Positions 1-64,000 of a stretch of 64,000 nucleotides of DNA are shown one piece after another. The DNA lies in assembly GCA_947044365.1 (NCBI GenBank), contig OX345651.1:2719926-2783925 (forward strand). Reading direction: 5' to 3'. The stretch is from Petrosia ficiformis (lineage: Eukaryota; Porifera; Demospongiae; Haplosclerida; Petrosiidae). Numbering within the stretch: position 1 is the first letter of the stretch; each line of letters opens with the position of its first letter. The translations under genes and the position numbers were made by a program. The notes under the pieces are model-generated. The model was not told the DNA's origin and ran no database searches. It saw nothing but the letters and a program-made list of their open reading frames with translations.

Positions 1-288
1 CATAGTTACACAAGTAGATATACACGTAACCTAGTAAATTAGTGAAACAGTTTATGAATGTACATGTACAATGTAGATGTAATTCAATACACCTATACAT
101 TATCTGTATACTGTGTATTAATTATTCTAGTTGTAATCATTACCTTATACAGTGGAACCTCCATTTAACGGACAGTTTGGGGATTTTTACTTTATCCTTT
201 ATACAGAGGTGTCCTTTACAAGGAGGTTCTGCAGTTCAGGCACTGGTAACGCAAACTTAAGACTTTATAAGACTCAGAATTGCTTCAG

Positions 289-619
289 AGAAGATGTATT
301 AAGAAATCCACAGATGTAAAATTTATTTTTCATTATCACCAGGAAGATATTTATACTCCAGATATTGTTCACAGTGATAAACATTATTTCAACATTGTTG
401 CTACAAAACAAAGTATCATGTTATTGGATGATTATGTTCTTTCTCTCTTATGGAATCCTATAAATAATATCAACAATGAAATAGTTGGATATGCTGCACA
501 TGTCACTAATATTAGTATTGGAGCACATACAGTTACTAGTATGGACAATGTTGCATTTAGTATTCTTGTGTATGGATTTGGAATAGCTGAAGCATACTCC
601 TACACAGCAGGAAGAACAG
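289..619 (+). CDS. Partial exon, IgGFc-binding-protein-like N-terminal domain
   Basis: An open exon lies between an acceptor (TTGCTTCAG before 289) and a donor (AACAG/GTGAAA after 619). It encodes about 110 residues. The closing part reads VAFSILVYGFG followed by SYTAG, the usual end of the extracellular IgGFc-binding N-terminal domain (xxVYGFxxxxSYxYxAG), preceded by a W-N-P-I-N and a G-Y-A-A-H segment that fit the same domain. No signal peptide or start codon is visible, so this is an internal exon. The first 280 bases may belong to the same gene, but I see no exon there. The broken extracellular-domain exons downstream suggest that this may also be part of a decayed gene. The domain call is recognition by eye. 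Confidence 0.5.
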
Positions 620-1560
620 GTGAAATATGATATAGTAAAATTTTATTGAGTGATAGCTAAGTAATATCAATTATTATAATTGTTATAATTATATGTAGTA
701 TAGTAGTTCAGTTAAAAACAATGTCTGTACCTGATGCTAGCTATACCAGTGACTATATACATGTTTGTGTAGAAGTTTAAGACTGTACAAATTGGGCATG
801 TGATTGCAGTTTGCATATTATTAACTATTCATGAGGTGTGTAGTATAGTCAGTCACCTGATGTGAGAGGAGTGCAATCATAATTCTCCTTTCCCCCACTT
901 TGTGTGGGCCCACTGATTCAGAAATTGGTGGTAAGCTGAAAGTTTGCCCCATGCATTCTCAAACAGCCCTGTATGACAAAAGGGTATGCTTGATAGTTGA
1001 TTAAAAAAAGAATCCCTGAACTTCATTTCACCAATCACAACATAATTATAAGCAATGCAGGATTATAGCCAACTAATAGTTGTTATAGATGAAAACACTG
1101 CAAAGGTAAAAAGTATGATGGAAAACATAATTTTATATAATATTATAATATAATATATTTTTAAATAGTCTATATATAAAATTATATATACAGCTAATTA
1201 TAATTATAATATATATATATATATAATATAATAATTATATTTAAGAGCCTGAGTATCCAGATTGTCAGATGAGAAGGTCACCAATGATTAACAAAGACAC
1301 AAAAAAATGTGGTCGCGTTCACAATGTATTTGATATTATATCAAATACATCAATCCCATACTTTAGTCACATGCAGCTGCTACATACTATAATCAATTTT
1401 TCAGGCACTGTCGAGGCTCTCTCTCCTAAAATAGTCAGTTTGTTATAATCTCCCTGGCCCCAAACCATAGTTACCCAAGCCTTTATGCATGCCTGATGTG
1501 GGGCCCTACACCCCTGTTAATGAAATTAACCAGCAAGACACCTTTGTTCAGTTACAGATC
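620..1560. other. AT-rich non-coding stretch
   Basis: No open frame with coding character was found. The stretch contains AT/TA microsatellite-like runs around 1130-1240 and ordinary AT-rich sequence. Confidence 0.5.
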
Positions 1561-2308
1561 CAGGGGCGGATCTAGGTTATTTTGGATGGAGGGGCCAATA
1601 GCTTATTCATGAAAGGTGTGGTCAATTATGGTAACTGACACACCCATATTTGGGTGTGGTGGTGCGGTACATGGTTTACTAGGTTATCTGTTATCATTTT
1701 TATTTTTTTTACTTATAAAAAGAATGTGTCTATTCAGTCTTATCACTAGAAGCAAATTCATCTATTGTCTTGTCTTGTAATTCCCAAGCTATTACTACTC
1801 ATGTTAGTGTTGATAGAACAACCAACAAAATCTCTTCCACAATTGTATTCATCACTCTCACTATTATATATACTCACCATCTACATTGCTGCAGCTGCTA
1901 GTACTACTACTATGGCTACTAACACCGGTGGCACCACCATCACTATTTATTCTTTGACCAGTATTAAATGTTGAATTGCCATAACACATATATTAATAAG
2001 TTAGATCTTACCTCTGAATTAAACAAATTCAATTGCTTTGACATCCTTTACTATGAAAACAGACAGCTCACAGCTGGTTGTGGCTTGTAGTTTATGTAGT
2101 TTACTGTTTACGCTTGGCTTGTAGTTCATGTAGTTTACTGTTTACACTTGGCTTGTAGCTTACACATTTAATTGGTAGTGGGTTGTGCTAGAATAAAGGG
2201 CTTGGCAAAGCTATTATAATCAATGAATAATGAAAAATTAGTGCCAAAAATTTCAGGGGGGGCCAGGCCCCCCCTGCCCCCCCCCCCCCCCCCCTAAATC
2301 CGCCCCTG
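1561..2308. mobile_element. Non-autonomous hAT-type element with 8-bp target duplication
   Basis: The ends are CAGGGGCGGATCTAG at 1561 and, inverted, CTAAATCCGCCCCTG ending at 2308. Both ends are flanked by the same 8 bases TACAGATC (1553-1560 and 2309-2316), the target-site duplication size of hAT transposons. The interior holds no transposase. It has G/C homopolymer runs near 2255-2294 and a near-duplicate of GGCTTGTAGTT(C) around 2080-2160. Confidence 0.85.
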
Positions 2309-2369
2309 TACAGATCAAATTGAAATCACACCCTAAAAAAGTGTATAAGTGCTGGAGTTTTGGAGAATA

Positions 2370-2588
2370 TCACTGCAAAAATAAAATTGTTAAAATAACT
2401 AATTTATTGGTTAGTACAGTTGCAAGGAATAGAGGAAATTGTAATTTAATTGGTTGTTTAATATAATTAGTAAACTGTAACTATGGCATTAGATGTATAT
2501 GTATACTGAACAACCAACTAATTGTTAAATTCTTGCAACTGTACTAACCAATACATTTGTTATTTTAACAATTGTATTTTTGCAGTGA
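2370..2588. mobile_element. Palindromic MITE, TA target site (copy 1)
   Basis: Long inverted ends: TCACTGCAAAAATAAAATTG at the left and its complement at the right (ending TTTTTGCAGTGA), continuing through TTGGTTAGTACAGTTGCAAG and its inverse. Both ends sit next to TA, as in Tc1/mariner-derived MITEs. There is no coding capacity. Confidence 0.8.
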
Positions 2589-2646
2589 TATACTTGAGTA
2601 AAAACAGATAACCTTGTTTTATTCATCTTCAAGCTCAATCACATAA

Positions 2647-2761
2647 ATTGATTATGAATTATTTCCCTCAATGGGATTCACATTATGTGAGGTAGACAAT
2701 GGTGGATGTTGTGTTAACACTGGGGATTGTGTCTGTACTATTGATGAAACCACATGTGATG
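2647..2761 (+). pseudogene. EGF-like exon remnant
   Basis: The frame is open from 2647 and ends at a good donor (GATG/GTAAGG at 2761). It encodes a cysteine-rich string that includes CEVDNGGCCVNTGDCVC, which fits a calcium-binding-type EGF module (DNGGC...C.C). I see no acceptor in the right place and only about half an EGF repeat, so it is either a short real exon or, more likely, a remnant. It sits between two copies of the same TA-flanked MITE. Confidence 0.4.
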
Positions 2762-2886
2762 GTAAGGAGTATATATCAATATATTTCACTTGCACGTAGG
2801 TAAAGCTTTATTCTTACAAGGGACAGTACTTCCAAATGGAGGTAACTATTATGTAGCCTACATCACCATAGGATAAAAAATTACTA

Positions 2887-3279
2887 CACTGCAAAATAAA
2901 ATTGTTAAAATAACAAATTTATTGGTTAGTACAGTTGCAAGGAATAATTTCAATTGTAATTTAATTGGTCGTGTAGGTTGTTATGGATATACTGTAATTA
3001 TAATCGAATAATTGTAATATCAATATCCTTATGCTGTCTAATAGATATGCAAAGTAGAATATTTATTTTAATAGAGCCATTTTAGGTTGCCAAACCTTCT
3101 TTGTGCAACTGATGTGAGATATTAGGCATGATAGTTGATTATAATAGGTACATATATCTTTAATATAATTAGCTATGATGTTAGATGTATGTAATCCTGA
3201 ACAACCAACTAATTGTTACATCCTTGCAAATGTACTAACCAATACATTTGTTATTTTAACAATTCTATTTTTACAGTGA
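2887..3279. mobile_element. Palindromic MITE, TA target site (copy 2)
   Basis: Same terminal inverted sequence as the element at 2370-2588 (CACTGCAAAATAAAATTG and TATTTTTACAGTGA, each beside TA), in the same orientation. The internal segment is about 170 bp longer. Confidence 0.75.
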
Positions 3280-3345
3280 TATAAAAAGATTCTTTTGCAC
3301 CTCTGAAATATCATAAACTCAGTTAGGTGCACGATATTATATTTA

Positions 3346-3977
3346 AAGTTATAGACCAGTTTATAACTTCCCAGTTTCACAGACACTGTAACTAAGGTAA
3401 TAAAATCATGCATGGAAAATTGTGTAGGCAGGTTGTTACAGTTATAAACAGTTATAGAATGCACATGCAGTCTATTTTACTGAAATATAATCCCATGCAC
3501 TCGGATGTGCCGCCCTCACTGCTAGGGATTATATTCCAGTAGTAGACCTCAAGCGTATTCAATAAGTCAGTAGAATAGACCATGTGTGCATTCTATAAAA
3601 CAGCCATCCACTTCACTTCAAACACTTGCCTTGGTACTTTCCGGCAACTAACAAAAGGATAATGTTGATGTCTATGGCTTTCCTTTATGCATCCAAACAA
3701 GTTATAGAAGCCTGCACTGTTAAAACGTTATGAAGCTTAGTTAAAGTGTGGGTGTTGCCCTGGAACTTTCAAATGCTGTGTAGGATTCTTAGTGCCTCAG
3801 CTCTCCAGCAAAAGAAGTTACAGTCTTTAATCTTGTAAAATTTAAGAGTTATTGAGTTAAGAACAAAGGTTTCTGTAACGCCTCTCCCACACAATTTTCC
3901 AATTCACGCATACGCAATACTATTACCTTAGTTACAGCGTCTGCGAAACTGGGAAGTTATAAACCGGTCTATAACTT
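3346..3977. mobile_element. Foldback element with about 55-bp inverted ends
   Basis: AAGTTATAGACCAGTTTATA at the left is matched by its inverse ending at 3977. The similarity continues inward through the segments reading AACTTCCCAGTTTC and GTAACTAAGGTAATA. A second, smaller inverted sequence (a TATAATCCC...GGGATTATA pair, 3485-3535) lies inside. No protein is encoded; the open frame on the - strand here is a by-product. Confidence 0.7.
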
Positions 3978-4603
3978 CCAATATTTGAAATATAAGACAT
4001 ATAACATAATAATAGACTATAAACTTTAAAAAAAATTTTAGTTAATTAAGTTTGAGATAATTCAATAAAAAGATAAAGTCAATAAGTTTTATAAGTATAA
4101 TAACATCAATTGGAGTCAAAGTGAATATGATATCTTCGTTCGGAACATGACTCTCTTAATTAAGTATAAAATTGCTGAATATAAATAATAAAGAAAATGA
4201 GAGATGACATCTTAACCAACTCATAACATTATTATACGGCTGATTTCTTTTGTTTGTTTAGACTCAACTTATATGGTGCATAACAGAGCAACATTATATT
4301 GCATACATCTTGTGAGACCCCTTTGGAGAATATATACATCCTTCTCCAACCATGAGAATCAAATTCAGAAGGGCCAGCACTTAATATAGATAATTACATG
4401 CAGCTTGTACTAACAAATTCCTTTTTGCAGTGGTATACTTGTTATAATTATATAATATTTATATATACACAACAATCTTCCACATAATTAACTTGTTCTC
4501 ACTCTATCCTCAAATCCACAGCTAATTCTTCATATCCAACAGGTGTGCATGTTCATATTATAGGTATAAATACACTATAAATTACTACCTTCTTTATTAA
4601 CAG

Positions 4604-4773
4604 AACTGGCATCCATGTTTTGTACATCACATTGTAACACACAACTCACAGACGCTCAGTATAATCTTTGCTGAGACTTTGCAAACTATGGGAATTTTAT
4701 ACGAGTGACTAACGAGAATGGAGACACAGCATATCTTGTATGTCCACTTGTACCACCAGATTGGTGCACTTAA
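4604..4773 (+). pseudogene. Broken copy of the 5' exon of the fibrinogen-like gene family
   Basis: After an acceptor (TTTATTAACAG) the frame reads FCTSHCNTQLTDAQYNLC, a stop, then a segment ending CPLVPPDWCT and another stop. This parallels residues of the intact gene at 18483-19553 (YCISDCNSEG...ELMCCDPVNMGR...CPSSIPDWCR). The second Cys of the C-C pair has become TGA. It is therefore a decayed paralogous exon. Confidence 0.65.
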
Positions 4774-5217
4774 TTGTCTGGTGATTTTTCTGCACAAGGA
4801 TTAAATCTGGAATGAAACTGAAATTTACTGATACTACTGACATTTAAGTTCCCATCGTTGTCATAAATATTATTGTTGATCTTTGTTTATTCCCTTAAAG
4901 TTTGCATTACATACATGGAAAATCATTAACTCCATGTTTTAAGTAACTATAATTTCAATACTATAGCAATAAATTTTCATATTAATTATATAATTTTAAA
5001 AGTTATTTTTCTTATATTTTCTTACGTGATTGCAAAGCCATGCAATTGATTAAAATATTTTCTTCTGTCTCTGATTAAAAAGGTGTTTTGTTTAAAAAGG
5101 CATTTTGTGATTCAATTCACCTTTTCATTTTTAGAATTGAACATAAACATTGGATTGGTATGACTTTGAGTAAAAATATCCAGTTGAATAATGCATCATA
5201 CATAATTCAACCATATT

Positions 5218-5577
5218 TTGTATTTCAATGGTGACTGTAAACTTAATGAACGACAACGAACTGGAGATTCCTGTAATTGGGATCTTGTTACTCCCAGTGC
5301 ATCATCAAACCCAGACACTGTTTATATCCAGTCACCAAAACATTCCTGTGACTCAAATAGACGGTATTATAACAAACTATACTGTGTATACAACATTAGC
5401 TTACCTGCTTGTAATACTACTGGCAATGGAGGTGTAAGAATATTGTTTAATGGAGATCATATTGATATTGTTGATAACAGTCTATGTAGAGATTATGTAC
5501 AGATTGTGGATAGCATAGGAAAAAAATGTGGAGAATACATTGATTACACACAGTATCCTAGTAATATTCTTCTTTGA
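5218..5577 (+). CDS. CUB-like domain exon (possible remnant)
   Basis: An open frame of about 118 residues carries C-N-W-D near the start, then an LYCVYNISLPAC segment, VRILFNGDHIDIV and CRDYVQIVDSIGKKCGE. This is the Cys-spaced beta-sandwich pattern of a CUB domain (C...C.Y.I......I.l.F....C..DyvqI.D). No convincing initiator or splice acceptor is present, and the frame stops just after the domain, so completeness is doubtful. It is followed 100 bp later by a scrap of the fibrinogen-like family, suggesting that both once belonged to extracellular multidomain genes here. Confidence 0.45.
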   Translation: MYFNGDCKLNERQRTGDSCNWDLVTPSASSNPDTVYIQSPKHSCDSNRRYYNKLYCVYNISLPACNTTGNGGVRILFNGDHIDIVDNSLCRDYVQIVDSIGKKCGEYIDYTQYPSNILL

Positions 5578-5682
5578 CACAACACAAAAGGACATAGAAT
5601 TTCAACATTAATTAAGCCATTATTGATTGTCATCTTTGTATTATAGAATTCAGCAATTTCTATTAATATTGCTTGAATCTTT

Positions 5683-5800
5683 TGTCTTCTAATGATCCAT
5701 TATGGGATAGACAAAAGTTTAATGATCTTAATATGTCTTGGTATATCAAGACACTGAATGAGAGAGTTAGTGAAGGTGTGTGGATGCAATTATGATGATT
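5683..5800 (+). pseudogene. C-terminal scrap of the fibrinogen-like gene family
   Basis: The DNA closely parallels the region of the intact gene that encodes NDPLWDGQQC...MPWFVKTLNETVS (19345-19460). The Cys-rich centre has been deleted and the frame is lost. A better preserved copy of the same segment is at 24522-24725. Confidence 0.65.
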
Positions 5801-6690
5801 ATTCTGGAAACAACTTACATAACGTGATGTAATGCAAAGTTTCTTCATGAAACCGAAACAGTTTGCATATAATTATGTATAAAATCTCATCCCACCCTTA
5901 CAACTGATTGTAAACTACCTACGAAGAATGTTAACCATGTATTGACTATACAAAATTAGACACAATTAGTAAAAATTGATCCATGAACACCAGTATTTCA
6001 TCTATATTTGACGTGTCTTCTTCATTAATCATGCACTTTTTATTGGAATTCTGCCTCATTGTTATAATTAGGTTAATTTGAATTATAACTGACAAATCAG
6101 TTTTGACATTAGTATTTTTCCCTTTAATTACAGGACAATAATAATGTGTTCAGATTACTGAAGCCACTAGCATAAGTATTTCATTGATTATTATACATAA
6201 TATTAATATTCAAGAGCAATTGAACTTTCTTTTATTATTTAAATTGAAATCAATAAACATGACAGTAAAAACAACTATTTTTTTACGTTTATTACTTGTT
6301 GTTTTCTCTTTCTTTTTCTTAACATGCACCACATGAAACATATGTGAATGCAGACTTGCATATTCAGCAATACTAATCAGCATATCATTGGAATCAAGTG
6401 AGTATGCAGGATTGGCTACTAAGCAAATCCAGACTCAGCATAAGTCTGCATGTGGACACTTTCAGGATACTACTGTTATGCAGTTACTGCATAATCAGTA
6501 CACATATTAGTGAATACTCTCTGCATTTTCACAACATTCATTTGGTATGCATATAGGTATACCTATCCTTTGAATTCTATATAATTATTAATAATTATTA
6601 TTATTAATTAATGTGTAATTAAATTTGAATCATAAAATTTAATATTATGCAAAAGAGACCAAAGAAACTAAATAAATAATTATTATTGTT
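5801..6690. other. AT-rich intergenic sequence
   Basis: No coding or repeat structure was recognised. Confidence 0.4.
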
Positions 6691-9600
6691 TTAGTCTGAA
6701 AAAGAATCTGAGTTGTAATCAAGTTCATCGATATCATCAGTACTATAGCTAGTGCTGGTACTAGTACTGCCGGATTCTTGAGATAGTACTTGAGTGTCTG
6801 TACCCGTTGTAGCAGTTGGATCTTCATCCACAGAAATGAACGCAGTGGGGCAATCAGTTGGCGGTGGTCTCTTTGAAGGTGATCCTGCTCTCCGAATTTT
6901 TGCTTCTACCCACTTGGACTTCCTCTTTTTTTCATGACGAACATCCAACTTATGGAAAAATGAATTTAAACCTAACCAAGGAACGAAAAAAGGAAAATAA
7001 ATTAAAATGATGAATAATATGGTATCCTAAAGCCAGGATTTCATAATAATTAATTAATAACTACAGCTATATGTACATTTACATATTTATTATTATAGTA
7101 TATAAGATATCATTGTAGAGAAACAAAAATTACAAGAAAATGTGCAGCACATAAAAATAATTATGCATTATTTAAACAAAATAGTTTTACTGCGGCCCAT
7201 ATAGACAAAGAATCCACACGGACAGTACATGGGTATAAATATGGTGAAACAAGAAGGTAATTCACATTAAAATGAGTACGATATATACGTACAACATACT
7301 GACAGATACATGAGCAACATATATAACACAATGACAACTATGGTAGAAAGTAATTCACAATTTCATATTACACTGACAGATACCTGTGTAAGATATCCAC
7401 AAAGCATAACGTGAACGACAACTAAATATGACAAAAATAATTCACATTACACTGACAGATACCTGAGTAAGATATCCACAAAGCATAACGTGAACGACAA
7501 CTAAATATGACAAAAATAATTCACATTACACTGACAGACACCTGAGTGAGATATCCACAAAGCATAACGTGAACAACGACAACTAAATATGACAAGTATT
7601 ATTCACATTACACTGACAGATACCTGAGTAAGATATCCACAAAGCATAACGTAAACAACGACAACTAAATATGACAAATATTATTCACATTACACTGACA
7701 GACACCTGAGTGAGATATCCACAAAGCATAACGTGAACAACGACAACTAAATATGACAAGTATTATTCACATTACACTGACAGATACCTGAGTAAGATAT
7801 CCACAAAGCATAACGTGAACAACGACAACTAAATATGACAAATATTATTCACATTACACTGACAGATACCTGAGTAAGATATCCACAAAGCATAACGTGA
7901 ACAACGACAACTAAATATGACAAAAATAATTCACATTACACTGACAGATACCTGAGTAAGATATCCACAAAGCATAACGTGAACAACGACAACTAAATAT
8001 GACAAATATTATTCACATTACACTGACAGATACCTGAGTAAGATATCCACAAAGCATAACGTGAACAACGACAACTAAATATGACAAATATTATTCACAT
8101 TACACTGACAGATACCTGAGTAAGATATCCACAAAGCATAACGTGAACAACGACAACTAAATATGACAAAAATAATTCACATTACACTGACAGATACCTG
8201 AGTGAGATATCCACAAAGCATAACGTGAACAACGACAACTAAATATGACAAATATTATTCACATTACACTGACAGATACCTGAGTAAGATATCCACAAAG
8301 CATAACGTGAACAACGACAACTAAATATAACAAAAACAATTCACATTACACTGACAGATACCTGAGTAAGATATCCACAAAGCATAACGTGAACAACGAC
8401 AACTAAATATGACAAATATTATTCACATTACACTGACAGATACCTGAGTAAGATATCCACAAAGCATAACGTGAACAACGACAACTAAATATGACAAATA
8501 TTATTCACATTACACTGACAGATACCTGAGTAAGATATCCACAAAGCATAACGTGAACAACGACAACTAAATATGACAAAAATAATTCACATTACACTGA
8601 CAGATACCTGAGTAAGATATCCACAAAGCATAACGTGAACAACGACAACTAAATATGACAAATATTATTCACATTACACTGACAGATACCTGAGTAAGAT
8701 ATCCACAAAGCATAACGTGAACAACGACAACTAAATATGACAAATATTATTCACATTACACTGACAGATACCTGAGTAAGATATCCACAAAGCATAACGT
8801 GAACAACGACAACTAAATATGACAAAAATAATTCACATTACACTGACAGATACCTGAGTGAGATATCCACAAAGCATAACGTGAACAACGACAACTAAAT
8901 ATGACAAATATTATTCACATTACACTGACAGATACCTGAGTAAGATATCCACAAAGCATAACGTGAACAACGACAACTAAATATGACAAAAACAATTCAC
9001 ATTACACTGACAGATACCTGAGTAAGATATCCACAAAGCATAACGTGAACAACGACAACTAAATATGACAAATATTATTCACATTACACTGACAGATACC
9101 TGAGTAAGATATCCACAAAGCATAACATGAACAACGACAACTAAATATGACAAATATTATTCACATTACACTGACAGATACCTGAGTAAGATATCCACAA
9201 AGCATAACGTGAACGACAACTAAATATGACAAAAACAATTCACATTACACTGACAGACACCTGAGTGAGATATCCACAAAGCATAACGTGAACAACGACA
9301 ACTAAATATGACAAGTATTATCACATTACACTGACAGATACCTGAGTAAGATATCCACAAAGCATAACGTGAACAACGACAACTAAATATGACAAATATT
9401 ATTCACATTACACTGACAGATACCTGAGTAAGATATCCACAAACCATAACGTGAACAACGACACAGTGACAGAAAGACATTTCACAGTGTGTATACTGAC
9501 AAATTAGAGAGAAAAAAGAAGTGATCATAGTCTGCTCACTTTGTGAACGCCACGGCAGTGAATGCGTAACAATAACATTTTCATCTTCATGATCGCTCTC

Positions 9601-11104
9601 ATCAGTCATAAAATCGACAGTAACTTTCTTCCAAACTGGTTGTTCAGAGGACTTGACATAACTTCCTCTACTATCAAAGAGCTATTGTAAAAGAGATAGA
9701 AAGCACATTTGAAGTCATTGATCTAGTTATCATTATCCTTACTCGGTGACGGCGGGCACATCCTCTCCTGTCCTTCTTCCTTTTCTTAACTATATCTAAT
9801 TGTGCTTCAGCTGCTGATAACTCTCTGTAGGAGCGCTTTTGTGTTTCAAAGTGGCGATGAATTGCACCTATAATTGTATTTAATACTTTGTCTTGGAAAT
9901 TAAAGAACTTACGATGAAGATCATGAGCATTATAACTGAACTCTTTCATTTCCTTCTTTATTTCGTCAAATATCCTTTTGTTATTTACGTGGTCAGCCCT
10001 ATTGAATAGAAGCAATTAAGAGGATGTATTAACCCAAAAGCACAGAATATTTTACTTGCCAAGTTAATTATATTTATTACAGTCACAAGCTAAGTCTATC
10101 TGAACATATTGGTTAAGTACATTCAAAATATACACTTAAGTACAGTATACTTATTGCACTTGTACCTTTCATCGAAATCAAATTCTTTGTCCAGTACAGA
10201 GTAGCAAGATTTAACTTTTTCCTACAAAAATATAAATCACATAACTTATACACACTATGTAGTAAATCACAGTGAACATAACTTCTTTAAAATTTTGGTT
10301 ATATATTTCATAGATGTGGAGGAATTTTACTATATAGAGTATAAATGCACTTCACATACCATAATTATAGTACTATAAGTCTCATTAGCAATCCCAGTAT
10401 AAAGTCATCAACCACAAGTGTAATATCAGTTTCTTATAATATAGTAACTCAACAAATAGATTTAATAAACCAAAGAATTTATACAACAAGAGAACATATG
10501 GATAAACAACATAAGGTCCATTTATAGTAACAATCAAGTGATATTAATTTACACCTAAAGTACAAGTAATCAAATGGTACACAGCTCTGCATCAGTGGTG
10601 ATATGCCACAACAAGATATCACTGTAAAATTAATTATCTGAATGCAATTTGTCAGTTTTACTACAATTACAATAATAGAGTTGTAGCCAGTAATCTCAAC
10701 TTCATATTCTTACAATAAATTTCCAGATGCTAACTACATTATAGTTTTAGTTCACTAGTTGAATTACAAGATATCTGGGACTTATATGGTATGCCAATCA
10801 TTACTGCATCTATGTCTCATGCAACAATAACCGTATATCTTACCAACATATCCTTCACAACTTTTTTGCTTTTTTTACAACCAGCGTTGTGGTCAATTGC
10901 TTGTGATTTCTCCAATGTTTCAACTTTATCTGTCAGAACATTAATTTGACTGGCTTGATTGTCCAGTTTATCCAAGATGGACTCTAAAATCCTCTGTTGG
11001 TTATTCAGCAACTGCTTAGATGAAATTTCAGGCGAAATTGGAGTTGAAGAAGATAAAGAAGAAGAACGTCGAGGAGTAGTTGAAACATAGCATCTACCAG
11101 ACAT
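6691..11104 (-). CDS. Five-exon gene divergent from the transposase; C14orf93-like coiled-coil protein
   Basis: Exons (- strand): 11104-10844, 10221-10166, 9998-9743, 9681-9540 and 6971-6691. All borders are GT..AG and all phases join, giving about 331 residues. The N-terminus is Ser-rich (RRSSSLSSSTPISPE), followed by a heptad-rich coiled coil (LLNNQQRILESILDKL...VETLEKSQ). The centre has a basic RKKDRRGCARRHR patch. Then come a V-D-F-M-T-D-E-S-D acidic turn, PWRSQS joined to LNSFFHKLD, a basic stretch, RPPPTDCP, and an acidic Ser/Thr tail. The MTDES...WRS...LD...RPPP order resembles the uncharacterised C14orf93-like proteins multiplied in cnidarian and sponge genomes; this resemblance is from memory. 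Its ATG lies 83 bp from the transposase ATG on the other strand, suggesting a shared promoter and an accessory gene of the same transposon. Intron 4 contains a large minisatellite. Confidence 0.6.
7258..9470. repeat. Minisatellite, 79-82 bp unit, higher-order period 656 bp
   Basis: About 26-27 head-to-tail copies of a unit containing CACTGACAGATACCTGAGTA, GATATCCACAAAGCATAACG and CGACAACTAAATATGACAAA. Units are 79 bp (GTGAACGACAAC) or 82 bp (GTGAACAACGACAAC) long. Linker variants (AAAATAA, AATATTA, AACAA) and a GAGTGAG variant recur with a 656-bp period: GTGAG at 8202 and 8858, and the CAAAAACAA linker at 8331 and 8987. The copies decay at both edges. The array fills intron 4 of the - strand gene. 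Confidence 0.95.
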
Positions 11105-11187
11105 GGTGATTTCAAGATTTCCCGCTCAGTATATTATGGGCGTGCGCACTGCTACCAAAAATTATAGATCTACGTACTCGATTATAC
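11105..11187. promoter_or_regulatory. Putative bidirectional promoter of the transposon
   Basis: Only 83 bp separate the ATG codons of the two divergent genes. The segment is richer in G+C than its surroundings (GGGCGTGCGCACTGC). Promoter function is inferred from spacing alone. Confidence 0.4.
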
Positions 11188-13857
11188 ATGGATCGTATAC
11201 ATCGTCGTAGAAAGATGTTCTGCCCTCACTGCCACAGAATTCTTGGGAAAACTGCCTACTATCGCCATAAGCTGAAGTACTATAACTCAGATAATGACTG
11301 TTGGACAGAACAATCAACAAACATTTTTAAACCAGATGGAGGTAATGTTGAGTCTAGCACAGTAAATGCACTGGACCAGGAAATGCTTCTTCAAGATGAA
11401 AGTCAGTATCAAGAAGATGACCAAGATGTAGACACATTAAATAATGTGAGTATCTATCTCGTAGTTTTTGATGCATGCATATGCATGTGAAATTTGAATT
11501 GCGACACATTTACTTTAATAAATTTATTGGTTTTAATTGTATAGGAAACTGATGTTGCTAGTGCCAAGGAAGAAGATGATACAGAAGAGGAGATGGAATT
11601 ACAAGAGGTAAACTATGGTATAATATTTACTTGTTTGTAATTCGCTGCGATAAACATGTATAATTATGATTATAGCAATTATATAATTATTAATTTTTTT
11701 ATTGTATATAAATTATATATAATTATATATATATAGGCCATCCTCTCAGAACTTGTTGAATTGGCTGCTGATTCAGAGGATGACGATTATGATGATCCAC
11801 AAACACAGACATTGAATCCTGCATTCCGATTCCTAATCATGATTCTATTGTTTTGGCAATCAGTTTACAAAATTACTGATAGTGCTATAGCAGTGCTATG
11901 GAAACTACTGCTAATTTTCTTCAATGCTTTTAGCAGACTGTTTCAAGTACCGGCTATTCGTGAAGCTGCAGAAAAGTTGCCAAAGTCATTGCCAACACTG
12001 CGGAGAGAAGTAAATATTGACCTAAACACTTTTGCTCAGTACGTTGTTTGTGTAAGATGTCATTCTCTATATGAATACAAAGAATGTCTTACTGAAAGAA
12101 ATGGAAAGCAAGAATCTATGAAATGCATGTTTGTGGAATATCCTAGACATCCACAGCAGTCTCGACGGCAACCTTGTGGTGAAATGTTACTCAAATATGT
12201 AAAGAGTGTTAGTGGAAAGTGTAGGCTTAAACCTCGTAAAGTCTTTTGCTCTTATGATTTAATTACTTCAATATCAAAAATATTGAATGAAAATGGTATC
12301 ATAAATTTACTACAGGAGTGGAAATCAAGAGTTAATAGTACCATTTGTCTCAGCGATGTTTATGACGGCCGACTCTGGAAAGAGTTTCAAGCACAATGTT
12401 CCAACGATTCTAATTCTGTTTGTGAAGTTGTCAACCTTGCATTCATGCTCAATGTCGATTGGTTTAATCCATTCAAAACAGGGACATACTCTGCAGGTGT
12501 AATTTATCTCACTATGCTACTGGATTTACAATACTTTGATGTTATTAGAAGTTGTGTTATTGATCCAATGCACAACCTTTTCCTGGGAACATCAAAGCAT
12601 ATTATGCATTTGTGGTTGAGCAACAAAATTTTATCTATCAAAGATTTGACTACAATCCAAGACAAAGTTAATTCTTTGAATGTGCCAAATGAGATTGGTA
12701 GAATTCCTTGCAAGATTGCTTCATCCTTTGCTGACTTCACTGCAGATGAATGGAAGAACTGGACACTTATATACTCTCTGTATTGTCTTCATGATGTGTT
12801 GCCACAATCACATTTTCAGGTATGGAAAATGTTTGTCAAGGTGTGCAGAAAGCTTTGCAAACACAACATTCTCATTCAAGATGCACTGGAAGCACAGACA
12901 CTGCTCGTTGCATTTAACAAAAGAATAGAAGGTTTGTATGGTCCTCAAAGCTGCACAATGAATATGCATTTACACTGCCATATTTTCGAATGCATATTAG
13001 ACATGGGCCCTATTTACTCTTTTTGGTGCTTTCCTTATGAAAGAATGAATGGGCTCCTGGGTGCTTATCCTACAAATAACCACAACATCACTGTGCAGAT
13101 GATGAGAAAGTTCTTAATGCATTCACAACTTGATCATTCTTTGCTAAAATGTCAACTTCCTACTGACCTCCATAGTGACTTAGATAGTTCTGTGCATCTT
13201 TTAAATAGAACTGCTTCCTTATCTGGTTCTCAACAACTCTCAGTTACTGAGTCTTTGGCATATGAACAGATGAGAGACTTCATCCATTTGAATCCTGCTC
13301 TCGTTGACCTGCAATGTTTAAACTGTACTTGTTGCTTGGCATCACCAATTAAAGAAACATTTTTTGATTCATTTGAGTTAGATCAAATAAAAGATATTTA
13401 TACAAATGTTCTATATGGACCTGAATGTGAAATAGATGTTCCCAGATTACATTTGTCATCCCAAAACTGTGTGATTAATGAACAATATTTTACATCGGAA
13501 TTTTCCCTCACACAAAAATCTTCATACATTCATGCACATTGGCCAAAACAAAACCTTCAGCTAGGGAATGTTCAGAAATTCGTTCTTCATACAGTCCAAA
13601 TACGCCAAAGAGGCTCATCAGAGATTGTGAAGAAAAGTTACATTATGGCATTTGTTAGATGGAATGATTGTTTGGATTTTTCCCAGTTTAATCAGTATAA
13701 AGAAACATTCTTTACTTGGTCTACACTTCAGTCACACAGTTCATTTCTTCCAGTTCATAGGATTTTTTGCAAAGCAGCTGTTGGAATAACTGATTTAAGT
13801 TATAGTGGTATAAAGTTGAGAATAGCTGTTTCAGTTCCAGTTCATGAACCTATTTAA
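11188..13857 (+). CDS. EnSpm/CACTA-type (CMC) transposase, three exons
   Basis: Exons 11188-11445, 11545-11607 and 11737-13857, all phase 0 with GTGAGT and GTAAAC donors and TATAG acceptors, giving about 813 residues. The first exon starts with a C2H2-like CPHCHRILGKTAYYRH finger, followed by an acidic linker spread over exons 1-3. The large exon carries the Tnp2-type core: VIDPMHNLFLGTSKHIMH, then MHLHCHIFECILDMGP and FWCFPYERMNGLLGAYP, the conserved D...H and R-x-N-G blocks of the family. The frame has no stops, so the copy may be active. Terminal inverted CACT ends were not located. The divergent neighbour (start at 11104) and the gene at 14.1-14.8 kb may belong to the same element. Confidence 0.85.
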
Positions 13858-14100
13858 ACTGCATCATACATAATTGTAGCTATATATGTTAATTACTTAC
13901 AATGACTATATCAAGTTTGGTTATAGTTGCACACGCACAGTAATTAATTTTCAGAATAATTATATATATATCATGTAAAATTACTCAACAAATCACAATG
14001 TACCCATGGAAAAGGTAGTGCACTTATTTAATTAATGCATACATATTATAATAATATTATTATACATTAAAATTACAAGCAAAACTGATGTGTACATCCA
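13858..14100. other. Short AT-rich gap between convergent 3' ends
   Basis: Lies between the transposase stop and the convergent gene that ends at 14101. No gene is seen. Confidence 0.4.
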
Positions 14101-14823
14101 TCAATGAACTTCATTTTTCTCAAGGGCTAGATGGACAAGTTTTCCTGCTCTGCTCTGTGATTCAATAATTTCATTACGCCAGAAGTAACGCACCGTCTCT
14201 TTTTCTTCTAATGCCTTTGCCTCAAGTTTCTTATATTCGATCTTTAGTTTTCCGTAGGCATCACGATAATGCCTTTCTCCACTAACAGCTTGATTTATCT
14301 CTTTTTTTAGTCTATTATGATACACTGTCAGTGCAACTTTGTCAAGGGCACTAATGGAGGAAGTTTTAAGTAATGGCTCCTTTACTTTTGGATCCTTAAA
14401 GCTTGGAGAACTGTCTGTATACCATGAATATTTAGATTTCATTGCCATCCACTCCTCATGAACTTTATCACGAACAAGCTGGTCTTCAACTAAAAGGTCA
14501 TCAAATCTCCAATCTCCTGGAAACTCATCACTGGATTTATATCTTGTAATATTCACTTTTTCTAAAGTTTCTTGTTTAGCACACTCCAGACTCTCTTCTA
14601 ATGGTGGCTTACAAGACATCAGCCAACTCTCTACTTTCCCCTCGTAGTCAGTTGTGTTACTGTGGCTCCATGGAGGAGTTAGGAATGGCTGATCATCCTT
14701 TAGTGACTGACTGGCTGATTGTTCAGACAGTTTGATTGAAGTTTCTTTAATATTTTGTTTTCTTCTCCTTTTTTGAAGTGCTCGAAGTCTTCGTTTAGCA
14801 ACTATCGATCTTTTCCCTCCCAT
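14101..14823 (-). CDS. Intact protein of unknown function, basic N-terminus and C-terminal coiled coil
   Basis: Single open frame. I place the start at the second Met (MGGKRSIVAKRRLRALQKRR), giving 240 residues. Starting at 14847 would add eight residues. The N-terminal 25 residues are strongly basic, like a nuclear or nucleic-acid-binding tail. A central segment carries W-R-F-D-D-L-L-V-E-D and HEEWMAMKSKYSWY. The last 80 residues are a charged helix (RLKKEINQAVSGE...YKKLEAKALEEKETV), probably coiled coil. I do not recognise a family. It is convergent with the transposase, 243 bp between stops. It could be a third gene of the transposon or an unrelated host gene; the frame shows no damage. 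Confidence 0.6.
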   Translation of the reverse strand: MGGKRSIVAKRRLRALQKRRRKQNIKETSIKLSEQSASQSLKDDQPFLTPPWSHSNTTDYEGKVESWLMSCKPPLEESLECAKQETLEKVNITRYKSSDEFPGDWRFDDLLVEDQLVRDKVHEEWMAMKSKYSWYTDSSPSFKDPKVKEPLLKTSSISALDKVALTVYHNRLKKEINQAVSGERHYRDAYGKLKIEYKKLEAKALEEKETVRYFWRNEIIESQSRAGKLVHLALEKNEVH

Positions 14824-15151
14824 GGAAGGTGCGTGTCTAATATACACGAGTCTGCATTTGTAAATGTAGCTCAGTATACGGCCGTTATATTATTAGTATA
14901 CTTGTTAACGACATACTCGTCGATATATTAGTCTGCATTACAGACGTATGTATTATTGACGATACTAATGCATACGGTACACTTTCACGCGGTGATGGTT
15001 TGGGATCTTATGTTTTTTTTTTTAACTCTCTTAATTCTCTTCTTTCACGGCTTGTTTGTGAGCTTTACGTGTCTTTCTTCCTTCATCACCATGGTGAAGC
15101 TGAGTAGGAGTACTACTGAAATCATCATCATGAGAAGAGTCTGAGGACAAT
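14824..15151. other. Spacer upstream of the 14.1 kb gene
   Basis: Probably contains the - strand promoter of the gene at 14823. No other feature was recognised. Confidence 0.35.
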
Positions 15152-16216
15152 TCAGACTATTTCAGACTGGATTTCATTAACACTGGAATTGATTGCCTGT
15201 CTATTAACAATTTCATTCTCAATATTATTGCTGGATTCTTGAGAAACAACCAAAGCTTTTGAGGACTTTTCATTGCTTTCTTGAAGTAGTTGTGGAATAG
15301 TCTGACCTCCAGACAGATCTGGTTTGAGTCCTGTAACAGTCTGATAAGCTATATCTTGTTGCATACCTTCTTGTACATTATTGTAATCTCTCTCAAAATC
15401 AACAACCTCATTAAGAGTTCTTGGTATAAACACATTTTAAAATACAGCCTCTGACACTTCTTCCTCAGCAGTAGTGATAGTACTAGCAACTGCTTTCTCT
15501 TGTGCTAATTGTAAATACTCATCTAAATTGTCTTTATTAATTGTAGGATCAGTAACAAATTCAAACAATTCTTTCACTCTCATTACACAAACACCACTCT
15601 TACGGAAAAAAAGCCGTTATGTTGGAACAATCCTTTCTGAGGAACTCCAGTGCTTGAGGGTGAAACAGATTGAGACACATCAATGATGTATAGGGATCTG
15701 CTACAGTACAAAATATTATAGTCACTTACATGTAGGTCAGCATGAATTAATTGAGGATGGTTTCGCATTTCTTTCTCAGCCCAGAGACGTACCATCTTAC
15801 GAGGATTGTGATGAGCATAACCATGTCTGAATCTAAACTCCCCAGTGACATATTTATCTCGATCTTTGAAAACTAAAATAGATGTTTTGTACACTTTTAT
15901 TGCACAACCCCCCTCAGGACTGAAAGCAAAGTACACATTAGCTTCCTTGCCTGTGCTTACACATCCATTGATCTCAGATATGTATTTTCTATTGAGAAGC
16001 TTGGATAAATCATTCTCGTACGAGGATCTAAAACTTGTTCTGCTGTTGCACGATCTGATTTATCTTTTGATCGTATCTTAACAGCTACAGTTTTTCTACA
16101 CAACACCTCCAGACTGCTAACACTGGATTGTGAGAGGGTAGATCAAAGGATCTGAGGTTGATTTTATTTTCAAATTTCTTTAGAACATGCTGCATTATAA
16201 TTCTTGGTGAAATCAC
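15152..16216 (-). pseudogene. RIOK1: RIO1 serine kinase pseudogene
   Basis: The - strand encodes, in shifting frames, recognisable RIO1 segments in order: [48 protein letters not shown] (the ATP-binding loop), the [18 protein letters not shown] block, [28 protein letters not shown] plus DYNILY (catalytic loop), [29 protein letters not shown] and YQTVTGLKPDLSG. Damage: at least four frame changes, an in-frame stop before FIPRTL, and loss of about 100 residues between WAEKEMRN and the catalytic loop. Two extra codons (CATGTA, His-Val) sit inside the catalytic loop. The 5' edge keeps a splice acceptor (TTTTCATACAG before 16216), so it is probably not a simple processed copy. It cannot make an active kinase. 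Confidence 0.85.
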
Positions 16217-16854
16217 CTGTATGAAAATAACATGAATACCCAGTGAACATACAATCTATTATGCATGAACTATACTAGAGTATTCATTATTGTCAAGTGT
16301 ACATATAGCATATTATAAACACCACATGTACAACAAGTATGGCCTCATGTACTAATATACATGTACACATTATATATAATTATAAGTATAATAATGCCAA
16401 CAAATAATATGGCAATTTGTTTGCAATAGTCATTCATGTTGTGTAAGTTGAGCACACATTTGTTTATACACTTTGGAGCTGAAGATCCATGGACACTTAA
16501 GTATATGTAATAACTATTTTACCATTATGCAAGTAACTGTTATACATATAGCTATAAGTATGGATGCCACTTTGTGCTGCACCTGTAACCTTTGTCATTC
16601 AACATAGTGAATATAAACATGTCATTGAAAACGAAGTGACTGCTAGTCAATGTTACTTTCCAAGGTAAGATGTAACAACACAACATGACAACATAATGAT
16701 AACATACCAGTAGTAATGTAATTATACTAAAGCCCTAATGTGATTCCATAATAGAAATTATGAATACACAGATCAAAGGATTTCAGCTACATTATGTATC
16801 TCACATTGTGTTATTATAACCTCATTATACCTATTATTATATAATTATTGTGAT
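16217..16854. other. AT-rich non-coding stretch
   Basis: No coding frame was recognised. It contains scattered TACATGTA motifs. Confidence 0.4.
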
Positions 16855-17171
16855 ATGGACTGTGGTGAAGAGGGAGACTGGACAAGAATTGGATTGTCAA
16901 TACGATCATGGGTGAACCTGGCGCTACCAATGAGTGAACTTGGTACTACCTGTCCTACTGGTCTGACGGATATTTCATACAACTTGTGATAATAACTACT
17001 TGCCTTCTAGCTATGCTTTTGGATGTAATTCAACTTAATTCTGGAGTTAGTTTGTGGAAATGTTTTAAGTTTTTTAATTACAATAAAGGTTCGAATATTT
17101 ATGATATCTCTCAACCATATCTACATGTAAGTGTCTATAACACATCTGGTCTTAATGTTAATGGTTTCTAG
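16855..17171 (+). pseudogene. Decayed copy of the fibrinogen-like gene
   Basis: The DNA is clearly alignable to 18818-19200 of the intact gene: the segment for CDM...GGEGGWTRIG, then PGTTCPTGL, then FGCNST, then a stretch that matches DDISEPYLNGVSIT. Frames are broken several times and a small stretch is duplicated around GGTGAACCTGG and GTGAACTTGG. It lies 1.3 kb upstream of the intact gene in the same orientation. Confidence 0.8.
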
Positions 17172-17349
17172 AGAATTCTTTGAATAATGTTTTGGTACAT
17201 GTACATTCATATTACTCCAAACTCATCTCGCCAACATCAATTAACTATATAAAGAATAAGCTATTGAAGTTCTTACAACCATTAGATCTTTCAAAAGTAA
17301 ATCTGCAGTTCAACTACTAAAACCCAATTAAAATGTAAAACTACTACAA

Positions 17350-17590
17350 CTGTTACAATCAATTGCTGGCCTGCAATTGAAAGGTTGTAGGTTCAAGCCC
17401 CACTAGGTACAGGCTTTTATTGCCTATGAGTAAACTCAGGTCTACCCTCAAAAATGAGGAGGTGTTCATCCCGCATCCTTCGAAGGGGATGTAAAGCCGT
17501 CAGTCTTGGGGAGCTGGTTAGCAACTTGTGCTATTCTAGTTTCCTCGTTAAGCCACATTTGGTTAAACCACTTGTACATGTACATGTATA
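17350..17590 (+). mobile_element. Probable tRNA-derived SINE
   Basis: GGTTGTAGGTTCAAGCCCC resembles a Pol III B box and T-arm, and a degenerate tRNA 3' half precedes it. A G+C-richer 3' domain follows (CCTTCGAAGGGGATGTAAAG then CCGTCAGTC), typical of SINE central domains. The 5' A box is not clear. Confidence 0.45.
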
Positions 17591-17599
17591 TACAGGTAA

Positions 17600-18020
17600 T
17601 AACAAGTGTATATAGAGAAAAAAAGTATCCCTATGATTACTTTATGGTGTCCAGCATTCAGTAATCATGGCTGACTTTATCATTCCTGAAACACAACAGC
17701 CTATTATAGTTATTATTTGATTATCTACTCTCTTTACCTTCTAAAGAATCTTGTAGAACTTTAGTGCAGGTAGAATAGTCAGCTAGTAGTTCCAGTTTCT
17801 AATTCTATGTAAGCTACAAGCAGCTTTCTTCTGCTGAGTTCGAGCGCGCGACCGCGCGTTCTATTACGCGCCACGCCCATTAATTGACCGAGCCCCCGGG
17901 AATGATGTAACTTCCTTAACTACGTATACAACGCATACTCGCGTAGGTGACACAAGAATATAAATATATATAGTTCGAACCCGGGAAAGCAATCATAGGG
18001 ATGGCCCTACGGGCCATAAA
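17600..18020 (+). mobile_element. MITE with GC-rich core (copy 1)
   Basis: Sub-terminal inverted sequence: TATCCCTATGATTACTTT near the left and AAAGCAATCATAGGGAT near the right, ending in the palindrome ATGGCCCTACGGGCCAT. The core carries GAGCGCGCGACCGCGCG, TTACGCGCCACGCCC and GACCGAGCCCCCGGGAATG, unusual in this AT-rich window. A near-identical second copy lies at 55691-56170, and pieces lie at 25380-25530 and 26285. Confidence 0.75.
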
Positions 18021-18039
18021 AATATAACACGCAACCAGT

Positions 18040-18240
18040 AAAACTAATTACAACCATTACAACTAATACAATCATTACAACTAATACAACCATTACAACT
18101 AATACAATCATTACAACTAATACAACCAGTAAAACTAATACAACCATTATAACTAATACAACCATTACAATCATTATAACTAATACAACCAGTAAAACTA
18201 ATTACAATCATTATAACTAATACAATCATTAGAACTGATT
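18040..18240. repeat. Minisatellite with about 18-bp unit
   Basis: Tandem variants of CATTACAACTAATACAAC begin about 20 bp past the MITE end. The Cys-Asn-rich open frame on the - strand is a product of this repeat, not a gene. Confidence 0.85.
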
Positions 18241-18482
18241 TGCTAATAAGATACAGTGACACAAAAAAACAATTACCATACCCTTCCACCCGTGCTTTGC
18301 AGAGAGGGTAATAATCAATAGCTGAAAGTGATACTTAAATAGTTTACATACAATGATTTCATAGTTCATGTATGTCATTTCCTGTGGTAAGCTGTAACAT
18401 ATACATGTACCAAAGCCTTACATGTGTTTCTTAAAATAAATGCAAGTTGTCAATACACAGCTTAAACCAAGATTGCAGAAAC

Positions 18483-19553
18483 ATGTACATTATGTCTCTT
18501 CCACTATGGTGTACTCTTCTCCTCGTTCCTGGTGTAAGTCATGTGAGTCTAGGATCTGATTATTGTATAAGTGATTGTAATAGTGAAGGTCAAAGAGAAG
18601 CTTCTCAATATGAACTAATGTGTTGTGATCCTGTTAACATGGGAAGATACATTCAATTCAAAGAAGACCATCGAATGCGTTACATATCATGTCCATCTTC
18701 TATACCAGACTGGTGTAGGTATTACGTGAGATCATGTAGTGATATACTAATAACTAATCCTGATGCTACCTCAGGTTATTATAACCTCATTATAACTAAT
18801 GGTAGTACTATTAGTGTATATTGTGATATGGAGGGTAGTAACTGTGGTGGAGAGGGAGGATGGACAAGAATTGGATTTATCAACATGAGTGAACCTGGTA
18901 CTACCTGTCCTACTGGTCTTATTGAGGAACAATTTGATATGACTTATAGCTTATGTGGCAATATGTACTTGTCTTCTAGCTTCACGTTTGGATGTAATTC
19001 AACGTTCTTTGGGAGTTATGGACTCAGCTACACAAAGGTTTGTGGAAGAGTGAGGGGATACACTCGTGGTCGTGGTTTAAGTTTTGTTAGTTATTATTTT
19101 GATCCCAATATCGATGATATCTCTGAACCATACTTAAATGGTGTGTCTATAACACATGATAATAAACACATCTGGTCTTATGTTAATGGATTTACAGAGG
19201 ATTATTTTAGTAATGGTAATAATGATGTATCATGTCCTTGTTCTACTGGAAATCCTTTCAATACTGCTCCACCATTTGTTGGTAATGACTATTACTGTGA
19301 ATCAGGAGCTCCTAATAACACATATCCATTTGATATCCTCTTCATTAATGATCCATTATGGGATGGACAACAGTGTAATAGTGATGAGAGTACTTGTTGT
19401 ACTACTCCTAATATGCCATGGTTTGTCAAGACACTGAATGAGACAGTTAGTGATGATATTCAGTTGAGGGTGTGTGGATATGGATGTACTGGAGGTAGCT
19501 GTGTAAATGATTATGATACTTTACTAGATTTAATTGAATTGTATATAAAGTGA
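18483..19553 (+). CDS. Secreted fibrinogen-like (FReD/intelectin-type) protein
   Basis: Single-exon frame of 356 residues from ATG 18483 (a second ATG at 18492 is equally possible). The N-terminus is a signal peptide (MSLPLWCTLLLVPGVSHVSLG), then a Cys-rich segment (SDYCISDCN...MCCDPVNMGR...CPSSIPDWCR). About residue 90 starts a block with YYNLI..NGSTISVYCDMEG, NCGGEGGWTRIGFINM and CPTGL, the opening of a fibrinogen-related/intelectin-like domain. The C-terminal half (YPFDILFINDPLWDGQQC...TCCTTPNMPWFVKTLNETV...LRVCGYGC) is Cys-rich and N-glycosylation-rich (NGS, NMS, NST, NNT, NET). Expected role: an extracellular lectin-like or recognition protein; inferred. Decayed copies of its parts lie at 4.6, 5.7, 16.9 and 24.5 kb, so this is the surviving member of a local family. 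Confidence 0.75.
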   Translation: MYIMSLPLWCTLLLVPGVSHVSLGSDYCISDCNSEGQREASQYELMCCDPVNMGRYIQFKEDHRMRYISCPSSIPDWCRYYVRSCSDILITNPDATSGYYNLIITNGSTISVYCDMEGSNCGGEGGWTRIGFINMSEPGTTCPTGLIEEQFDMTYSLCGNMYLSSSFTFGCNSTFFGSYGLSYTKVCGRVRGYTRGRGLSFVSYYFDPNIDDISEPYLNGVSITHDNKHIWSYVNGFTEDYFSNGNNDVSCPCSTGNPFNTAPPFVGNDYYCESGAPNNTYPFDILFINDPLWDGQQCNSDESTCCTTPNMPWFVKTLNETVSDDIQLRVCGYGCTGGSCVNDYDTLLDLIELYIK

Positions 19554-19985
19554 TTAAATACAATGTATTTAAATACTGTACATGTATGTCACAATAGTTG
19601 TACATGTACACATACATGTATATACAATGTATGTTTATATTACAAATTGCAATGTAACATATCAGTTAAAATTAATTAAAATATTAAAATACACATTGCT
19701 ACACACACACACACACACACAGCCATAGTTAGTAACTACATGTACGTATAAGATTAATACCAATATGATTACATGTATTCAATGGGTTTAATTTTCCTAA
19801 TAATTATATTAATACATGTATTATATTCAGTCTGAAACAATTGTTTTTCGAACATTATTATTACATTTTACATTATGTTATGAACAGTTTGTATAACAGT
19901 ATCATCTACAAATGAAAGAGCTGTATGTAATACTATGTATTAGTTAAAACACTCCTTCAAATCACTACAGATATTATGATATAAG
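19554..19985. other. 3' flank of the fibrinogen-like gene, simple repeats
   Basis: Contains a (CA)n run near 19700 and many TACATGTA motifs. No gene was seen. Confidence 0.4.
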
Positions 19986-19989
19986 AGTT

Positions 19990-20120
19990 AGAGGGTTAAA
20001 GCAAGCATACAGCATGACTGAAGGTATACTTGTCAATACCACACCTCTCATGCTGGAATTTCCATAGACCAAGAGAAGAGTAAGCTGGTGCTTGACGTGT
20101 GGGTAAATCAAATTCAATAG
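19990..20120. repeat. Dispersed repeat R1, copy 1
   Basis: Holds TTGTCAATACCACACCTCTC followed by ATGCTGGAATT and AAGAGTAAGCTGGTGCTTGA. Related sequence occurs at 25015-25145 and 25765-25895. Copies 1 and 2 lie 3' of fibrinogen-like coding sequence, consistent with duplication of the gene together with its 3' flank. Confidence 0.7.
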
Positions 20121-20182
20121 ATTGCTACATGTATGTATATAAGTTTTCATACAGCATATGTTTACAATATATGTACAGTATA

Positions 20183-20377
20183 TGTCAATAAAATGTCACC
20201 ATGCAGTAACAGTAATTATCTTAGTCCTACTGTCAGTATAATACAGTAATTAATGTCTCACTACTGTAGTGTTGAATTGACAAGTACACCAATTACTGTC
20301 AAAACTACTATTGAAATACTGTAGTATGAAATGAAACTATTGAGTAATTACTGTACTGCATGGTGATGTTTTATTGA
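20183..20377. mobile_element. Palindromic MITE M2 (copy 1)
   Basis: Inverted ends TCAATAAAATGTCACCATGC / GCATGGTGATGTTTTATTGA next to TA, continuing inward through CAGTAA...TTACTG. A second copy is at 37868-38046, and part of the sequence recurs at 32862-32950. Confidence 0.75.
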
Positions 20378-20399
20378 TACATGTCTGGGAATTATAGCA

Positions 20400-22129
20400 C
20401 TGTTGGTACGTGTGATACACCCACACATCATACATGTATATGTATAATACACAATATAATAGTTACGTTTGTTATTGGTTTCCTGGAATACCTATCATAT
20501 CAATAGAGGCATTACATGTACAATGTATATTGTCATGTACTTGGAAAATTCATTAATGAATATTTAATAAAATTTCTATGGTGTTTTTCCAAGTATCTGA
20601 ATTAGGAATATAATGTAATATGAGTATAATGTGATAAAATTTCAATGGATTATTTCCAGGTATCTGGGTAATACTATTGTTGTATATGCAGGGTTTCATA
20701 CAGGAATTTAATTTGGGGGGAGGGAATAACATAAGATTGTCGAAAGGCAAATTATCATAGGGGAGTGTGGGTCTATCCACCAAACCCCCCCCCCCCCCAA
20801 CCCCCCTGAAAATCTTTAAATCTTGGCTCTCTGAGGTTACTTCTGGGAACTCCGTGTGTGTATGAGAGAGAGGGGGAGAGGAGAAGAGGGGGAATCCCAG
20901 GGCCCCGACCTGTATGAAGCTCTGTATACACACATGTATGTATGAGTGTATGTACATGTATATGCACTTTGTAATTTATTCTCATTGTAATTGTTTTAAA
21001 AAATATTAAAATATTCAGTGGCAACACAAACTTTTCATTATTATTATTATTATTATCATTATAATTTTTAAATACACACACTTATTCTGTTATCTCAATT
21101 CATGATCAGTGATTGTACACCACTTTTGAGCACTCTTTCCACCAGTGTAATAAAACAGACATAAAGCCACAAGCCAAAAGTTTCTGTCAGTTTGGTCTTT
21201 TTAACTCTGAAAACCCTCAGCTACTGGGGGGCTATGCCCCCCAGACCCTCTGCTTTACTACTCTCAATTTCTTGGCCCTGCCATTGTTAAACACTCAGTT
21301 ACGCCACTGAAAATATTATATATAAGCATATAAGCATCTACAATTAATTATTTATTAAAGATACATGTAAGACATCAAATTTCTCATTAGTGCTATCCTG
21401 TTTGTTTGTTTTTTTACACAATTCTTTTACACATAAGGATTGTCTATTCTCCAGTAATCAGTAAGTGTTGACATTCCAAGAATGCAATAATTAACTAAAC
21501 AAGACTCCAATAAGAATCAAATATCCTAGTTGCACTGTCTGTGATGTATATTCACATTCCAAACAGCAACGCTCTTTTAATCCAAATATTCTATCACAAA
21601 CCAAAAGATTCTTGATTTTTTAATAAACAATAGCATATGAAACGCATGTTTGCTCATCAGTGTGTTAAGCGAAGTTAAGTTTCTGGAATGAATACAGTAC
21701 ATGTACATGTGTAGCTAACTGTTTTTCTTTTCCTAGACAAGGAATAACAGTTAGCTATAGCTGTTATTCCTTGTGTAGGAAAAGAAAAAAAAACAATTTC
21801 AGCCATGTTTTATTGCATACCTGTTCAGTGATGTAAACATGTAATTAAATTCTAGCTATATATCAATCGATTGGAGATCCAAAAGGCATTGCGCATCTAG
21901 CAGACACCATCTTTCATTCATTAGACTATGTTAATTGTGGGTGTGGTCTATTACCAAAGGTAATCAATTTGTTGAAAGCTAGGTCTAGAATCAAAACAGC
22001 AAATGTTCCAAAGAATTTAACTTAAATAAATTTGCATCATCAAAGTTTGTGCCAAAACTACTTGATAGCTCCACATTGTCCACAAACATAGAAATGTATT
22101 TATTGGAAAAAGAAAGCAGAATAATAATA

Positions 22130-22176
<47 letters not shown>

Positions 22177-23639
22177 TAATAATAATAGCCACACCGTGGT
22201 TCTCTACTTTAATAGTGATTTCTGGGTGTTGTGTAGTAGAATGAATTGGCGGCCATGTTTTTCCAGGTCATCTCTAATAGAGCAGAATACTACTACACTG
22301 ACTGAATTATACATGACAATTATTGTACAGTGTGCCTAGGTTATTTAGAATGGTGGTTGGACTCTAACTTAATTGTAATCAGTACTACATCTGAGAGGTA
22401 GTGATTTGCAGTAAATTTCATTACATTTTAAAACCATACATGACCCTTCCATGCCACTATTTACAATAACAAAATTGCCTTATGTGATGCAATGACTGTT
22501 ACACAAAGAAGCTTGCTATAATGTATATTATACTATATACATGTACTACATTAGGAATCCTTTTAAGAATATATGCATGTGTACTAATGGGATTCACATT
22601 TATACTAATAGGTCATAGCGTCATAGTGTTTCTAAGAAAAATATCATAACTGCTACACATTCCACTATGATGATGTATACATCATAAATTAATTACCTAC
22701 AGCACATGATAACACATCACTGGGCATATCATGTAAGCTTGCAATATGTACAAAATCACTAAGTCTACACATTTGTACATGTATACATGTATGTATATAT
22801 AAATCACATGATCAGTCTTACAATAACACATAAGTATACATTGTGTTTACTGGTGAGCTTGTGACAGACTGTCAAATATTTTGATGACTATTTTTATTTA
22901 TATATGAAGCCATTGATAAAACACTATAACACATAGTACAAAAATTAACACAAGTATATATAACCAAAATGGAAACACATATATTCATCATGGTATAATC
23001 GGGCAGATGACCATACATGTACAGCCTTCAAAGTTGCTGTGAGAAGCTTCTGACCTTATGCCATGTTAATAAATGATGGTGTTCAGAATGCACATGTATG
23101 TTAACTGTAGTAATAACTATCGGTATCGCCATAGCAATGACTACCTGGCTTTAATACAATAGTGACATTAATTGTAATCATGTACTGTATATCGCAAATG
23201 TGTATGGTTATTGACCTTGTCTATGTACATGTACATGTACATGACCATGCTTATTATGATTTAATTAGCCAATCAAAATGTTTTGTTGCACATTGCGTGT
23301 TGATTTCCCTGTTAACCATGGCCTATGTATACCATAACAAAAGAGCAAGATACAATCCTGTCCCATATAATTTGTATATGATTCTGAAAACTATGCACAT
23401 GTAAAAAATTGTATGCCATATAACACAACAATTTCGATGAAATTATTATTTGATTTTAAAATAATTGCAGCGGTCAATTCTTGCGTAAAGATACATGTGG
23501 AATATAAACTTTTAGTCCATTCTAAAATTTCATGAATTTAATTTTCGCATATACACATGTAGACCATTGTGTTCCCAGCAAAAGATTCCTGTTATATGGT
23601 AACTACAGCAAGGGTTCAATACTACTAGTCTAATAATTG
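20400..23639. other. Gene-poor repeat-rich stretch
   Basis: No supported gene. Contents: poly-C/poly-G bearing sequence at 20700-20830, a fragment ending CAGTTACGCCACTGA near 21308, an inverted pair AACAGTTAGCTATAGCTGTT with CCTAGACAAGGAAT around 21720-21790, an (AAT)n run at 22125-22175, and many TACATGTA palindromes. Confidence 0.4.
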
Positions 23640-24112
23640 TATATATATATATTATCACACAGATACCGGGAAATATTACGAGTTGGATACAGCGTTGCCA
23701 CGAGTCCGAAGGACGAGTGGCACGCTGTATCCAACGAGTAATATTTCCCGGGTATCTGTGCGATAATATATTTATCAAATAATGCTTGTTTTTGCCTATT
23801 ACTACTTAGCAATACTTTATTATTCACACTATCATGATAAAGATGGTAATCTTGAAGCATTTCACAAGTTAAATCCCAAAACAGTAGCTATCTCGGGCAA
23901 CCTCCAACCCGAAAAAAGACTTTCAGCACTGCACATATATAAACTTCTCTACTTTCACATTTTATCATAAACATAACTTACCTTGTTCATAATTTTATCA
24001 CAACTCATGTTTACTAACTTCACCATCGCCAAAACTAAAGAAATTAGAGAGTAATCTCTTTCTACACAATTTTTACTTAGCAGCATGTGACACGCAATAC
24101 ATATATATATTA
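23640..24112 (-). repeat. Dispersed repeat R2 with internal hairpin (inverted relative to 59826)
   Basis: Nearly identical to the reverse complement of 59826-60305. A perfect-looking foldback (TATC(A/G)CACAGATACC, GGGAAATATTACGAGTTGGA, CAGCGT..GCCAC and their inverses) fills 23655-23772. Beyond it lies a sequence that in the other copy includes an ATG exon and a GTAAGT donor. Confidence 0.85.
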
Positions 24113-24299
24113 TAATATGATGGTGACATCATCCCTTTGATGTGGTAAGTTCTATATATTGTATATAGACCTTCCATGTGCACACTATGCAGGAGATGTC
24201 ATCATCATACAATATTTTGTATAAAGTATGCTAACAGGTCCTATATACAAAAAATAGGAACCTCGTTTTATGTCCTCGGCATACTATATATGTTGTGAA

Positions 24300-24495
24300 C
24301 CAATTAGACTTTTAAAACTGGTCAACCAGTTTTAAAATGTGTCAACCTGTTTTGAAACTGGCTGGCCCATTTCACAGCCTTCAGGCTAGTGCACAAAAAC
24401 ATTGAACAATTATTGGTAAGTGGGGCTGAACCAGTTTCAAAACTGGTTGACCTGCTTGGAAACTGGCTGTTCCAATTTGAAAACCAGTTGATCCA
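24300..24495. repeat. Tandem-like repeat of AAACTGGTTGACC / CCAGTTT motifs
   Basis: Repeated AACTGG(T/C)(C/T)(A/G)(A/C)CC and complementary GGTTGACC/CCAGTTT words alternate over about 190 bp, directly abutting the fibrinogen-like fragment. Confidence 0.6.
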
Positions 24496-24521
24496 TATGA
24501 CCCATATGGTAATTTATTCTC

Positions 24522-24725
24522 ATCTAATGATCCATTATGGGATGGACAACAGTGTAATAGTGATGAGAGTACTTGTTGTATGACGCCTAATATGCCATGG
24601 TTTATCAAGATACTGAATGAGACAGTTAGTTATGATATTCATTTGAGGGTGTGTGGAGGTGATAATGACAATTATCATAGGGAGAAGTTTAGTACTCCAC
24701 TTGATCTAGAACTGTATGTTAAGTA
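24522..24725 (+). pseudogene. C-terminal fragment of the fibrinogen-like family
   Basis: Reads SNDPLWDGQQCNSDESTCC, then TPNMPWFIKILNETVS, LRVCGG and a divergent tail ending LDLELYVK before a TAA. It is open but lacks the upstream two thirds; the preceding bases are a CAGTTT-rich tandem sequence (24305-24490). Either a truncated pseudogene or a terminal exon whose partners are lost. Confidence 0.75.
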
Positions 24726-25014
24726 ATCACTATACCAAGCCACAATAATTTAATAGACATACATGTACATGTATATGTACATTTGTACATGTATAATGCA
24801 CACACACATAATGTGTGTTTATTTAAATGATATATACAGTAAAAGGTCTTTCGTTTTAATCATTACAAATGTGCTAATTTAAACTGTCATCATTAATCTG
24901 TTGGATTGTATTGGTATAGTAATATTTACACGTATAACTCACCAATTTTCGAGAAAAGTTTGTAAACAACAATCATACAAACATCTACACATGTACATGT
25001 ACATATAAAAGGTG

Positions 25015-25145
25015 TGATCAAGGCAAACATACAGCACAAGTGAAGCAAACACTGTATTCTTGTTAATACCACACCTCTTGTGCTGTAATTACCATAGAAC
25101 ATGAGAGTAAGCTGGTGTTTAACTATTTTACAGGGATATGTGAGG
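25015..25145. repeat. Dispersed repeat R1, copy 2
   Basis: TTGTTAATACCACACCTCTT, CATAGAACATGAGAGTAAGC and TGGTGTTTAA match copy 1 (19990). Confidence 0.7.
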
Positions 25146-25379
25146 ATGATTCTACTTGATATAATTGAGTTATAATGTATAAGGTAATGATTACAACTAG
25201 AATAATTAATACACATGTATACAGATAATGAATATGTGTACTGAATTGAAATATACATTGTACAACTATAATATTATTGTACATGTACATGTATATTAAA
25301 GGACATTCATAAACTGTTTCCCTAATTTAATAGGTTACATGTATATGTACTTGTGTAACTATACATTCCGAGAAAACAA

Positions 25380-25560
25380 GGAGAAAACATTATTCCTATG
25401 ATTGCTTTGTGGTGTTTAACATTCATTAATCAAGATTGACTTTCTCATACCTGAAGCAAAACATAGCTACCATTTTGTCTTTATACATTTCAAAGGATCT
25501 TGTAGAACTTTAGTTTCAGATATAGATTAAAACAGTATATAATTCTCTGCTGTCTGTAAC
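25380..25560 (+). mobile_element. 5' fragment of the GC-core MITE
   Basis: ATTCCTATGATTGCTTTGTG, then CATTCATTAATCA, then AGGATCTTGTAGAACTTTAG match the left half of the elements at 17600 and 55691. The GC-rich core is missing. Confidence 0.6.
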
Positions 25561-25764
25561 TGCTGTACACCATTTTGTTTCTTTTTGACACTTGTGATTG
25601 ACGTAATTACGCATGCGCATTGCAAAAATTGTAACTACCGCCCAACTACTGTCTTATTAAGGCGGAATTGCGGGGTAATTACGGTGCAATTACGCTCAGT
25701 ACTATGGGAGTACTACTGCGAAGTTACTGTGTGGTACGGCAACGTTTTATTGCCCTATACTGTA

Positions 25765-25895
25765 CGTACAAAAGGTGTGGTTAAAGCAAGTGATGAGAAT
25801 GCTTTATGCTTGTCAATACCCCACCTCTCATGCTTAGTGCATGAGTAAGCTAGTATTTAACTGAATTATAGTGATACATGTATGTGAGGGTACAT
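25765..25895. repeat. Dispersed repeat R1, copy 3
   Basis: CTTGTCAATACCCCACCTCT and GAGTAAGCTAGTATTTAACT match copies 1 and 2. Confidence 0.6.
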
Positions 25896-25899
25896 GCAA

Positions 25900-27263
25900 T
25901 TCAAACTTAATAAAACAACATGTGTATATATAAAGCAATAATTGGGGCTGGGAAAAAGCTTCAAATATTTGAGCCTTTGTTTGTTTGCAGCACATTGGAA
26001 TATTAATTATCCCTTCGAAGCTTCACTGCCACGCCCACTTTAATGTTTTTACATGCACACCTGTACACTACAAACATGTGGTTAATAATATGGTGTTTCT
26101 CAGTCCAGCAATATCCAAGTATAAACAGCAACAGGAACAAGACTAGTACTCTTTATAAGGTAATAATCCAGCCAATGAAGTGAGAGCAACATTGATAAAA
26201 AATATTAAAAAGATGTGCGAACCTTCGAATATACATGTACATGTATTATTACAAAACAAGATACATGTACATGTATATTAAAAAGAGTATCCCTATAATT
26301 GCTTTACGATGACTATGTATCAATCATTGCTGAGCGCTAGTCTTCTCTGTAATCGAAATCTGGGGCCTGAAGAACTTGACGCAACATGTAAAAGTTTAAA
26401 CACAACGTTAATAGTACGATAAGATCAGTTTCAACTTATACTTTAAGTAAGCATATGATTTGCATATATCAACACAAAACAAAAGTACTCATTGTGTTTG
26501 GTTATTACATGCAGTTGTATGGAATTAATGTACAATGAAATGTAATAGTAATTTTATGAATCAAATTACATGTACATGTATGTACATATTCAATATTTGT
26601 TATATACCGCAATTATTATTAATAACCAAACTTATACTCCTACTTACACATAGTTAGTTACATGTACACATTATTACCAGACAACTAGAAATATGAGAAG
26701 TTATGTAATACTGGAATTGTACTTGTTTGTTCATGTGAGATTATTTTGGTAATATAAAAGATCTTTTTTGTGTTCTTAAACCCAAAAAAAAAATACTGCA
26801 AAAGGTACATTGATTGATTAATGTTAGAAAAAGTTAATAAATAATAAGTTACAGTTTGTACATGTACCTAGTAGACCACAATGCTTTCATGCTACAAGTT
26901 ACTCCCTTATGAAACATCAGGTGATGTACATCATGATGCATGTAATCAAATATAGCCTTTGACACATGTACATGTATGACAAGCATTTTAAAAAAACTGT
27001 TATATAGGCACAATTATAATTTACACGTAGTTTGGGGTGTACATTTACATCAGTATTAACAATTAACACTAATGTACAGGTATATATGTATGTATAACCA
27101 CATGTAACTAAAGCTATACATAACACTTGACACTGTGGTATGGTAAAGGAGTGACTATGTTTATTACCCAATATTACGTCATAGACACCTCCTCTTTGAA
27201 AGTCATTCATATTTCTTGAGAAGTATTGAAATTAATACGAGTATGAAGAGAATTTGTGATATA
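25900..27263. other. Non-coding repeat-rich stretch
   Basis: No supported gene. It holds a short piece of the GC-core MITE left end (26285-26310) and many TACATGTA motifs. Confidence 0.4.
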
Positions 27264-27271
27264 CACATAAC

Positions 27272-27840
27272 TAGAGCTGCCACGATATATCGACATATCA
27301 CGATATAATAAGCCACGATACGATATGATATAACATTTTTTTATATCGATATGGTATACGCATGCGCAGTTCAAAAAACAGCGTCATGTTTGAACTACTT
27401 AAAATCTTTTTCTTGCATGCACCTGGAAAGAAGGTATCTACATGTATGTTGATTTTCTGGAAGTTTAAAGGTGTCTACAGGTCTCTAAAACAATAACAAG
27501 CTTAATTCTGGAACATGGAAAGCAAAAGAGCCTTTGACTTCCTGAAAAGTGGGCGTCGCTCACAAGCAAGATGACAACCGAGGTAGGAATCTAGCCTTAG
27601 AAATTTTAAGATTTTCTTACTTTATTTTAGTTTATAGTTGTATTTAATTAAGTTTAAAAGGTAGAGCAAGTTTTAAGAGCAGAGGACAAAAAAATAACAT
27701 AACTGTAACTTTTGGTCAAAACATTTAATCATTATTAATATTAATGAATAATTAATTAAATTATATCGTGATATGTGATATATCGCGATATAAACAGTCA
27801 CGACATACGATATAAAATTTTCTGTATCGTGGCAGCACTA
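27272..27840. mobile_element. hAT-type MITE, 569 bp
   Basis: Ends TAGAGCTGCCACGATA and, inverted, TATCGTGGCAGCACTA, flanked by CACATAAC (27264-27271) and CACGTAAC (27841-27848), an 8-bp target duplication with one difference. Sub-terminal ATATCG palindromes lie near both ends. Confidence 0.85.
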
Positions 27841-28574
27841 CACGTAACTTCTACTTAATAAGTACTTATACAGTTATACATGTATAGAGAATAAATATGA
27901 TATTAAAGAATGAATAGAGCTGATATACATATAACTATTGTAACGTTGTTTAGCAGTTTTATCTCAAATGTGCTAAACATGACGTGTATATACAATATAC
28001 CTTATACCTGTGTAGTCAACATGTTTGTAGAGTCGTGTTGCTTCAATACCACACAACAATAAAGCAATGGAAAATTATTCATTATCTAACCCCTTCTTGC
28101 TAACATTTACACAAAATGATTATACACTGGTGTGGGCTAATTACATAATGTATTTATTATTATATTGTTGTTCCTCAAGTAATATTAATTTTTATTTAAA
28201 GAAGTATGCAACATTAATTATCAGTGAGTTTAGAATGGGAGAACATCCCCCCCCCCCCCCCACACACACCATCTCCCTGTGTCTGCATACATGCATACAT
28301 ACAGTACTACATGTCATTTCCCCACTAAATCCTATACATCTTCCCACTGAAAACAGACATTTAATCAGCAGGGGCTACACCCTTCTGTACATGTATGTAA
28401 TACTAGTAACACCCATGCTGTAGAAGCTGAGCTACATGTAGTAACTACAAATAAAGTTATCTTATAACATTCCTGTTACACTTACACGTAATGTATATTG
28501 TAATTGGGGTCTGGAGGTATATGGAGAGGGCCCCCCTACACTGTTCTAAAAATATGTAATTTATGTTAGCTCAC

Positions 28575-28701
28575 CTGTTTCATCTTCCCAGTCCCAATTA
28601 ATATCTTCTCGTTCTTCAGTACTACTCCAAGTGTCTTCATTTGAAGTTTCAGAGTTTTCGACGTGCAGTTTGACTTCTGCCCATACCACGCGATACCACG
28701 T
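28575..28701 (-). pseudogene. Possible N-terminal exon of the RIO1 kinase copy
   Basis: On the - strand a frame reads WAEVKLHVENSETSNEDTWS then a Glu-rich run and INWDWEDET, ending at a donor (GAAACAG/GTGAGC after 28575). The acidic stretch ending W-D-W-E is like the acidic N-terminal region of RIO1 kinases. The phase (G/GT) joins correctly to the acceptor at 16216, where the frame continues DFTKNYN. No in-frame ATG is visible. If they are partners, the intron is 12.4 kb and holds the fibrinogen-like gene on the other strand. An unrelated acidic exon is also possible. Confidence 0.4.
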
Positions 28702-28963
28702 GTCTAACTAACTATGGGCGTGGTATGAGGTGTGACCATTAAAATTTGTTGGCGGGTTTTTGAGCGCATGAAAAGGAAAGAAACTGTACAGTGGATTTGG
28801 TAAGGAATGAAAAGTTATAATAGTTCAGTTTGTAAGACACACATAAACATGTACATGTAATTTTATATTAGTAGGGTTTCATACCCTTGGAAATTCAATA
28901 CTTAATAAAACCACACAATTATATAACATGTACCTTGTGTGTGTGTGTGGATATATATTTATA

Positions 28964-28969
<6 letters not shown>

Positions 28970-29011
<42 letters not shown>

Positions 29012-29030
29012 TACACACACACACATAAAT
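28970..29030. repeat. (TA)n microsatellite with flanking (GT)n/(CA)n
   Basis: Simple alternating TA run bordered by GTGTGTGTG (28937) and CACACACACA (29013), which are themselves inverted. Open frames here are by-products. Confidence 0.9.
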
Positions 29031-29316
29031 GTGTATAATTACATATATTTATATAATTATTATGTACGTGTATGAAATTCAATAACAAGGTTTCTTTGCA
29101 CTTGATGATCTCTGCTATTAAATATCATCAAAGGTCATTTACATCCACCATGACCTCAAGAATTCATAATGGAATTACCAACAATGTTTTACTTTCACCA
29201 TTTTCATATAATTATCTCAACTATGTATTCGAATGGATATGTTTGTTAGTATAATTATAATGTTGATTTTGTTTTATTATTTAGTTAATTAGCTATATTA
29301 ATGTTGTTCACTAAAG

Positions 29317-29454
29317 TGGATGGAAGATTCTGTGAAGAAAAGACTATTTATCAAGCCTCACTCTACCATTATGGAGGACGAGCAAGATGAAGGATCTTGG
29401 GAACGTCATCATTTCAGAGTTAGACTGCCTACTGACAGTCCAACCAGTCCTCAG
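29317..29454 (+). CDS. Internal exon of an unidentified + strand gene
   Basis: Open in phase 0 over 46 codons between an acceptor (TTCACTAAAG) and a donor (CTCAG/GTTTGA). It encodes WMEDSVKKRLFIKPHSTIME, then an acidic turn, HHFRVRLP and TDSPTSPQ. The codon mix and borders look genuine. A possible short first exon is at 28768-28799 (ATG AAA AGG... then GTAAGG), but its phase does not join directly, so another exon would be needed. No family was recognised. The next + strand exon that I can support is at 63460, with matching phase 0. Confidence 0.5.
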
Positions 29455-29724
29455 GTTTGAGAGTTTGTTATTTCAAATAAAAGAGATTCATTGTTTCTTA
29501 TCATCACAATACTGCCTACCCATTGCATACACTAAACTCCAATATTAGTATATAGCATAGAGCAAAATGTTAATGTTATTAATTATTCATAAGGGGTGTG
29601 GTTATATTCAGTGCATCTTCAATATCTGTGACTTTGAATCTGATGTTCACAAGCCAAAAACAAACAATTTCTTAATTTAGGTAACATTTCACTAATGTGT
29701 AGATGCATTCAGAAATGCTATAAT

Positions 29725-29862
29725 CCAGTGCTCGAAATAGTTTTCGAAGGTGTTCAGCAGAGACTTCTGACTATTTGTCCAGTCAAATGAAATTTTGTCC
29801 TGACAAAAGAGGCAAAATGTCTGAAAAATGACCAATTGCTGGACATTATTTTGAGCACTGTA
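29725..29862. mobile_element. Small MITE with CAGTGCTC ends
   Basis: CAGTGCTCGAAATA at the left and TATTTTGAGCACTG at the right are inverted. TAATC occurs directly outside both ends. This resembles a short hAT-derived element. Confidence 0.6.
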
Positions 29863-29869
29863 ATCTGAT

Positions 29870-30760
29870 TGAACTGCAGGATTCTTTATAGCTTGCACAG
29901 GTAGTTCAAATACAAAATGTAGTTATTTGCACCAAACTGTCTTTCTAACTACAAATATAAATAAGGCAGTGGAGTCTGGCTCATGAGATTGCAAGAAAGT
30001 GGTTGATCAAAAACAATGAATCTTTTTACATACGTGTATAATATTAGATATTATTCTTAAATTAGGAAAGTTTTGCTATTTATAGATTGGAAATTTTTCA
30101 CGGTAAAAAAAAGTCATTTTATTCAATTTTTATAATTCAATTTCATGAAACGTACTATTTTTCAACTAATTAGTTAAACATTAACATTTCAAAGAGTTTA
30201 GAATGGGCACTGAAATGTTTAGCAGCACAATTCCTGATCTATTTTATATTTTAGGAATGTTCATCCAAACTCTTATACATGTATGACATGATAAGAATTA
30301 TGATATAGTATTAAGTAATATACATGTATATGTATATAAAACTGTTTGAATAGTGTGTAAACTTTGAAAATAAAATGTTCTTTACATGTTATGTCTTTGT
30401 ACTTGCATGTGTGTGTACATGTACATGTTATTGTTAGGGCTGCCAAGAGGGAGAGGTCCACATTGAATACATAATTATACTGTAATTCAGTAACTGTCTA
30501 CATAACAAATAATACACCTGTACATGTATACATGAACATTTTTGTCTACATGTACTTTTCTTATATAAAGATACACATGTATTCATTATTATCCTGTGAT
30601 TGGTTTGAAGTGATCATTGTCATTAGTTATTATTTGTTAAGGGAATCATTTCTCTAGTCAGAAATCTCAAAATCTTTCTACAAGTTGCTTGTCCTTGCTG
30701 ATTTTCTGTACAATAGCTTTTCAGTTTTGTAATCTGACCATACATTATACATGTACAAGT
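29870..30760. other. Non-coding AT-rich stretch
   Basis: No coding features. It has many TACATGTA motifs. Confidence 0.4.
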
Positions 30761-30761
30761 A

Positions 30762-30850
30762 GTTTCTTCCATAATGTATCAAACCTGTTTATTTGGAGTT
30801 GTCTGAAACCTTCTCTATCATTAGGGTTGTGAATATGGAGCACAATCATA
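30762..30850 (-). pseudogene. C-terminal relic of a deaminase gene (D0)
   Basis: The + strand sequence GTAGTTTCTTCCATA...TCAAACCTGTTTAT..GGAGTTGTC, then ACCTTCTCTATCA, matches the 3' part of the deaminase gene at 32131-32760 (32200-32290) at the DNA level. Only the part encoding the segment around L-L-I-N-R-F-D-I-R-V-W survives and the frame is broken. An orphan leader exon with an intact donor lies upstream at 31314. Confidence 0.75.
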
Positions 30851-31313
30851 TATGTACATATGTATACATGTATTAAATAGAAGTGTTGGTTTCCATATAC
30901 ATGTACATGTAGTTATTAGATGTATAATTATACAATACAATCTATAGACACCACATCTACACAAGTACATCTATACTAGTGGTTTCACAGTAATGGTTAT
31001 GGTTATAGTATGCCTGACTCTCAAGCATTTAGTTTAGTTTACTGGAATTATATTGGCCTTACTAAAGAAAGTGCTTTGGTTATAGTTAACTACAGTATAA
31101 CCAATTACATGTATTGGCAAATTTTCATTTTAGTTAGTTAGAAGTTATTGTTGCAGACCTGTATACATGTAGTTAGTTAATTAAAAGTTACTAAAAGAGG
31201 TTGTTAACTTGTTATACACATGTACATGTAGGTGTGCATGTAGTTAACTAATACAACACTAATCTATACATATACAATGTATACACATGTATAGTGTAGT
31301 ATATTCTTCTTAC

Positions 31314-31362
31314 CTGTTTAATACTTCCTTTTAGGATATCTCACTTCTCTGTTATTACTTAA
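31314..31362 (-). other. Orphan leader exon of the deaminase family (for D0)
   Basis: On the - strand a segment containing GAGATATCCTAAAAGG runs into AAACAG/GTAAGAAG, the same leader and donor as the functional genes (compare 33413 and 36391). The coding body downstream is reduced to the scrap at 30762. Confidence 0.6.
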
Positions 31363-32130
31363 GTCAATGTGTATACATGTATACATACACATGTATATAC
31401 AGTGATTATGCAATCATCCAGATCACTATATTCATATTATAATGATTATATTTTGCTGATGGTATAAAATTATTCATATAGATCACATGATATTTTAACA
31501 GTAATTACGTGTTTCTAAGGAAGTAATATTTTACTAGAAGCCCCACCTTTAGGATAATAGTTATTTCTTTAGTATACAACTATGAGTATTCCAGTGATCT
31601 GGTGTTTCCTTGAAGTGGTTATTTGAATGTGAAGATTAGTTGTTTCATAGATTGATTCTACACTAATCCATGTATATATTATCATATGTATTGGAAGTTA
31701 ACTAATCTGTTTTTATTAATATGGTAACAAAAATGATCAAATTTTATCATGTGTATTGGAAGTTAACTAATCTGTTATTATTAATATGGTAACAAATATG
31801 ATCAAATTTTATTCTGCCTTTATTTTATCTTATGAATATAAAACTCAAAAGCCTAATACATGTACATGTAGTGCTTGTCTGTTTTCATTTTTTTATAGTT
31901 CTTTCACAACTTTAGAAGTGCTTTTCAGTTAGTAAAACTAAAGCTAGTTAGTTATTTAGTATTTTTTATTAATTGACTGGAATTTTGAGCTTTAAAAATA
32001 CTAAACTTAATTACAAACATACATGTACAGTATGTGTAGTAATGGTGCCAGGAACATAGAATGATCTTTAGATTACTCTGACAAATAAATTCTTGTCACA
32101 TGATTACAAATACTAATAAACTAAGATAAT

Positions 32131-32760
32131 TTAAACTTCTTTCTTTAATTGTCTTATATAGTTTTCTGTTTGAGTATCTGATCCGTACCTCATATCATGT
32201 AGTTTCTTCCATACTCGTATGTCAAACCTGTTTATCAGGAGTTGTCGGAGACCTTCTCTATCACTATGGTTATGCAGACGATATATTTGTCCAACAAAAA
32301 TAGTAGGTTTATAATGACAGTATTCAAAATGCTTTATCAGTTCTTTAGAGCAGGCGTCACATGGGGAGTTTTCAATCCATAATGTTGTTATACCGTTAGG
32401 TTGTTGATTACTATCAATAAACAATATCTCTGCATGTTCACCACCTGGTGTATTAATAAACACTTCCCTTTCATTAGTCCACAAGAGAGTACCATGTTCC
32501 TGTATTGCTCTTTGTGCTACTTCAGTTTCATCATACATGTGTTCATGGTATGGCACTTCTTCATCAGTGTAGTCATTGTTACTGTTAACATAGCTTGTGT
32601 TTCTATTTTCTAAATCTAGGATTTCAGGGTTTTCTTCATCATAGACAGGCGCTTCTTTTTGTTGCCTTGTTTTTTTCTTCTCCTCATACCATCCACAGCA
32701 CATAATACAAATATAACAGAATATACAGGGGATAATAATAACTGCTAATATAGTTTCCAT
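32131..32760 (-). CDS. D1: membrane-anchored AID/APOBEC-like deaminase
   Basis: 209 residues. Residues 4-24 are a hydrophobic, Cys-rich anchor (AVIIIPCIFCYICIMCCGW) followed by EEKKK, which predicts a cytosolic C-terminus. A 60-residue acidic linker carries APVYDEE. The deaminase domain follows: H109-A-E111 and S-P133-C-D-A-C137 (zinc ligands and catalytic Glu), then PTIFVGQIYRL, an EGLRQLL helix and FDIRVW, the order seen in AID/APOBEC proteins (PCxxC, ARLY, EGLRRL). The leader exon ends at a donor at 33413 (AAACAG/GTAAG). The acceptor (CTCATAG) lies 3 bases before the ATG, giving a 649-bp intron. It forms a subfamily with the gene at 35435. Substrate unknown; nucleic-acid cytosine deamination is inferred from the fold. 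Confidence 0.85.
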   Translation of the reverse strand: METILAVIIIPCIFCYICIMCCGWYEEKKKTRQQKEAPVYDEENPEILDLENRNTSYVNSNNDYTDEEVPYHEHMYDETEVAQRAIQEHGTLLWTNEREVFINTPGGEHAEILFIDSNQQPNGITTLWIENSPCDACSKELIKHFEYCHYKPTIFVGQIYRLHNHSDREGLRQLLINRFDIRVWKKLHDMRYGSDTQTENYIRQLKKEV

Positions 32761-32763
32761 TTT

Positions 32764-33412
32764 CTATGAGTAACAATAAAAAGAGATCCATTAATTGACC
32801 ATAGTGGAATGTACAAGAACATATAATTATATACATGTAGTCATTAATAAACACCGCAGTAGTTTTAACAGTAATTACTATACTATACTGACAGTAGAAC
32901 TAAGGTAATTATTGTTACTGTATGTTACTGTATGTAGCACATGTACAGTACATTGTATATAGAATTATGTATCATAATTTATAGATGTAGTACATTGTGT
33001 TACCCTAGCAACCTAATAGACATGCAGGTAGTATATCAATAATATACATGTACATGCATAGTATGTTCAGCTCATAAAAATACATGTATATTATCTATTG
33101 AATCATAATAAATGAATACATGTACATGTATTGTATAATAATATCATAACATGTACATGTATATGTAATATACATGTACCTCTTGCAGTTGCTGGTTTAC
33201 AGGTTTATGGAGACATAAATTATAAATACATGTACACTTTCTGATTATGTAATAATTATTATTATATATAATTATAATTTTATAATGCATCTACTAATCA
33301 TTTATGATATACACATGTAGTTTAAAATGTATACATTAATTTTCATTGGCAGTCAGTCACATGTATACATAAATATTGTATGTAGAATTGTACATAATAA
33401 TATTCTTCTTAC
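32764..33412 (-). other. Intron in the 5' UTR of D1
   Basis: GTAAG donor on the - strand at 33412 and AG acceptor at 32764. It contains TACATGTA repeats and a partial M2 MITE (32862-32950). Confidence 0.6.
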
Positions 33413-33959
33413 CTGTTTTAATTCTTTCCAGGATATCTCACTTCTCTTTGGTATAAATCTCTTATATATAATTTTGGAATTGATTGCGCAATGAATCACA
33501 GAAATATTGTGTATTATATTGTATATTTACTAGTAGATTTGAATAATAATTATTCCTGGAAAGTCCCTGGTAATTCCTCCATTGTTCTATTTTTAGACTA
33601 ATTCATGACATTATTATAAATCACATGACATGGTAATAGTGCATGATTGATGTTACAAAGGAACTGTTTAACCACAAGCCCAAAAGTCATTAGGACGAGT
33701 ACATAGCTAGTAGTTATTCCAGTAATCTACTGTTTTGTTGAACTTGTAATTACCGGTCCTTTGATGATCATTATACCTGATATATACTTTACTGCTGTTT
33801 CATAAGTAATTTTATAATAAATTCAAACATGTACGTTATATGTAGTGTACATGTAAGTACATGTACCTGCATTGTATACATGTATACTTACTTAATATGT
33901 ACCATTTATATTGGAATTTTGAAATGGGCTAAGTTACTAGTAACATGGTAACAAAATGT

Positions 33960-34170
33960 GTTTCTACACTAAGTGACCCTCCCCCTTCGGGAAGGTTACA
34001 GTAAATGGTTTGGAAAAATGTATGTCTGTGTGTCTGGTACACCGCTGTACCTCAAGAACTGGACATTCCTGGACTTCCATACTTAACATGAATACGCTCC
34101 TCCAAATTGGCAAGTACAAGCACTCACTAATATTTTTTTTTTACCATACTAGAAGCTATCAAAAAGGGCA
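33960..34170. repeat. Probable dispersed repeat
   Basis: Segment richer in G+C (CCCTCCCCCTTCGGGAAGG, then TGTCTGGTACACCGCTGTAC) than its surroundings and without coding potential. It looks like an inserted repeat, but no second copy was found in this window. Confidence 0.3.
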
Positions 34171-34174
34171 AGAA

Positions 34175-35095
34175 AACTGCTAGGTGTGGCTTGATTCAGT
34201 CTTCCAGACTCTTCCTGCATCTAACAAAGCATGAGTTTTACATCACTGGCTGTCTTAATGACTCCTTTTTCCAATTTAGAACCTTTGAACATGTATACTT
34301 CGAAAGTTATAGTTTCATGAAACACTCTGCCCATAATTATAGCAAAAATTAACTAGTATATAAATCTGCGAAATTAGGGGAGGGAGGATCATGCAACCTT
34401 CAGTTGCTCTATATTTATTTTCTGCTGCTGTTATTCATATCCAACATGGACATGTACATGTACAGCTATATTACATCACTATGTCACTATGCCACATTGT
34501 CACATTTGTTGTCAATTTTGATTGGTCAGCCAGTTATATGCACCTTGTGCATTATGGTATTTGAAATAATTGCTTACACTAAGATGGTTCAGATCAGATT
34601 CATGACAAATTAATAAATTAAAATCATATAGGCTGTTTGCTTTGAAGTGTGCACAAGTTATGTAATTACATGTATATTAATTAAAGTATCTGCAACAGAA
34701 GAAGGTCATTGCAAAGAGCATATGTACATACAAATTCATGTGCCTAGCATGCTGGCGAAAGATGTAGAAACAATTAACAAATAAACACAACAAACAAGCA
34801 GCTACAATGGCTTATAAAATTCATAAAACACAGCCACAACATTTACGTTTAGCTGCTAATTATTGAACTAAAAGCCCTATCTGCTGCAGAGATAAATGTA
34901 TTTTTACACAAATGAGCAGCATTTGATATAAATTAATTCAAACTACATATTATAATCGAATTGTCTGTTGAAAATCAAGATGGCTTCAAAATTAGTCTAC
35001 ACTGATTAATTTTTTCACTATAAGACTAATGTATTGTACCTCAATAATGAAGGAATAGTTTGAAATATATGTGCAATTGTACATGTACATCAGAG
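34175..35095. other. Non-coding stretch between D1 upstream region and D2
   Basis: No supported gene; small open frames lack coding character. Confidence 0.35.
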
Positions 35096-35096
35096 T

Positions 35097-35256
35097 TGTA
35101 GAAAGAAAGAAAAAAAGACACCTGAGGCAATGGAAAAATGAAAATGAGAGTAGCCTCAGGTGGGATTCGAACCCACGACACTCTGTACTTGAGACAGATA
35201 CTCTACCAACTGAGCTACTAAGGCAGCTCAGCTGACAGGGTCCGAATGAAACATCT
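35097..35256 (-). mobile_element. tRNA-derived SINE, copy 1 (complete cloverleaf)
   Basis: Reading the - strand: flank ATTCGGACCCTG, then a 73-nt tRNA-like body (35224 to 35152), then CTCTCATTTTC..TTGCCTCAGGTG and a (TTTC)n tail. The body folds fully: acceptor GCCTTAG/CTGAGGC, D stem GCTC/GAGT, anticodon stem TCTGT/ACAGA with loop CTCAAGT, T stem GTGGG/CCCAC with TTCGAAT. A second copy in the opposite orientation is at 51290, sharing flank and tail. Confidence 0.7.
35152..35224 (-). tRNA. tRNA-like cloverleaf, anticodon CAA, short variable loop
   Basis: All four stems pair (one G-U in the acceptor stem, one at the base of the D stem). Loop CTCAAGT gives anticodon CAA (Leu, UUG), but a real tRNA-Leu has a long variable arm and this one has only GTGTC (5 nt). 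No intron. Because it shares flanks and tail with a second copy, it is more likely the SINE head than a working tRNA gene. Confidence 0.4.
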
Positions 35257-35434
35257 CATACGCCTGTATGAACAGACTAAGTTTACACAAGGCATGTACA
35301 TGTACATCATAGTTTTGATATGTCTTGAAGCATGGGCCCAATTGGCCTAACAATGGTTAGTGTGTGCACCATTGAGAATACATCTTGAGCCAATTAACAA
35401 AGAGTTAATGCTATTAGTGACAATATAATCATAA

Positions 35435-36169
35435 TTAACTGTGCCATCTGGACCACAACAAAAGAACTGCACAATTATATTTTAATCGTCTTATATAGTT
35501 TTCTGTACTAGTATCTGATCCATACATCTTATCGTGTAATTTCTTCCATACTCGTATATTAAACCCGTTTTTCAGCAGTTGTTGGAGACCTTTTCTATGA
35601 CTAGAGTCATCAAGATGCCATATCCGTCCCACAAAAATGGTAGGTTTTTGATGTTGGTGACGAAAATGATTTATTAATTCTGTAGAGCAATTGTGACATG
35701 GAGAATTTTTAATCCTCATTGTTGATATATGGTGAGGTTGTCTCTTGCTAGTGATGAAGAGTATTTCTGCATGTTTACCACCTGGTGTGTTAATGAATAC
35801 TTGTTTTTTATTAATCCATAAAAGAGTACCAGGTTCCTTATCTGCTCTCTCTGCTACTTCATCTTCATTATTCATGTACTCACAATCTATTGATTCATCA
35901 GTGTAGTCATGTACTGTTAACATTGGTTGTGTTTCTCCTTTTTCTAAATCAATATTGTTTGGTTCAACTTGTTTTAGTACACATTCTTGTGTATCATAGA
36001 CAGGTGCTACTTTATACTGTCTTCTTTGTTCCGTCTCCTCATCAGAGCCACAGTATACATATACATAGCACGCTATACATATGCACAAGGGAATAGCCCC
36101 AAATACTGATAAAAGAATAACCCCAACTACTGCTATCGATATACTCTCTGTATGATCAAGCTCCATCAT
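35435..36169 (-). CDS. D2: membrane-anchored AID/APOBEC-like deaminase
   Basis: 244 residues (two adjacent ATG codons; the acceptor CCCAG directly precedes the first). Anchor at residues 11-40 (ISIAVVGVILLSVFGAIPLC then ICIACYVYVYC), then an acidic linker containing APVYD. Deaminase domain: H133-A-E135, S-P157-C-H-N-C161, PTIFVGRIWHL, KGLQQLL and FNIRVWKKL. The tail after RRLK runs on for 14 residues with no match to D1, where the protein stops. Leader exon donor at 36391, 221-bp intron. Closest relative in the window is D1. A duplicate of the D2 3' flank (35310-35450) is found at 37261-37400 without a gene body. Confidence 0.85.
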   Translation of the reverse strand: MMELDHTESISIAVVGVILLSVFGAIPLCICIACYVYVYCGSDEETEQRRQYKVAPVYDTQECVLKQVEPNNIDLEKGETQPMLTVHDYTDESIDCEYMNNEDEVAERADKEPGTLLWINKKQVFINTPGGKHAEILFITSKRQPHHISTMRIKNSPCHNCSTELINHFRHQHQKPTIFVGRIWHLDDSSHRKGLQQLLKNGFNIRVWKKLHDKMYGSDTSTENYIRRLKYNCAVLLLWSRWHS

Positions 36170-37260
36170 CTGGGAATAGTGATAAAAGGGAGGAAGAAAT
36201 ATTAATGAAGAATTGCAATATAATATCTTTTGACTTGTATAGAACAGCTAAGAAAGTAAAAATACCTAAAGTACATTTTGCTGAGTTAGCTATGTACAAG
36301 TAACATACCAGGAGTACATGTACGGTACTATACAATATACATGTACATGTAATATACAACATACATGTTATATACATGTATGTTTCTTACCTGTTTATTT
36401 GTTTGTATCACTTCAATTCTTCACTTCAACTAGCTTACATGTATTACCAGCATCTAGATAATTGTCTGCATTATGTACTGAATGATTGCTCAATAATCTT
36501 ATAATAACATACACAATGTACATATACAACATGTACTATTACTATAATATTTACTATATTATTTACTGACAGCGTCCAAATTATTTGCATAATTTAGTTA
36601 TTCTTATGCTCCTGAAAACACTCTGGTGATTTCCCTCATCAAGTTGTTTCTATTTTTAAATTAATCCATGACATCATATTGTTAGGTTTTTTATATTGAT
36701 CACATACAGCTGTACATGTAATATCATGAAGAAAGTTACATAATACATGTTTTGATGATTACTAGAAGTCCAGAGCCACGTCAAATGGCTTACTAGCTGT
36801 AGATTATATTATCATGGCAAATACTTATTTCATATTAATAGTACAAAATTCAAAGTACATGAAATTATGCTTGGGCAGTATCACATTCTTGGACAAAAAG
36901 CTCAAGTCTATATTTGGTATAGGTGACTTGCTATTTAATATTTAACTATGTATAATTATATACATGTACATAGTACACATGTATATATTTATTAGTTTTA
37001 GTATTAAATTGTATAACTTATATACTTCAAGAAATAGCTGCTTTGATCTAAGAATAATCTGGTTTACAATCAAGTTAACAAACTATAGATCTGTATACTC
37101 TAACTAATACACACAATAATTTTTTATTATGGTGTATGAATATTAATTATTAGTTGAAAATTAAAAAGGGGGCTTTAGCCCCCTAGCCTCCCCTGTACAT
37201 GTATAATCTACACACACTACATCCAAACATGATTGTAATTTGCACATTACATATACATCA

Positions 37261-37420
37261 GAGGTTTTGATACATCTTGAAGCATGAGCCAAATTGGCTC
37301 AACAATGGTTAGTGAGTGGGGCATTGGGAATACATCTTGAGCCAATTAACAAAGAGTTAATGCTGTTAGTGACAATATAATCATAATTAACTGCGCCACT
37401 GGCCCTATTAGAGAACTGTG
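37261..37420 (-). repeat. Duplicate of the D2 3' flank (ghost deaminase locus)
   Basis: CTTGAAGCATGAGCC, TGGCTCAACAATGGTTAGTG and TGAGCCAATTAACAAAGAGT repeat the sequence just downstream of D2 (35318-35440). The upstream side (37600-37850) instead matches the promoter flank at 31420-31640. The gene body between them is missing. Confidence 0.7.
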
Positions 37421-37867
37421 CAGTGCCAAGTAAGAAGCTACATGTATTTGTGCCAACAGTGTGCCATATGAGCTTATCAAAAACACTAATATACATGAAC
37501 ATGTTTATTCTTTTTACATATTTACTCCTCTGTATGATATGTAACTTCACTGTGCTATAATTTGAAGTGAGTGTGTATGTATTATATATGCAATTTGTGA
37601 AATGATTTGCACACACTATATTCATATTATGATGATTATATTTTGTTGATGGTATATAATTATTCATATAGATCACATAATATTTTAACAGTAATTACAT
37701 GTTTCTAAGGAAGTAATATTTTACAGGAAGCCCACCTTTAGGATAATTATGAGCTAGTTATTTCTTTAGTATACAACTATGAGTATTCCAGTAATCTGCT
37801 GTTTCCTTGAAGTGGTTATTTGATTATGAAGATTTGACAAGAGTTGTTTCATAAATTATTTTAAATT

Positions 37868-38046
37868 ACAGTATATATGTTAATAAAATGTCACCATACA
37901 GTAACAGTAATTACCTTAGTTCTACTGTCAGTAATTACTGTCTTGTTACTGTGGTGTACAATTCACAAGTATAGCAATTAATGTCAAAACTACTGTTGAA
38001 CTACCATAGTGTGATAAATAAACTACCGACTACTGAGTATTTACAT
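37868..38046. mobile_element. Palindromic MITE M2 (copy 2)
   Basis: TTAATAAAATGTCACCATAC, CAGTAACAGTAATTACCTTA and the right-hand ACTACTGAGTATTTAC parallel the element at 20183. The right end is more degraded. Confidence 0.6.
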
Positions 38047-38811
38047 GTAGTGGGCTAATCTGCTATTAATCATGGTAACAAAAATTATTATCAAATTTTA
38101 TTCTGCTTTTATTCTTAGTGTTAAACTCGATTGCCTGTTTTCACATTTTAAATGTTTTTATAGTTATATCAAAGGCTTCTATACCTTTAACAATTGCCTG
38201 ATCACTATGCAAAGTCTTATTTGACCTAAATATAGTATACACAATGTATTCTGCAGCTAATAGAAACGTATGTACATAAAAGGCATCTACACGTATACCT
38301 TTAACAACACTCATCACTACACACTAGGCTTGGGTAATAATTCATTATATTATATCGCATACATGTACATTGCAATATTATATAATCGCTATAATCATCT
38401 GATTTTGGTCTGCCAATATTATCACACGATGCCAAAATGGCTGGGTAGTATTATTTTTATTGCTTTTACAATACATGTAATTCATCAACTAAAATATGTT
38501 TCAAAGAATCATTTTTATTTCTGAACATTTCAGTAACTATAATTTATTATAAAATAGAAAGCAGAAATTGATTTATCATCTAGTGTGTATTACATGTACA
38601 TTTAGATGTGTTTCTGTCATTATATATGTGACTAGAAATAAGGAAGATTGATCAAATACTGGGGTGTTCAGGAAGTGCAATCATTTTCTTGATGATAAAA
38701 AATTGATTGATATAATGAATACCATAAATTGATTAAAAGTACACTGCATATATACATGTATACATGTATGATGTACAATAATTATATACAATGTACATCT
38801 ACATTTCTTAC

Positions 38812-38850
38812 CTGTTTACTTTGTTCAACTCTTCAAATTGATACTGTACA
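38812..38850 (-). other. Orphan leader exon of the deaminase family
   Basis: Donor AAACAG/GTAAGAAATG at 38812/38811 on the - strand, as in D1 and D2. The next coding body downstream is the ghost locus at 37.3 kb, so this leader has lost its gene. Its upstream flank (38990-39110) still carries the shared distal motifs. Confidence 0.55.
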
Positions 38851-39343
38851 ATTATATTTTTGCATTATATACTACAGTGATTGCACAATGAGCTAATAAT
38901 GACATGTTGCGCAATGATTCAACTCATAATATTCATAATTATAAATTATATTGAATAAACTTAATTCATTTGTTTAATTACTTAGTTACTGAGAACAAGA
39001 AAAGTCCCTGGTGATCCCCCATTGTTCTATGTTTAGAAACTTTAGATTAACTTGTACATATACATGTAATTTGTATTCCTGTGGATCACATGATATAGTA
39101 ACTTAGTAAGGTAGTGAGATGTTTCAAAACCTGAGTCAAATGGATAGTTTCAATAGGTTGGTTTATAGGCTCTTAGGTATATTATTAGCCTTCCTGCAAA
39201 CATGCATGTGTGTGAAAGGGTACGGTAATCGTTTTGTGTGTCTCTGTGTATTACTAAGGATATTAGTAAGGAATAAAAAACAATGGCAGGCTTTTTCTAA
39301 AACCTTTTGGTTGTAATTATCTTGTAATGTTACATGTACAATA

Positions 39344-39664
39344 CAGGGTTCTTGCCAGAAAATCAATTCAAGAAGCGGTATTTTTTAGCTCATTAATTAC
39401 TCATAACCAACAGTATTTCTCAACCACATCACTTTGCATATTATCACAATGTTTATTTTAAATTTCTCCTACCTGGAATAGAATATATACTGTACCAGTG
39501 CTTTTAAAAAGGCATATTTTTATATATAGCTATCGTTTTTAGTATTCAAGAAAGGTACATTTCTTTTCAAGAAGGTACAGCTGATGTTTTTAGCATTCAA
39601 GAAGGGTACTGAACGTGACTTCTCAAGAATGGTTCTGTACCCTTCAAAAACAGCGAGAACCCTG
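39344..39664. mobile_element. hAT-type MITE with exact 8-bp target duplication
   Basis: Ends CAGGGTTCTTGC and, inverted, GCGAGAACCCTG, flanked on both sides by GTACAATA (39336-39343 and 39665-39672). Internal tandem-like AAGAA(G)GGTAC words. Confidence 0.85.
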
Positions 39665-39934
39665 GTACAATATGCAACAATTTTGGATAATTTACTGTTG
39701 TAATCATCACGTACACATGTTTCATATTATATGAGTAGCTCACAAGTTATTAATTGTATATGAGTTGAGATTATGATCACTTAAATACAAACAACAATTT
39801 CACAGTTTATGATGTACTGTTCATATACTATTCATGTAAGGAGTATGTATATTTACACACAAACACACTTAAAAAATTTGTGTAAATAACATGAATATAA
39901 ATTATATTTATTAATAATAAAAAACAATAGATAT

Positions 39935-39975
<41 letters not shown>

Positions 39976-40035
39976 TATGTGTATAAATTATAAAAAAAAA
40001 GCATAAATAAATAAATAAATAATAGTAATAATAAA

Positions 40036-40335
40036 TTAAATTAAGTCAGATTGATTAGTAGGGGCCGAATCCATAATTGAAACAGCATTTCCCCGTTGTA
40101 CAGCTACCGAAATCTGCTGCAATAAGAAGGTTCGAGACTTTGGTTCCAATGTATGTACATGAATACGATTGCCCAAATCATTAATAAAATCGATTGCCAC
40201 TGGACCTGTAACACCAGAAGTCTCTACAACAATTGGAATAAAATGATGAGATCTAGTTAAGTATTGATATAGGTCATGTTTCCTCTTTTCAGCTGCCACT
40301 GCAACAGCACCTGCTTCAGAAACAGCTAAAGCATA
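40036..40335 (-). mobile_element. Retrotransposon C-terminal fragment
   Basis: Open - strand frame of about 95 residues: AVAAEKRKHDLYQYL, FIPIVVETSGVTGP, FINDLGNRI and SRTFLLQQISVAVQRGNAVS. This matches the conserved C-terminal tail of reverse-transcriptase-bearing proteins common in invertebrate genomes (...FxPIAIETxGxxxxxxxxFLxxLGRRI...FLxQRLSVAVQRGN...). Only the tail is present, directly 3' of the D3 pseudogene. Confidence 0.6.
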
Positions 40336-40407
40336 TGAATATCAAGATAAATTATATTATATTGCATGTACATGACTACATGTATCTACATTTATCTGTT
40401 TTATTTA

Positions 40408-40783
40408 CTATGATCTATCTATACATGTGTATTGAGCCTCTTGTTTAATATCTCTGAGGTACTTATGAGTTTTACGGCTATCTGAACCATTCAGTGTAGT
40501 ATGAAGAGTCTCCCATACTTCTAATTCAAAACCATGTTGCAGTAGTCTTTTCAAACCCTCAATATTTTCTTGATTATCTGGTTGATATATACGCCCAATA
40601 TATATTGTAGGCTTTCTTTGATAGAGCCGAAAGTGGGCTGTTAAATGTTGAGCACAATCAGAACACACGGTTCATCTCATGAGCTAACGTAATTGCCTCA
40701 TCATCTGTATAATCTTTGACTTGATCAATGGGTTTTGTTACTCTGTTGCGGTGGTGTCTACAACGTGACTTTTGCTTGTTGGT
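40408..40783 (-). pseudogene. D3: deaminase pseudogene with central deletion
   Basis: From an acceptor-like TTTCACAG at 40784 the frame reads NRVTKPIDQVKDYTDDEAI, then TLAHEM. The next bases jump straight to the part encoding CSDCAQHLTAHF, removing about 45 residues that include the H-A-E motif and the first Cys of P-C-x2-C. The frame also shifts by one at the junction (TGA in the old frame). The C-terminal half is otherwise intact (PTIYIGRIYQ, EGLKRLL, FELEVWETLH). No anchor-coding part is found. The leader donor region at 40919-40943 has been split by a TACATGTA insertion. Confidence 0.8.
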
Positions 40784-41290
40784 CTGTGAAATTAATGGAT
40801 GATGCAATCATGTGTAACATACATGTCCTGTTTTGCTTACATCATCCACCCTGCTATTTTGTGTGTGTGTATGGCCTTCATTTTCTGTGATATTATACTA
40901 GCTATTCAATAATATTGTTCTTACATACATGTACATGTACCTGTTTACTTCTTTCTCAGATGTCTAACTTCTCTTTCAAGTCAGTGTATTTACATGTATA
41001 TACATACTAATCACATTATTGTGGAAGGATCCGGATCACAATATTCATATTATAACTGACACTATAAATTATTCATTTGCTTAATTGCATAATACAGTAT
41101 TTGCTACATGTACATGTATGTACCCTGGTAATTCCCTACTTCATGTAACCCATGCCATCATACAGTATATATATTATACAATATAATTCCTACACTCATA
41201 CAGTATACTTACATGTACATGTACATGGAAAATCACATGCAACATGTACAGGTAGACGTACATATATTCTTCATACCTGTTTGCTTCTTT

Positions 41291-41335
41291 CTAGGATATC
41301 TCACTACTCTATGGTATAATCCTAAGTCATTGTAT
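41291..41335 (-). other. Orphan leader exon with altered donor
   Basis: CTTCATACCTGTTTGCTTCTTTC (23 bases, + strand, broken here as CTTCATACCTG and TTTGCTTCTTTC) followed by TAGGATATCTCACTACTCT matches the leader at 31314 and 33413, but the donor reads GTATGAAG instead of GTAAGAAG. It lies 350 bp upstream of another leader (40.94 kb), a tandem leader pair. Confidence 0.5.
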
Positions 41336-42106
41336 AATTATAATTATACTTATATATGTACCATTTGACATGACTCTGCAGTTATACATGTATTTATTGA
41401 CAGTGTAAAATTATTTATTTAGTTGATTGCGTAATATTTGCTTACTACATGTATTGCATGTTTCTAGTGATTTATCTCTATGTAGTGTTCTATTTTTAGA
41501 TTAACCCATGACATCATATTTCTATAGATCATGTGATGTCGTAACAGTAATTATTTCAAAGAAATTATTTTACCAGAAGCCCAAAACCACTTGAGATGAC
41601 TTAATTATGGGCTAATGGATATGATTCATTGGTATACATGTATAACTACATGTAGGACTGTATTCCAGTAATCTACTGTTATCTTGAAGTGGTTATGTAC
41701 ATGTACATGTATTACACATGTACAGTCATTTGATAATTATTATATCTGAGAATGTATTATCACCAGTTGTTGTTTCATGTAATTAATTAATACTTGCATG
41801 CATGTTATCTTGATGTGTATATGTATAGTGATTATTTGATAACTATTATACCAGTATCTGACAATTTATTATTGCCATTGTTTCATAAATTCAAACTTGT
41901 ATACATGTACATGCATGTACTGTACAAAGTGTACATACATGTACATACAATGTATAATATACAAGGTACAATGTATATTAAAAATTGACTAGTCTACAAA
42001 ACAAAACAAAGTTTTTTTTCTACTAGATGTACATTTGTATATGTATCTACATGTACTGTATCTATCTAGCATCTATCTATCTAGTTTTGTACTCATTGTG
42101 ATCTAT

Positions 42107-42718
42107 CTATGTATTACGAACTTCTTCTTTAACATCTCTGAGGTAGTTATGAGTTATACGACTGTGTGGACCATGCTTCTTAGTATGAAGAGTCTCCCAC
42201 ACTTCCAACTCAAAACCTTGTTGACATAGATTTTTTAATCCCTCACGATCTTCTTGATTATCTATTTGATATATATGTCCAACATATATTATAGGCTTCC
42301 TACAATGTTGAAAGAAATTTATCAATACTCGTGAACATCCAGCACATGGGGAATTCTTGATCCATATTGTAGTAATTTTATGTGCTTGTGTTTTCCTAGT
42401 AAGGATGAATTCAGCATGTGTGTATGGTGGATCACTATTGCTACGATACAGCTTTCCTTCATTAGTTAGTAGATGAGTGACACCATTTTCACTGTGTGCT
42501 ATTTGTGCTGCTTCATATTCACTAAAACATCTCTCCTCTTCTCTGTAATGAAACATATATGCATTATAGCTTCCTCGAGATCCAAATGATTCGGCATGAG
42601 GTTGTATCCATGGTTCATTTTGAGTAGCCCATATAATTATTTTGCAAATGAACAATACTATCAATACTATCCCTACTATCAATAGTATCAGTACACCAAT
42701 AATAGTTGCACCATCCAT
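42107..42718 (-). CDS. D4: membrane-anchored AID/APOBEC-like deaminase
   Basis: 203 residues. Strong anchor at 6-30 (IIGVLILLIVGIVLIVLFIC). The linker ends CFSEYEAAQIAHSEN, the start of the domain in this subfamily. THLLTNEGKLYRS precedes H101-A-E103; S-P124-C-A-G-C128; then PIIYVGHIYQI, EGLKNL and FELEVWETLH. Leader exon ends at 42803 (CAAGAG/GTAAGTG). Acceptor (CTACACAG) is 7 bases before the ATG; intron 77 bp, among the shortest. An inverted pair with TATGAATATAATTATAAT and ATTATATTCATAG lies upstream (42910-42960). All catalytic positions are present; expected to be active. Confidence 0.85.
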   Translation of the reverse strand: MDGATIIGVLILLIVGIVLIVLFICKIIIWATQNEPWIQPHAESFGSRGSYNAYMFHYREEERCFSEYEAAQIAHSENGVTHLLTNEGKLYRSNSDPPYTHAEFILTRKTQAHKITTIWIKNSPCAGCSRVLINFFQHCRKPIIYVGHIYQIDNQEDREGLKNLCQQGFELEVWETLHTKKHGPHSRITHNYLRDVKEEVRNT

Positions 42719-43697
42719 TGCGTAGCTGTGTAGGTAGCTGAAATAATTGCGAAATTAATCTACATATATGTATTCATGAAAGAGTACTATTCATTCACTT
42801 ACCTCTTGGAATAAGCCTTGTAAATTAACTTGTAATCAACTACACAATTGTTTCTCTTCTACATGTATCTTCCTGTCTGTAGGTTTGGTTTGGCTTTATA
42901 ATCACCTTGAAACTATGAATATAATTATAATATTAATGATAATTATATTCATAGTTTCCAGGTGCTGATTATTCACTTTACTGGGTATTAAATACACATA
43001 CCTGTATGTTTAGAATAACTTCGCATTTCCAACTACTTGAAATACCTTGAATTATCTTGTTACATGTACACATGTACAATAGAACAAGAAAGATCTATGA
43101 TTGTATTCAATTTCAGTATTGTACTGATGATTATTTATCATATTTATAATTATATATTATTAATCCCCATGGAAACAATCATAGTGATGACCTTGCTTAC
43201 CATAAAACATATTTAGAGTATACCAGGCAAAAATTGTACTTTCAAAATATTTCATCAGTATCATGAATACATGAAGTATGTAGACTATGTACATGTACTT
43301 GTATATATCTACTCAATAATATTATCTACTGCTAGAAGAACTAATGAAATGTAAATTACATGTATATATTTATAATAGAATAGAACATCAAGTACTTACC
43401 TTTTGAATAACTAATAATTATTCTTAATATTATAAAATTATCAAATTCTGTTAAATGTTTGTTTTCATGGAACTATGAATATGTACATATATTAATTAAT
43501 ACATGTACATGTATTTAATTAATTATATTCATGGTTTTACAGAATACATGTACATGTATATTAGTTTATAAATACCTGTTAAACTTGTTTATAGCTACAC
43601 AGATATTTTGACACTTTGTTGAGGAATACTCTAAGGCATATCACAAAACATTATCTTTGCTATTACTCACACATATTTTACATAAATATTCAGATAC

Positions 43698-44972
43698 ACA
43701 TGTCAGCTAAGCCTGAGTATGGGTTGATATATCCAGTTACCCACACATGTCAGCTAAGCTTGAGTATTGGTTGATATATCCAGTTACCCACACATGTCAG
43801 CTAAGCCTGAGTATTGGTTGGTATACCCAGTTACCCACACATGTCAGCTAAGCCTGAGTATTGGTTGATACATTGTATATCCAGTTACCCACACATGTCA
43901 GCTAAGCTTGAGTATTGGTTGATATACCCAGTTACCCACACATGTCAGCTAAGCCTGAGTATTGGTTGATATATCCAGTTACCCACACATGTCAGCTAAG
44001 CCTGAGTATTGGTTGATATACCCAGTTACCCACACAAGTCAGCTAAGTATTGGTTGATATACCCAGTTACCCACACATGTCAGCTAAGTCTGAGTATTGG
44101 TTGATATATCCAGTTACATGTCAGCTATGCCTGAGTATTGGCCAGTTGCCCACACATGTCAGCTAAGCCTGAGTATTGGTTGATATATCCAGTTACCCAC
44201 ACATGTCAGCTAAGCCTGAGTATTGGCCAGTTGCCCACACATGTCAGCTAAGCCTGAGTATTGGTTGATATACCCAGTTACCCACACATGTCAGCTAAGC
44301 CTGAGTATTGGTTGATATATCCAGTTACCCACACATGTCAGCTAAGCCTGAGTATTGGTTGATATATCCAGTTACCCACACATGTCAGCTAAGCCTGAGT
44401 ATTGGTTGATATACCCAGTTACCCACACAAGTCAGCTAAGTATTGGTTGATATACCCAGTTACCCACACATGTCAGCTAAGTCTGAGTATTGGTTGATAT
44501 ATCCAGTTACCCACACATGTCAGCTAAGCCTGAGTATTGGTTGATATAACCAGTTACCCACACATGTCAGCTAAGCCTGAGTATTGGTTGATATATCCAG
44601 TTACCCACACATGTCAGCTAAGCCTGAGTATTGGTTGATATACCCAGTTACCCACACAAGTCAGCTAAGTATTGGTTGATATACCCAGTTACCCACACAT
44701 GTCAGCTAAGTCTGAGTATTGGTAGATATATCCAGTTACCCACACATGTCAGCTAAGCCTGAGTATGGGTTGATATAACCAGTTACCCACACATGTCAGC
44801 TAAGTCTGAGTATTGGTAGATATACCCAGTTATCCACACATGTCACCTAAGCCTGAGTATTGGTTGATATACCCAGTTACCCACACATGTCACCTAAGCC
44901 TGAGTATTGGTTGATATACCCAGTTACCCACACATGTCAGCTAAGCCTGAGTATTGGTTGATATAACCAGTT
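43698..44972. repeat. Minisatellite, about 46-bp unit, about 27 copies
   Basis: Tandem unit with CACACATGTCAGCTAAGCCT, GAGTATTGGTTGATATACC and CAGTTACC. Shortened variants (ACACAAGTCAGCTAAGTATTGG) recur at 44033, 44425 and 44655, so blocks of units have duplicated together. It separates D4 from D5. Confidence 0.95.
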
Positions 44973-45137
44973 AGTTAGAAACAACTAATGATTACTAATC
45001 AATTAGAATATTACAACAAGCCTGATGTACATAATCTACATATGTAGGATTAAGATGATAGTGTAAGAACTACATTGTATAAACAAGAATAGTGGTTTCA
45101 TTACTAGAAATTCGTTTCTACATTTTGTACTAGTATT

Positions 45138-45788
45138 CTATATAATGTGTTTCTGCTCTTTGATTTTCATGTAATAGTTGCAGGGAAAATCTGCTGCTTT
45201 TCTTCTCAAACGTAGCAGATATTTTTGAGTATCCAAGGAACTAGTTTTCGAATTTAGATTGCATAAAGTTTCCCATACTCGAATATTAAAACCTTTCTTT
45301 ATCAAACAAATTAATTGCTTGTCATCTTCTTGATCGTGTTTTTGATATATTTCACCTACAAATATATCGGGCTTTGTGTATCCCTCAAAGTATGTCTTCA
45401 GTTTTCGAGAGCATAATGAACAAGGTGATTTCTTAATCCACAATTCGGTGATATCTTTTTTAATACTCGTTGTATCCTCCATGAATAGTATTTCAGCATG
45501 TCTTGTTACAGAGCTCAAATAAACTTTCCCTTCATTTGTTCGTAAGATTGTCACACTTTTCATTTTTTGTGCTAACTTAGCCGCCTCTTCTTCTGTATAG
45601 AGTATGTCTAAATGTGAGCTTCTTCGTTTCTTTTTACTCCCTGTGATCCAATTGCAAAGTTTTGTTTGTAGTCCATTCCATATCTTTACATTTAATTTGG
45701 TACTACAACAGCGGTAGTATACTATTATGAATGTGATCATAACTATCAGAAGAATACCAATTGTATTTCTTTCTGTGATTTCTTCCAT
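45138..45788 (-). CDS. D5: membrane-anchored AID/APOBEC-like deaminase
   Basis: 216 residues. Anchor at 9-26 (NTIGILLIVMITFIIVYY) followed by RCC and a basic linker (KKKRR at 52-56). YTEEEAAKLAQKMKSVT opens the domain; RTNEGKVYLSS precedes H97-A-E99; S-P122-C-S-L-C126; then PDIFVGEIYQK, LICLIKKGFNIRVWETL. The C-terminal tail (AADFPCNYYMKIKEQK) is longer than in relatives. The first exon ends at 46121; the 320-bp intron is largely a (TGTC)n and (TG)n microsatellite. It is intermediate between the D4 group and the D9/D10 group. Catalytic residues are complete. Confidence 0.85.
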   Translation of the reverse strand: MEEITERNTIGILLIVMITFIIVYYRCCSTKLNVKIWNGLQTKLCNWITGSKKKRRSSHLDILYTEEEAAKLAQKMKSVTILRTNEGKVYLSSVTRHAEILFMEDTTSIKKDITELWIKKSPCSLCSRKLKTYFEGYTKPDIFVGEIYQKHDQEDDKQLICLIKKGFNIRVWETLCNLNSKTSSLDTQKYLLRLRRKAADFPCNYYMKIKEQKHII

Positions 45789-45800
45789 TGTTTTTGTGTG

Positions 45801-46058
45801 CTAAAAATAAACATTTTGTTTATCTGCCTGTCTGTCTGCCTGTCTGTCTGTCCTTCTTTGTCTGTCTGTCTGTCTTTGTCTGTCTGTCTGTCTCTGCCGG
45901 CCTGTCTGCCTGTATGTCTGTCTACTGACAATACAGTTCCAATATTATATTTGTAGTAGAAAAACCAGTTTAGTTGTCTGTCTGTCAGTCTGTGTACATG
46001 TCTCTGTCTGACTGTGTCTGTCTCTCTGACTGTGTGTATGTGTCTGTATGTCTGTCTG

Positions 46059-46092
<34 letters not shown>

Positions 46093-46120
46093 TGTTTATC
46101 TATTTATAGAAATCACTTAC
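45801..46120 (-). repeat. D5 leader intron filled with (TGTC)n/(TG)n repeats
   Basis: TGTC(T/C) runs at 45823-45925 and 45975-46095, ending in (GT)n. Open frames here (for example a Asp-Arg-Gln-Thr-rich one) are repeat artefacts. Confidence 0.85.
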
Positions 46121-46289
46121 CTCTTACAGTATTTCTTGAACAATGCCTAATCTATTCACTAAAGAGATGTCTTTATATAGGGATAATTATTTTCGGAATT
46201 TTCAGTTGTTTGATGTTTGTCATTCTTTAATGTCTCTTGTTGATTTGCATGAGTAATGACTATGTGCTTGTGTTATGTATGAGTGACTG

Positions 46290-46320
46290 TGTGTATATAT
46301 ATATATATATTATATATATA

Positions 46321-46351
<31 letters not shown>

Positions 46352-46360
46352 ATTATATAT
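46290..46360. repeat. (TA)n microsatellite
   Basis: Alternating TA with interruptions; similar AT-rich runs continue to 46530. Confidence 0.9.
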
Positions 46361-46858
46361 TCACGCATTATTAACTTCAAGAGACTAAAGATAAACATTT
46401 TATGGTAAATCTACATGTTACAATGTTACACATTATATTGATTATACATGTACCTGTATATACATGTATAATTATAATTATAATTATTATATATACATGT
46501 ATACATATATAATATTATATATATATAATATTATGTTTTGATATTTAGTTGTGTTACATGCATTGTATGTATTTAAGGAAGTTGGGGGGCTGGTCAATTA
46601 ATGAGCACAGTCAGTAAATAATGGATGTGCCCTTTATACATTGTACATGTGTGTATAGTCTATAGACCAGAAGGTAGAATGCAATACTGGTGTAAAGCAA
46701 AGTTATAAAGTAACATAAAGAAGAGTTGAATTTAGTTGAAGTCCATAGGTTATTTGATTTCAGGCCCATATGTGTATACACTGTATGTACATGGGTAATT
46801 TAAGAAAGAAGCTTCTCGATATTTTAAAAATATTTTAATGGCCTCTTACATCTAAACC

Positions 46859-47543
46859 TCAATTCCAACCATATACATGTAACTTCGATATCCTTACATT
46901 AGCTTTCAATATCAAATCTCCTAATGACTTTAAGATGAAGGGGAATGTATGCCACAATACCCCTACCTTGTGATGTCGAATGATCTCTTCGAAAAACATT
47001 GTAACCATCCACTTCAATCGCTGAAGTACATGTAATGTAGGTACATCAATCTTCAACCGTGTTTCACTAACTGTAAAAATAGTCCTAGCTTGTGTTTGGA
47101 GTGAGTTAGCAAAAGCATCCCTAATTATATCCATTACCAGGAACAAACTTCTAATATTAAGATGAGACGCCTTTAGCATCACACGTACACGTACATTTAG
47201 TATTCAGATTGAACAGATCAGCAAGAGCACAATCCTCAACACAATTAACCAAACTAGACTCACAGACATAACAGTTGAACTAACATCACTTCCACATTCA
47301 CTACTAACTAAACCACTGTTTATCAGAGTTGAACAAACCATTGTATTCAGTCAAATACATATCAATGCAGGTACAATGAAACCAGAGTTGGCATAGGTCA
47401 CATAATATACTGTGTTGGTTCGACTTCACAGGATTACTACACTTACCACATGGAAATTGCCATTTTAGATTTCCAGGGCCAGGATTTCTTTCTACATGTA
47501 TATTACCACATAACAGCTGGTAGTAGATATAACCAGATAACAA
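46859..47543 (-). mobile_element. 5' portion of a dead LINE retrotransposon
   Basis: Two broken frames. 47543-47304 encodes LLCGNIHVERNPGPG followed by FPCGKCSNPVKSNQHSILCD and LWFHC, a PHD-like zinc finger after a 2A-like NPGP motif, as in CR1/L2-type LINE leaders. 47182-46859 encodes LKASHLNIRSL and FTVSETRL, the opening of an apurinic endonuclease domain (AHLNIRSL...SETW). No reverse transcriptase part is present. Confidence 0.65.
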
Positions 47544-47737
47544 CGGGAGGTCAAATAGGAGATTTGAGGACCTTTCTGATTCATAGTAGAAAGGTACTTA
47601 CAACTACACAATATAAAGCCCAACTGGATGCAATATTGTAAAAGATATTAATGAATTAAGAGATATTGTGTAGTACATTATTAAGGATATGTTTCTCCAT
47701 AATAATGTCTTTTCTTTTAATTATTAAAAAAACTAAT

Positions 47738-48244
47738 TTATAAAACTGTACACCATCTTTGTTTAATAGTCTCTTGTTTCATTGCTTCAATATATTCATA
47801 TAGTTCAGTATTATCTATACTGTACGTTTTATCATGTAAAGATTTCCACACCTCCATCTCAAAACCTTCTCTAATTAAATTCTTCAATCCTTCACGATCA
47901 TTATCATTGTATGGTCTATATATCCGTCCAATGTATAATCTAGGTTTATTATAGTAACGAAAAAAATTGCTTAATATCTGGGAGCAGTGAGCACACGGGA
48001 ACTTTTTAATCCATATTGTTTTTATTTTGTCTGGTTTGGCTTTTCCAGTAAATACTATCACAACATGTTTGGAGTTTGTACTACGATACAGCTTTCCTTC
48101 ATTTGTTAGTAGATGAGTGACATTTTCTTCATCATAAGCTATCTGAGCTACTTCATACTCTTTATAATATTTAGTTTCGAAAAATATACTGTAGATTAGG
48201 ATCCATATAAGGAAAATACAAGCCCCAAACTCCAAATATGTCAT
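47738..48244 (-). CDS. D6: deaminase-family protein lacking the catalytic glutamate
   Basis: 168 residues, the shortest complete member. The anchor (residues 4-22, LEFGACIFLIWILIYSIFF) is followed almost directly by the domain (YYKEYEVAQIAYDEENVTHL). LLTNEGKLYRS is intact, but the catalytic motif reads K-H60-V-V62 instead of H-A-E: two substitutions (GCT to GTT, GAG to GTG) at 48061-48066. The Cys pair P83-C-A-H-C87 is kept, though the usual Ser before it is Phe. Downstream PRLYIGRIYRP, EGLKNLI and FEMEVWKSL are intact. Leader donor 48538 (CAA/GTAAGTT), 285-bp intron, acceptor TTATGCAG. Zinc binding may persist without catalysis: a pseudoenzyme, regulator or recent casualty. Confidence 0.8.
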   Translation of the reverse strand: MTYLEFGACIFLIWILIYSIFFETKYYKEYEVAQIAYDEENVTHLLTNEGKLYRSTNSKHVVIVFTGKAKPDKIKTIWIKKFPCAHCSQILSNFFRYYNKPRLYIGRIYRPYNDNDREGLKNLIREGFEMEVWKSLHDKTYSIDNTELYEYIEAMKQETIKQRWCTVL

Positions 48245-49134
48245 CTCTGTTCCTGCATAACAAATGTGAATACATTGTAGATATATTATATTGGAATCAT
48301 TATATCTAGTGTGTCGTGTATAGAGGAGTATAAAGTGTTTGTTCCAGCCCTATATTACATGTATGTAAACAGACACATGTAATCAGGCAGCCTAACGTTT
48401 GTTTACTGGATTTTGTATTGAAACTACCGGTTTTTAAAGTGGGGGAAATCGTAATGAGGCCACAATGTATCATAATTATACATACATATACATGCGTATA
48501 TATTTAGTAAAGCTGTGTATATTACAGAGAAACTTACTTGTCAGTTCTTGAGTATTTCTTTATTAACCACAATACCTTAGTATAAAATATTTCACCTGTA
48601 AGTGAATTATGAAGTATACACATGTACAAGTGTAGGCGGAGTATAATTTTAATTATATTCATGACATAAATAGATTAGTTGTTCTTCTTTATTTTGGTAA
48701 TTATATTTAATTTTTATTTCTTGATTACTGAAGTCAAAGTGAAGACTGTAATTACAAAAAGACCCAATTAATCACAAGAAGTTATAATCCCGGCCTTGAT
48801 GTCTTTTTGACACTGTTATTAGACTCGCAGGGGTGGATTTAGAGGGGAGGGTCCAGGAAACAACTGGCCCTCCTTCAAACTTTTTTTCCAATAATTAATT
48901 TTTTTTTCATTTTGCTGAGTAAGTAAGCACCATGCTCCTCCTGTATTACCTTATAATCTCTTTCAAGCTTGTGACTTAAAACTGCTAAATCCGGCCTTGA
49001 CTTATTATCATACAAGTACTTGTATATATCCAATGTACATGTTCATGTACATGTACATGTACATCGATCTATGTAGCATTACACATTTTGGGGTTCACTT
49101 AAACATTTGAATAAAATGTGATAATTAAAAAAAT

Positions 49135-49365
49135 ATAGCTAATAATAAATAATAATAATAATATAGCTAATAATAATAATAATAATATAGCTAATAATAA
49201 TAAATAATAATAATAATATAGCTAATAATAATAATAATAATATAGCTAATAATAATAATAATAATATAGCTAATAATAATAATAATAATATACATGTAGC
49301 TAATAATAATAATAATAATATAGCTAATAATAATAATAATAATATAGCTAATAATAATAAATACA
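49135..49365. repeat. Minisatellite of (AAT)n blocks joined by ATAGCT
   Basis: Repeated ATAGCTAATAATAATAAT units. The Leu-rich open frame is an artefact. Confidence 0.9.
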
Positions 49366-49779
49366 TATTGTAATAAAAGAATTTTTTAAAAGTTCATTGA
49401 ATTTTAAGACAATACAAATTGAGTATAATTATATAAACTATATTCTGTTAAATTACATTTACAAACACATGTACATGTAAATTACATTTACTTCTAATTG
49501 TCAATGCCTCAAGGGTTTTTTTATAAGTCATATTACAGCAACTATGAATGACATGTATGTTATACACAAGCCTCTCTTTACATAGGTACATGTACATACA
49601 TGTATATGTGCATGTATATACATGTACATGTACATGTATATACGTGTATATGTACACGTGTATACATGTACATGCACATGTATATACATGTATTTGTACA
49701 TGTGTATACATGTACTTCATTATGTAAGTTATGCCATTATATTTACATTCCTTTGGTTTTGTTGTTTATAAATAACAAT

Positions 49780-50523
49780 TTAGTAATACATGTAATTGTA
49801 TACTTGATTATTAAGTGACATCATATCAGCTTCTTGTTTCACTTCTCTGAGGTATTTTTGTGTGGTTTTGCTACGAGTAGGATACATCAATGTATGTAGT
49901 GTCTCCCACACCTCTAACTCAAAACCATTCTGCAGTAGATTTATCAAACCTTCACGATCTTCTTCATCATTCAGTCGGTAAATACGTCCAAAATATATTT
50001 TAGGTTTTCGAATTTTGTGAAAGAAAGTAATTAAAACTTTAGAACATTTAGCACATGGTGAATTTTTGATCCATATAGTGTGTATATTACATGTACATGG
50101 TAGTGTGTCTCTTGTAAAAAGAACTTCAGCATGTAGAAATGGTCGAACACGTTGACTTCGATATAATTTACCTTCATTAGTCACTAGATGAGTCACACGA
50201 TCTTCACTATATGCTATACGTGCCATATCTTCTAGCCAGCTTGGTTGTGTATGACATGCCTCATTCTGTCTGTGTGCAAAGTGTACCTCTTGTTGCCAAC
50301 TAGTGCTTCCTGGATTTGTATGATGTACTTCAGGTCTGCTATTTGTTGAGTATGTATAGTGTACTTGAGGTCTGTTATTTCTTGGATATGTATGGTGTAC
50401 CTCAGGTCTGTTATTTCTTGGACGTGTCTCTTCCTGCCTGTTGGTATTATCTCGACGTAGAAGTGAAGCAACAAATTCGATTCCTATTGATACCAAAGCA
50501 GCAATTCGACTTCTAAACGACAT
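49780..50523 (-). CDS. D7: AID/APOBEC-like deaminase with long repeated linker
   Basis: 247 residues from ATG 50523, chosen because the acceptor (TTTACTTTTCAG) ends one base before it; longer frames to 50619 run through the intron. Hydrophobic N-terminus at 7-22 (IAALVSIGIEFVASLL) is weaker than other anchors. Linker 24-95 holds three or four copies of an R-N-N-R-P-x-V-H-x-T-Y-P-like repeat. H131-A-E133, S-P156-C-A-K-C160, PKIYFGRIYRL, EGLINLL, FELEVWETLH. Leader exon ends 50676 (CAAAG/GTAAG), intron 151 bp. Closest to D8. Confidence 0.85.
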   Translation of the reverse strand: MSFRSRIAALVSIGIEFVASLLRRDNTNRQEETRPRNNRPEVHHTYPRNNRPQVHYTYSTNSRPEVHHTNPGSTSWQQEVHFAHRQNEACHTQPSWLEDMARIAYSEDRVTHLVTNEGKLYRSQRVRPFLHAEVLFTRDTLPCTCNIHTIWIKNSPCAKCSKVLITFFHKIRKPKIYFGRIYRLNDEEDREGLINLLQNGFELEVWETLHTLMYPTRSKTTQKYLREVKQEADMMSLNNQVYNYMYY

Positions 50524-50524
50524 T

Positions 50525-50675
50525 CTGAAAAGTAAAGTTTCTATAATAACACTCCACTCTACTAATATAAGTACATGTATATTAATAATAATTATAACGT
50601 ACATATATAATGTGGACATAGTGTTCCTAGAATATGCCTAATTTCTGACCGCCTATCTTCATATAGTGGTCTTAC
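50525..50675 (-). other. Leader intron of D7
   Basis: GTAAG donor at 50675, TTTTCAG acceptor ending at 50525. Confidence 0.7.
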
Positions 50676-51289
50676 CTTTGAATTTGATATTCTTTGAATG
50701 CTCTTCTTGAGTTCTTTAGTATTGTTTGTTTAGAAGTTACAGTATCTTCGGCTTCTTTTTATAACGGAATGTCAAGTATTGAAGTAGGCTTGTTCTGACA
50801 CTTATATAGTTTAATATAACATGATTATACATACACATGTATGTAATAGTAATAATACCACATGTACATATACATGTGCATGTATGCATGTAATGTAAAT
50901 GCAACAAGTACAATTCTGATATGTACGTATGTATGTATATGTACATTTACATACATGTACATGTACGTATAAAGTATAGAATATTCTACCAATATACTGT
51001 CTCTCAGTTAATAATTATTGTTATGTGCAAACATGATTGCGCAATAATAACTGGTCAAACCAGTACTACATGTACATGTATATGTGTACACATAGACAAT
51101 ATCTGTCAAATATTAATTGTGGTGTAGTCCCTGGAAAGTCGGCTGATCCCCCTGGTTTCTAGTATTATTTTAACCCATGACATGATATTCTTATACAGAT
51201 ATTCAGTCATTATTCAGTTCAGTATCGAATGACGCAACTTTCTAAACTATATGTACATGCTAATGCCTAGTATTTGGTTAAACCTTGAT

Positions 51290-51400
51290 TCGGACCCTGC
51301 CAGCTCAGTTGGTAGAGCATCTGTCTGGAGTACAGTGTGTCGTGGGTTCGAATCCCACCTGAGGCAACTCTCATTTTTCATTTTTCAATTGCCTCAGGTG

Positions 51401-51444
<44 letters not shown>

Positions 51445-51448
51445 TCCT
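51290..51448 (+). mobile_element. tRNA-derived SINE, copy 2, (TTTC)n tail
   Basis: Same flank (TTCGGACCCTG), D arm GCTC-AGTTGGTA-GAGC, T arm and 3' sequence as the copy at 35097. The 5' acceptor strand is replaced, consistent with a deletion between CAGCTGAG and TAGCTCAG. CACCTGAGGCAA (51357-51368) and TTGCCTCAGGTG (51389-51400) form a perfect 12-bp stem just before the (TTTC)n tail. Anticodon loop CTGGAGT. Confidence 0.75.
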
Positions 51449-51701
51449 GATAATATCATGTATATAAGGACACAAACATATATATTAACATACATCAAAC
51501 CTGTGGTTAAGCAATCATACATTTTTGACACTGTCATTAAATGCATTACCATATATGTACATGTATATAATATGTAGATGTACATTATACATGTATGTAT
51601 GTAGTATTTTATATTTTGAGTTGAACTTTATAGATTTAAAATTTTGAAAACAAAACAGTCAGAATTCAATATTATGATTATAATATATTTATAAGAAGCA
51701 A

Positions 51702-52478
51702 TTAGTTATACATGTACATGTGGTTATGTGCCATATTGTATGTTGCTTGAGCTTCTTGTTTCACTTGTCGGAGGTATTTGTGTGCAGTTCTGTTGTGACT
51801 ACCATACATCATCGTATGTAGTGTCTCCCACACCTCTAACTCAAAACCATTTTGCAGTAGATCTATCAAACCTTCACGATCTTCGTCATCATCCAGTCGG
51901 TAAATACGCCCGAAATATATTTTTGGCTTGCGATTGTTGGAAAAGAAATTAATTAACACTTTTGAACATCTAGCACATGGTGAATTCTTGATCCATATAG
52001 TGTGTGTTTTATATGGAAGTGCAGCTTTTGTAAAGAGAATTTCAGCATGTTGAGTTTGTGTACTGCAATATAACTTATTCTCATTGGTTAGTAAATGGGT
52101 AACACCCTCTGCACTATGTGCTATACGTGCCACATCTTCCAGTCTGCTACAGCTTGGTTGTGTATACCATACTTCATTCTGTCTGTTATTTCTTGAACAT
52201 GTAGGGAGCTGCTCTTGTCTCAGACTGTTATCTCTTTGATGTGTATAGCATCCCTCCCGTGTGTTGTTTATTGGGTGTGTAGGGTGTACCTCTTGTCTTT
52301 GGTGTGTATGGCGTGTCTCATCTTGCCTATTATTTCTTGAATGTGTACGACGCCGTGCCTCCTCCTGTGTGTTATTATTTGTTTGGTTTGTGAATGAAGC
52401 AGCAGCTACAGCTAGTGCTGCAATACCTCCTAATACTACAGTAGCACCAAGAACAATAACACTTCCAAGTATAGACAT
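51702..52478 (-). CDS. D8: membrane-anchored AID/APOBEC-like deaminase with long linker
   Basis: 258 residues from ATG 52478, which lies 4 bases after the acceptor (ATTTCAG). Anchor residues 4-28 are Gly/Ala/Val-rich (GSVIVLGATVVLGGIAALAV). The linker 30-112 has repeated S-R-N-N-R-Q-(D/N)-E and H-P-T-H-P words, like D7 but rearranged. Domain: THLLTNENKLYCS, H144-A-E146, S-P167-C-A-R-C171, PKIYFGRIYRL, EGLIDLL, FELEVWETLH. Leader exon ends 52633; intron 150 bp. A copy of its leader, intron and first codons lies at 60478-60720 and a smaller relic at 54056-54115. Confidence 0.88.
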   Translation of the reverse strand: MSILGSVIVLGATVVLGGIAALAVAAASFTNQTNNNTQEEARRRTHSRNNRQDETRHTHQRQEVHPTHPINNTREGCYTHQRDNSLRQEQLPTCSRNNRQNEVWYTQPSCSRLEDVARIAHSAEGVTHLLTNENKLYCSTQTQHAEILFTKAALPYKTHTIWIKNSPCARCSKVLINFFSNNRKPKIYFGRIYRLDDDEDREGLIDLLQNGFELEVWETLHTMMYGSHNRTAHKYLRQVKQEAQATYNMAHNHMYMYN

Positions 52479-52482
52479 ATTC

Positions 52483-52632
52483 CTGAAATATAAAAACCCC
52501 ATTACTTATAATAATACTAATATACAATGTACATGTATATTCATAATAATTACATGTACATACATGTATAACTTGTAGCGTTATTGTATATTAGTGTTCC
52601 TAGAATATACACTCTTCATATAGTGATCTTAC
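52483..52632 (-). other. Leader intron of D8
   Basis: GTAAGATC donor at 52632, ATTTCAG acceptor at 52483. Confidence 0.75.
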
Positions 52633-53390
52633 CTTTGAATGGGATCTTCCTTTGAATCCTCTTCTTGAGTTCTTTAGTATTGTTGGTTTAGATGTTATAG
52701 TGCTGGCTTCCTTTTACAACGAAAAGTGAAATATTGAAGTACGTATACCCTCTTGTTTTGACACGTAGTGTAAGATGACCACAGTGTATATACATGTATG
52801 GTATATATATATAGACTAAATACATTTATATACGTACTACCATTATGTACCATATATGGTACTTGTGTATGCAACAAGTATAATTACAACAGTTCATACT
52901 CTGCAACGTGTCTCTGTGGTATTATATTATTACATACTAGCATGATTGCGCAATAATAGCTGGTCAAACCAGGTCACAATATTGATATTGTATGTTACAC
53001 ACAGTGACACAGACACCCAGTCAAATAATTAACTGTGAAATATTTGGTATAGTCCCTGGAAAGTCCCTCGCCTAGCTATCTCATTATTATAAATCACATG
53101 ATGGTGTCTTGAGAAAGAAGCTTAATTAATTTGTTACTGTACAATTAAAACTAAATTATGGAGACATACAAACTCTAAACACACTGTTTATTGCATGAAC
53201 ATGCCAAGTCATTTTTTCCTGTATTTGCCTCTTCAAATTGCATTGTTCTGTAATAACAGGTATTCCCAGTTATTTACTAAGTATAAGTAAGTCCATTTAC
53301 TATACTACAGTCTACATGTACATGTAAGTAAATTTGGGCTTCTTGTAAAACACAGCACAGTCAGCACACCATGTAGTATAGTCCTTTAAT

Positions 53391-53800
53391 GTTCAGGAGT
53401 CGGGAACGTTTGCACGTTATAACTTCCTTATACTTCCTCGTATGGACATACAACAAAGAGTCGACCATTCCACTCCTCGTAACTTGCCAATTCCAACAAT
53501 GTGTGATACGATCGCAAGTCATAAACTACACCAATAGGCCCTATATGTTTAATCACCGGAATACCTAACACCACAAAGAGATACTTAGAAAAAAAAAGTG
53601 GCTTATAAGTAGCTACTATGAAAGGGGATCTATCAACAAATGCAGGACGCCACTTTCCTCTAACCGGCTTTTCTGCTAAGACATGCAGGTATACATGTAC
53701 ATTGTACATGAAGTAAGCACATGCTCATGTTAAACATGTAAATAATTAATTTTACATTCCAATGATGCAATTCTTCTCTGTTGACTTTTGCGACTCCTGA
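53391..53800. mobile_element. Small element with GTTCAGGAGTCG inverted ends and one open frame
   Basis: GTTCAGGAGTCG near 53391 is matched by CGACTCCTGAAC near 53789-53800. Inside, a - strand frame (53428-53709) encodes KWRPAFVDRSPFIVATYKP, GIPVIKHIGPIGVVYD and LASYEEWNGRLFVVCPYEEV, a protein-like string that I cannot assign. No clear target duplication. Confidence 0.4.
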
Positions 53801-54055
53801 ACTTGAATAGACTATAGTTCTTTTGAATATGCAGGGTCATTTGTTATGAATAGATTTCTGTACAGTATAAGCATATAAGCATATAATAGGTACATGTACA
53901 TCTACTGTTTTTTTGGACCTACATGTATTAATGGTTCTTCTGGATAATTGGATATAAATAACAATTAACAGTTTAAATGTGATAATGTGATGAACAAGAT
54001 ATATGGAGAAATAGTATTGTTTCATGGTGTCCAGCATTCAATGAGTACTATGATA

Positions 54056-54115
54056 CATGTATCTCCTAATACTACAGTTGTGCCAATAGCAATCACACTT
54101 CCAACTATACATGTA
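54056..54115 (-). pseudogene. Relic of the first codons of a D8-type gene
   Basis: CTCCTAATACTACAGT..TGCCAATAGCAATCACACTTCC matches the start of D8 (52430-52478) with several changes. Nothing of the domain follows. Confidence 0.65.
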
Positions 54116-54119
54116 CAAT

Positions 54120-54730
54120 ACCTGACTTTATTAAGTTTACATACTATGATGAGAGCTACATGTACACTTTAATAAAGTAATAGTCAACTGTACTTCCAAG
54201 TAATACTATAGTACTACTTTGTACTGTAATGCATAGTAATGTGTGAATTCTCTTTACATTAGTACATGTACATGTATGTGATAGCATAGTTGCTGTGTAG
54301 TACATTCAAAGTACAGTGTACTTCACTCACAAAGTACACTATAGTCAATGGAAGTACAGTGATAATATGTAAACTTATTAATGTTAAGTACTGTATATTC
54401 CTGGGAGTTAAAGATCCTAACACTTATAATAACACTTCACTATAATTAATATACTTATAACAATTATAATTAAGCTATGTTATTATTGTGTACATAGAGC
54501 TCCTTGCCTACATTCTGCCCGCCTATCTTCATATAGACAATTTATTATTGCATAATGTAATGACATTACACAGAATAGGTTGTAGTAGCTACACTGTAGT
54601 TCCTTTGAGACGTGTACATGATAACTATATCGTTATGATATCACATGATATATAATAACATGATGTCATAGGTTAAAAATAGAACAAGATGTTATGGGAA
54701 TCACCAGGGAATTTCCAAGGACTTAATTAG
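54120..54730 (+). repeat. Inverted segment carrying a deaminase upstream flank
   Basis: 54180-54380 is the reverse complement of 63165-63390 (the region upstream of D12), for example AGTACACTATAGTCAATGGA and TGTGATAGCATAG. 54640-54725 holds, in reverse orientation, the distal flank seen upstream of other family genes (ATCACATGATAT, TGATGTCAT, TTAAAAATAGAACA, then TCACCAGGGAA). Confidence 0.65.
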
Positions 54731-54903
54731 TATAATTACTGGCTTGTACATAGCATGTATAGAATGCCTTGAAAAGTCCCTGTACAGTGTACAATATATC
54801 ACTACATGTATATACATGCATCTTTGTACTATTACATTTATGTATTAGAAGGACTCCTGATACATATACAAAATGTATGTCACTTTTCTGTTAATCATAA
54901 TTA

Positions 54904-55489
54904 TTATGTTGTATATGGTGACATCCTTTTTTTGCTCAAACGTACATGTAACAGATAGTTTCTTATTTCTCGTACAGTTTGCCGATCCTGTTGGAAAGAT
55001 TCCCAAACTTGTATGTTAAAACCCTCTTTCATGAGATCCTGTAATCCTTCGTCATCGTGTTTCTTTTGTTGTTGGAAACTTTTCCTATAAATATATTCGG
55101 CTTTGTATGACAGGACTTGAAATATGTCATCAAACATTGAGCACAATCAGAACATGGTGAATTTGTAATCCACAATTCTGTGATGTCCACAGGATTTGGT
55201 GTACTTTCTATGAAAACTATTTCAGCATGTCTTGTTAGAGAGTTAATGTGAGCTAACTTAATGGCCTCATGTTTGTTCGTAACAGTGTCACACCTTTCAT
55301 CTCATGAGCTAACTTAATTGCCTCATGATCTGCATAATATTCCTTTTGATCAATGGGTTTTGTTACTCTTTTTGATTCTGGAATGTACATATTAACATTT
55401 GTAGGTCTTAAATATTGTATTATAAGCACTATCACAATGACCACTACCACGCTGATGAAAATCATGGAACCAATCGATATATCATCCAT
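54904..55489 (-). pseudogene. D9: deaminase pseudogene with a templated local duplication
   Basis: 5' half (55489-55253): anchor GSMIFISVVVVIVIVLII, IPESKRVTKPID and the domain opening DHEAIKLAHEMKGVTLLRTN. 3' half (55146-54904): frame-shifted domain end (EGLQDLMKEGFNIQVW). Between them the DNA still encodes RHAEIVF and TNSPCSDCAQ. The segment that should follow CGAACAAA (compare D10, AAGGAAGAATTTACATT) has been replaced by ATGAGGCCATTAAGTTAGCT, a copy of sequence located about 60 bp upstream in the same gene. This breaks the frame. The leader donor is split by a CATGTACATGTA insertion (55545-55562). Confidence 0.85.
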
Positions 55490-55690
55490 TGCCTTTGTTG
55501 ATAGAAGAGCTGAGCATGAAATTATACATGTATGTACATGAAATCACTTACATGTACATGTACCTCTTCAATGAAAACTTGTAAAATGAAATCTAAGAAG
55601 TGCGATATTAAAAAGTGAATTCTAAATCTTTGCTTTTGTAATCATTATAACTACATGTACATGTATGTCCACATGATTCAACAAACAAAA

Positions 55691-56170
55691 ACAAGTGTAT
55701 ATAGAGAAAAAAAACATTCCTATGATTGCTTTACAAATTTATAAAAGTATCCCTATGACTGCTTTGTGGTGTCCAGCATTCAGTAATCATGGCTGACTAT
55801 CAAGCATGAAAGACAACAGCTTATTATAGTTATTATTTTGATTATCTACTCTCCTGACCTTTCAAAGGACCTTGTAGAACTTTAGGAATATACGTCAGGC
55901 AGAATAGCTAGCTATTAGTTCCAGTTTCTACGTAAGCTACACAGCTTTCTTTCTGCTGGTGTGTAGAGCTTGATCGCGCGTTCTTTTACGCGCCACGCCC
56001 ATTAATTGACCGAGCCCCCGGGAATGATGTAACTTCCTTAACTACGTATACAACGCATACTCGCGTAGGTGACACAAACATTATATATAATTTTATTATA
56101 TATATAATTATATATAAACATACATCGAACCCGTGAGAAAGCAATCATAGAGATGGCCCTACGGGCCATA
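55691..56170 (+). mobile_element. MITE with GC-rich core (copy 2)
   Basis: Nearly identical to 17600-18020, including TTACGCGCCACGCCC and GACCGAGCCCCCGGGAATG and the end palindrome ATGGCCCTACGGGCCAT. The left part is partly duplicated (CCTATGATTGCTTT at 55716 and CCTATGACTGCTTT at 55750). Confidence 0.8.
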
Positions 56171-56174
56171 AAAA

Positions 56175-56640
56175 AATGATTTGTCGATTTGTAGATATGA
56201 ATAGGTACATGTATGTGTGTATTAAAACGTATCTAGATATTACCAGAAATTTCAGCTCATCACTTGCAATTGAAATGTACGGGCGACCATTTTTTTACCA
56301 TGCTATTCCTACATAGAGAGTACTACCATACTCTCTGATAAAACAAAGTCATGCACTGCCTTTGTAATGCATGCAGTACATTAGATGATATCTATAACAC
56401 GATAATGCTGTGAATATCATAGCAGCCTGTAAGGCAATCTCTTCATTCTGTATGACTTCCATAGTACAAATCACTTGTACCATGGGCCCAGGTGTGTTAT
56501 TATGTGTATACACAATCAATAATATCAGTTTGTGTGTATATACATATACACAACACCCTATGCTATAAATACATGTAAATGTACATGTACATGTATAACT
56601 TACTACATGTATTTATTACACAGGGATTATGATTACATGT
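56175..56640. other. Non-coding stretch
   Basis: No gene seen. TGCACTGCCTTTGTAATGCA, followed by TGCAGTACATTA, also occurs at 59382-59415, another duplicated piece. Confidence 0.4.
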
Positions 56641-56644
56641 GTAT

Positions 56645-57137
56645 CATACATTTATGTCTTTCTTGAGATCCTGTAATCCTTCATCATCTTCTTTCTTTTG
56701 TTGTCGATATATTTTTCCTATAAATATACCTGGCTTTGTATGACAGGATTTGTCAAGTTCAAATGATTTATCAAATGTTGAGCACAGTTATAACATGGTG
56801 AATTTGTAATCCACAATCCTGTGATGTCCTCAGGATTTGGTGTATTCTCTATGAAAACTATTTCAGCATGTCTTGTTAGAGAGTTAATGTAAATTCTTCC
56901 TTTATTTGTTCGTAAGAGTGTCACACCTTTCATCTTATGAGCTAACTCAATTGCCTCGTCATCTGTATAATCTCTATTTGGATCAATGTATGTTGTTACT
57001 CTTGGAGATTCTGGGATCCACATGTAAATGTTGGGATTCTGAGACCTTCTTTGTTGGGCATTTTTACGTTTGTAACATACTATTGTAAGCACGACTGCCC
57101 CAATGACCACTACAATCCATATACATGTATTATCCAT
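56645..57137 (-). pseudogene. D10: deaminase pseudogene, frameshift and truncated end
   Basis: 139 residues are read from ATG 57137: anchor (CIWIVVVIGAVVLTIVC), NPNIYMWIPESPRVT, YTDDEAIELAHKMKGVT, RTNKGRIYINS, H90-A-E92 and S-P114-C-Y-N-C118, all good. After HLN the frame slips by one. The other frame continues SCHTKPGIFIGKIYRQQ, DDEGLQDLKKD and ends at a stop where relatives continue with GFNIQVW. So the zinc centre is intact but the C-terminal strand and helices are lost. It probably decayed recently; a short expressed protein cannot be excluded. Confidence 0.8.
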
Positions 57138-57403
57138 CGCCTTTGTTGAATAGAGGAGCTGAGTATGAAATTATACAGTATGTACACAAAAACAAATCAG
57201 ACCTCACAGACCTCACAGACCTCACATCCATTCTCTTTTTATAATCATTATAACTATATGTACATACATGTACATGTATGTATGTCCACATGTTATATAT
57301 TAGAATGTGTTTATGTTCATATAGGGGTCTTACATTTCTTTTGAATTATCTTCTCAAATTCTGTTAGTTTAGAAGACCTCAGACTAGCCCTGAAACTGTT
57401 CTG

Positions 57404-57427
57404 TTACCGGAAATTGAAAAACATGTG
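57404..57427 (-). promoter_or_regulatory. Family promoter box upstream of a leader exon
   Basis: TTACCGGAAATTGAAAAA followed by ACATGTG, matching boxes at 58761, 61534 and 62887. The adjacent leader donor (57334/57333, AAAT/GTAAGA) has no D11-type coding body downstream. Confidence 0.5.
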
Positions 57428-57499
57428 AAGTACACATGTATATATATAATAGGCTTACATGTAACATGTATATAAAATGTATCATACTTGTACAATTGC

Positions 57500-57990
57500 T
57501 TTTATCAGGGGTGGATCCAGGGAGAGTCCTGGAGTGCATTTGCACCCCCTTTTCTACTCACTAATGGAAAGGTGTGCCTTAATAGCCATGAATTTGTTTC
57601 GTGTATAATTACATGTAAGTACATGTAAATGCATAATTCCAGTATATATGTGCCGTGTACATACGTGTACATGTACATTTTGTATATTCATTGTATAATT
57701 ATTATAAATATTCATTACTCAAAGATACTTGTAATATTTGAAACAAGCTACACTTGTACATGTAACAAAGATTTTCAATATTGTGTATAGTCAAACTACA
57801 ATATGGAAAAGATATAGATGTATTAATTGTCAGTGTAACTAATGTGTATGATTATTACTAATGAAGTGTCTATAATGATAATGTATAATTATTATGGATA
57901 TTAATGCACTGTTCATGACATGTATATAGTATTTAATAACTAATAAATAATTTCACACCATTAGCAACAACTGAATTGTCATTATTTATT
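57500..57990. repeat. Duplicated spacer, first copy
   Basis: GCTTTTATCAGGGGTGGATC through the AATATTGTGTATAGTCAAAC stretch to the D11 stop is matched at 61623-62090 before D12. AATAAA on the - strand (57990-57985) is 9 bases after the D11 stop, a likely poly(A) signal. Confidence 0.8.
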
Positions 57991-57998
57991 GATTGTTG

Positions 57999-58574
57999 TT
58001 ACGAAATAATGCAGTCACTGTTTTGTGGCCTTGGATTATGAGCTGTTTGTTTAACATCTCTGAGGTAGTTATGTGTTTTACGACTGTATGAACCATACAT
58101 CATAGTATGAAGAGTCTCCCACACTTTCAACTCAAAACCTTGTTGTACTAGATTCATCAAACCCTCATTGTCTTCTTGATTATCTGGTCTATATATACGT
58201 CCAACATATATTATAGGCTTTTTTCTACAATTGTTGAAAAATTGTATTAATACTTGTGAACATTGAGCACATGGTGAATTCTTGATCCATATTTCAGTAA
58301 TATTATGTGCTTGTGTTTTCCTAGTAAAGATGAATTCAGCATGTGTGTATGGTGGATCACTATTACTACGATACAGCTTTCCTTCATTAGTTAGTAAATG
58401 AGTGACATGATCTTCACTGTGTGCTATTTGGGCTGCTTCATATTCACTGAAACATTTCTCTTCTTGTCTGTTATGGCGTGTCTCCTCTTGTTCTCGACTT
58501 AGAGCATAAATAGCAGCAGCGGCTGCCAAAGCTCCTATACCAGTAGCAATGATATTTCCAAGGTCTGATGACAT
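57999..58574 (-). CDS. D11: membrane-anchored AID/APOBEC-like deaminase
   Basis: 191 residues from ATG 58574, four bases after the acceptor (AATTTCAG/GAGA-ATG). Anchor 5-25 is Gly/Ala-rich (LGNIIATGIGALAAAAAIYA) and has a GxxxG-like pattern. Linker EQEETRHNRQEEKCF is short. Domain: SEYEAAQIAHSEDHVTHLL, H78-A-E80, S-P101-C-A-Q-C105, PIIYVGRIYRP, EGLMNLV, FELKVWETLH. Leader exon ends 58681 (CAAAG/GTAAG); intron 102 bp. It is a tandem duplicate of D12: same intron length, same C-terminal tail (NPRPQNSDCIIS), and matching spacers. D12 has one extra linker repeat. Confidence 0.9.
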   Translation of the reverse strand: MSSDLGNIIATGIGALAAAAAIYALSREQEETRHNRQEEKCFSEYEAAQIAHSEDHVTHLLTNEGKLYRSNSDPPYTHAEFIFTRKTQAHNITEIWIKNSPCAQCSQVLIQFFNNCRKKPIIYVGRIYRPDNQEDNEGLMNLVQQGFELKVWETLHTMMYGSYSRKTHNYLRDVKQTAHNPRPQNSDCIIS

Positions 58575-58578
58575 TCTC

Positions 58579-58680
58579 CTGAAATTGTTAGTAATATTAA
58601 CACAAAACTCATTATAATTATACTGCACATTATGTCTCCTTCCATTTTTATGTTTGTCTGTTTTGATATTGTGGACTTAC
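58579..58680 (-). other. Leader intron of D11 (102 bp)
   Basis: GTAAGTCC donor, TTTCAG acceptor; same length as in D12. Confidence 0.75.
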
Positions 58681-58760
58681 CTTTGAATTTGGTTTTCTTT
58701 TGAATTATCCTTTAAGTTCTTTAGTATTGAATATCTCACACTAACCCTTAGCCTGTTCTG

Positions 58761-58784
58761 TTACTGGAAATTTAAAAACACGTG
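58761..58784 (-). promoter_or_regulatory. D11 promoter box
   Basis: TTACTGGAAATTTAAAAA directly followed by CACGTG (58779-58784), about 80 bp upstream of the leader donor. The core GGAA/TTCC resembles an ETS or STAT half site; CACGTG is an E-box. Conservation among duplicates is visible, binding is inferred. Confidence 0.5.
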
Positions 58785-59075
58785 AGGTACACGTGTAATT
58801 ATAAAACTGGCTTGTATATTGAGTGTAGCATCCATGTACAATTACATTTATGACAAACATGTAGTACTCTAGTAGTATATTGTATAGAAATATTTATTAC
58901 ATATACATATACATATGTATAACTTAAAGTTTCTGTTACAATGTAGGTATGTTTAATAATCCACTCAGTCCCACTGTATTATACAATATAACTATAATTA
59001 TTGTTATTGTATACAGGTAGTGTTCCTAGAATATATCTACTTACATGTACATGTCTACATATAGCATAGTCTTAC

Positions 59076-59125
59076 CTTTGAATTAGATTTTTTCTTCTGA
59101 TCCTCTTCTCAATTCTTTAGTGTTA
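59076..59125 (-). other. Additional leader exon (orphan or alternative for D11)
   Basis: CAAAG/GTAAGAC at 59076/59075 with the leader sequence upstream (AACTAAAGAATTGAG-like). D11 already has its own leader at 58681. Confidence 0.5.
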
Positions 59126-59825
59126 TTAGGAAACTACGAAATATGGGTAGTTTGTACACACATGTAGGTGGAGATAACAACATAACTAGCTTATATATAC
59201 TCAATAATGTTAGGTATATCATATATGACTACTATATACATGTACATGTTATTACCGTGACTTATTATACAGGGATTATGGTTAATACAAATGCCTACAT
59301 ACAGTGGTGTACATGTATGTACATGTATAATTATGATTACACATGTTATGTGATTATTGTGTCTTAAATTAATAGAACAAATCATGCACTGCCTTTGTAA
59401 TGCATGCAGTACATTACATGTAGGTTATATCCATATACATATGTACTATTGTATATTATAGCTGTTATATATACTAATACATATATAAACCTCATAGGTA
59501 TGACAGCTCTGACAGGTGTATCTGTTGTAATTTTCTAGTTGCAGTTATAGTTTATGAAAGATATGTGACTACTACATGAATAAAATCATTGGGTTGCTCC
59601 ACAGATATCTATGTCAAGGGATTACTTCTTTAATAGAACCCTTCGTATGATCGTTTTGCAGGCAAAGTGTCTATAATAGCACATTATCAAACAATGTTTA
59701 CCATAGCAACAACGAATCCATACATTTTCAATTAGACATTCAAATCACGCACTACGACAATATTTTCCAGTATTTTTATCGAGTCATATGACCGGAAGTT
59801 TTATTGCACGGAAAATCACCTGACC

Positions 59826-60305
59826 GGAAGTTTTATTGTATTGCGTGTCACATCTCACATGCTGCTAAGTAAAAATTGTGTAGGAAGAGATTACTCTCTA
59901 ATTTCTTTAGTTTTGGCGATGGTGAAGTTAGTAAACATGAGTTGTGATAAAATTATGAACGAGGTAAGTTATGTTTATGATAAAATGTGAAAGTAGAGAA
60001 GTTTATATATGTTCAGTGCTGAAAGTCTTTTTTTCGGGTTGGAGGTTGCCCGAGATAGCTACTGTTTTGGGATTTAACTTGTGAAATGCTTCAAGATTAC
60101 CATCCTTATCATGATAGTTTGAATAATAAAGTACTGCTAAGTAGTAATAGGCAAAAACAAGCATTATTTGATAAATATATTATCGCACAGATACCCGGGA
60201 AATATTACGAGTTGGATACAGCGTGCCACTCGTCCTTCGGACTCGTGGCAACGCTGTATCCAACTCGTAATATTTCCCGGTATCTGTGCGATAATATATA
60301 TATCA
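59826..60305 (+). repeat. Dispersed repeat R2 with hairpin, second copy
   Basis: Reverse complement of 23640-24112. Hairpin arms are 60172-60232 and 60237-60300. The frame of about 85 residues spanning it is by-product. Upstream part: two TGACCGGAAGTTTTATTG words (59790 and 59822), then ATG GTG AAG TTA... and a perfect GTAAGT donor near 59964. Confidence 0.8.
59931..59962 (+). CDS. Candidate short first exon inside repeat R2
   Basis: ATGGTGAAGTTAGTAAACAT (MVKLVNMSCDKIMNE over 15 codons) ends at GAACGAG/GTAAGTT, and two ETS-type ACCGGAAGT words lie 100-140 bp upstream. No convincing second exon is seen, and the sequence is also present in the inverted copy at 24 kb. Probably a fragment of a captured gene start. 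Confidence 0.25.
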
Positions 60306-60477
60306 GTATTTACAAAGAGCCACTGATAAGCATCACTATATAATATAGAGAGAGTTTCACTATTCTTATTGAACTATGATACATCATCATACAATAAAGT
60401 GCAACAATGGATTTGATTTCTGTTCCATAGAAACACTAACCACAACAATTACTGCTATATACACTAGCAACAGAAAT

Positions 60478-60720
60478 AAGTATTGCTAGTGCTGCAATAC
60501 CTCCTAATACTACAGTAGCACCAAGAACAATAACACTTCCAAGTATCGACGACATATTCCTGAAAATTAAAAACCCCATTACTTATAATAATACTAATAT
60601 ACAATGTTATTGTATATTAGTGTTCCTAGAATATACACTCCTCATATAGTGGTCTTACCTTTGAATGGGATCTTCCTTTGAATCCTCTTCTTGAGTTCTA
60701 TAGTATTGTTAGTTTAGATG
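60478..60720 (-). pseudogene. 5' stub of a D8-type deaminase gene
   Basis: Leader exon (donor 60659/60658), leader intron and the first roughly 27 codons match D8 (52411-52700) almost base for base (CAATACCTCCTAATACTACA, GCACCAAGAACAATAACACT). Downstream of 60478 the sequence is unrelated, so anchor-coding sequence is present without a deaminase domain. Confidence 0.85.
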
Positions 60721-61078
60721 TTATAGTGCTGGCTTCCTTTTACAAAGAAAAAGTGAAGTATTGAAGTATACGCTTGTTTTGACACCTTGATTTGACAGGT
60801 AGTGTCAGATGACCACAGTGTACATGTATATACGCAGTTACATGTATGGTATACATGTACATATAGACTAAATATATTTATATGTACTACCATATACGGT
60901 ACTTGTTATTCGTGTTATTTGTGTATGCAACAAGTATAATTACAACAGTTAATACTCTGCAATGTGTCTCTGGGGTATTACATTATTACATACTAGCATG
61001 ATTGCGTAATAATAACTGGTCAAACCAGATCACAATGTTGATATTGTATGTTATACACAGTGACACAGACACCCAGTC

Positions 61079-61310
61079 TATTTGTTTTGTTACTCTATGA
61101 CTTGGAGATTCTGTAATGTACATGTAAGCATTGTATGGATCCTCTTTACATTTGAAATATAATATTGTAAGCACTATCACAATGACTGTCACAATGGCTG
61201 CTGCTACAATCAATATATAATCCATTGCCTTTGTTGATAGAGAAGCTGAGCATGAAATTATATGTACATGTATAATTTATCACTTACCTCTTCTTCAATG
61301 AAGACTTGTA
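61079..61310 (-). pseudogene. 5' stub of a D10-type deaminase gene
   Basis: From ATG 61225: anchor MDYILIVAAAIVTVIVIVLT, then YMYITESPSHRVTKQID. At 61079 the similarity to D9/D10 stops and the sequence becomes a copy of the D8 upstream region (52920-53015). Leader donor at 61287 (GAAGAG/GTAAGTG) is intact, showing the form that D9 had before its insertion. Confidence 0.85.
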
Positions 61311-61533
61311 AAATGAAATCTGAGAAGTAATGAAAAATGAATCAGACCTCTTCTAAATATTGCTTTTATAATCATTATAATTATGTGTATATGTATGTCC
61401 ACATGTTATATATTAGAATGTGTTTATGTTCATATAGTGGACTTACTTTGAATTTGGGTTTCTTTTGAATTATCTTCTCAAATTCTGTTACATGTAGCTT
61501 AGAAGACCTCGGACTAGCCCTGAAACTGTATTG

Positions 61534-61557
61534 TTACCAGAAATTGAAAAACAAGTG
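61534..61557 (-). promoter_or_regulatory. Family promoter box, orphan leader
   Basis: TTACCAGAAATTGAAAAA then CAAGTG. Leader donor CAAA/GTAAGT at 61447/61446 with no D11-type body directly downstream. The box differs from 57404 at the core (CCAG instead of CCGG). Confidence 0.45.
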
Positions 61558-61622
61558 AAGTACACCTGTATATATAAAATAGGCTTACATGTAACGTGTA
61601 TCATACATGTACATGTACAATT

Positions 61623-62095
61623 GCTTTTATTAGGGGTGGATCCAGGGGGAGCCTGGAGTGCATTTGCAGCTCCTTTTCTACTCGTTAATGGAAAGGTGTG
61701 CCTTAATAACCATGAATTTCAATGTTTTGTATAATTACATGTATATGTAAGTAAATGCATAATACCAGTATACATGTATATTGTGCCTTGTATATACATC
61801 AAATTGTATAATTATTATGAATATTCGTTACTCAAAGATACTTGTAATATTTGAAACAAGCTACATTTGTACATGAAACAAAGATTTTCAATATTGTGTA
61901 TAGTCAAACTAACTGATTACAATATGGAAAAGAATTAATTGTCAGTGTAATTAATGTGTATGATTATTACTCATGAAGTGTCTATTATGTATAATTATTA
62001 TGGATATTAATGCACTGTTCATGTAGTATAGTATTTAATAACTAATAAATTTTTCACACCGTTAACAACAACAGAATTGTCATTATTGATTGTTG
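61623..62095. repeat. Duplicated spacer, second copy
   Basis: Matches 57500-57990. Differences include a CATGTA unit present in one copy only and TATATA/ACATGT exchanges. Confidence 0.8.
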
Positions 62096-62689
62096 TTATG
62101 AAATAATGCAGTCACTGTTTTGTGGCCTTGGATTATGAGCTTTTTGTTTAACATCTCTGAGGTAGTTATGTGTTATAAGATTATATGAACCATACATCAT
62201 AGTATGAAGAGTCTCCCACACTTCCAACTCAAAACCTTGTTGTACTAGATTCATCAAACCCTCACGATCTTCTTGATTATTTGGTCTATATATACGTCCA
62301 ACATATATTATAGGCTTTCTACAATTGTTAAAAAATTGTATTAATACTTGTGAACATTGAGCACATGGTGAATTCTTAATCCATATTTTAGTAATGTTAC
62401 GCGCTTGTGTTTTCTTGGTCAAAATAACTTCAGCATGTTTAGAGGGATTGGTTTCATTACGATACAACCATCCTTCATTAGTTAGTAGATGAGTGACATG
62501 ATCTTCACTGTGTGCTATTTGTGCTGCTTCATATTCACTAAAACATTTCTCTTCTTGTCTGTTATGGCGTGCCTCCTGTTGTTGTCTGTTATGGCGTGTC
62601 TCCTCTTGTTCTCGACTTAGAGCATAAATAGCAACGGCTGCCAAAGCTCCTATACCAGTAGCAATGATACTTCCAAGGGTCGATGACAT
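62096..62689 (-). CDS. D12: membrane-anchored AID/APOBEC-like deaminase
   Basis: 197 residues. ATG 62689 is four bases after the acceptor (GTTTCAG/GAGA-ATG). Anchor 5-25 (LGSIIATGIGALAAVAIYAL). The linker has two copies of the E-(T/A)-R-H-N-R-Q repeat, where D11 has one. Domain: SEYEAAQIAHSEDHVTHLL, H85-A-E87, S-P108-C-A-Q-C112, PIIYVGRIYRP, REGLMNLV, FELEVWETLH. Leader exon ends 62796 (CAAAG/GTAAG); intron 102 bp. Sequence around H-A-E (NPSKHAEVILTKK) differs from D11 (PPYTHAEFIFTRK) much more than the rest does, hinting at local exchange or selection near the active site. Confidence 0.9.
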   Translation of the reverse strand: MSSTLGSIIATGIGALAAVAIYALSREQEETRHNRQQQEARHNRQEEKCFSEYEAAQIAHSEDHVTHLLTNEGWLYRNETNPSKHAEVILTKKTQARNITKIWIKNSPCAQCSQVLIQFFNNCRKPIIYVGRIYRPNNQEDREGLMNLVQQGFELEVWETLHTMMYGSYNLITHNYLRDVKQKAHNPRPQNSDCIIS

Positions 62690-62693
62690 TCTC

Positions 62694-62795
62694 CTGAAAC
62701 TGTTAGTAATATTAACACAAAACTCATTATAATTATACCGTACATTATGTCTGGTTCCATTTTTATGTTTGTCTGTTTTGATATTGTGGGCTTAC
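62694..62795 (-). other. Leader intron of D12 (102 bp)
   Basis: GTAAGCCC donor at 62795, TTTCAG acceptor at 62694. Confidence 0.75.
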
Positions 62796-62886
62796 CTTTG
62801 GATTTGGTTTTCTTTTGAATTATCCTCTCAAGTTCTTTAGTATTGTTAGTTTAGAAGACCTCACACTAGCCCTGAAATTGTTCTGC

Positions 62887-62910
62887 TTACCGGAAATTGA
62901 AGAGCACGTG
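62887..62910 (-). promoter_or_regulatory. D12 promoter box
   Basis: TTACCGGAAATTG followed after five bases by CACGTG (62905-62910), about 95 bp upstream of the leader donor. Same arrangement as at 58761. Confidence 0.5.
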
Positions 62911-63459
62911 AATTACATGTACAATATGCTTTTATGCTAAATATAACAAATTACATATATGAGTATTTGCATAACTATATGTGTATACAATGCTAAATAT
63001 GTGTTTACATGTGTGTAACCTTACGTTTTGGGTACATGTTAACTAAAACAACACTAGACCATAAATGTAATCATGAATTTTATATATACAGTACATTTAC
63101 CTGACATTACCTACAATGTACATGTACATGTACTATCACTGTACATGTACATGTACTATCACTGTACATGTACTTCCATTGACTACAGTGAACTTTGTGA
63201 GTGAAATACACTGTACTTCGAATGTACTACACAGTATTACACCTTTAGTACTATGCTATCACATACAAGTACAATTGTAAAGGTAATTCACACATTACTA
63301 TGATTACAGTACTATAGTAGAAGAACAATTGACTATTACCTCATTAAAGTGTAGCTCCCATCATAGTATGTAAACTTTGGTACTATAACTGTTCCTGTGG
63401 GATTTAATTATATCAATTTTAATTTTTATTACTTCATATACTATTGATTTTACCTGCAG

Positions 63460-63587
63460 TGCTGGGACACAAATTATGCCACACCCTCTCATCGACCCTC
63501 TGTCACAATGATGGAGTTCTCATCACCTCCTCTTAAACAACAGAGACTATTCTCTCCATCAAACAATGACATCCCAATAACCCCAAG
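63460..63587 (+). CDS. Internal exon of an unidentified + strand gene
   Basis: Acceptor TTTTACCTGCAG before 63460 and donor CCCAAG/GTAAAA after 63587. Phase-0 frame of 42 codons plus two bases: CWDTNYATPSHRPSV, then MMEFSSPPLKQQRLFSPSNN and DIPITPR. Rich in Ser and Pro with S-P and T-P pairs, typical of disordered phospho-regions of nuclear or cell-cycle proteins. Not identified. The gene continues beyond the window. Opposite strand to the deaminase array. Confidence 0.5.
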
Positions 63588-63609
63588 GTAAAATAAGTAC
63601 ATGGATTTA

Positions 63610-64000
63610 CATGTACATGTACATATGTTCACATTGAGTTGACATCTACATCATTATGTATTCATTGTCAGTTAACTGTACTGTACATGTATATACCTGT
63701 ACTTGTGTACATGTACATGTATATACATGTACATATACATGTACAGTCATGTACATATGTACATGTACATGTACATATGTTCACATTGAGTTGACATCTA
63801 TGCATCATTATGTATATATTGTCAGTTAACTGTACTGTACATGTATATACCTGTACTTGTGTACATGTATATACATGTACACATACAGTCATGTACATAT
63901 GTACATGTATGTACATGTACATATGTTCACATTGAGTTGACATCTATGCATCATTATGTATATATTGTCAGTTAACTGTACTGTACATGTATATACCTGT
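63610..64000. repeat. Tandem repeat, about 150-bp unit, running off the window
   Basis: ATGTTCACATTGAGTTGACA recurs at about 63626, 63778 and 63924, with GTCAGTTAACTGTACTGTAC in each unit. The unit is rich in TACATGTA. Confidence 0.85.

Follow-up and report, generated by a model that had tools for sequence, protein, structure and literature searches.

AID/APOBEC enzymes and their invertebrate relatives

To our knowledge, the enzymes of the AID/APOBEC superfamily, among them those that mutate antibody genes and viruses, are intracellular or secreted. APOBEC3G combines a degenerate first with an intact second copy of its domain, and the second zinc motif in AID/APOBEC enzymes typically, but not strictly, takes the form SWSPC. 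AID/APOBEC-like deaminases, SNAD4 among them, have reportedly been found in sponges and other invertebrates. In passages of two papers, SNAD4 occurs only in sponges and is described as secreted (PMC11004436, PMC8201067). The AID/APOBEC-like enzymes of sea urchin and Lingula are active and pathogen-induced according to passages of Liu et al. 2018 (PMC5956068); the terms "transmembrane", "signal peptide", "sponge" and "porifera" are absent from the main text of that article, and thus no anchor appears to be described there for these enzymes. The search listings and passages that we consulted contained no membrane-anchored AID/APOBEC-like enzyme.

The locus described here shares with the reported poriferan and other invertebrate enzymes, including SNAD4, the superfamily, the expansion and the fast evolution, and, if the array comes from a sponge as first suggested, probably the phylum in the case of the sponge enzymes. 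A silicatein-type motif, sought as a sponge marker, had a single match that reads the Cys form and gave no information on this point. Like those of sea urchin and Lingula, its members form an invertebrate AID/APOBEC-like gene family, here of predicted deaminases. Poriferan relatives have already been reported, and what appears to be new here is the anchored architecture: whereas SNAD4 is described as secreted in the passages cited above, the copies of the array mostly look membrane-anchored, with lysine and arginine counts favouring a cytosolic domain.

A 213-kb cluster of deaminase genes

The stretch of DNA analysed (the window, 64 kb) carries on its minus strand nine open reading frames (ORFs) of 168–279 amino acids, spanning 32131–62689, and three broken copies. 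The subfamily labels A–H are our own and were applied to the nine window ORFs. The features are as follows.

32131..32760, minus strand: intact deaminase gene, subfamily A; putative anchor (METILAVIIIPCIFCYICIMCC), basic stretch, linker, domain with HAE and SPCxxC
35435..36169, minus strand: intact deaminase gene, subfamily B; Cys-rich putative anchor, candidate intron 36390-36170
40498..40689, minus strand: broken copy, K type; two stops within the match
42107..42718, minus strand: intact deaminase gene, subfamily C; strongest predicted anchor of the window (Kyte-Doolittle 3.65), candidate intron 42802-42738
45138..45788, minus strand: intact deaminase gene, subfamily D; putative anchor, then basic linker
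47738..48244, minus strand: subfamily E, open frame with putative anchor; HVV in place of HAE, FPC in place of SPC
49780..50523, minus strand: intact deaminase gene, subfamily F; corrected start (MSFRSR...), no strong anchor, putative intron 50675-50525
51702..52478, minus strand: intact deaminase gene, subfamily G; corrected start (MSILGS...), putative anchor without flanking charge, putative intron 52632-52483
55005..55235, minus strand: broken copy, subfamily I; one stop
56757..56876, minus strand: broken copy, subfamily I; putative anchor, HAE and PCxxC kept, frame lost after the zinc site
57999..58574, minus strand: intact deaminase gene, subfamily H; corrected start (MSSDLGN...), putative intron 58680-58579 with TACTAAC ahead of the acceptor
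58274..58454, minus strand (approximate limits): subfamily C-type tract around HAE in the preceding H gene, probable gene conversion
62096..62689, minus strand: intact deaminase gene, subfamily H, last copy of the array; putative intron 62795-62694

A first-pass annotation of the window had recognized eight intact genes, and HxE and PCxxC are indeed present in eight of the nine ORFs. In the remaining one, subfamily E, the replacement of HAE with HVV removes the catalytic glutamate, so that this protein is probably catalytically dead. The annotation had counted at least three subfamilies; there are several, but the nine ORFs fall into eight rather than only three. The tandem array that it described also holds, with its size understated. 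A search of the 191-Mb genome found 42 matches, every one inside a single 213-kb cluster; 12 of them fall in the window, which is the far end of the larger array. HxE and PCxxC are retained in 25 cluster copies with frames of at least 165 amino acids, whereas stops are present in 8 of the 42 matches and several matches are fragments, in line with the pseudogenes and the tandem birth and death proposed at the outset. A copy resembling the broken subfamily I copy 56757..56876 sits at C16:2667438. The array grew by duplication of multi-gene blocks. The domain tree comprised 32 rows, leaving out d2713171, which failed the SPC pattern, and d2715018, which was absent.

Assignment to the AID/APOBEC branch

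At E ≤ 0.001, every one of the nine window ORFs had matches to at least nine Pfam models of AID/APOBEC families. The best E-values ranged from 2.3e-29, obtained with PF18767 for the subfamily B gene, to 3e-18, which makes a chance match untenable. The PDB matches to the family profiles were AID/APOBEC chains only (22/22 in one search and 41/41 in another). The best matches were thus all AID/APOBEC, as the first-pass annotation had anticipated, and the sequence comparisons support the assignment of the window ORFs to this branch. PF18767 scored above the SNAD4 model in all nine window proteins, and the SNAD4 model also matched all 26 members of the family alignment A3.

The closest solved structures by profile are those of APOBEC3G, and in the profile alignment to its chains the RIY-type strand and the EGL-type helix C-terminal to the zinc site were aligned. 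The A3 profile likewise aligned HVE, SPCYDC and ARLY of vertebrate AID. The second zinc motif of intact members is mostly NSPC and in some cases KSPC or NLPC; these replace the SWSPC form present in APOBEC3G. APOBEC3G also differs from the window members, which have one domain, and from most array copies, which have a predicted anchor that it is not known to possess. Four anchored relatives on other contigs have two domains; in P0018 and P0050–P0052 the first copy is degenerate and the second intact, an order resembling that of APOBEC3G.

Several other assignments were rejected. The Pfam name suggests a vertebrate AID orthologue, but human AID has no PF18767 match at E ≤ 0.01, whereas the array family matches this model strongly; in turn, APOBEC_N gives 223 bits with human AID versus 23.7–34.5 bits with the window proteins, for which PF18767 is best. 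Nor did a viral origin or capture find support: IMG/VR gave 32 pattern matches, but no relative was confirmed among them. PADLOC returned no match to a known anti-phage family for the three of nine window proteins submitted, and NCBIfam gave matches in two of the nine, all below the curated cut-offs.

Gene structure and start codons

A conserved block resembling a first exon, devoid of ATG and ending in a donor site, is common to four subfamilies (the alignment excludes F_d2648211, whose upstream region differs), and in most genes an acceptor-like site lies immediately 5' of the start codon. For the acceptor score, a cut of 0.78 was picked after the values were known; at the original cuts of 1.0, 1.1 and 1.2, the counts in genes versus controls were 6/28 versus 77/3000, 0/28 versus 27/3000 and 0/28 versus 6/3000, respectively. 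Together, the donor block and the acceptor-like sites fixed the start codons and removed the claimed anchor of one gene. Starts were moved in three window genes: 49780-50523 (previously ORF 49780-50619), 51702-52478 and 57999-58574. The genes probably consist of two exons, with a short non-coding exon 1, a short intron predicted from donor and acceptor conservation, and a single coding exon. In the subfamily A and D genes, the acceptor-like sites end at 32764 and 45801, respectively; the search for a donor gave none convincing in the former and none in the latter.

An upstream coding exon as the true N-terminus was rejected, as the donor block lacks an ATG and the acceptor-to-ATG phase varies among subfamilies. 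Short database contigs were also dismissed as transcripts: P0012 and P0032 read the putative intron as protein, and the short contigs therefore give no evidence of expression. Promoter motifs of the NF-kB, IRF, STAT and AP-1 types occurred in 1, 3, 10 and 0 of 28 copies, compared with 0.1, 1.3, 3.3 and 1.0 expected from a crude shuffle; the copies counted are related to one another.

Predicted N-terminal anchor and topology

A transmembrane-grade segment is predicted in 21 of the 25 intact copies, which agrees with the membrane tether initially proposed for most members; copies of F and J are without it. The N-terminal hydrophobic segment ascribed to each window gene stands for seven of the eight intact genes. 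The exception is subfamily F, whose hydrophobic stretch (in ORF 49780-50619) precedes the conserved start and is bounded by the conserved donor and the conserved acceptor, which places it in the putative intron; the segment left after start correction is weak (Kyte-Doolittle 1.38). Hydrophobic segments near the start were also found in 20 of 46 control ORFs and in 1025 of 5000 shuffled N-termini. Since such segments are common near ORF starts in this AT-rich DNA, it is the conservation of the frame and the relatives, rather than mere presence, that argue for the anchor. Gaps were multiples of three in 40/47 cases in the N-terminal part and 31/31 in the domain, compared with 28/99 upstream and 19/82 downstream (21 pairs, counting gaps only where the region was >70% identical). 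The pooled dN/dS over the first 30 codons was 0.91, indicating weak sequence constraint on the anchor.

Of the 21 copies with a predicted segment, 16 have more K+R on the domain side, as favours a cytosolic enzyme, five are tied and none has fewer, while net charge favoured a cytosolic domain in 10, was equal in four and pointed the opposite way in seven. The copy at C16:2638791, outside the window, begins with MGQYCCC, which looks like a lipid-anchor motif, but its relatives P0033 and P0036 lack it.

Selection and exchange of catalytic tracts

The pooled dN/dS of the domain was 0.54 and that of the linker 1.21 (25 pairs, all taken from subfamilies B, C, D, G, H and I; the pooled value for the first 30 codons has the same basis). 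Domain values were 0.19–0.40 in subfamilies D, G and H (0.19–0.24 among D copies), whose intact domains evolve under purifying selection, and 0.78–1.13 pairwise in subfamily C. In the H gene 57999..58574, 22 of 25 informative sites in the tract 58274..58454 are C-type, flanked by H-type runs of 48 and 17. Two mosaic genes were found in all, showing that catalytic tracts were exchanged among genes whose putative anchors differ.

Discussion

We favour, at about even confidence, a locally expanded family of mostly membrane-anchored zinc cytidine deaminases with a cytosolic domain and an antiviral or anti-retroelement role. The sequences show the family membership, zinc-site residues, expansion, N-terminal frame conservation and mosaicism; the intron, topology, deaminase activity, target and antiviral role are what we infer, and so are the antiviral or self/non-self mutator role and the separation from nuclear DNA put forward in the first-pass annotation. 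The coding exon would encode a membrane anchor, a variable linker and a single catalytic domain. Most of the proteins would cross the membrane once, exposing a short N-terminus outside and keeping the deaminase on the cytosolic side. There the enzymes may act on viruses or retroelements whose single-stranded nucleic acid is copied or transported close to membranes, converting its C to U, with the tether keeping the deaminase from the nucleus. Diversity would be maintained as blocks duplicate, copies decay and catalytic tracts are exchanged among differently anchored genes.

Alternatively, these could be SNAD-like enzymes that are secreted or lumenal, with the hydrophobic segment serving as a signal peptide or a lumen-facing anchor and the enzyme acting on microbial nucleic acid outside the cell or in endosomes. 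The secretion described for SNAD4, the matches of its model throughout A3 and the net charge, which in 11 of 21 copies is equal or opposite to that expected for a cytosolic domain, are consistent with this; in addition, the subfamily G segment ends in AVAAAS, which could be cleaved by the usual rule, and N-glycosylation sequons lie downstream. However, PF18767 outscores SNAD4 in every window protein, no copy has more K+R on the N-side, and many segments are long, preceded by an acidic start and followed by basic or Cys-rich stretches. We consider such a location rather unlikely. A host RNA-editing or nucleotide-metabolism family multiplied by local duplication, with no defence role, would account for the purifying selection on D, G and H, but the copy number, the decay, the mosaics and the linker dN/dS fit conflict better, and related invertebrate enzymes are pathogen-induced in the passages of Liu et al. 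(PMC5956068), which makes a housekeeping function quite unlikely. The stops, the fragments, the lost glutamate of subfamily E and the pairwise dN/dS of the C domains could also indicate a mostly decaying family of pseudogenes and pseudoenzymes, few producing working enzyme; against the 25 copies that keep both motifs in long frames, the domain gaps that are all multiples of three, and D, G and H values far below 1, this seems very unlikely.

The anchored, cytosol-facing family that we favour allows a more speculative extension, in which catalytic cassettes are interchangeable and become joined to various anchors by gene conversion, a single array thus providing deaminases of several specificities to several membranes. 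We regard such a combinatorial membrane-targeted mutator system as unlikely, and with it the idea, part of the same reading, that an early animal possessed an innate equivalent of antibody diversification.

About forty adjoining copies, some intact and some broken, mostly membrane-tied in appearance, hint at an old, fast-changing defence. If the favoured interpretation is true, a large, membrane-tied and fast-changing set with a probably cytosol-facing enzyme would add to the ways in which a dangerous mutator can be turned against invaders without harm to the genome, and would offer an early-animal system for testing the origin of mutation-based immunity.

Identity and extent of the array

Nine minus-strand ORFs of 168–279 aa were found in the window, within 32131–62689. 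Each was matched by at least nine AID/APOBEC models of Pfam at E ≤0.001, and the top model was PF18767 for all nine (E 2.3e-29 to 3e-18). Profile searches of the PDB returned AID/APOBEC chains only, in 22 of 22 matches with the nine window proteins as the profile and in 41 of 41 with a 26-member profile. In these alignments, the HAE, SPCxxC, RIY strand, and EGL helix of the family align with their counterparts in APOBEC3G, whereas the W preceding SPC in the APOBEC-type SWSPC is usually N in the array members. Both HxE and PCxxC are present in eight of the nine ORFs, and the ninth reads HVV where HAE is expected. The first-pass annotation had claimed eight intact genes of the AID/APOBEC branch, and these analyses bear out both the number and the assignment. 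Judged from sequence, the AID/APOBEC-like identity of the array is strongly supported. The Pfam label of PF18767, AID, could be taken to indicate AID orthology of the array proteins. We rejected this reading because human AID, run as a control against the Pfam models, matched APOBEC_N, NAD1, APOBEC2, NAD2, SNAD4, and others, with no match to PF18767 at E ≤0.01; the name looks misleading.

A PF18767 profile search of the whole genome (191,215,263 bases, 29 contigs) gave 42 matches, all on C16, the contig carrying the window, from 2569541 to 2782368; the window itself spans C16:2719926–2783925. The profiles of SNAD4, an AID/APOBEC-like family described as secreted, and APOBEC4_like gave 36 and 40 matches, respectively, every one within the same cluster; all three counts are lower bounds because the searches disregard introns. 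Stops occur inside eight of the 42 PF18767 matches, and three broken copies lie between the nine window ORFs. The tandem array annotated at 30762–62910 is thus real, but its extent was set too small: the window holds 12 of the 42 matches and is the far end of a cluster running far past it. When each copy was typed by the nearest of eleven representatives of our choice (subfamilies A, B, and so on), the gene order C-D-E-F-G-I-I-H, complete or partial, occurred four times. Self-comparison of the cluster yielded 122 duplications measuring 800 bases or more, and the ten longest join the multi-gene blocks at 86–98.5% identity. The recurrent order and the long duplicated stretches led us to conclude that the cluster expanded by multi-gene block duplication with internal loss.

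Subfamily E (47738–48244 and C16:2646345, 2658410, and 2694458) has lost the catalytic Glu, HAE being replaced by HVV. Elsewhere in the cluster, two full E copies have a stop in common and another is a fragment; open frames are retained by the window copy and the database protein P0016. Subfamily E could be a pseudoenzyme or merely dying. Other features in and beside the cluster were as follows.

35152–35224 (−), tRNA-like match within the array (Rfam RF00005, 66.2 bits)
51299–51366 (+), tRNA-like match within the array (RF00005, 43.9 bits)
about 7362–9463, tandem repeat with a period of ~82 bases, from self-comparison
11761–13857 (+), 698-aa ORF, by eye possibly transposase-like; neither Pfam nor PHROGs gave a match at E 0.001
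18447–19553 (+), ORF of a second repeated family, secreted-looking (SCSDILITNP...GGWTRIG) and by eye resembling fibrinogen-type lectins; unmatched in Pfam and PHROGs at E 0.001; other ORFs like it at C16:2601429, 2614118, and 2789429, more distant ones at C16:2573658, 2608474, 2671932, 2679645, and 2686668

Gene structure and probable membrane anchor

An acceptor-like site scoring at least 0.78, a cut picked once the values were known, lies at most 25 bases from the conserved ATG in 25 of 28 genes, versus 581 of 3000 random cluster ATGs; since the copies are related, this result equals nine of ten subfamilies. At a cut of 1.0 the numbers were 6/28 and 77/3000, and no gene reached 1.1. An ATG-less upstream block ending in a GTAAG donor is common to F, G, H, and I (one divergent F copy was excluded from this comparison). 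Candidate donors were found for B and C, and no convincing donor was found upstream of A and D. A common upstream coding exon was considered, but the phase of the acceptor-to-ATG distance varies among subfamilies, which argues against it. We read the genes as having a putative non-coding first exon, an intron of ~65–220 bases, and a single coding exon. Three starts were revised on the basis of the conserved block and the acceptor.

50523 (−), revised start of F
52478 (−), revised start of G
58574 (−), revised start of H

With the revised starts, a 19-residue window near the N-terminus with a Kyte–Doolittle value of at least 1.6 was present in 21 of 25 intact genes. Within the window, seven of the eight genes that the first-pass annotation had credited with a hydrophobic segment pass, and the stretch it had assigned to F lies inside the putative intron. 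Because 20 of 46 other cluster ORFs also pass, the segment is weak evidence for an anchor by itself. Better support comes from three observations: gaps in multiples of three predominate in the N-terminal coding part (40/47, versus 28/99 upstream and 19/82 downstream), polar replacements within the segment are somewhat depleted (13/77, expected 27%, p 0.02), and the four two-domain relatives described below have a hydrophobic N-terminus as well. The dN/dS values of 0.91 for the first 30 codons and 1.21 for the linker, compared with 0.54 for the domain, count against the anchor and indicate weak sequence constraint on it.

An anchored domain would probably face the cytosol; less likely, the proteins might be secreted or lumenal enzymes of the SNAD kind. 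SNAD4 is known from sponges, and SNADs are described as bearing a signal peptide (PMC11004436, PMC8201067). K+R on the domain side of the segment exceeds that on the N-side in 16 of the 21 genes, equals it in five, and is lower in none, which favors a cytosolic domain. Net charge is mixed, with 10 of the same 21 for this orientation, 4 equal, and 7 against, so that the topology can only be inferred. The case for a cytosol-facing domain is strongest in A, D, and the majority of I copies.

Selection and exchange of catalytic tracts

Pairwise domain dN/dS was 0.19–0.24 in D, 0.25–0.34 in G, and 0.26–0.40 in H; the values were 0.57–0.80 in B, 0.78–1.13 in C, and 0.53–0.84 in I. Two genes are clear mosaics. 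C16:2698713 is G-like in its anchor, linker, and tail and F-like in mid-domain (49/53 informative sites), and it groups with F in the domain tree (support 99/97). The H-like window gene 57999–58574 carries a C-type tract around HAE (22/25 informative sites) with H-type sites on either side, 48 in one run and 17 in the other; the C-type tract is also present in a close copy of this gene, C16:2668777. Both mosaics show transfer of catalytic parts among genes having different anchors.

Relatives and standing of the family

Among 5.8 billion proteins, searches with a single member, a 15-sequence alignment, and the relative P0018 found 18, 32, and 9 relatives, respectively, in overlapping sets. The majority come from two long contigs or short ones, and six of the first 18 are identical to cluster ORFs letter for letter; the source of most looks like an identical or very near species. 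Four relatives on other contigs (P0018 and P0050–P0052) possess an anchor and two domain copies, of which the first is degenerate and the second retains an intact site; no anchored two-domain deaminase was seen in the window's genome. In all four, the N-terminus is a hydrophobic stretch and basic residues come next (the hydrophobicity score was calculated on P0018 alone). They fall together in the domain tree (98/98) on long branches, adjoining the C–H group with modest support (86/88), suggesting that the family may have split before their divergence. The sea urchin and Lingula enzymes are reported to be active and inducible (Liu et al. 2018, PMC5956068). The highest-scoring model for a distant relative, P0048, was SNAD4. 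No viral relative was confirmed among 32 pattern matches in IMG/VR.

The primary survey of Krishnan et al. 2018 reportedly takes in Porifera, expansion, and exchange between paralogues. That survey lay outside our literature comparison, and the portions of the literature compared gave no account of a mostly anchored, tract-exchanging AID/APOBEC-like array. The array is genuine, and its mechanism is what we infer. From the sequences, the novelty would lie in the architecture: mostly anchored, probably cytosol-facing deaminases that swap catalytic tracts.
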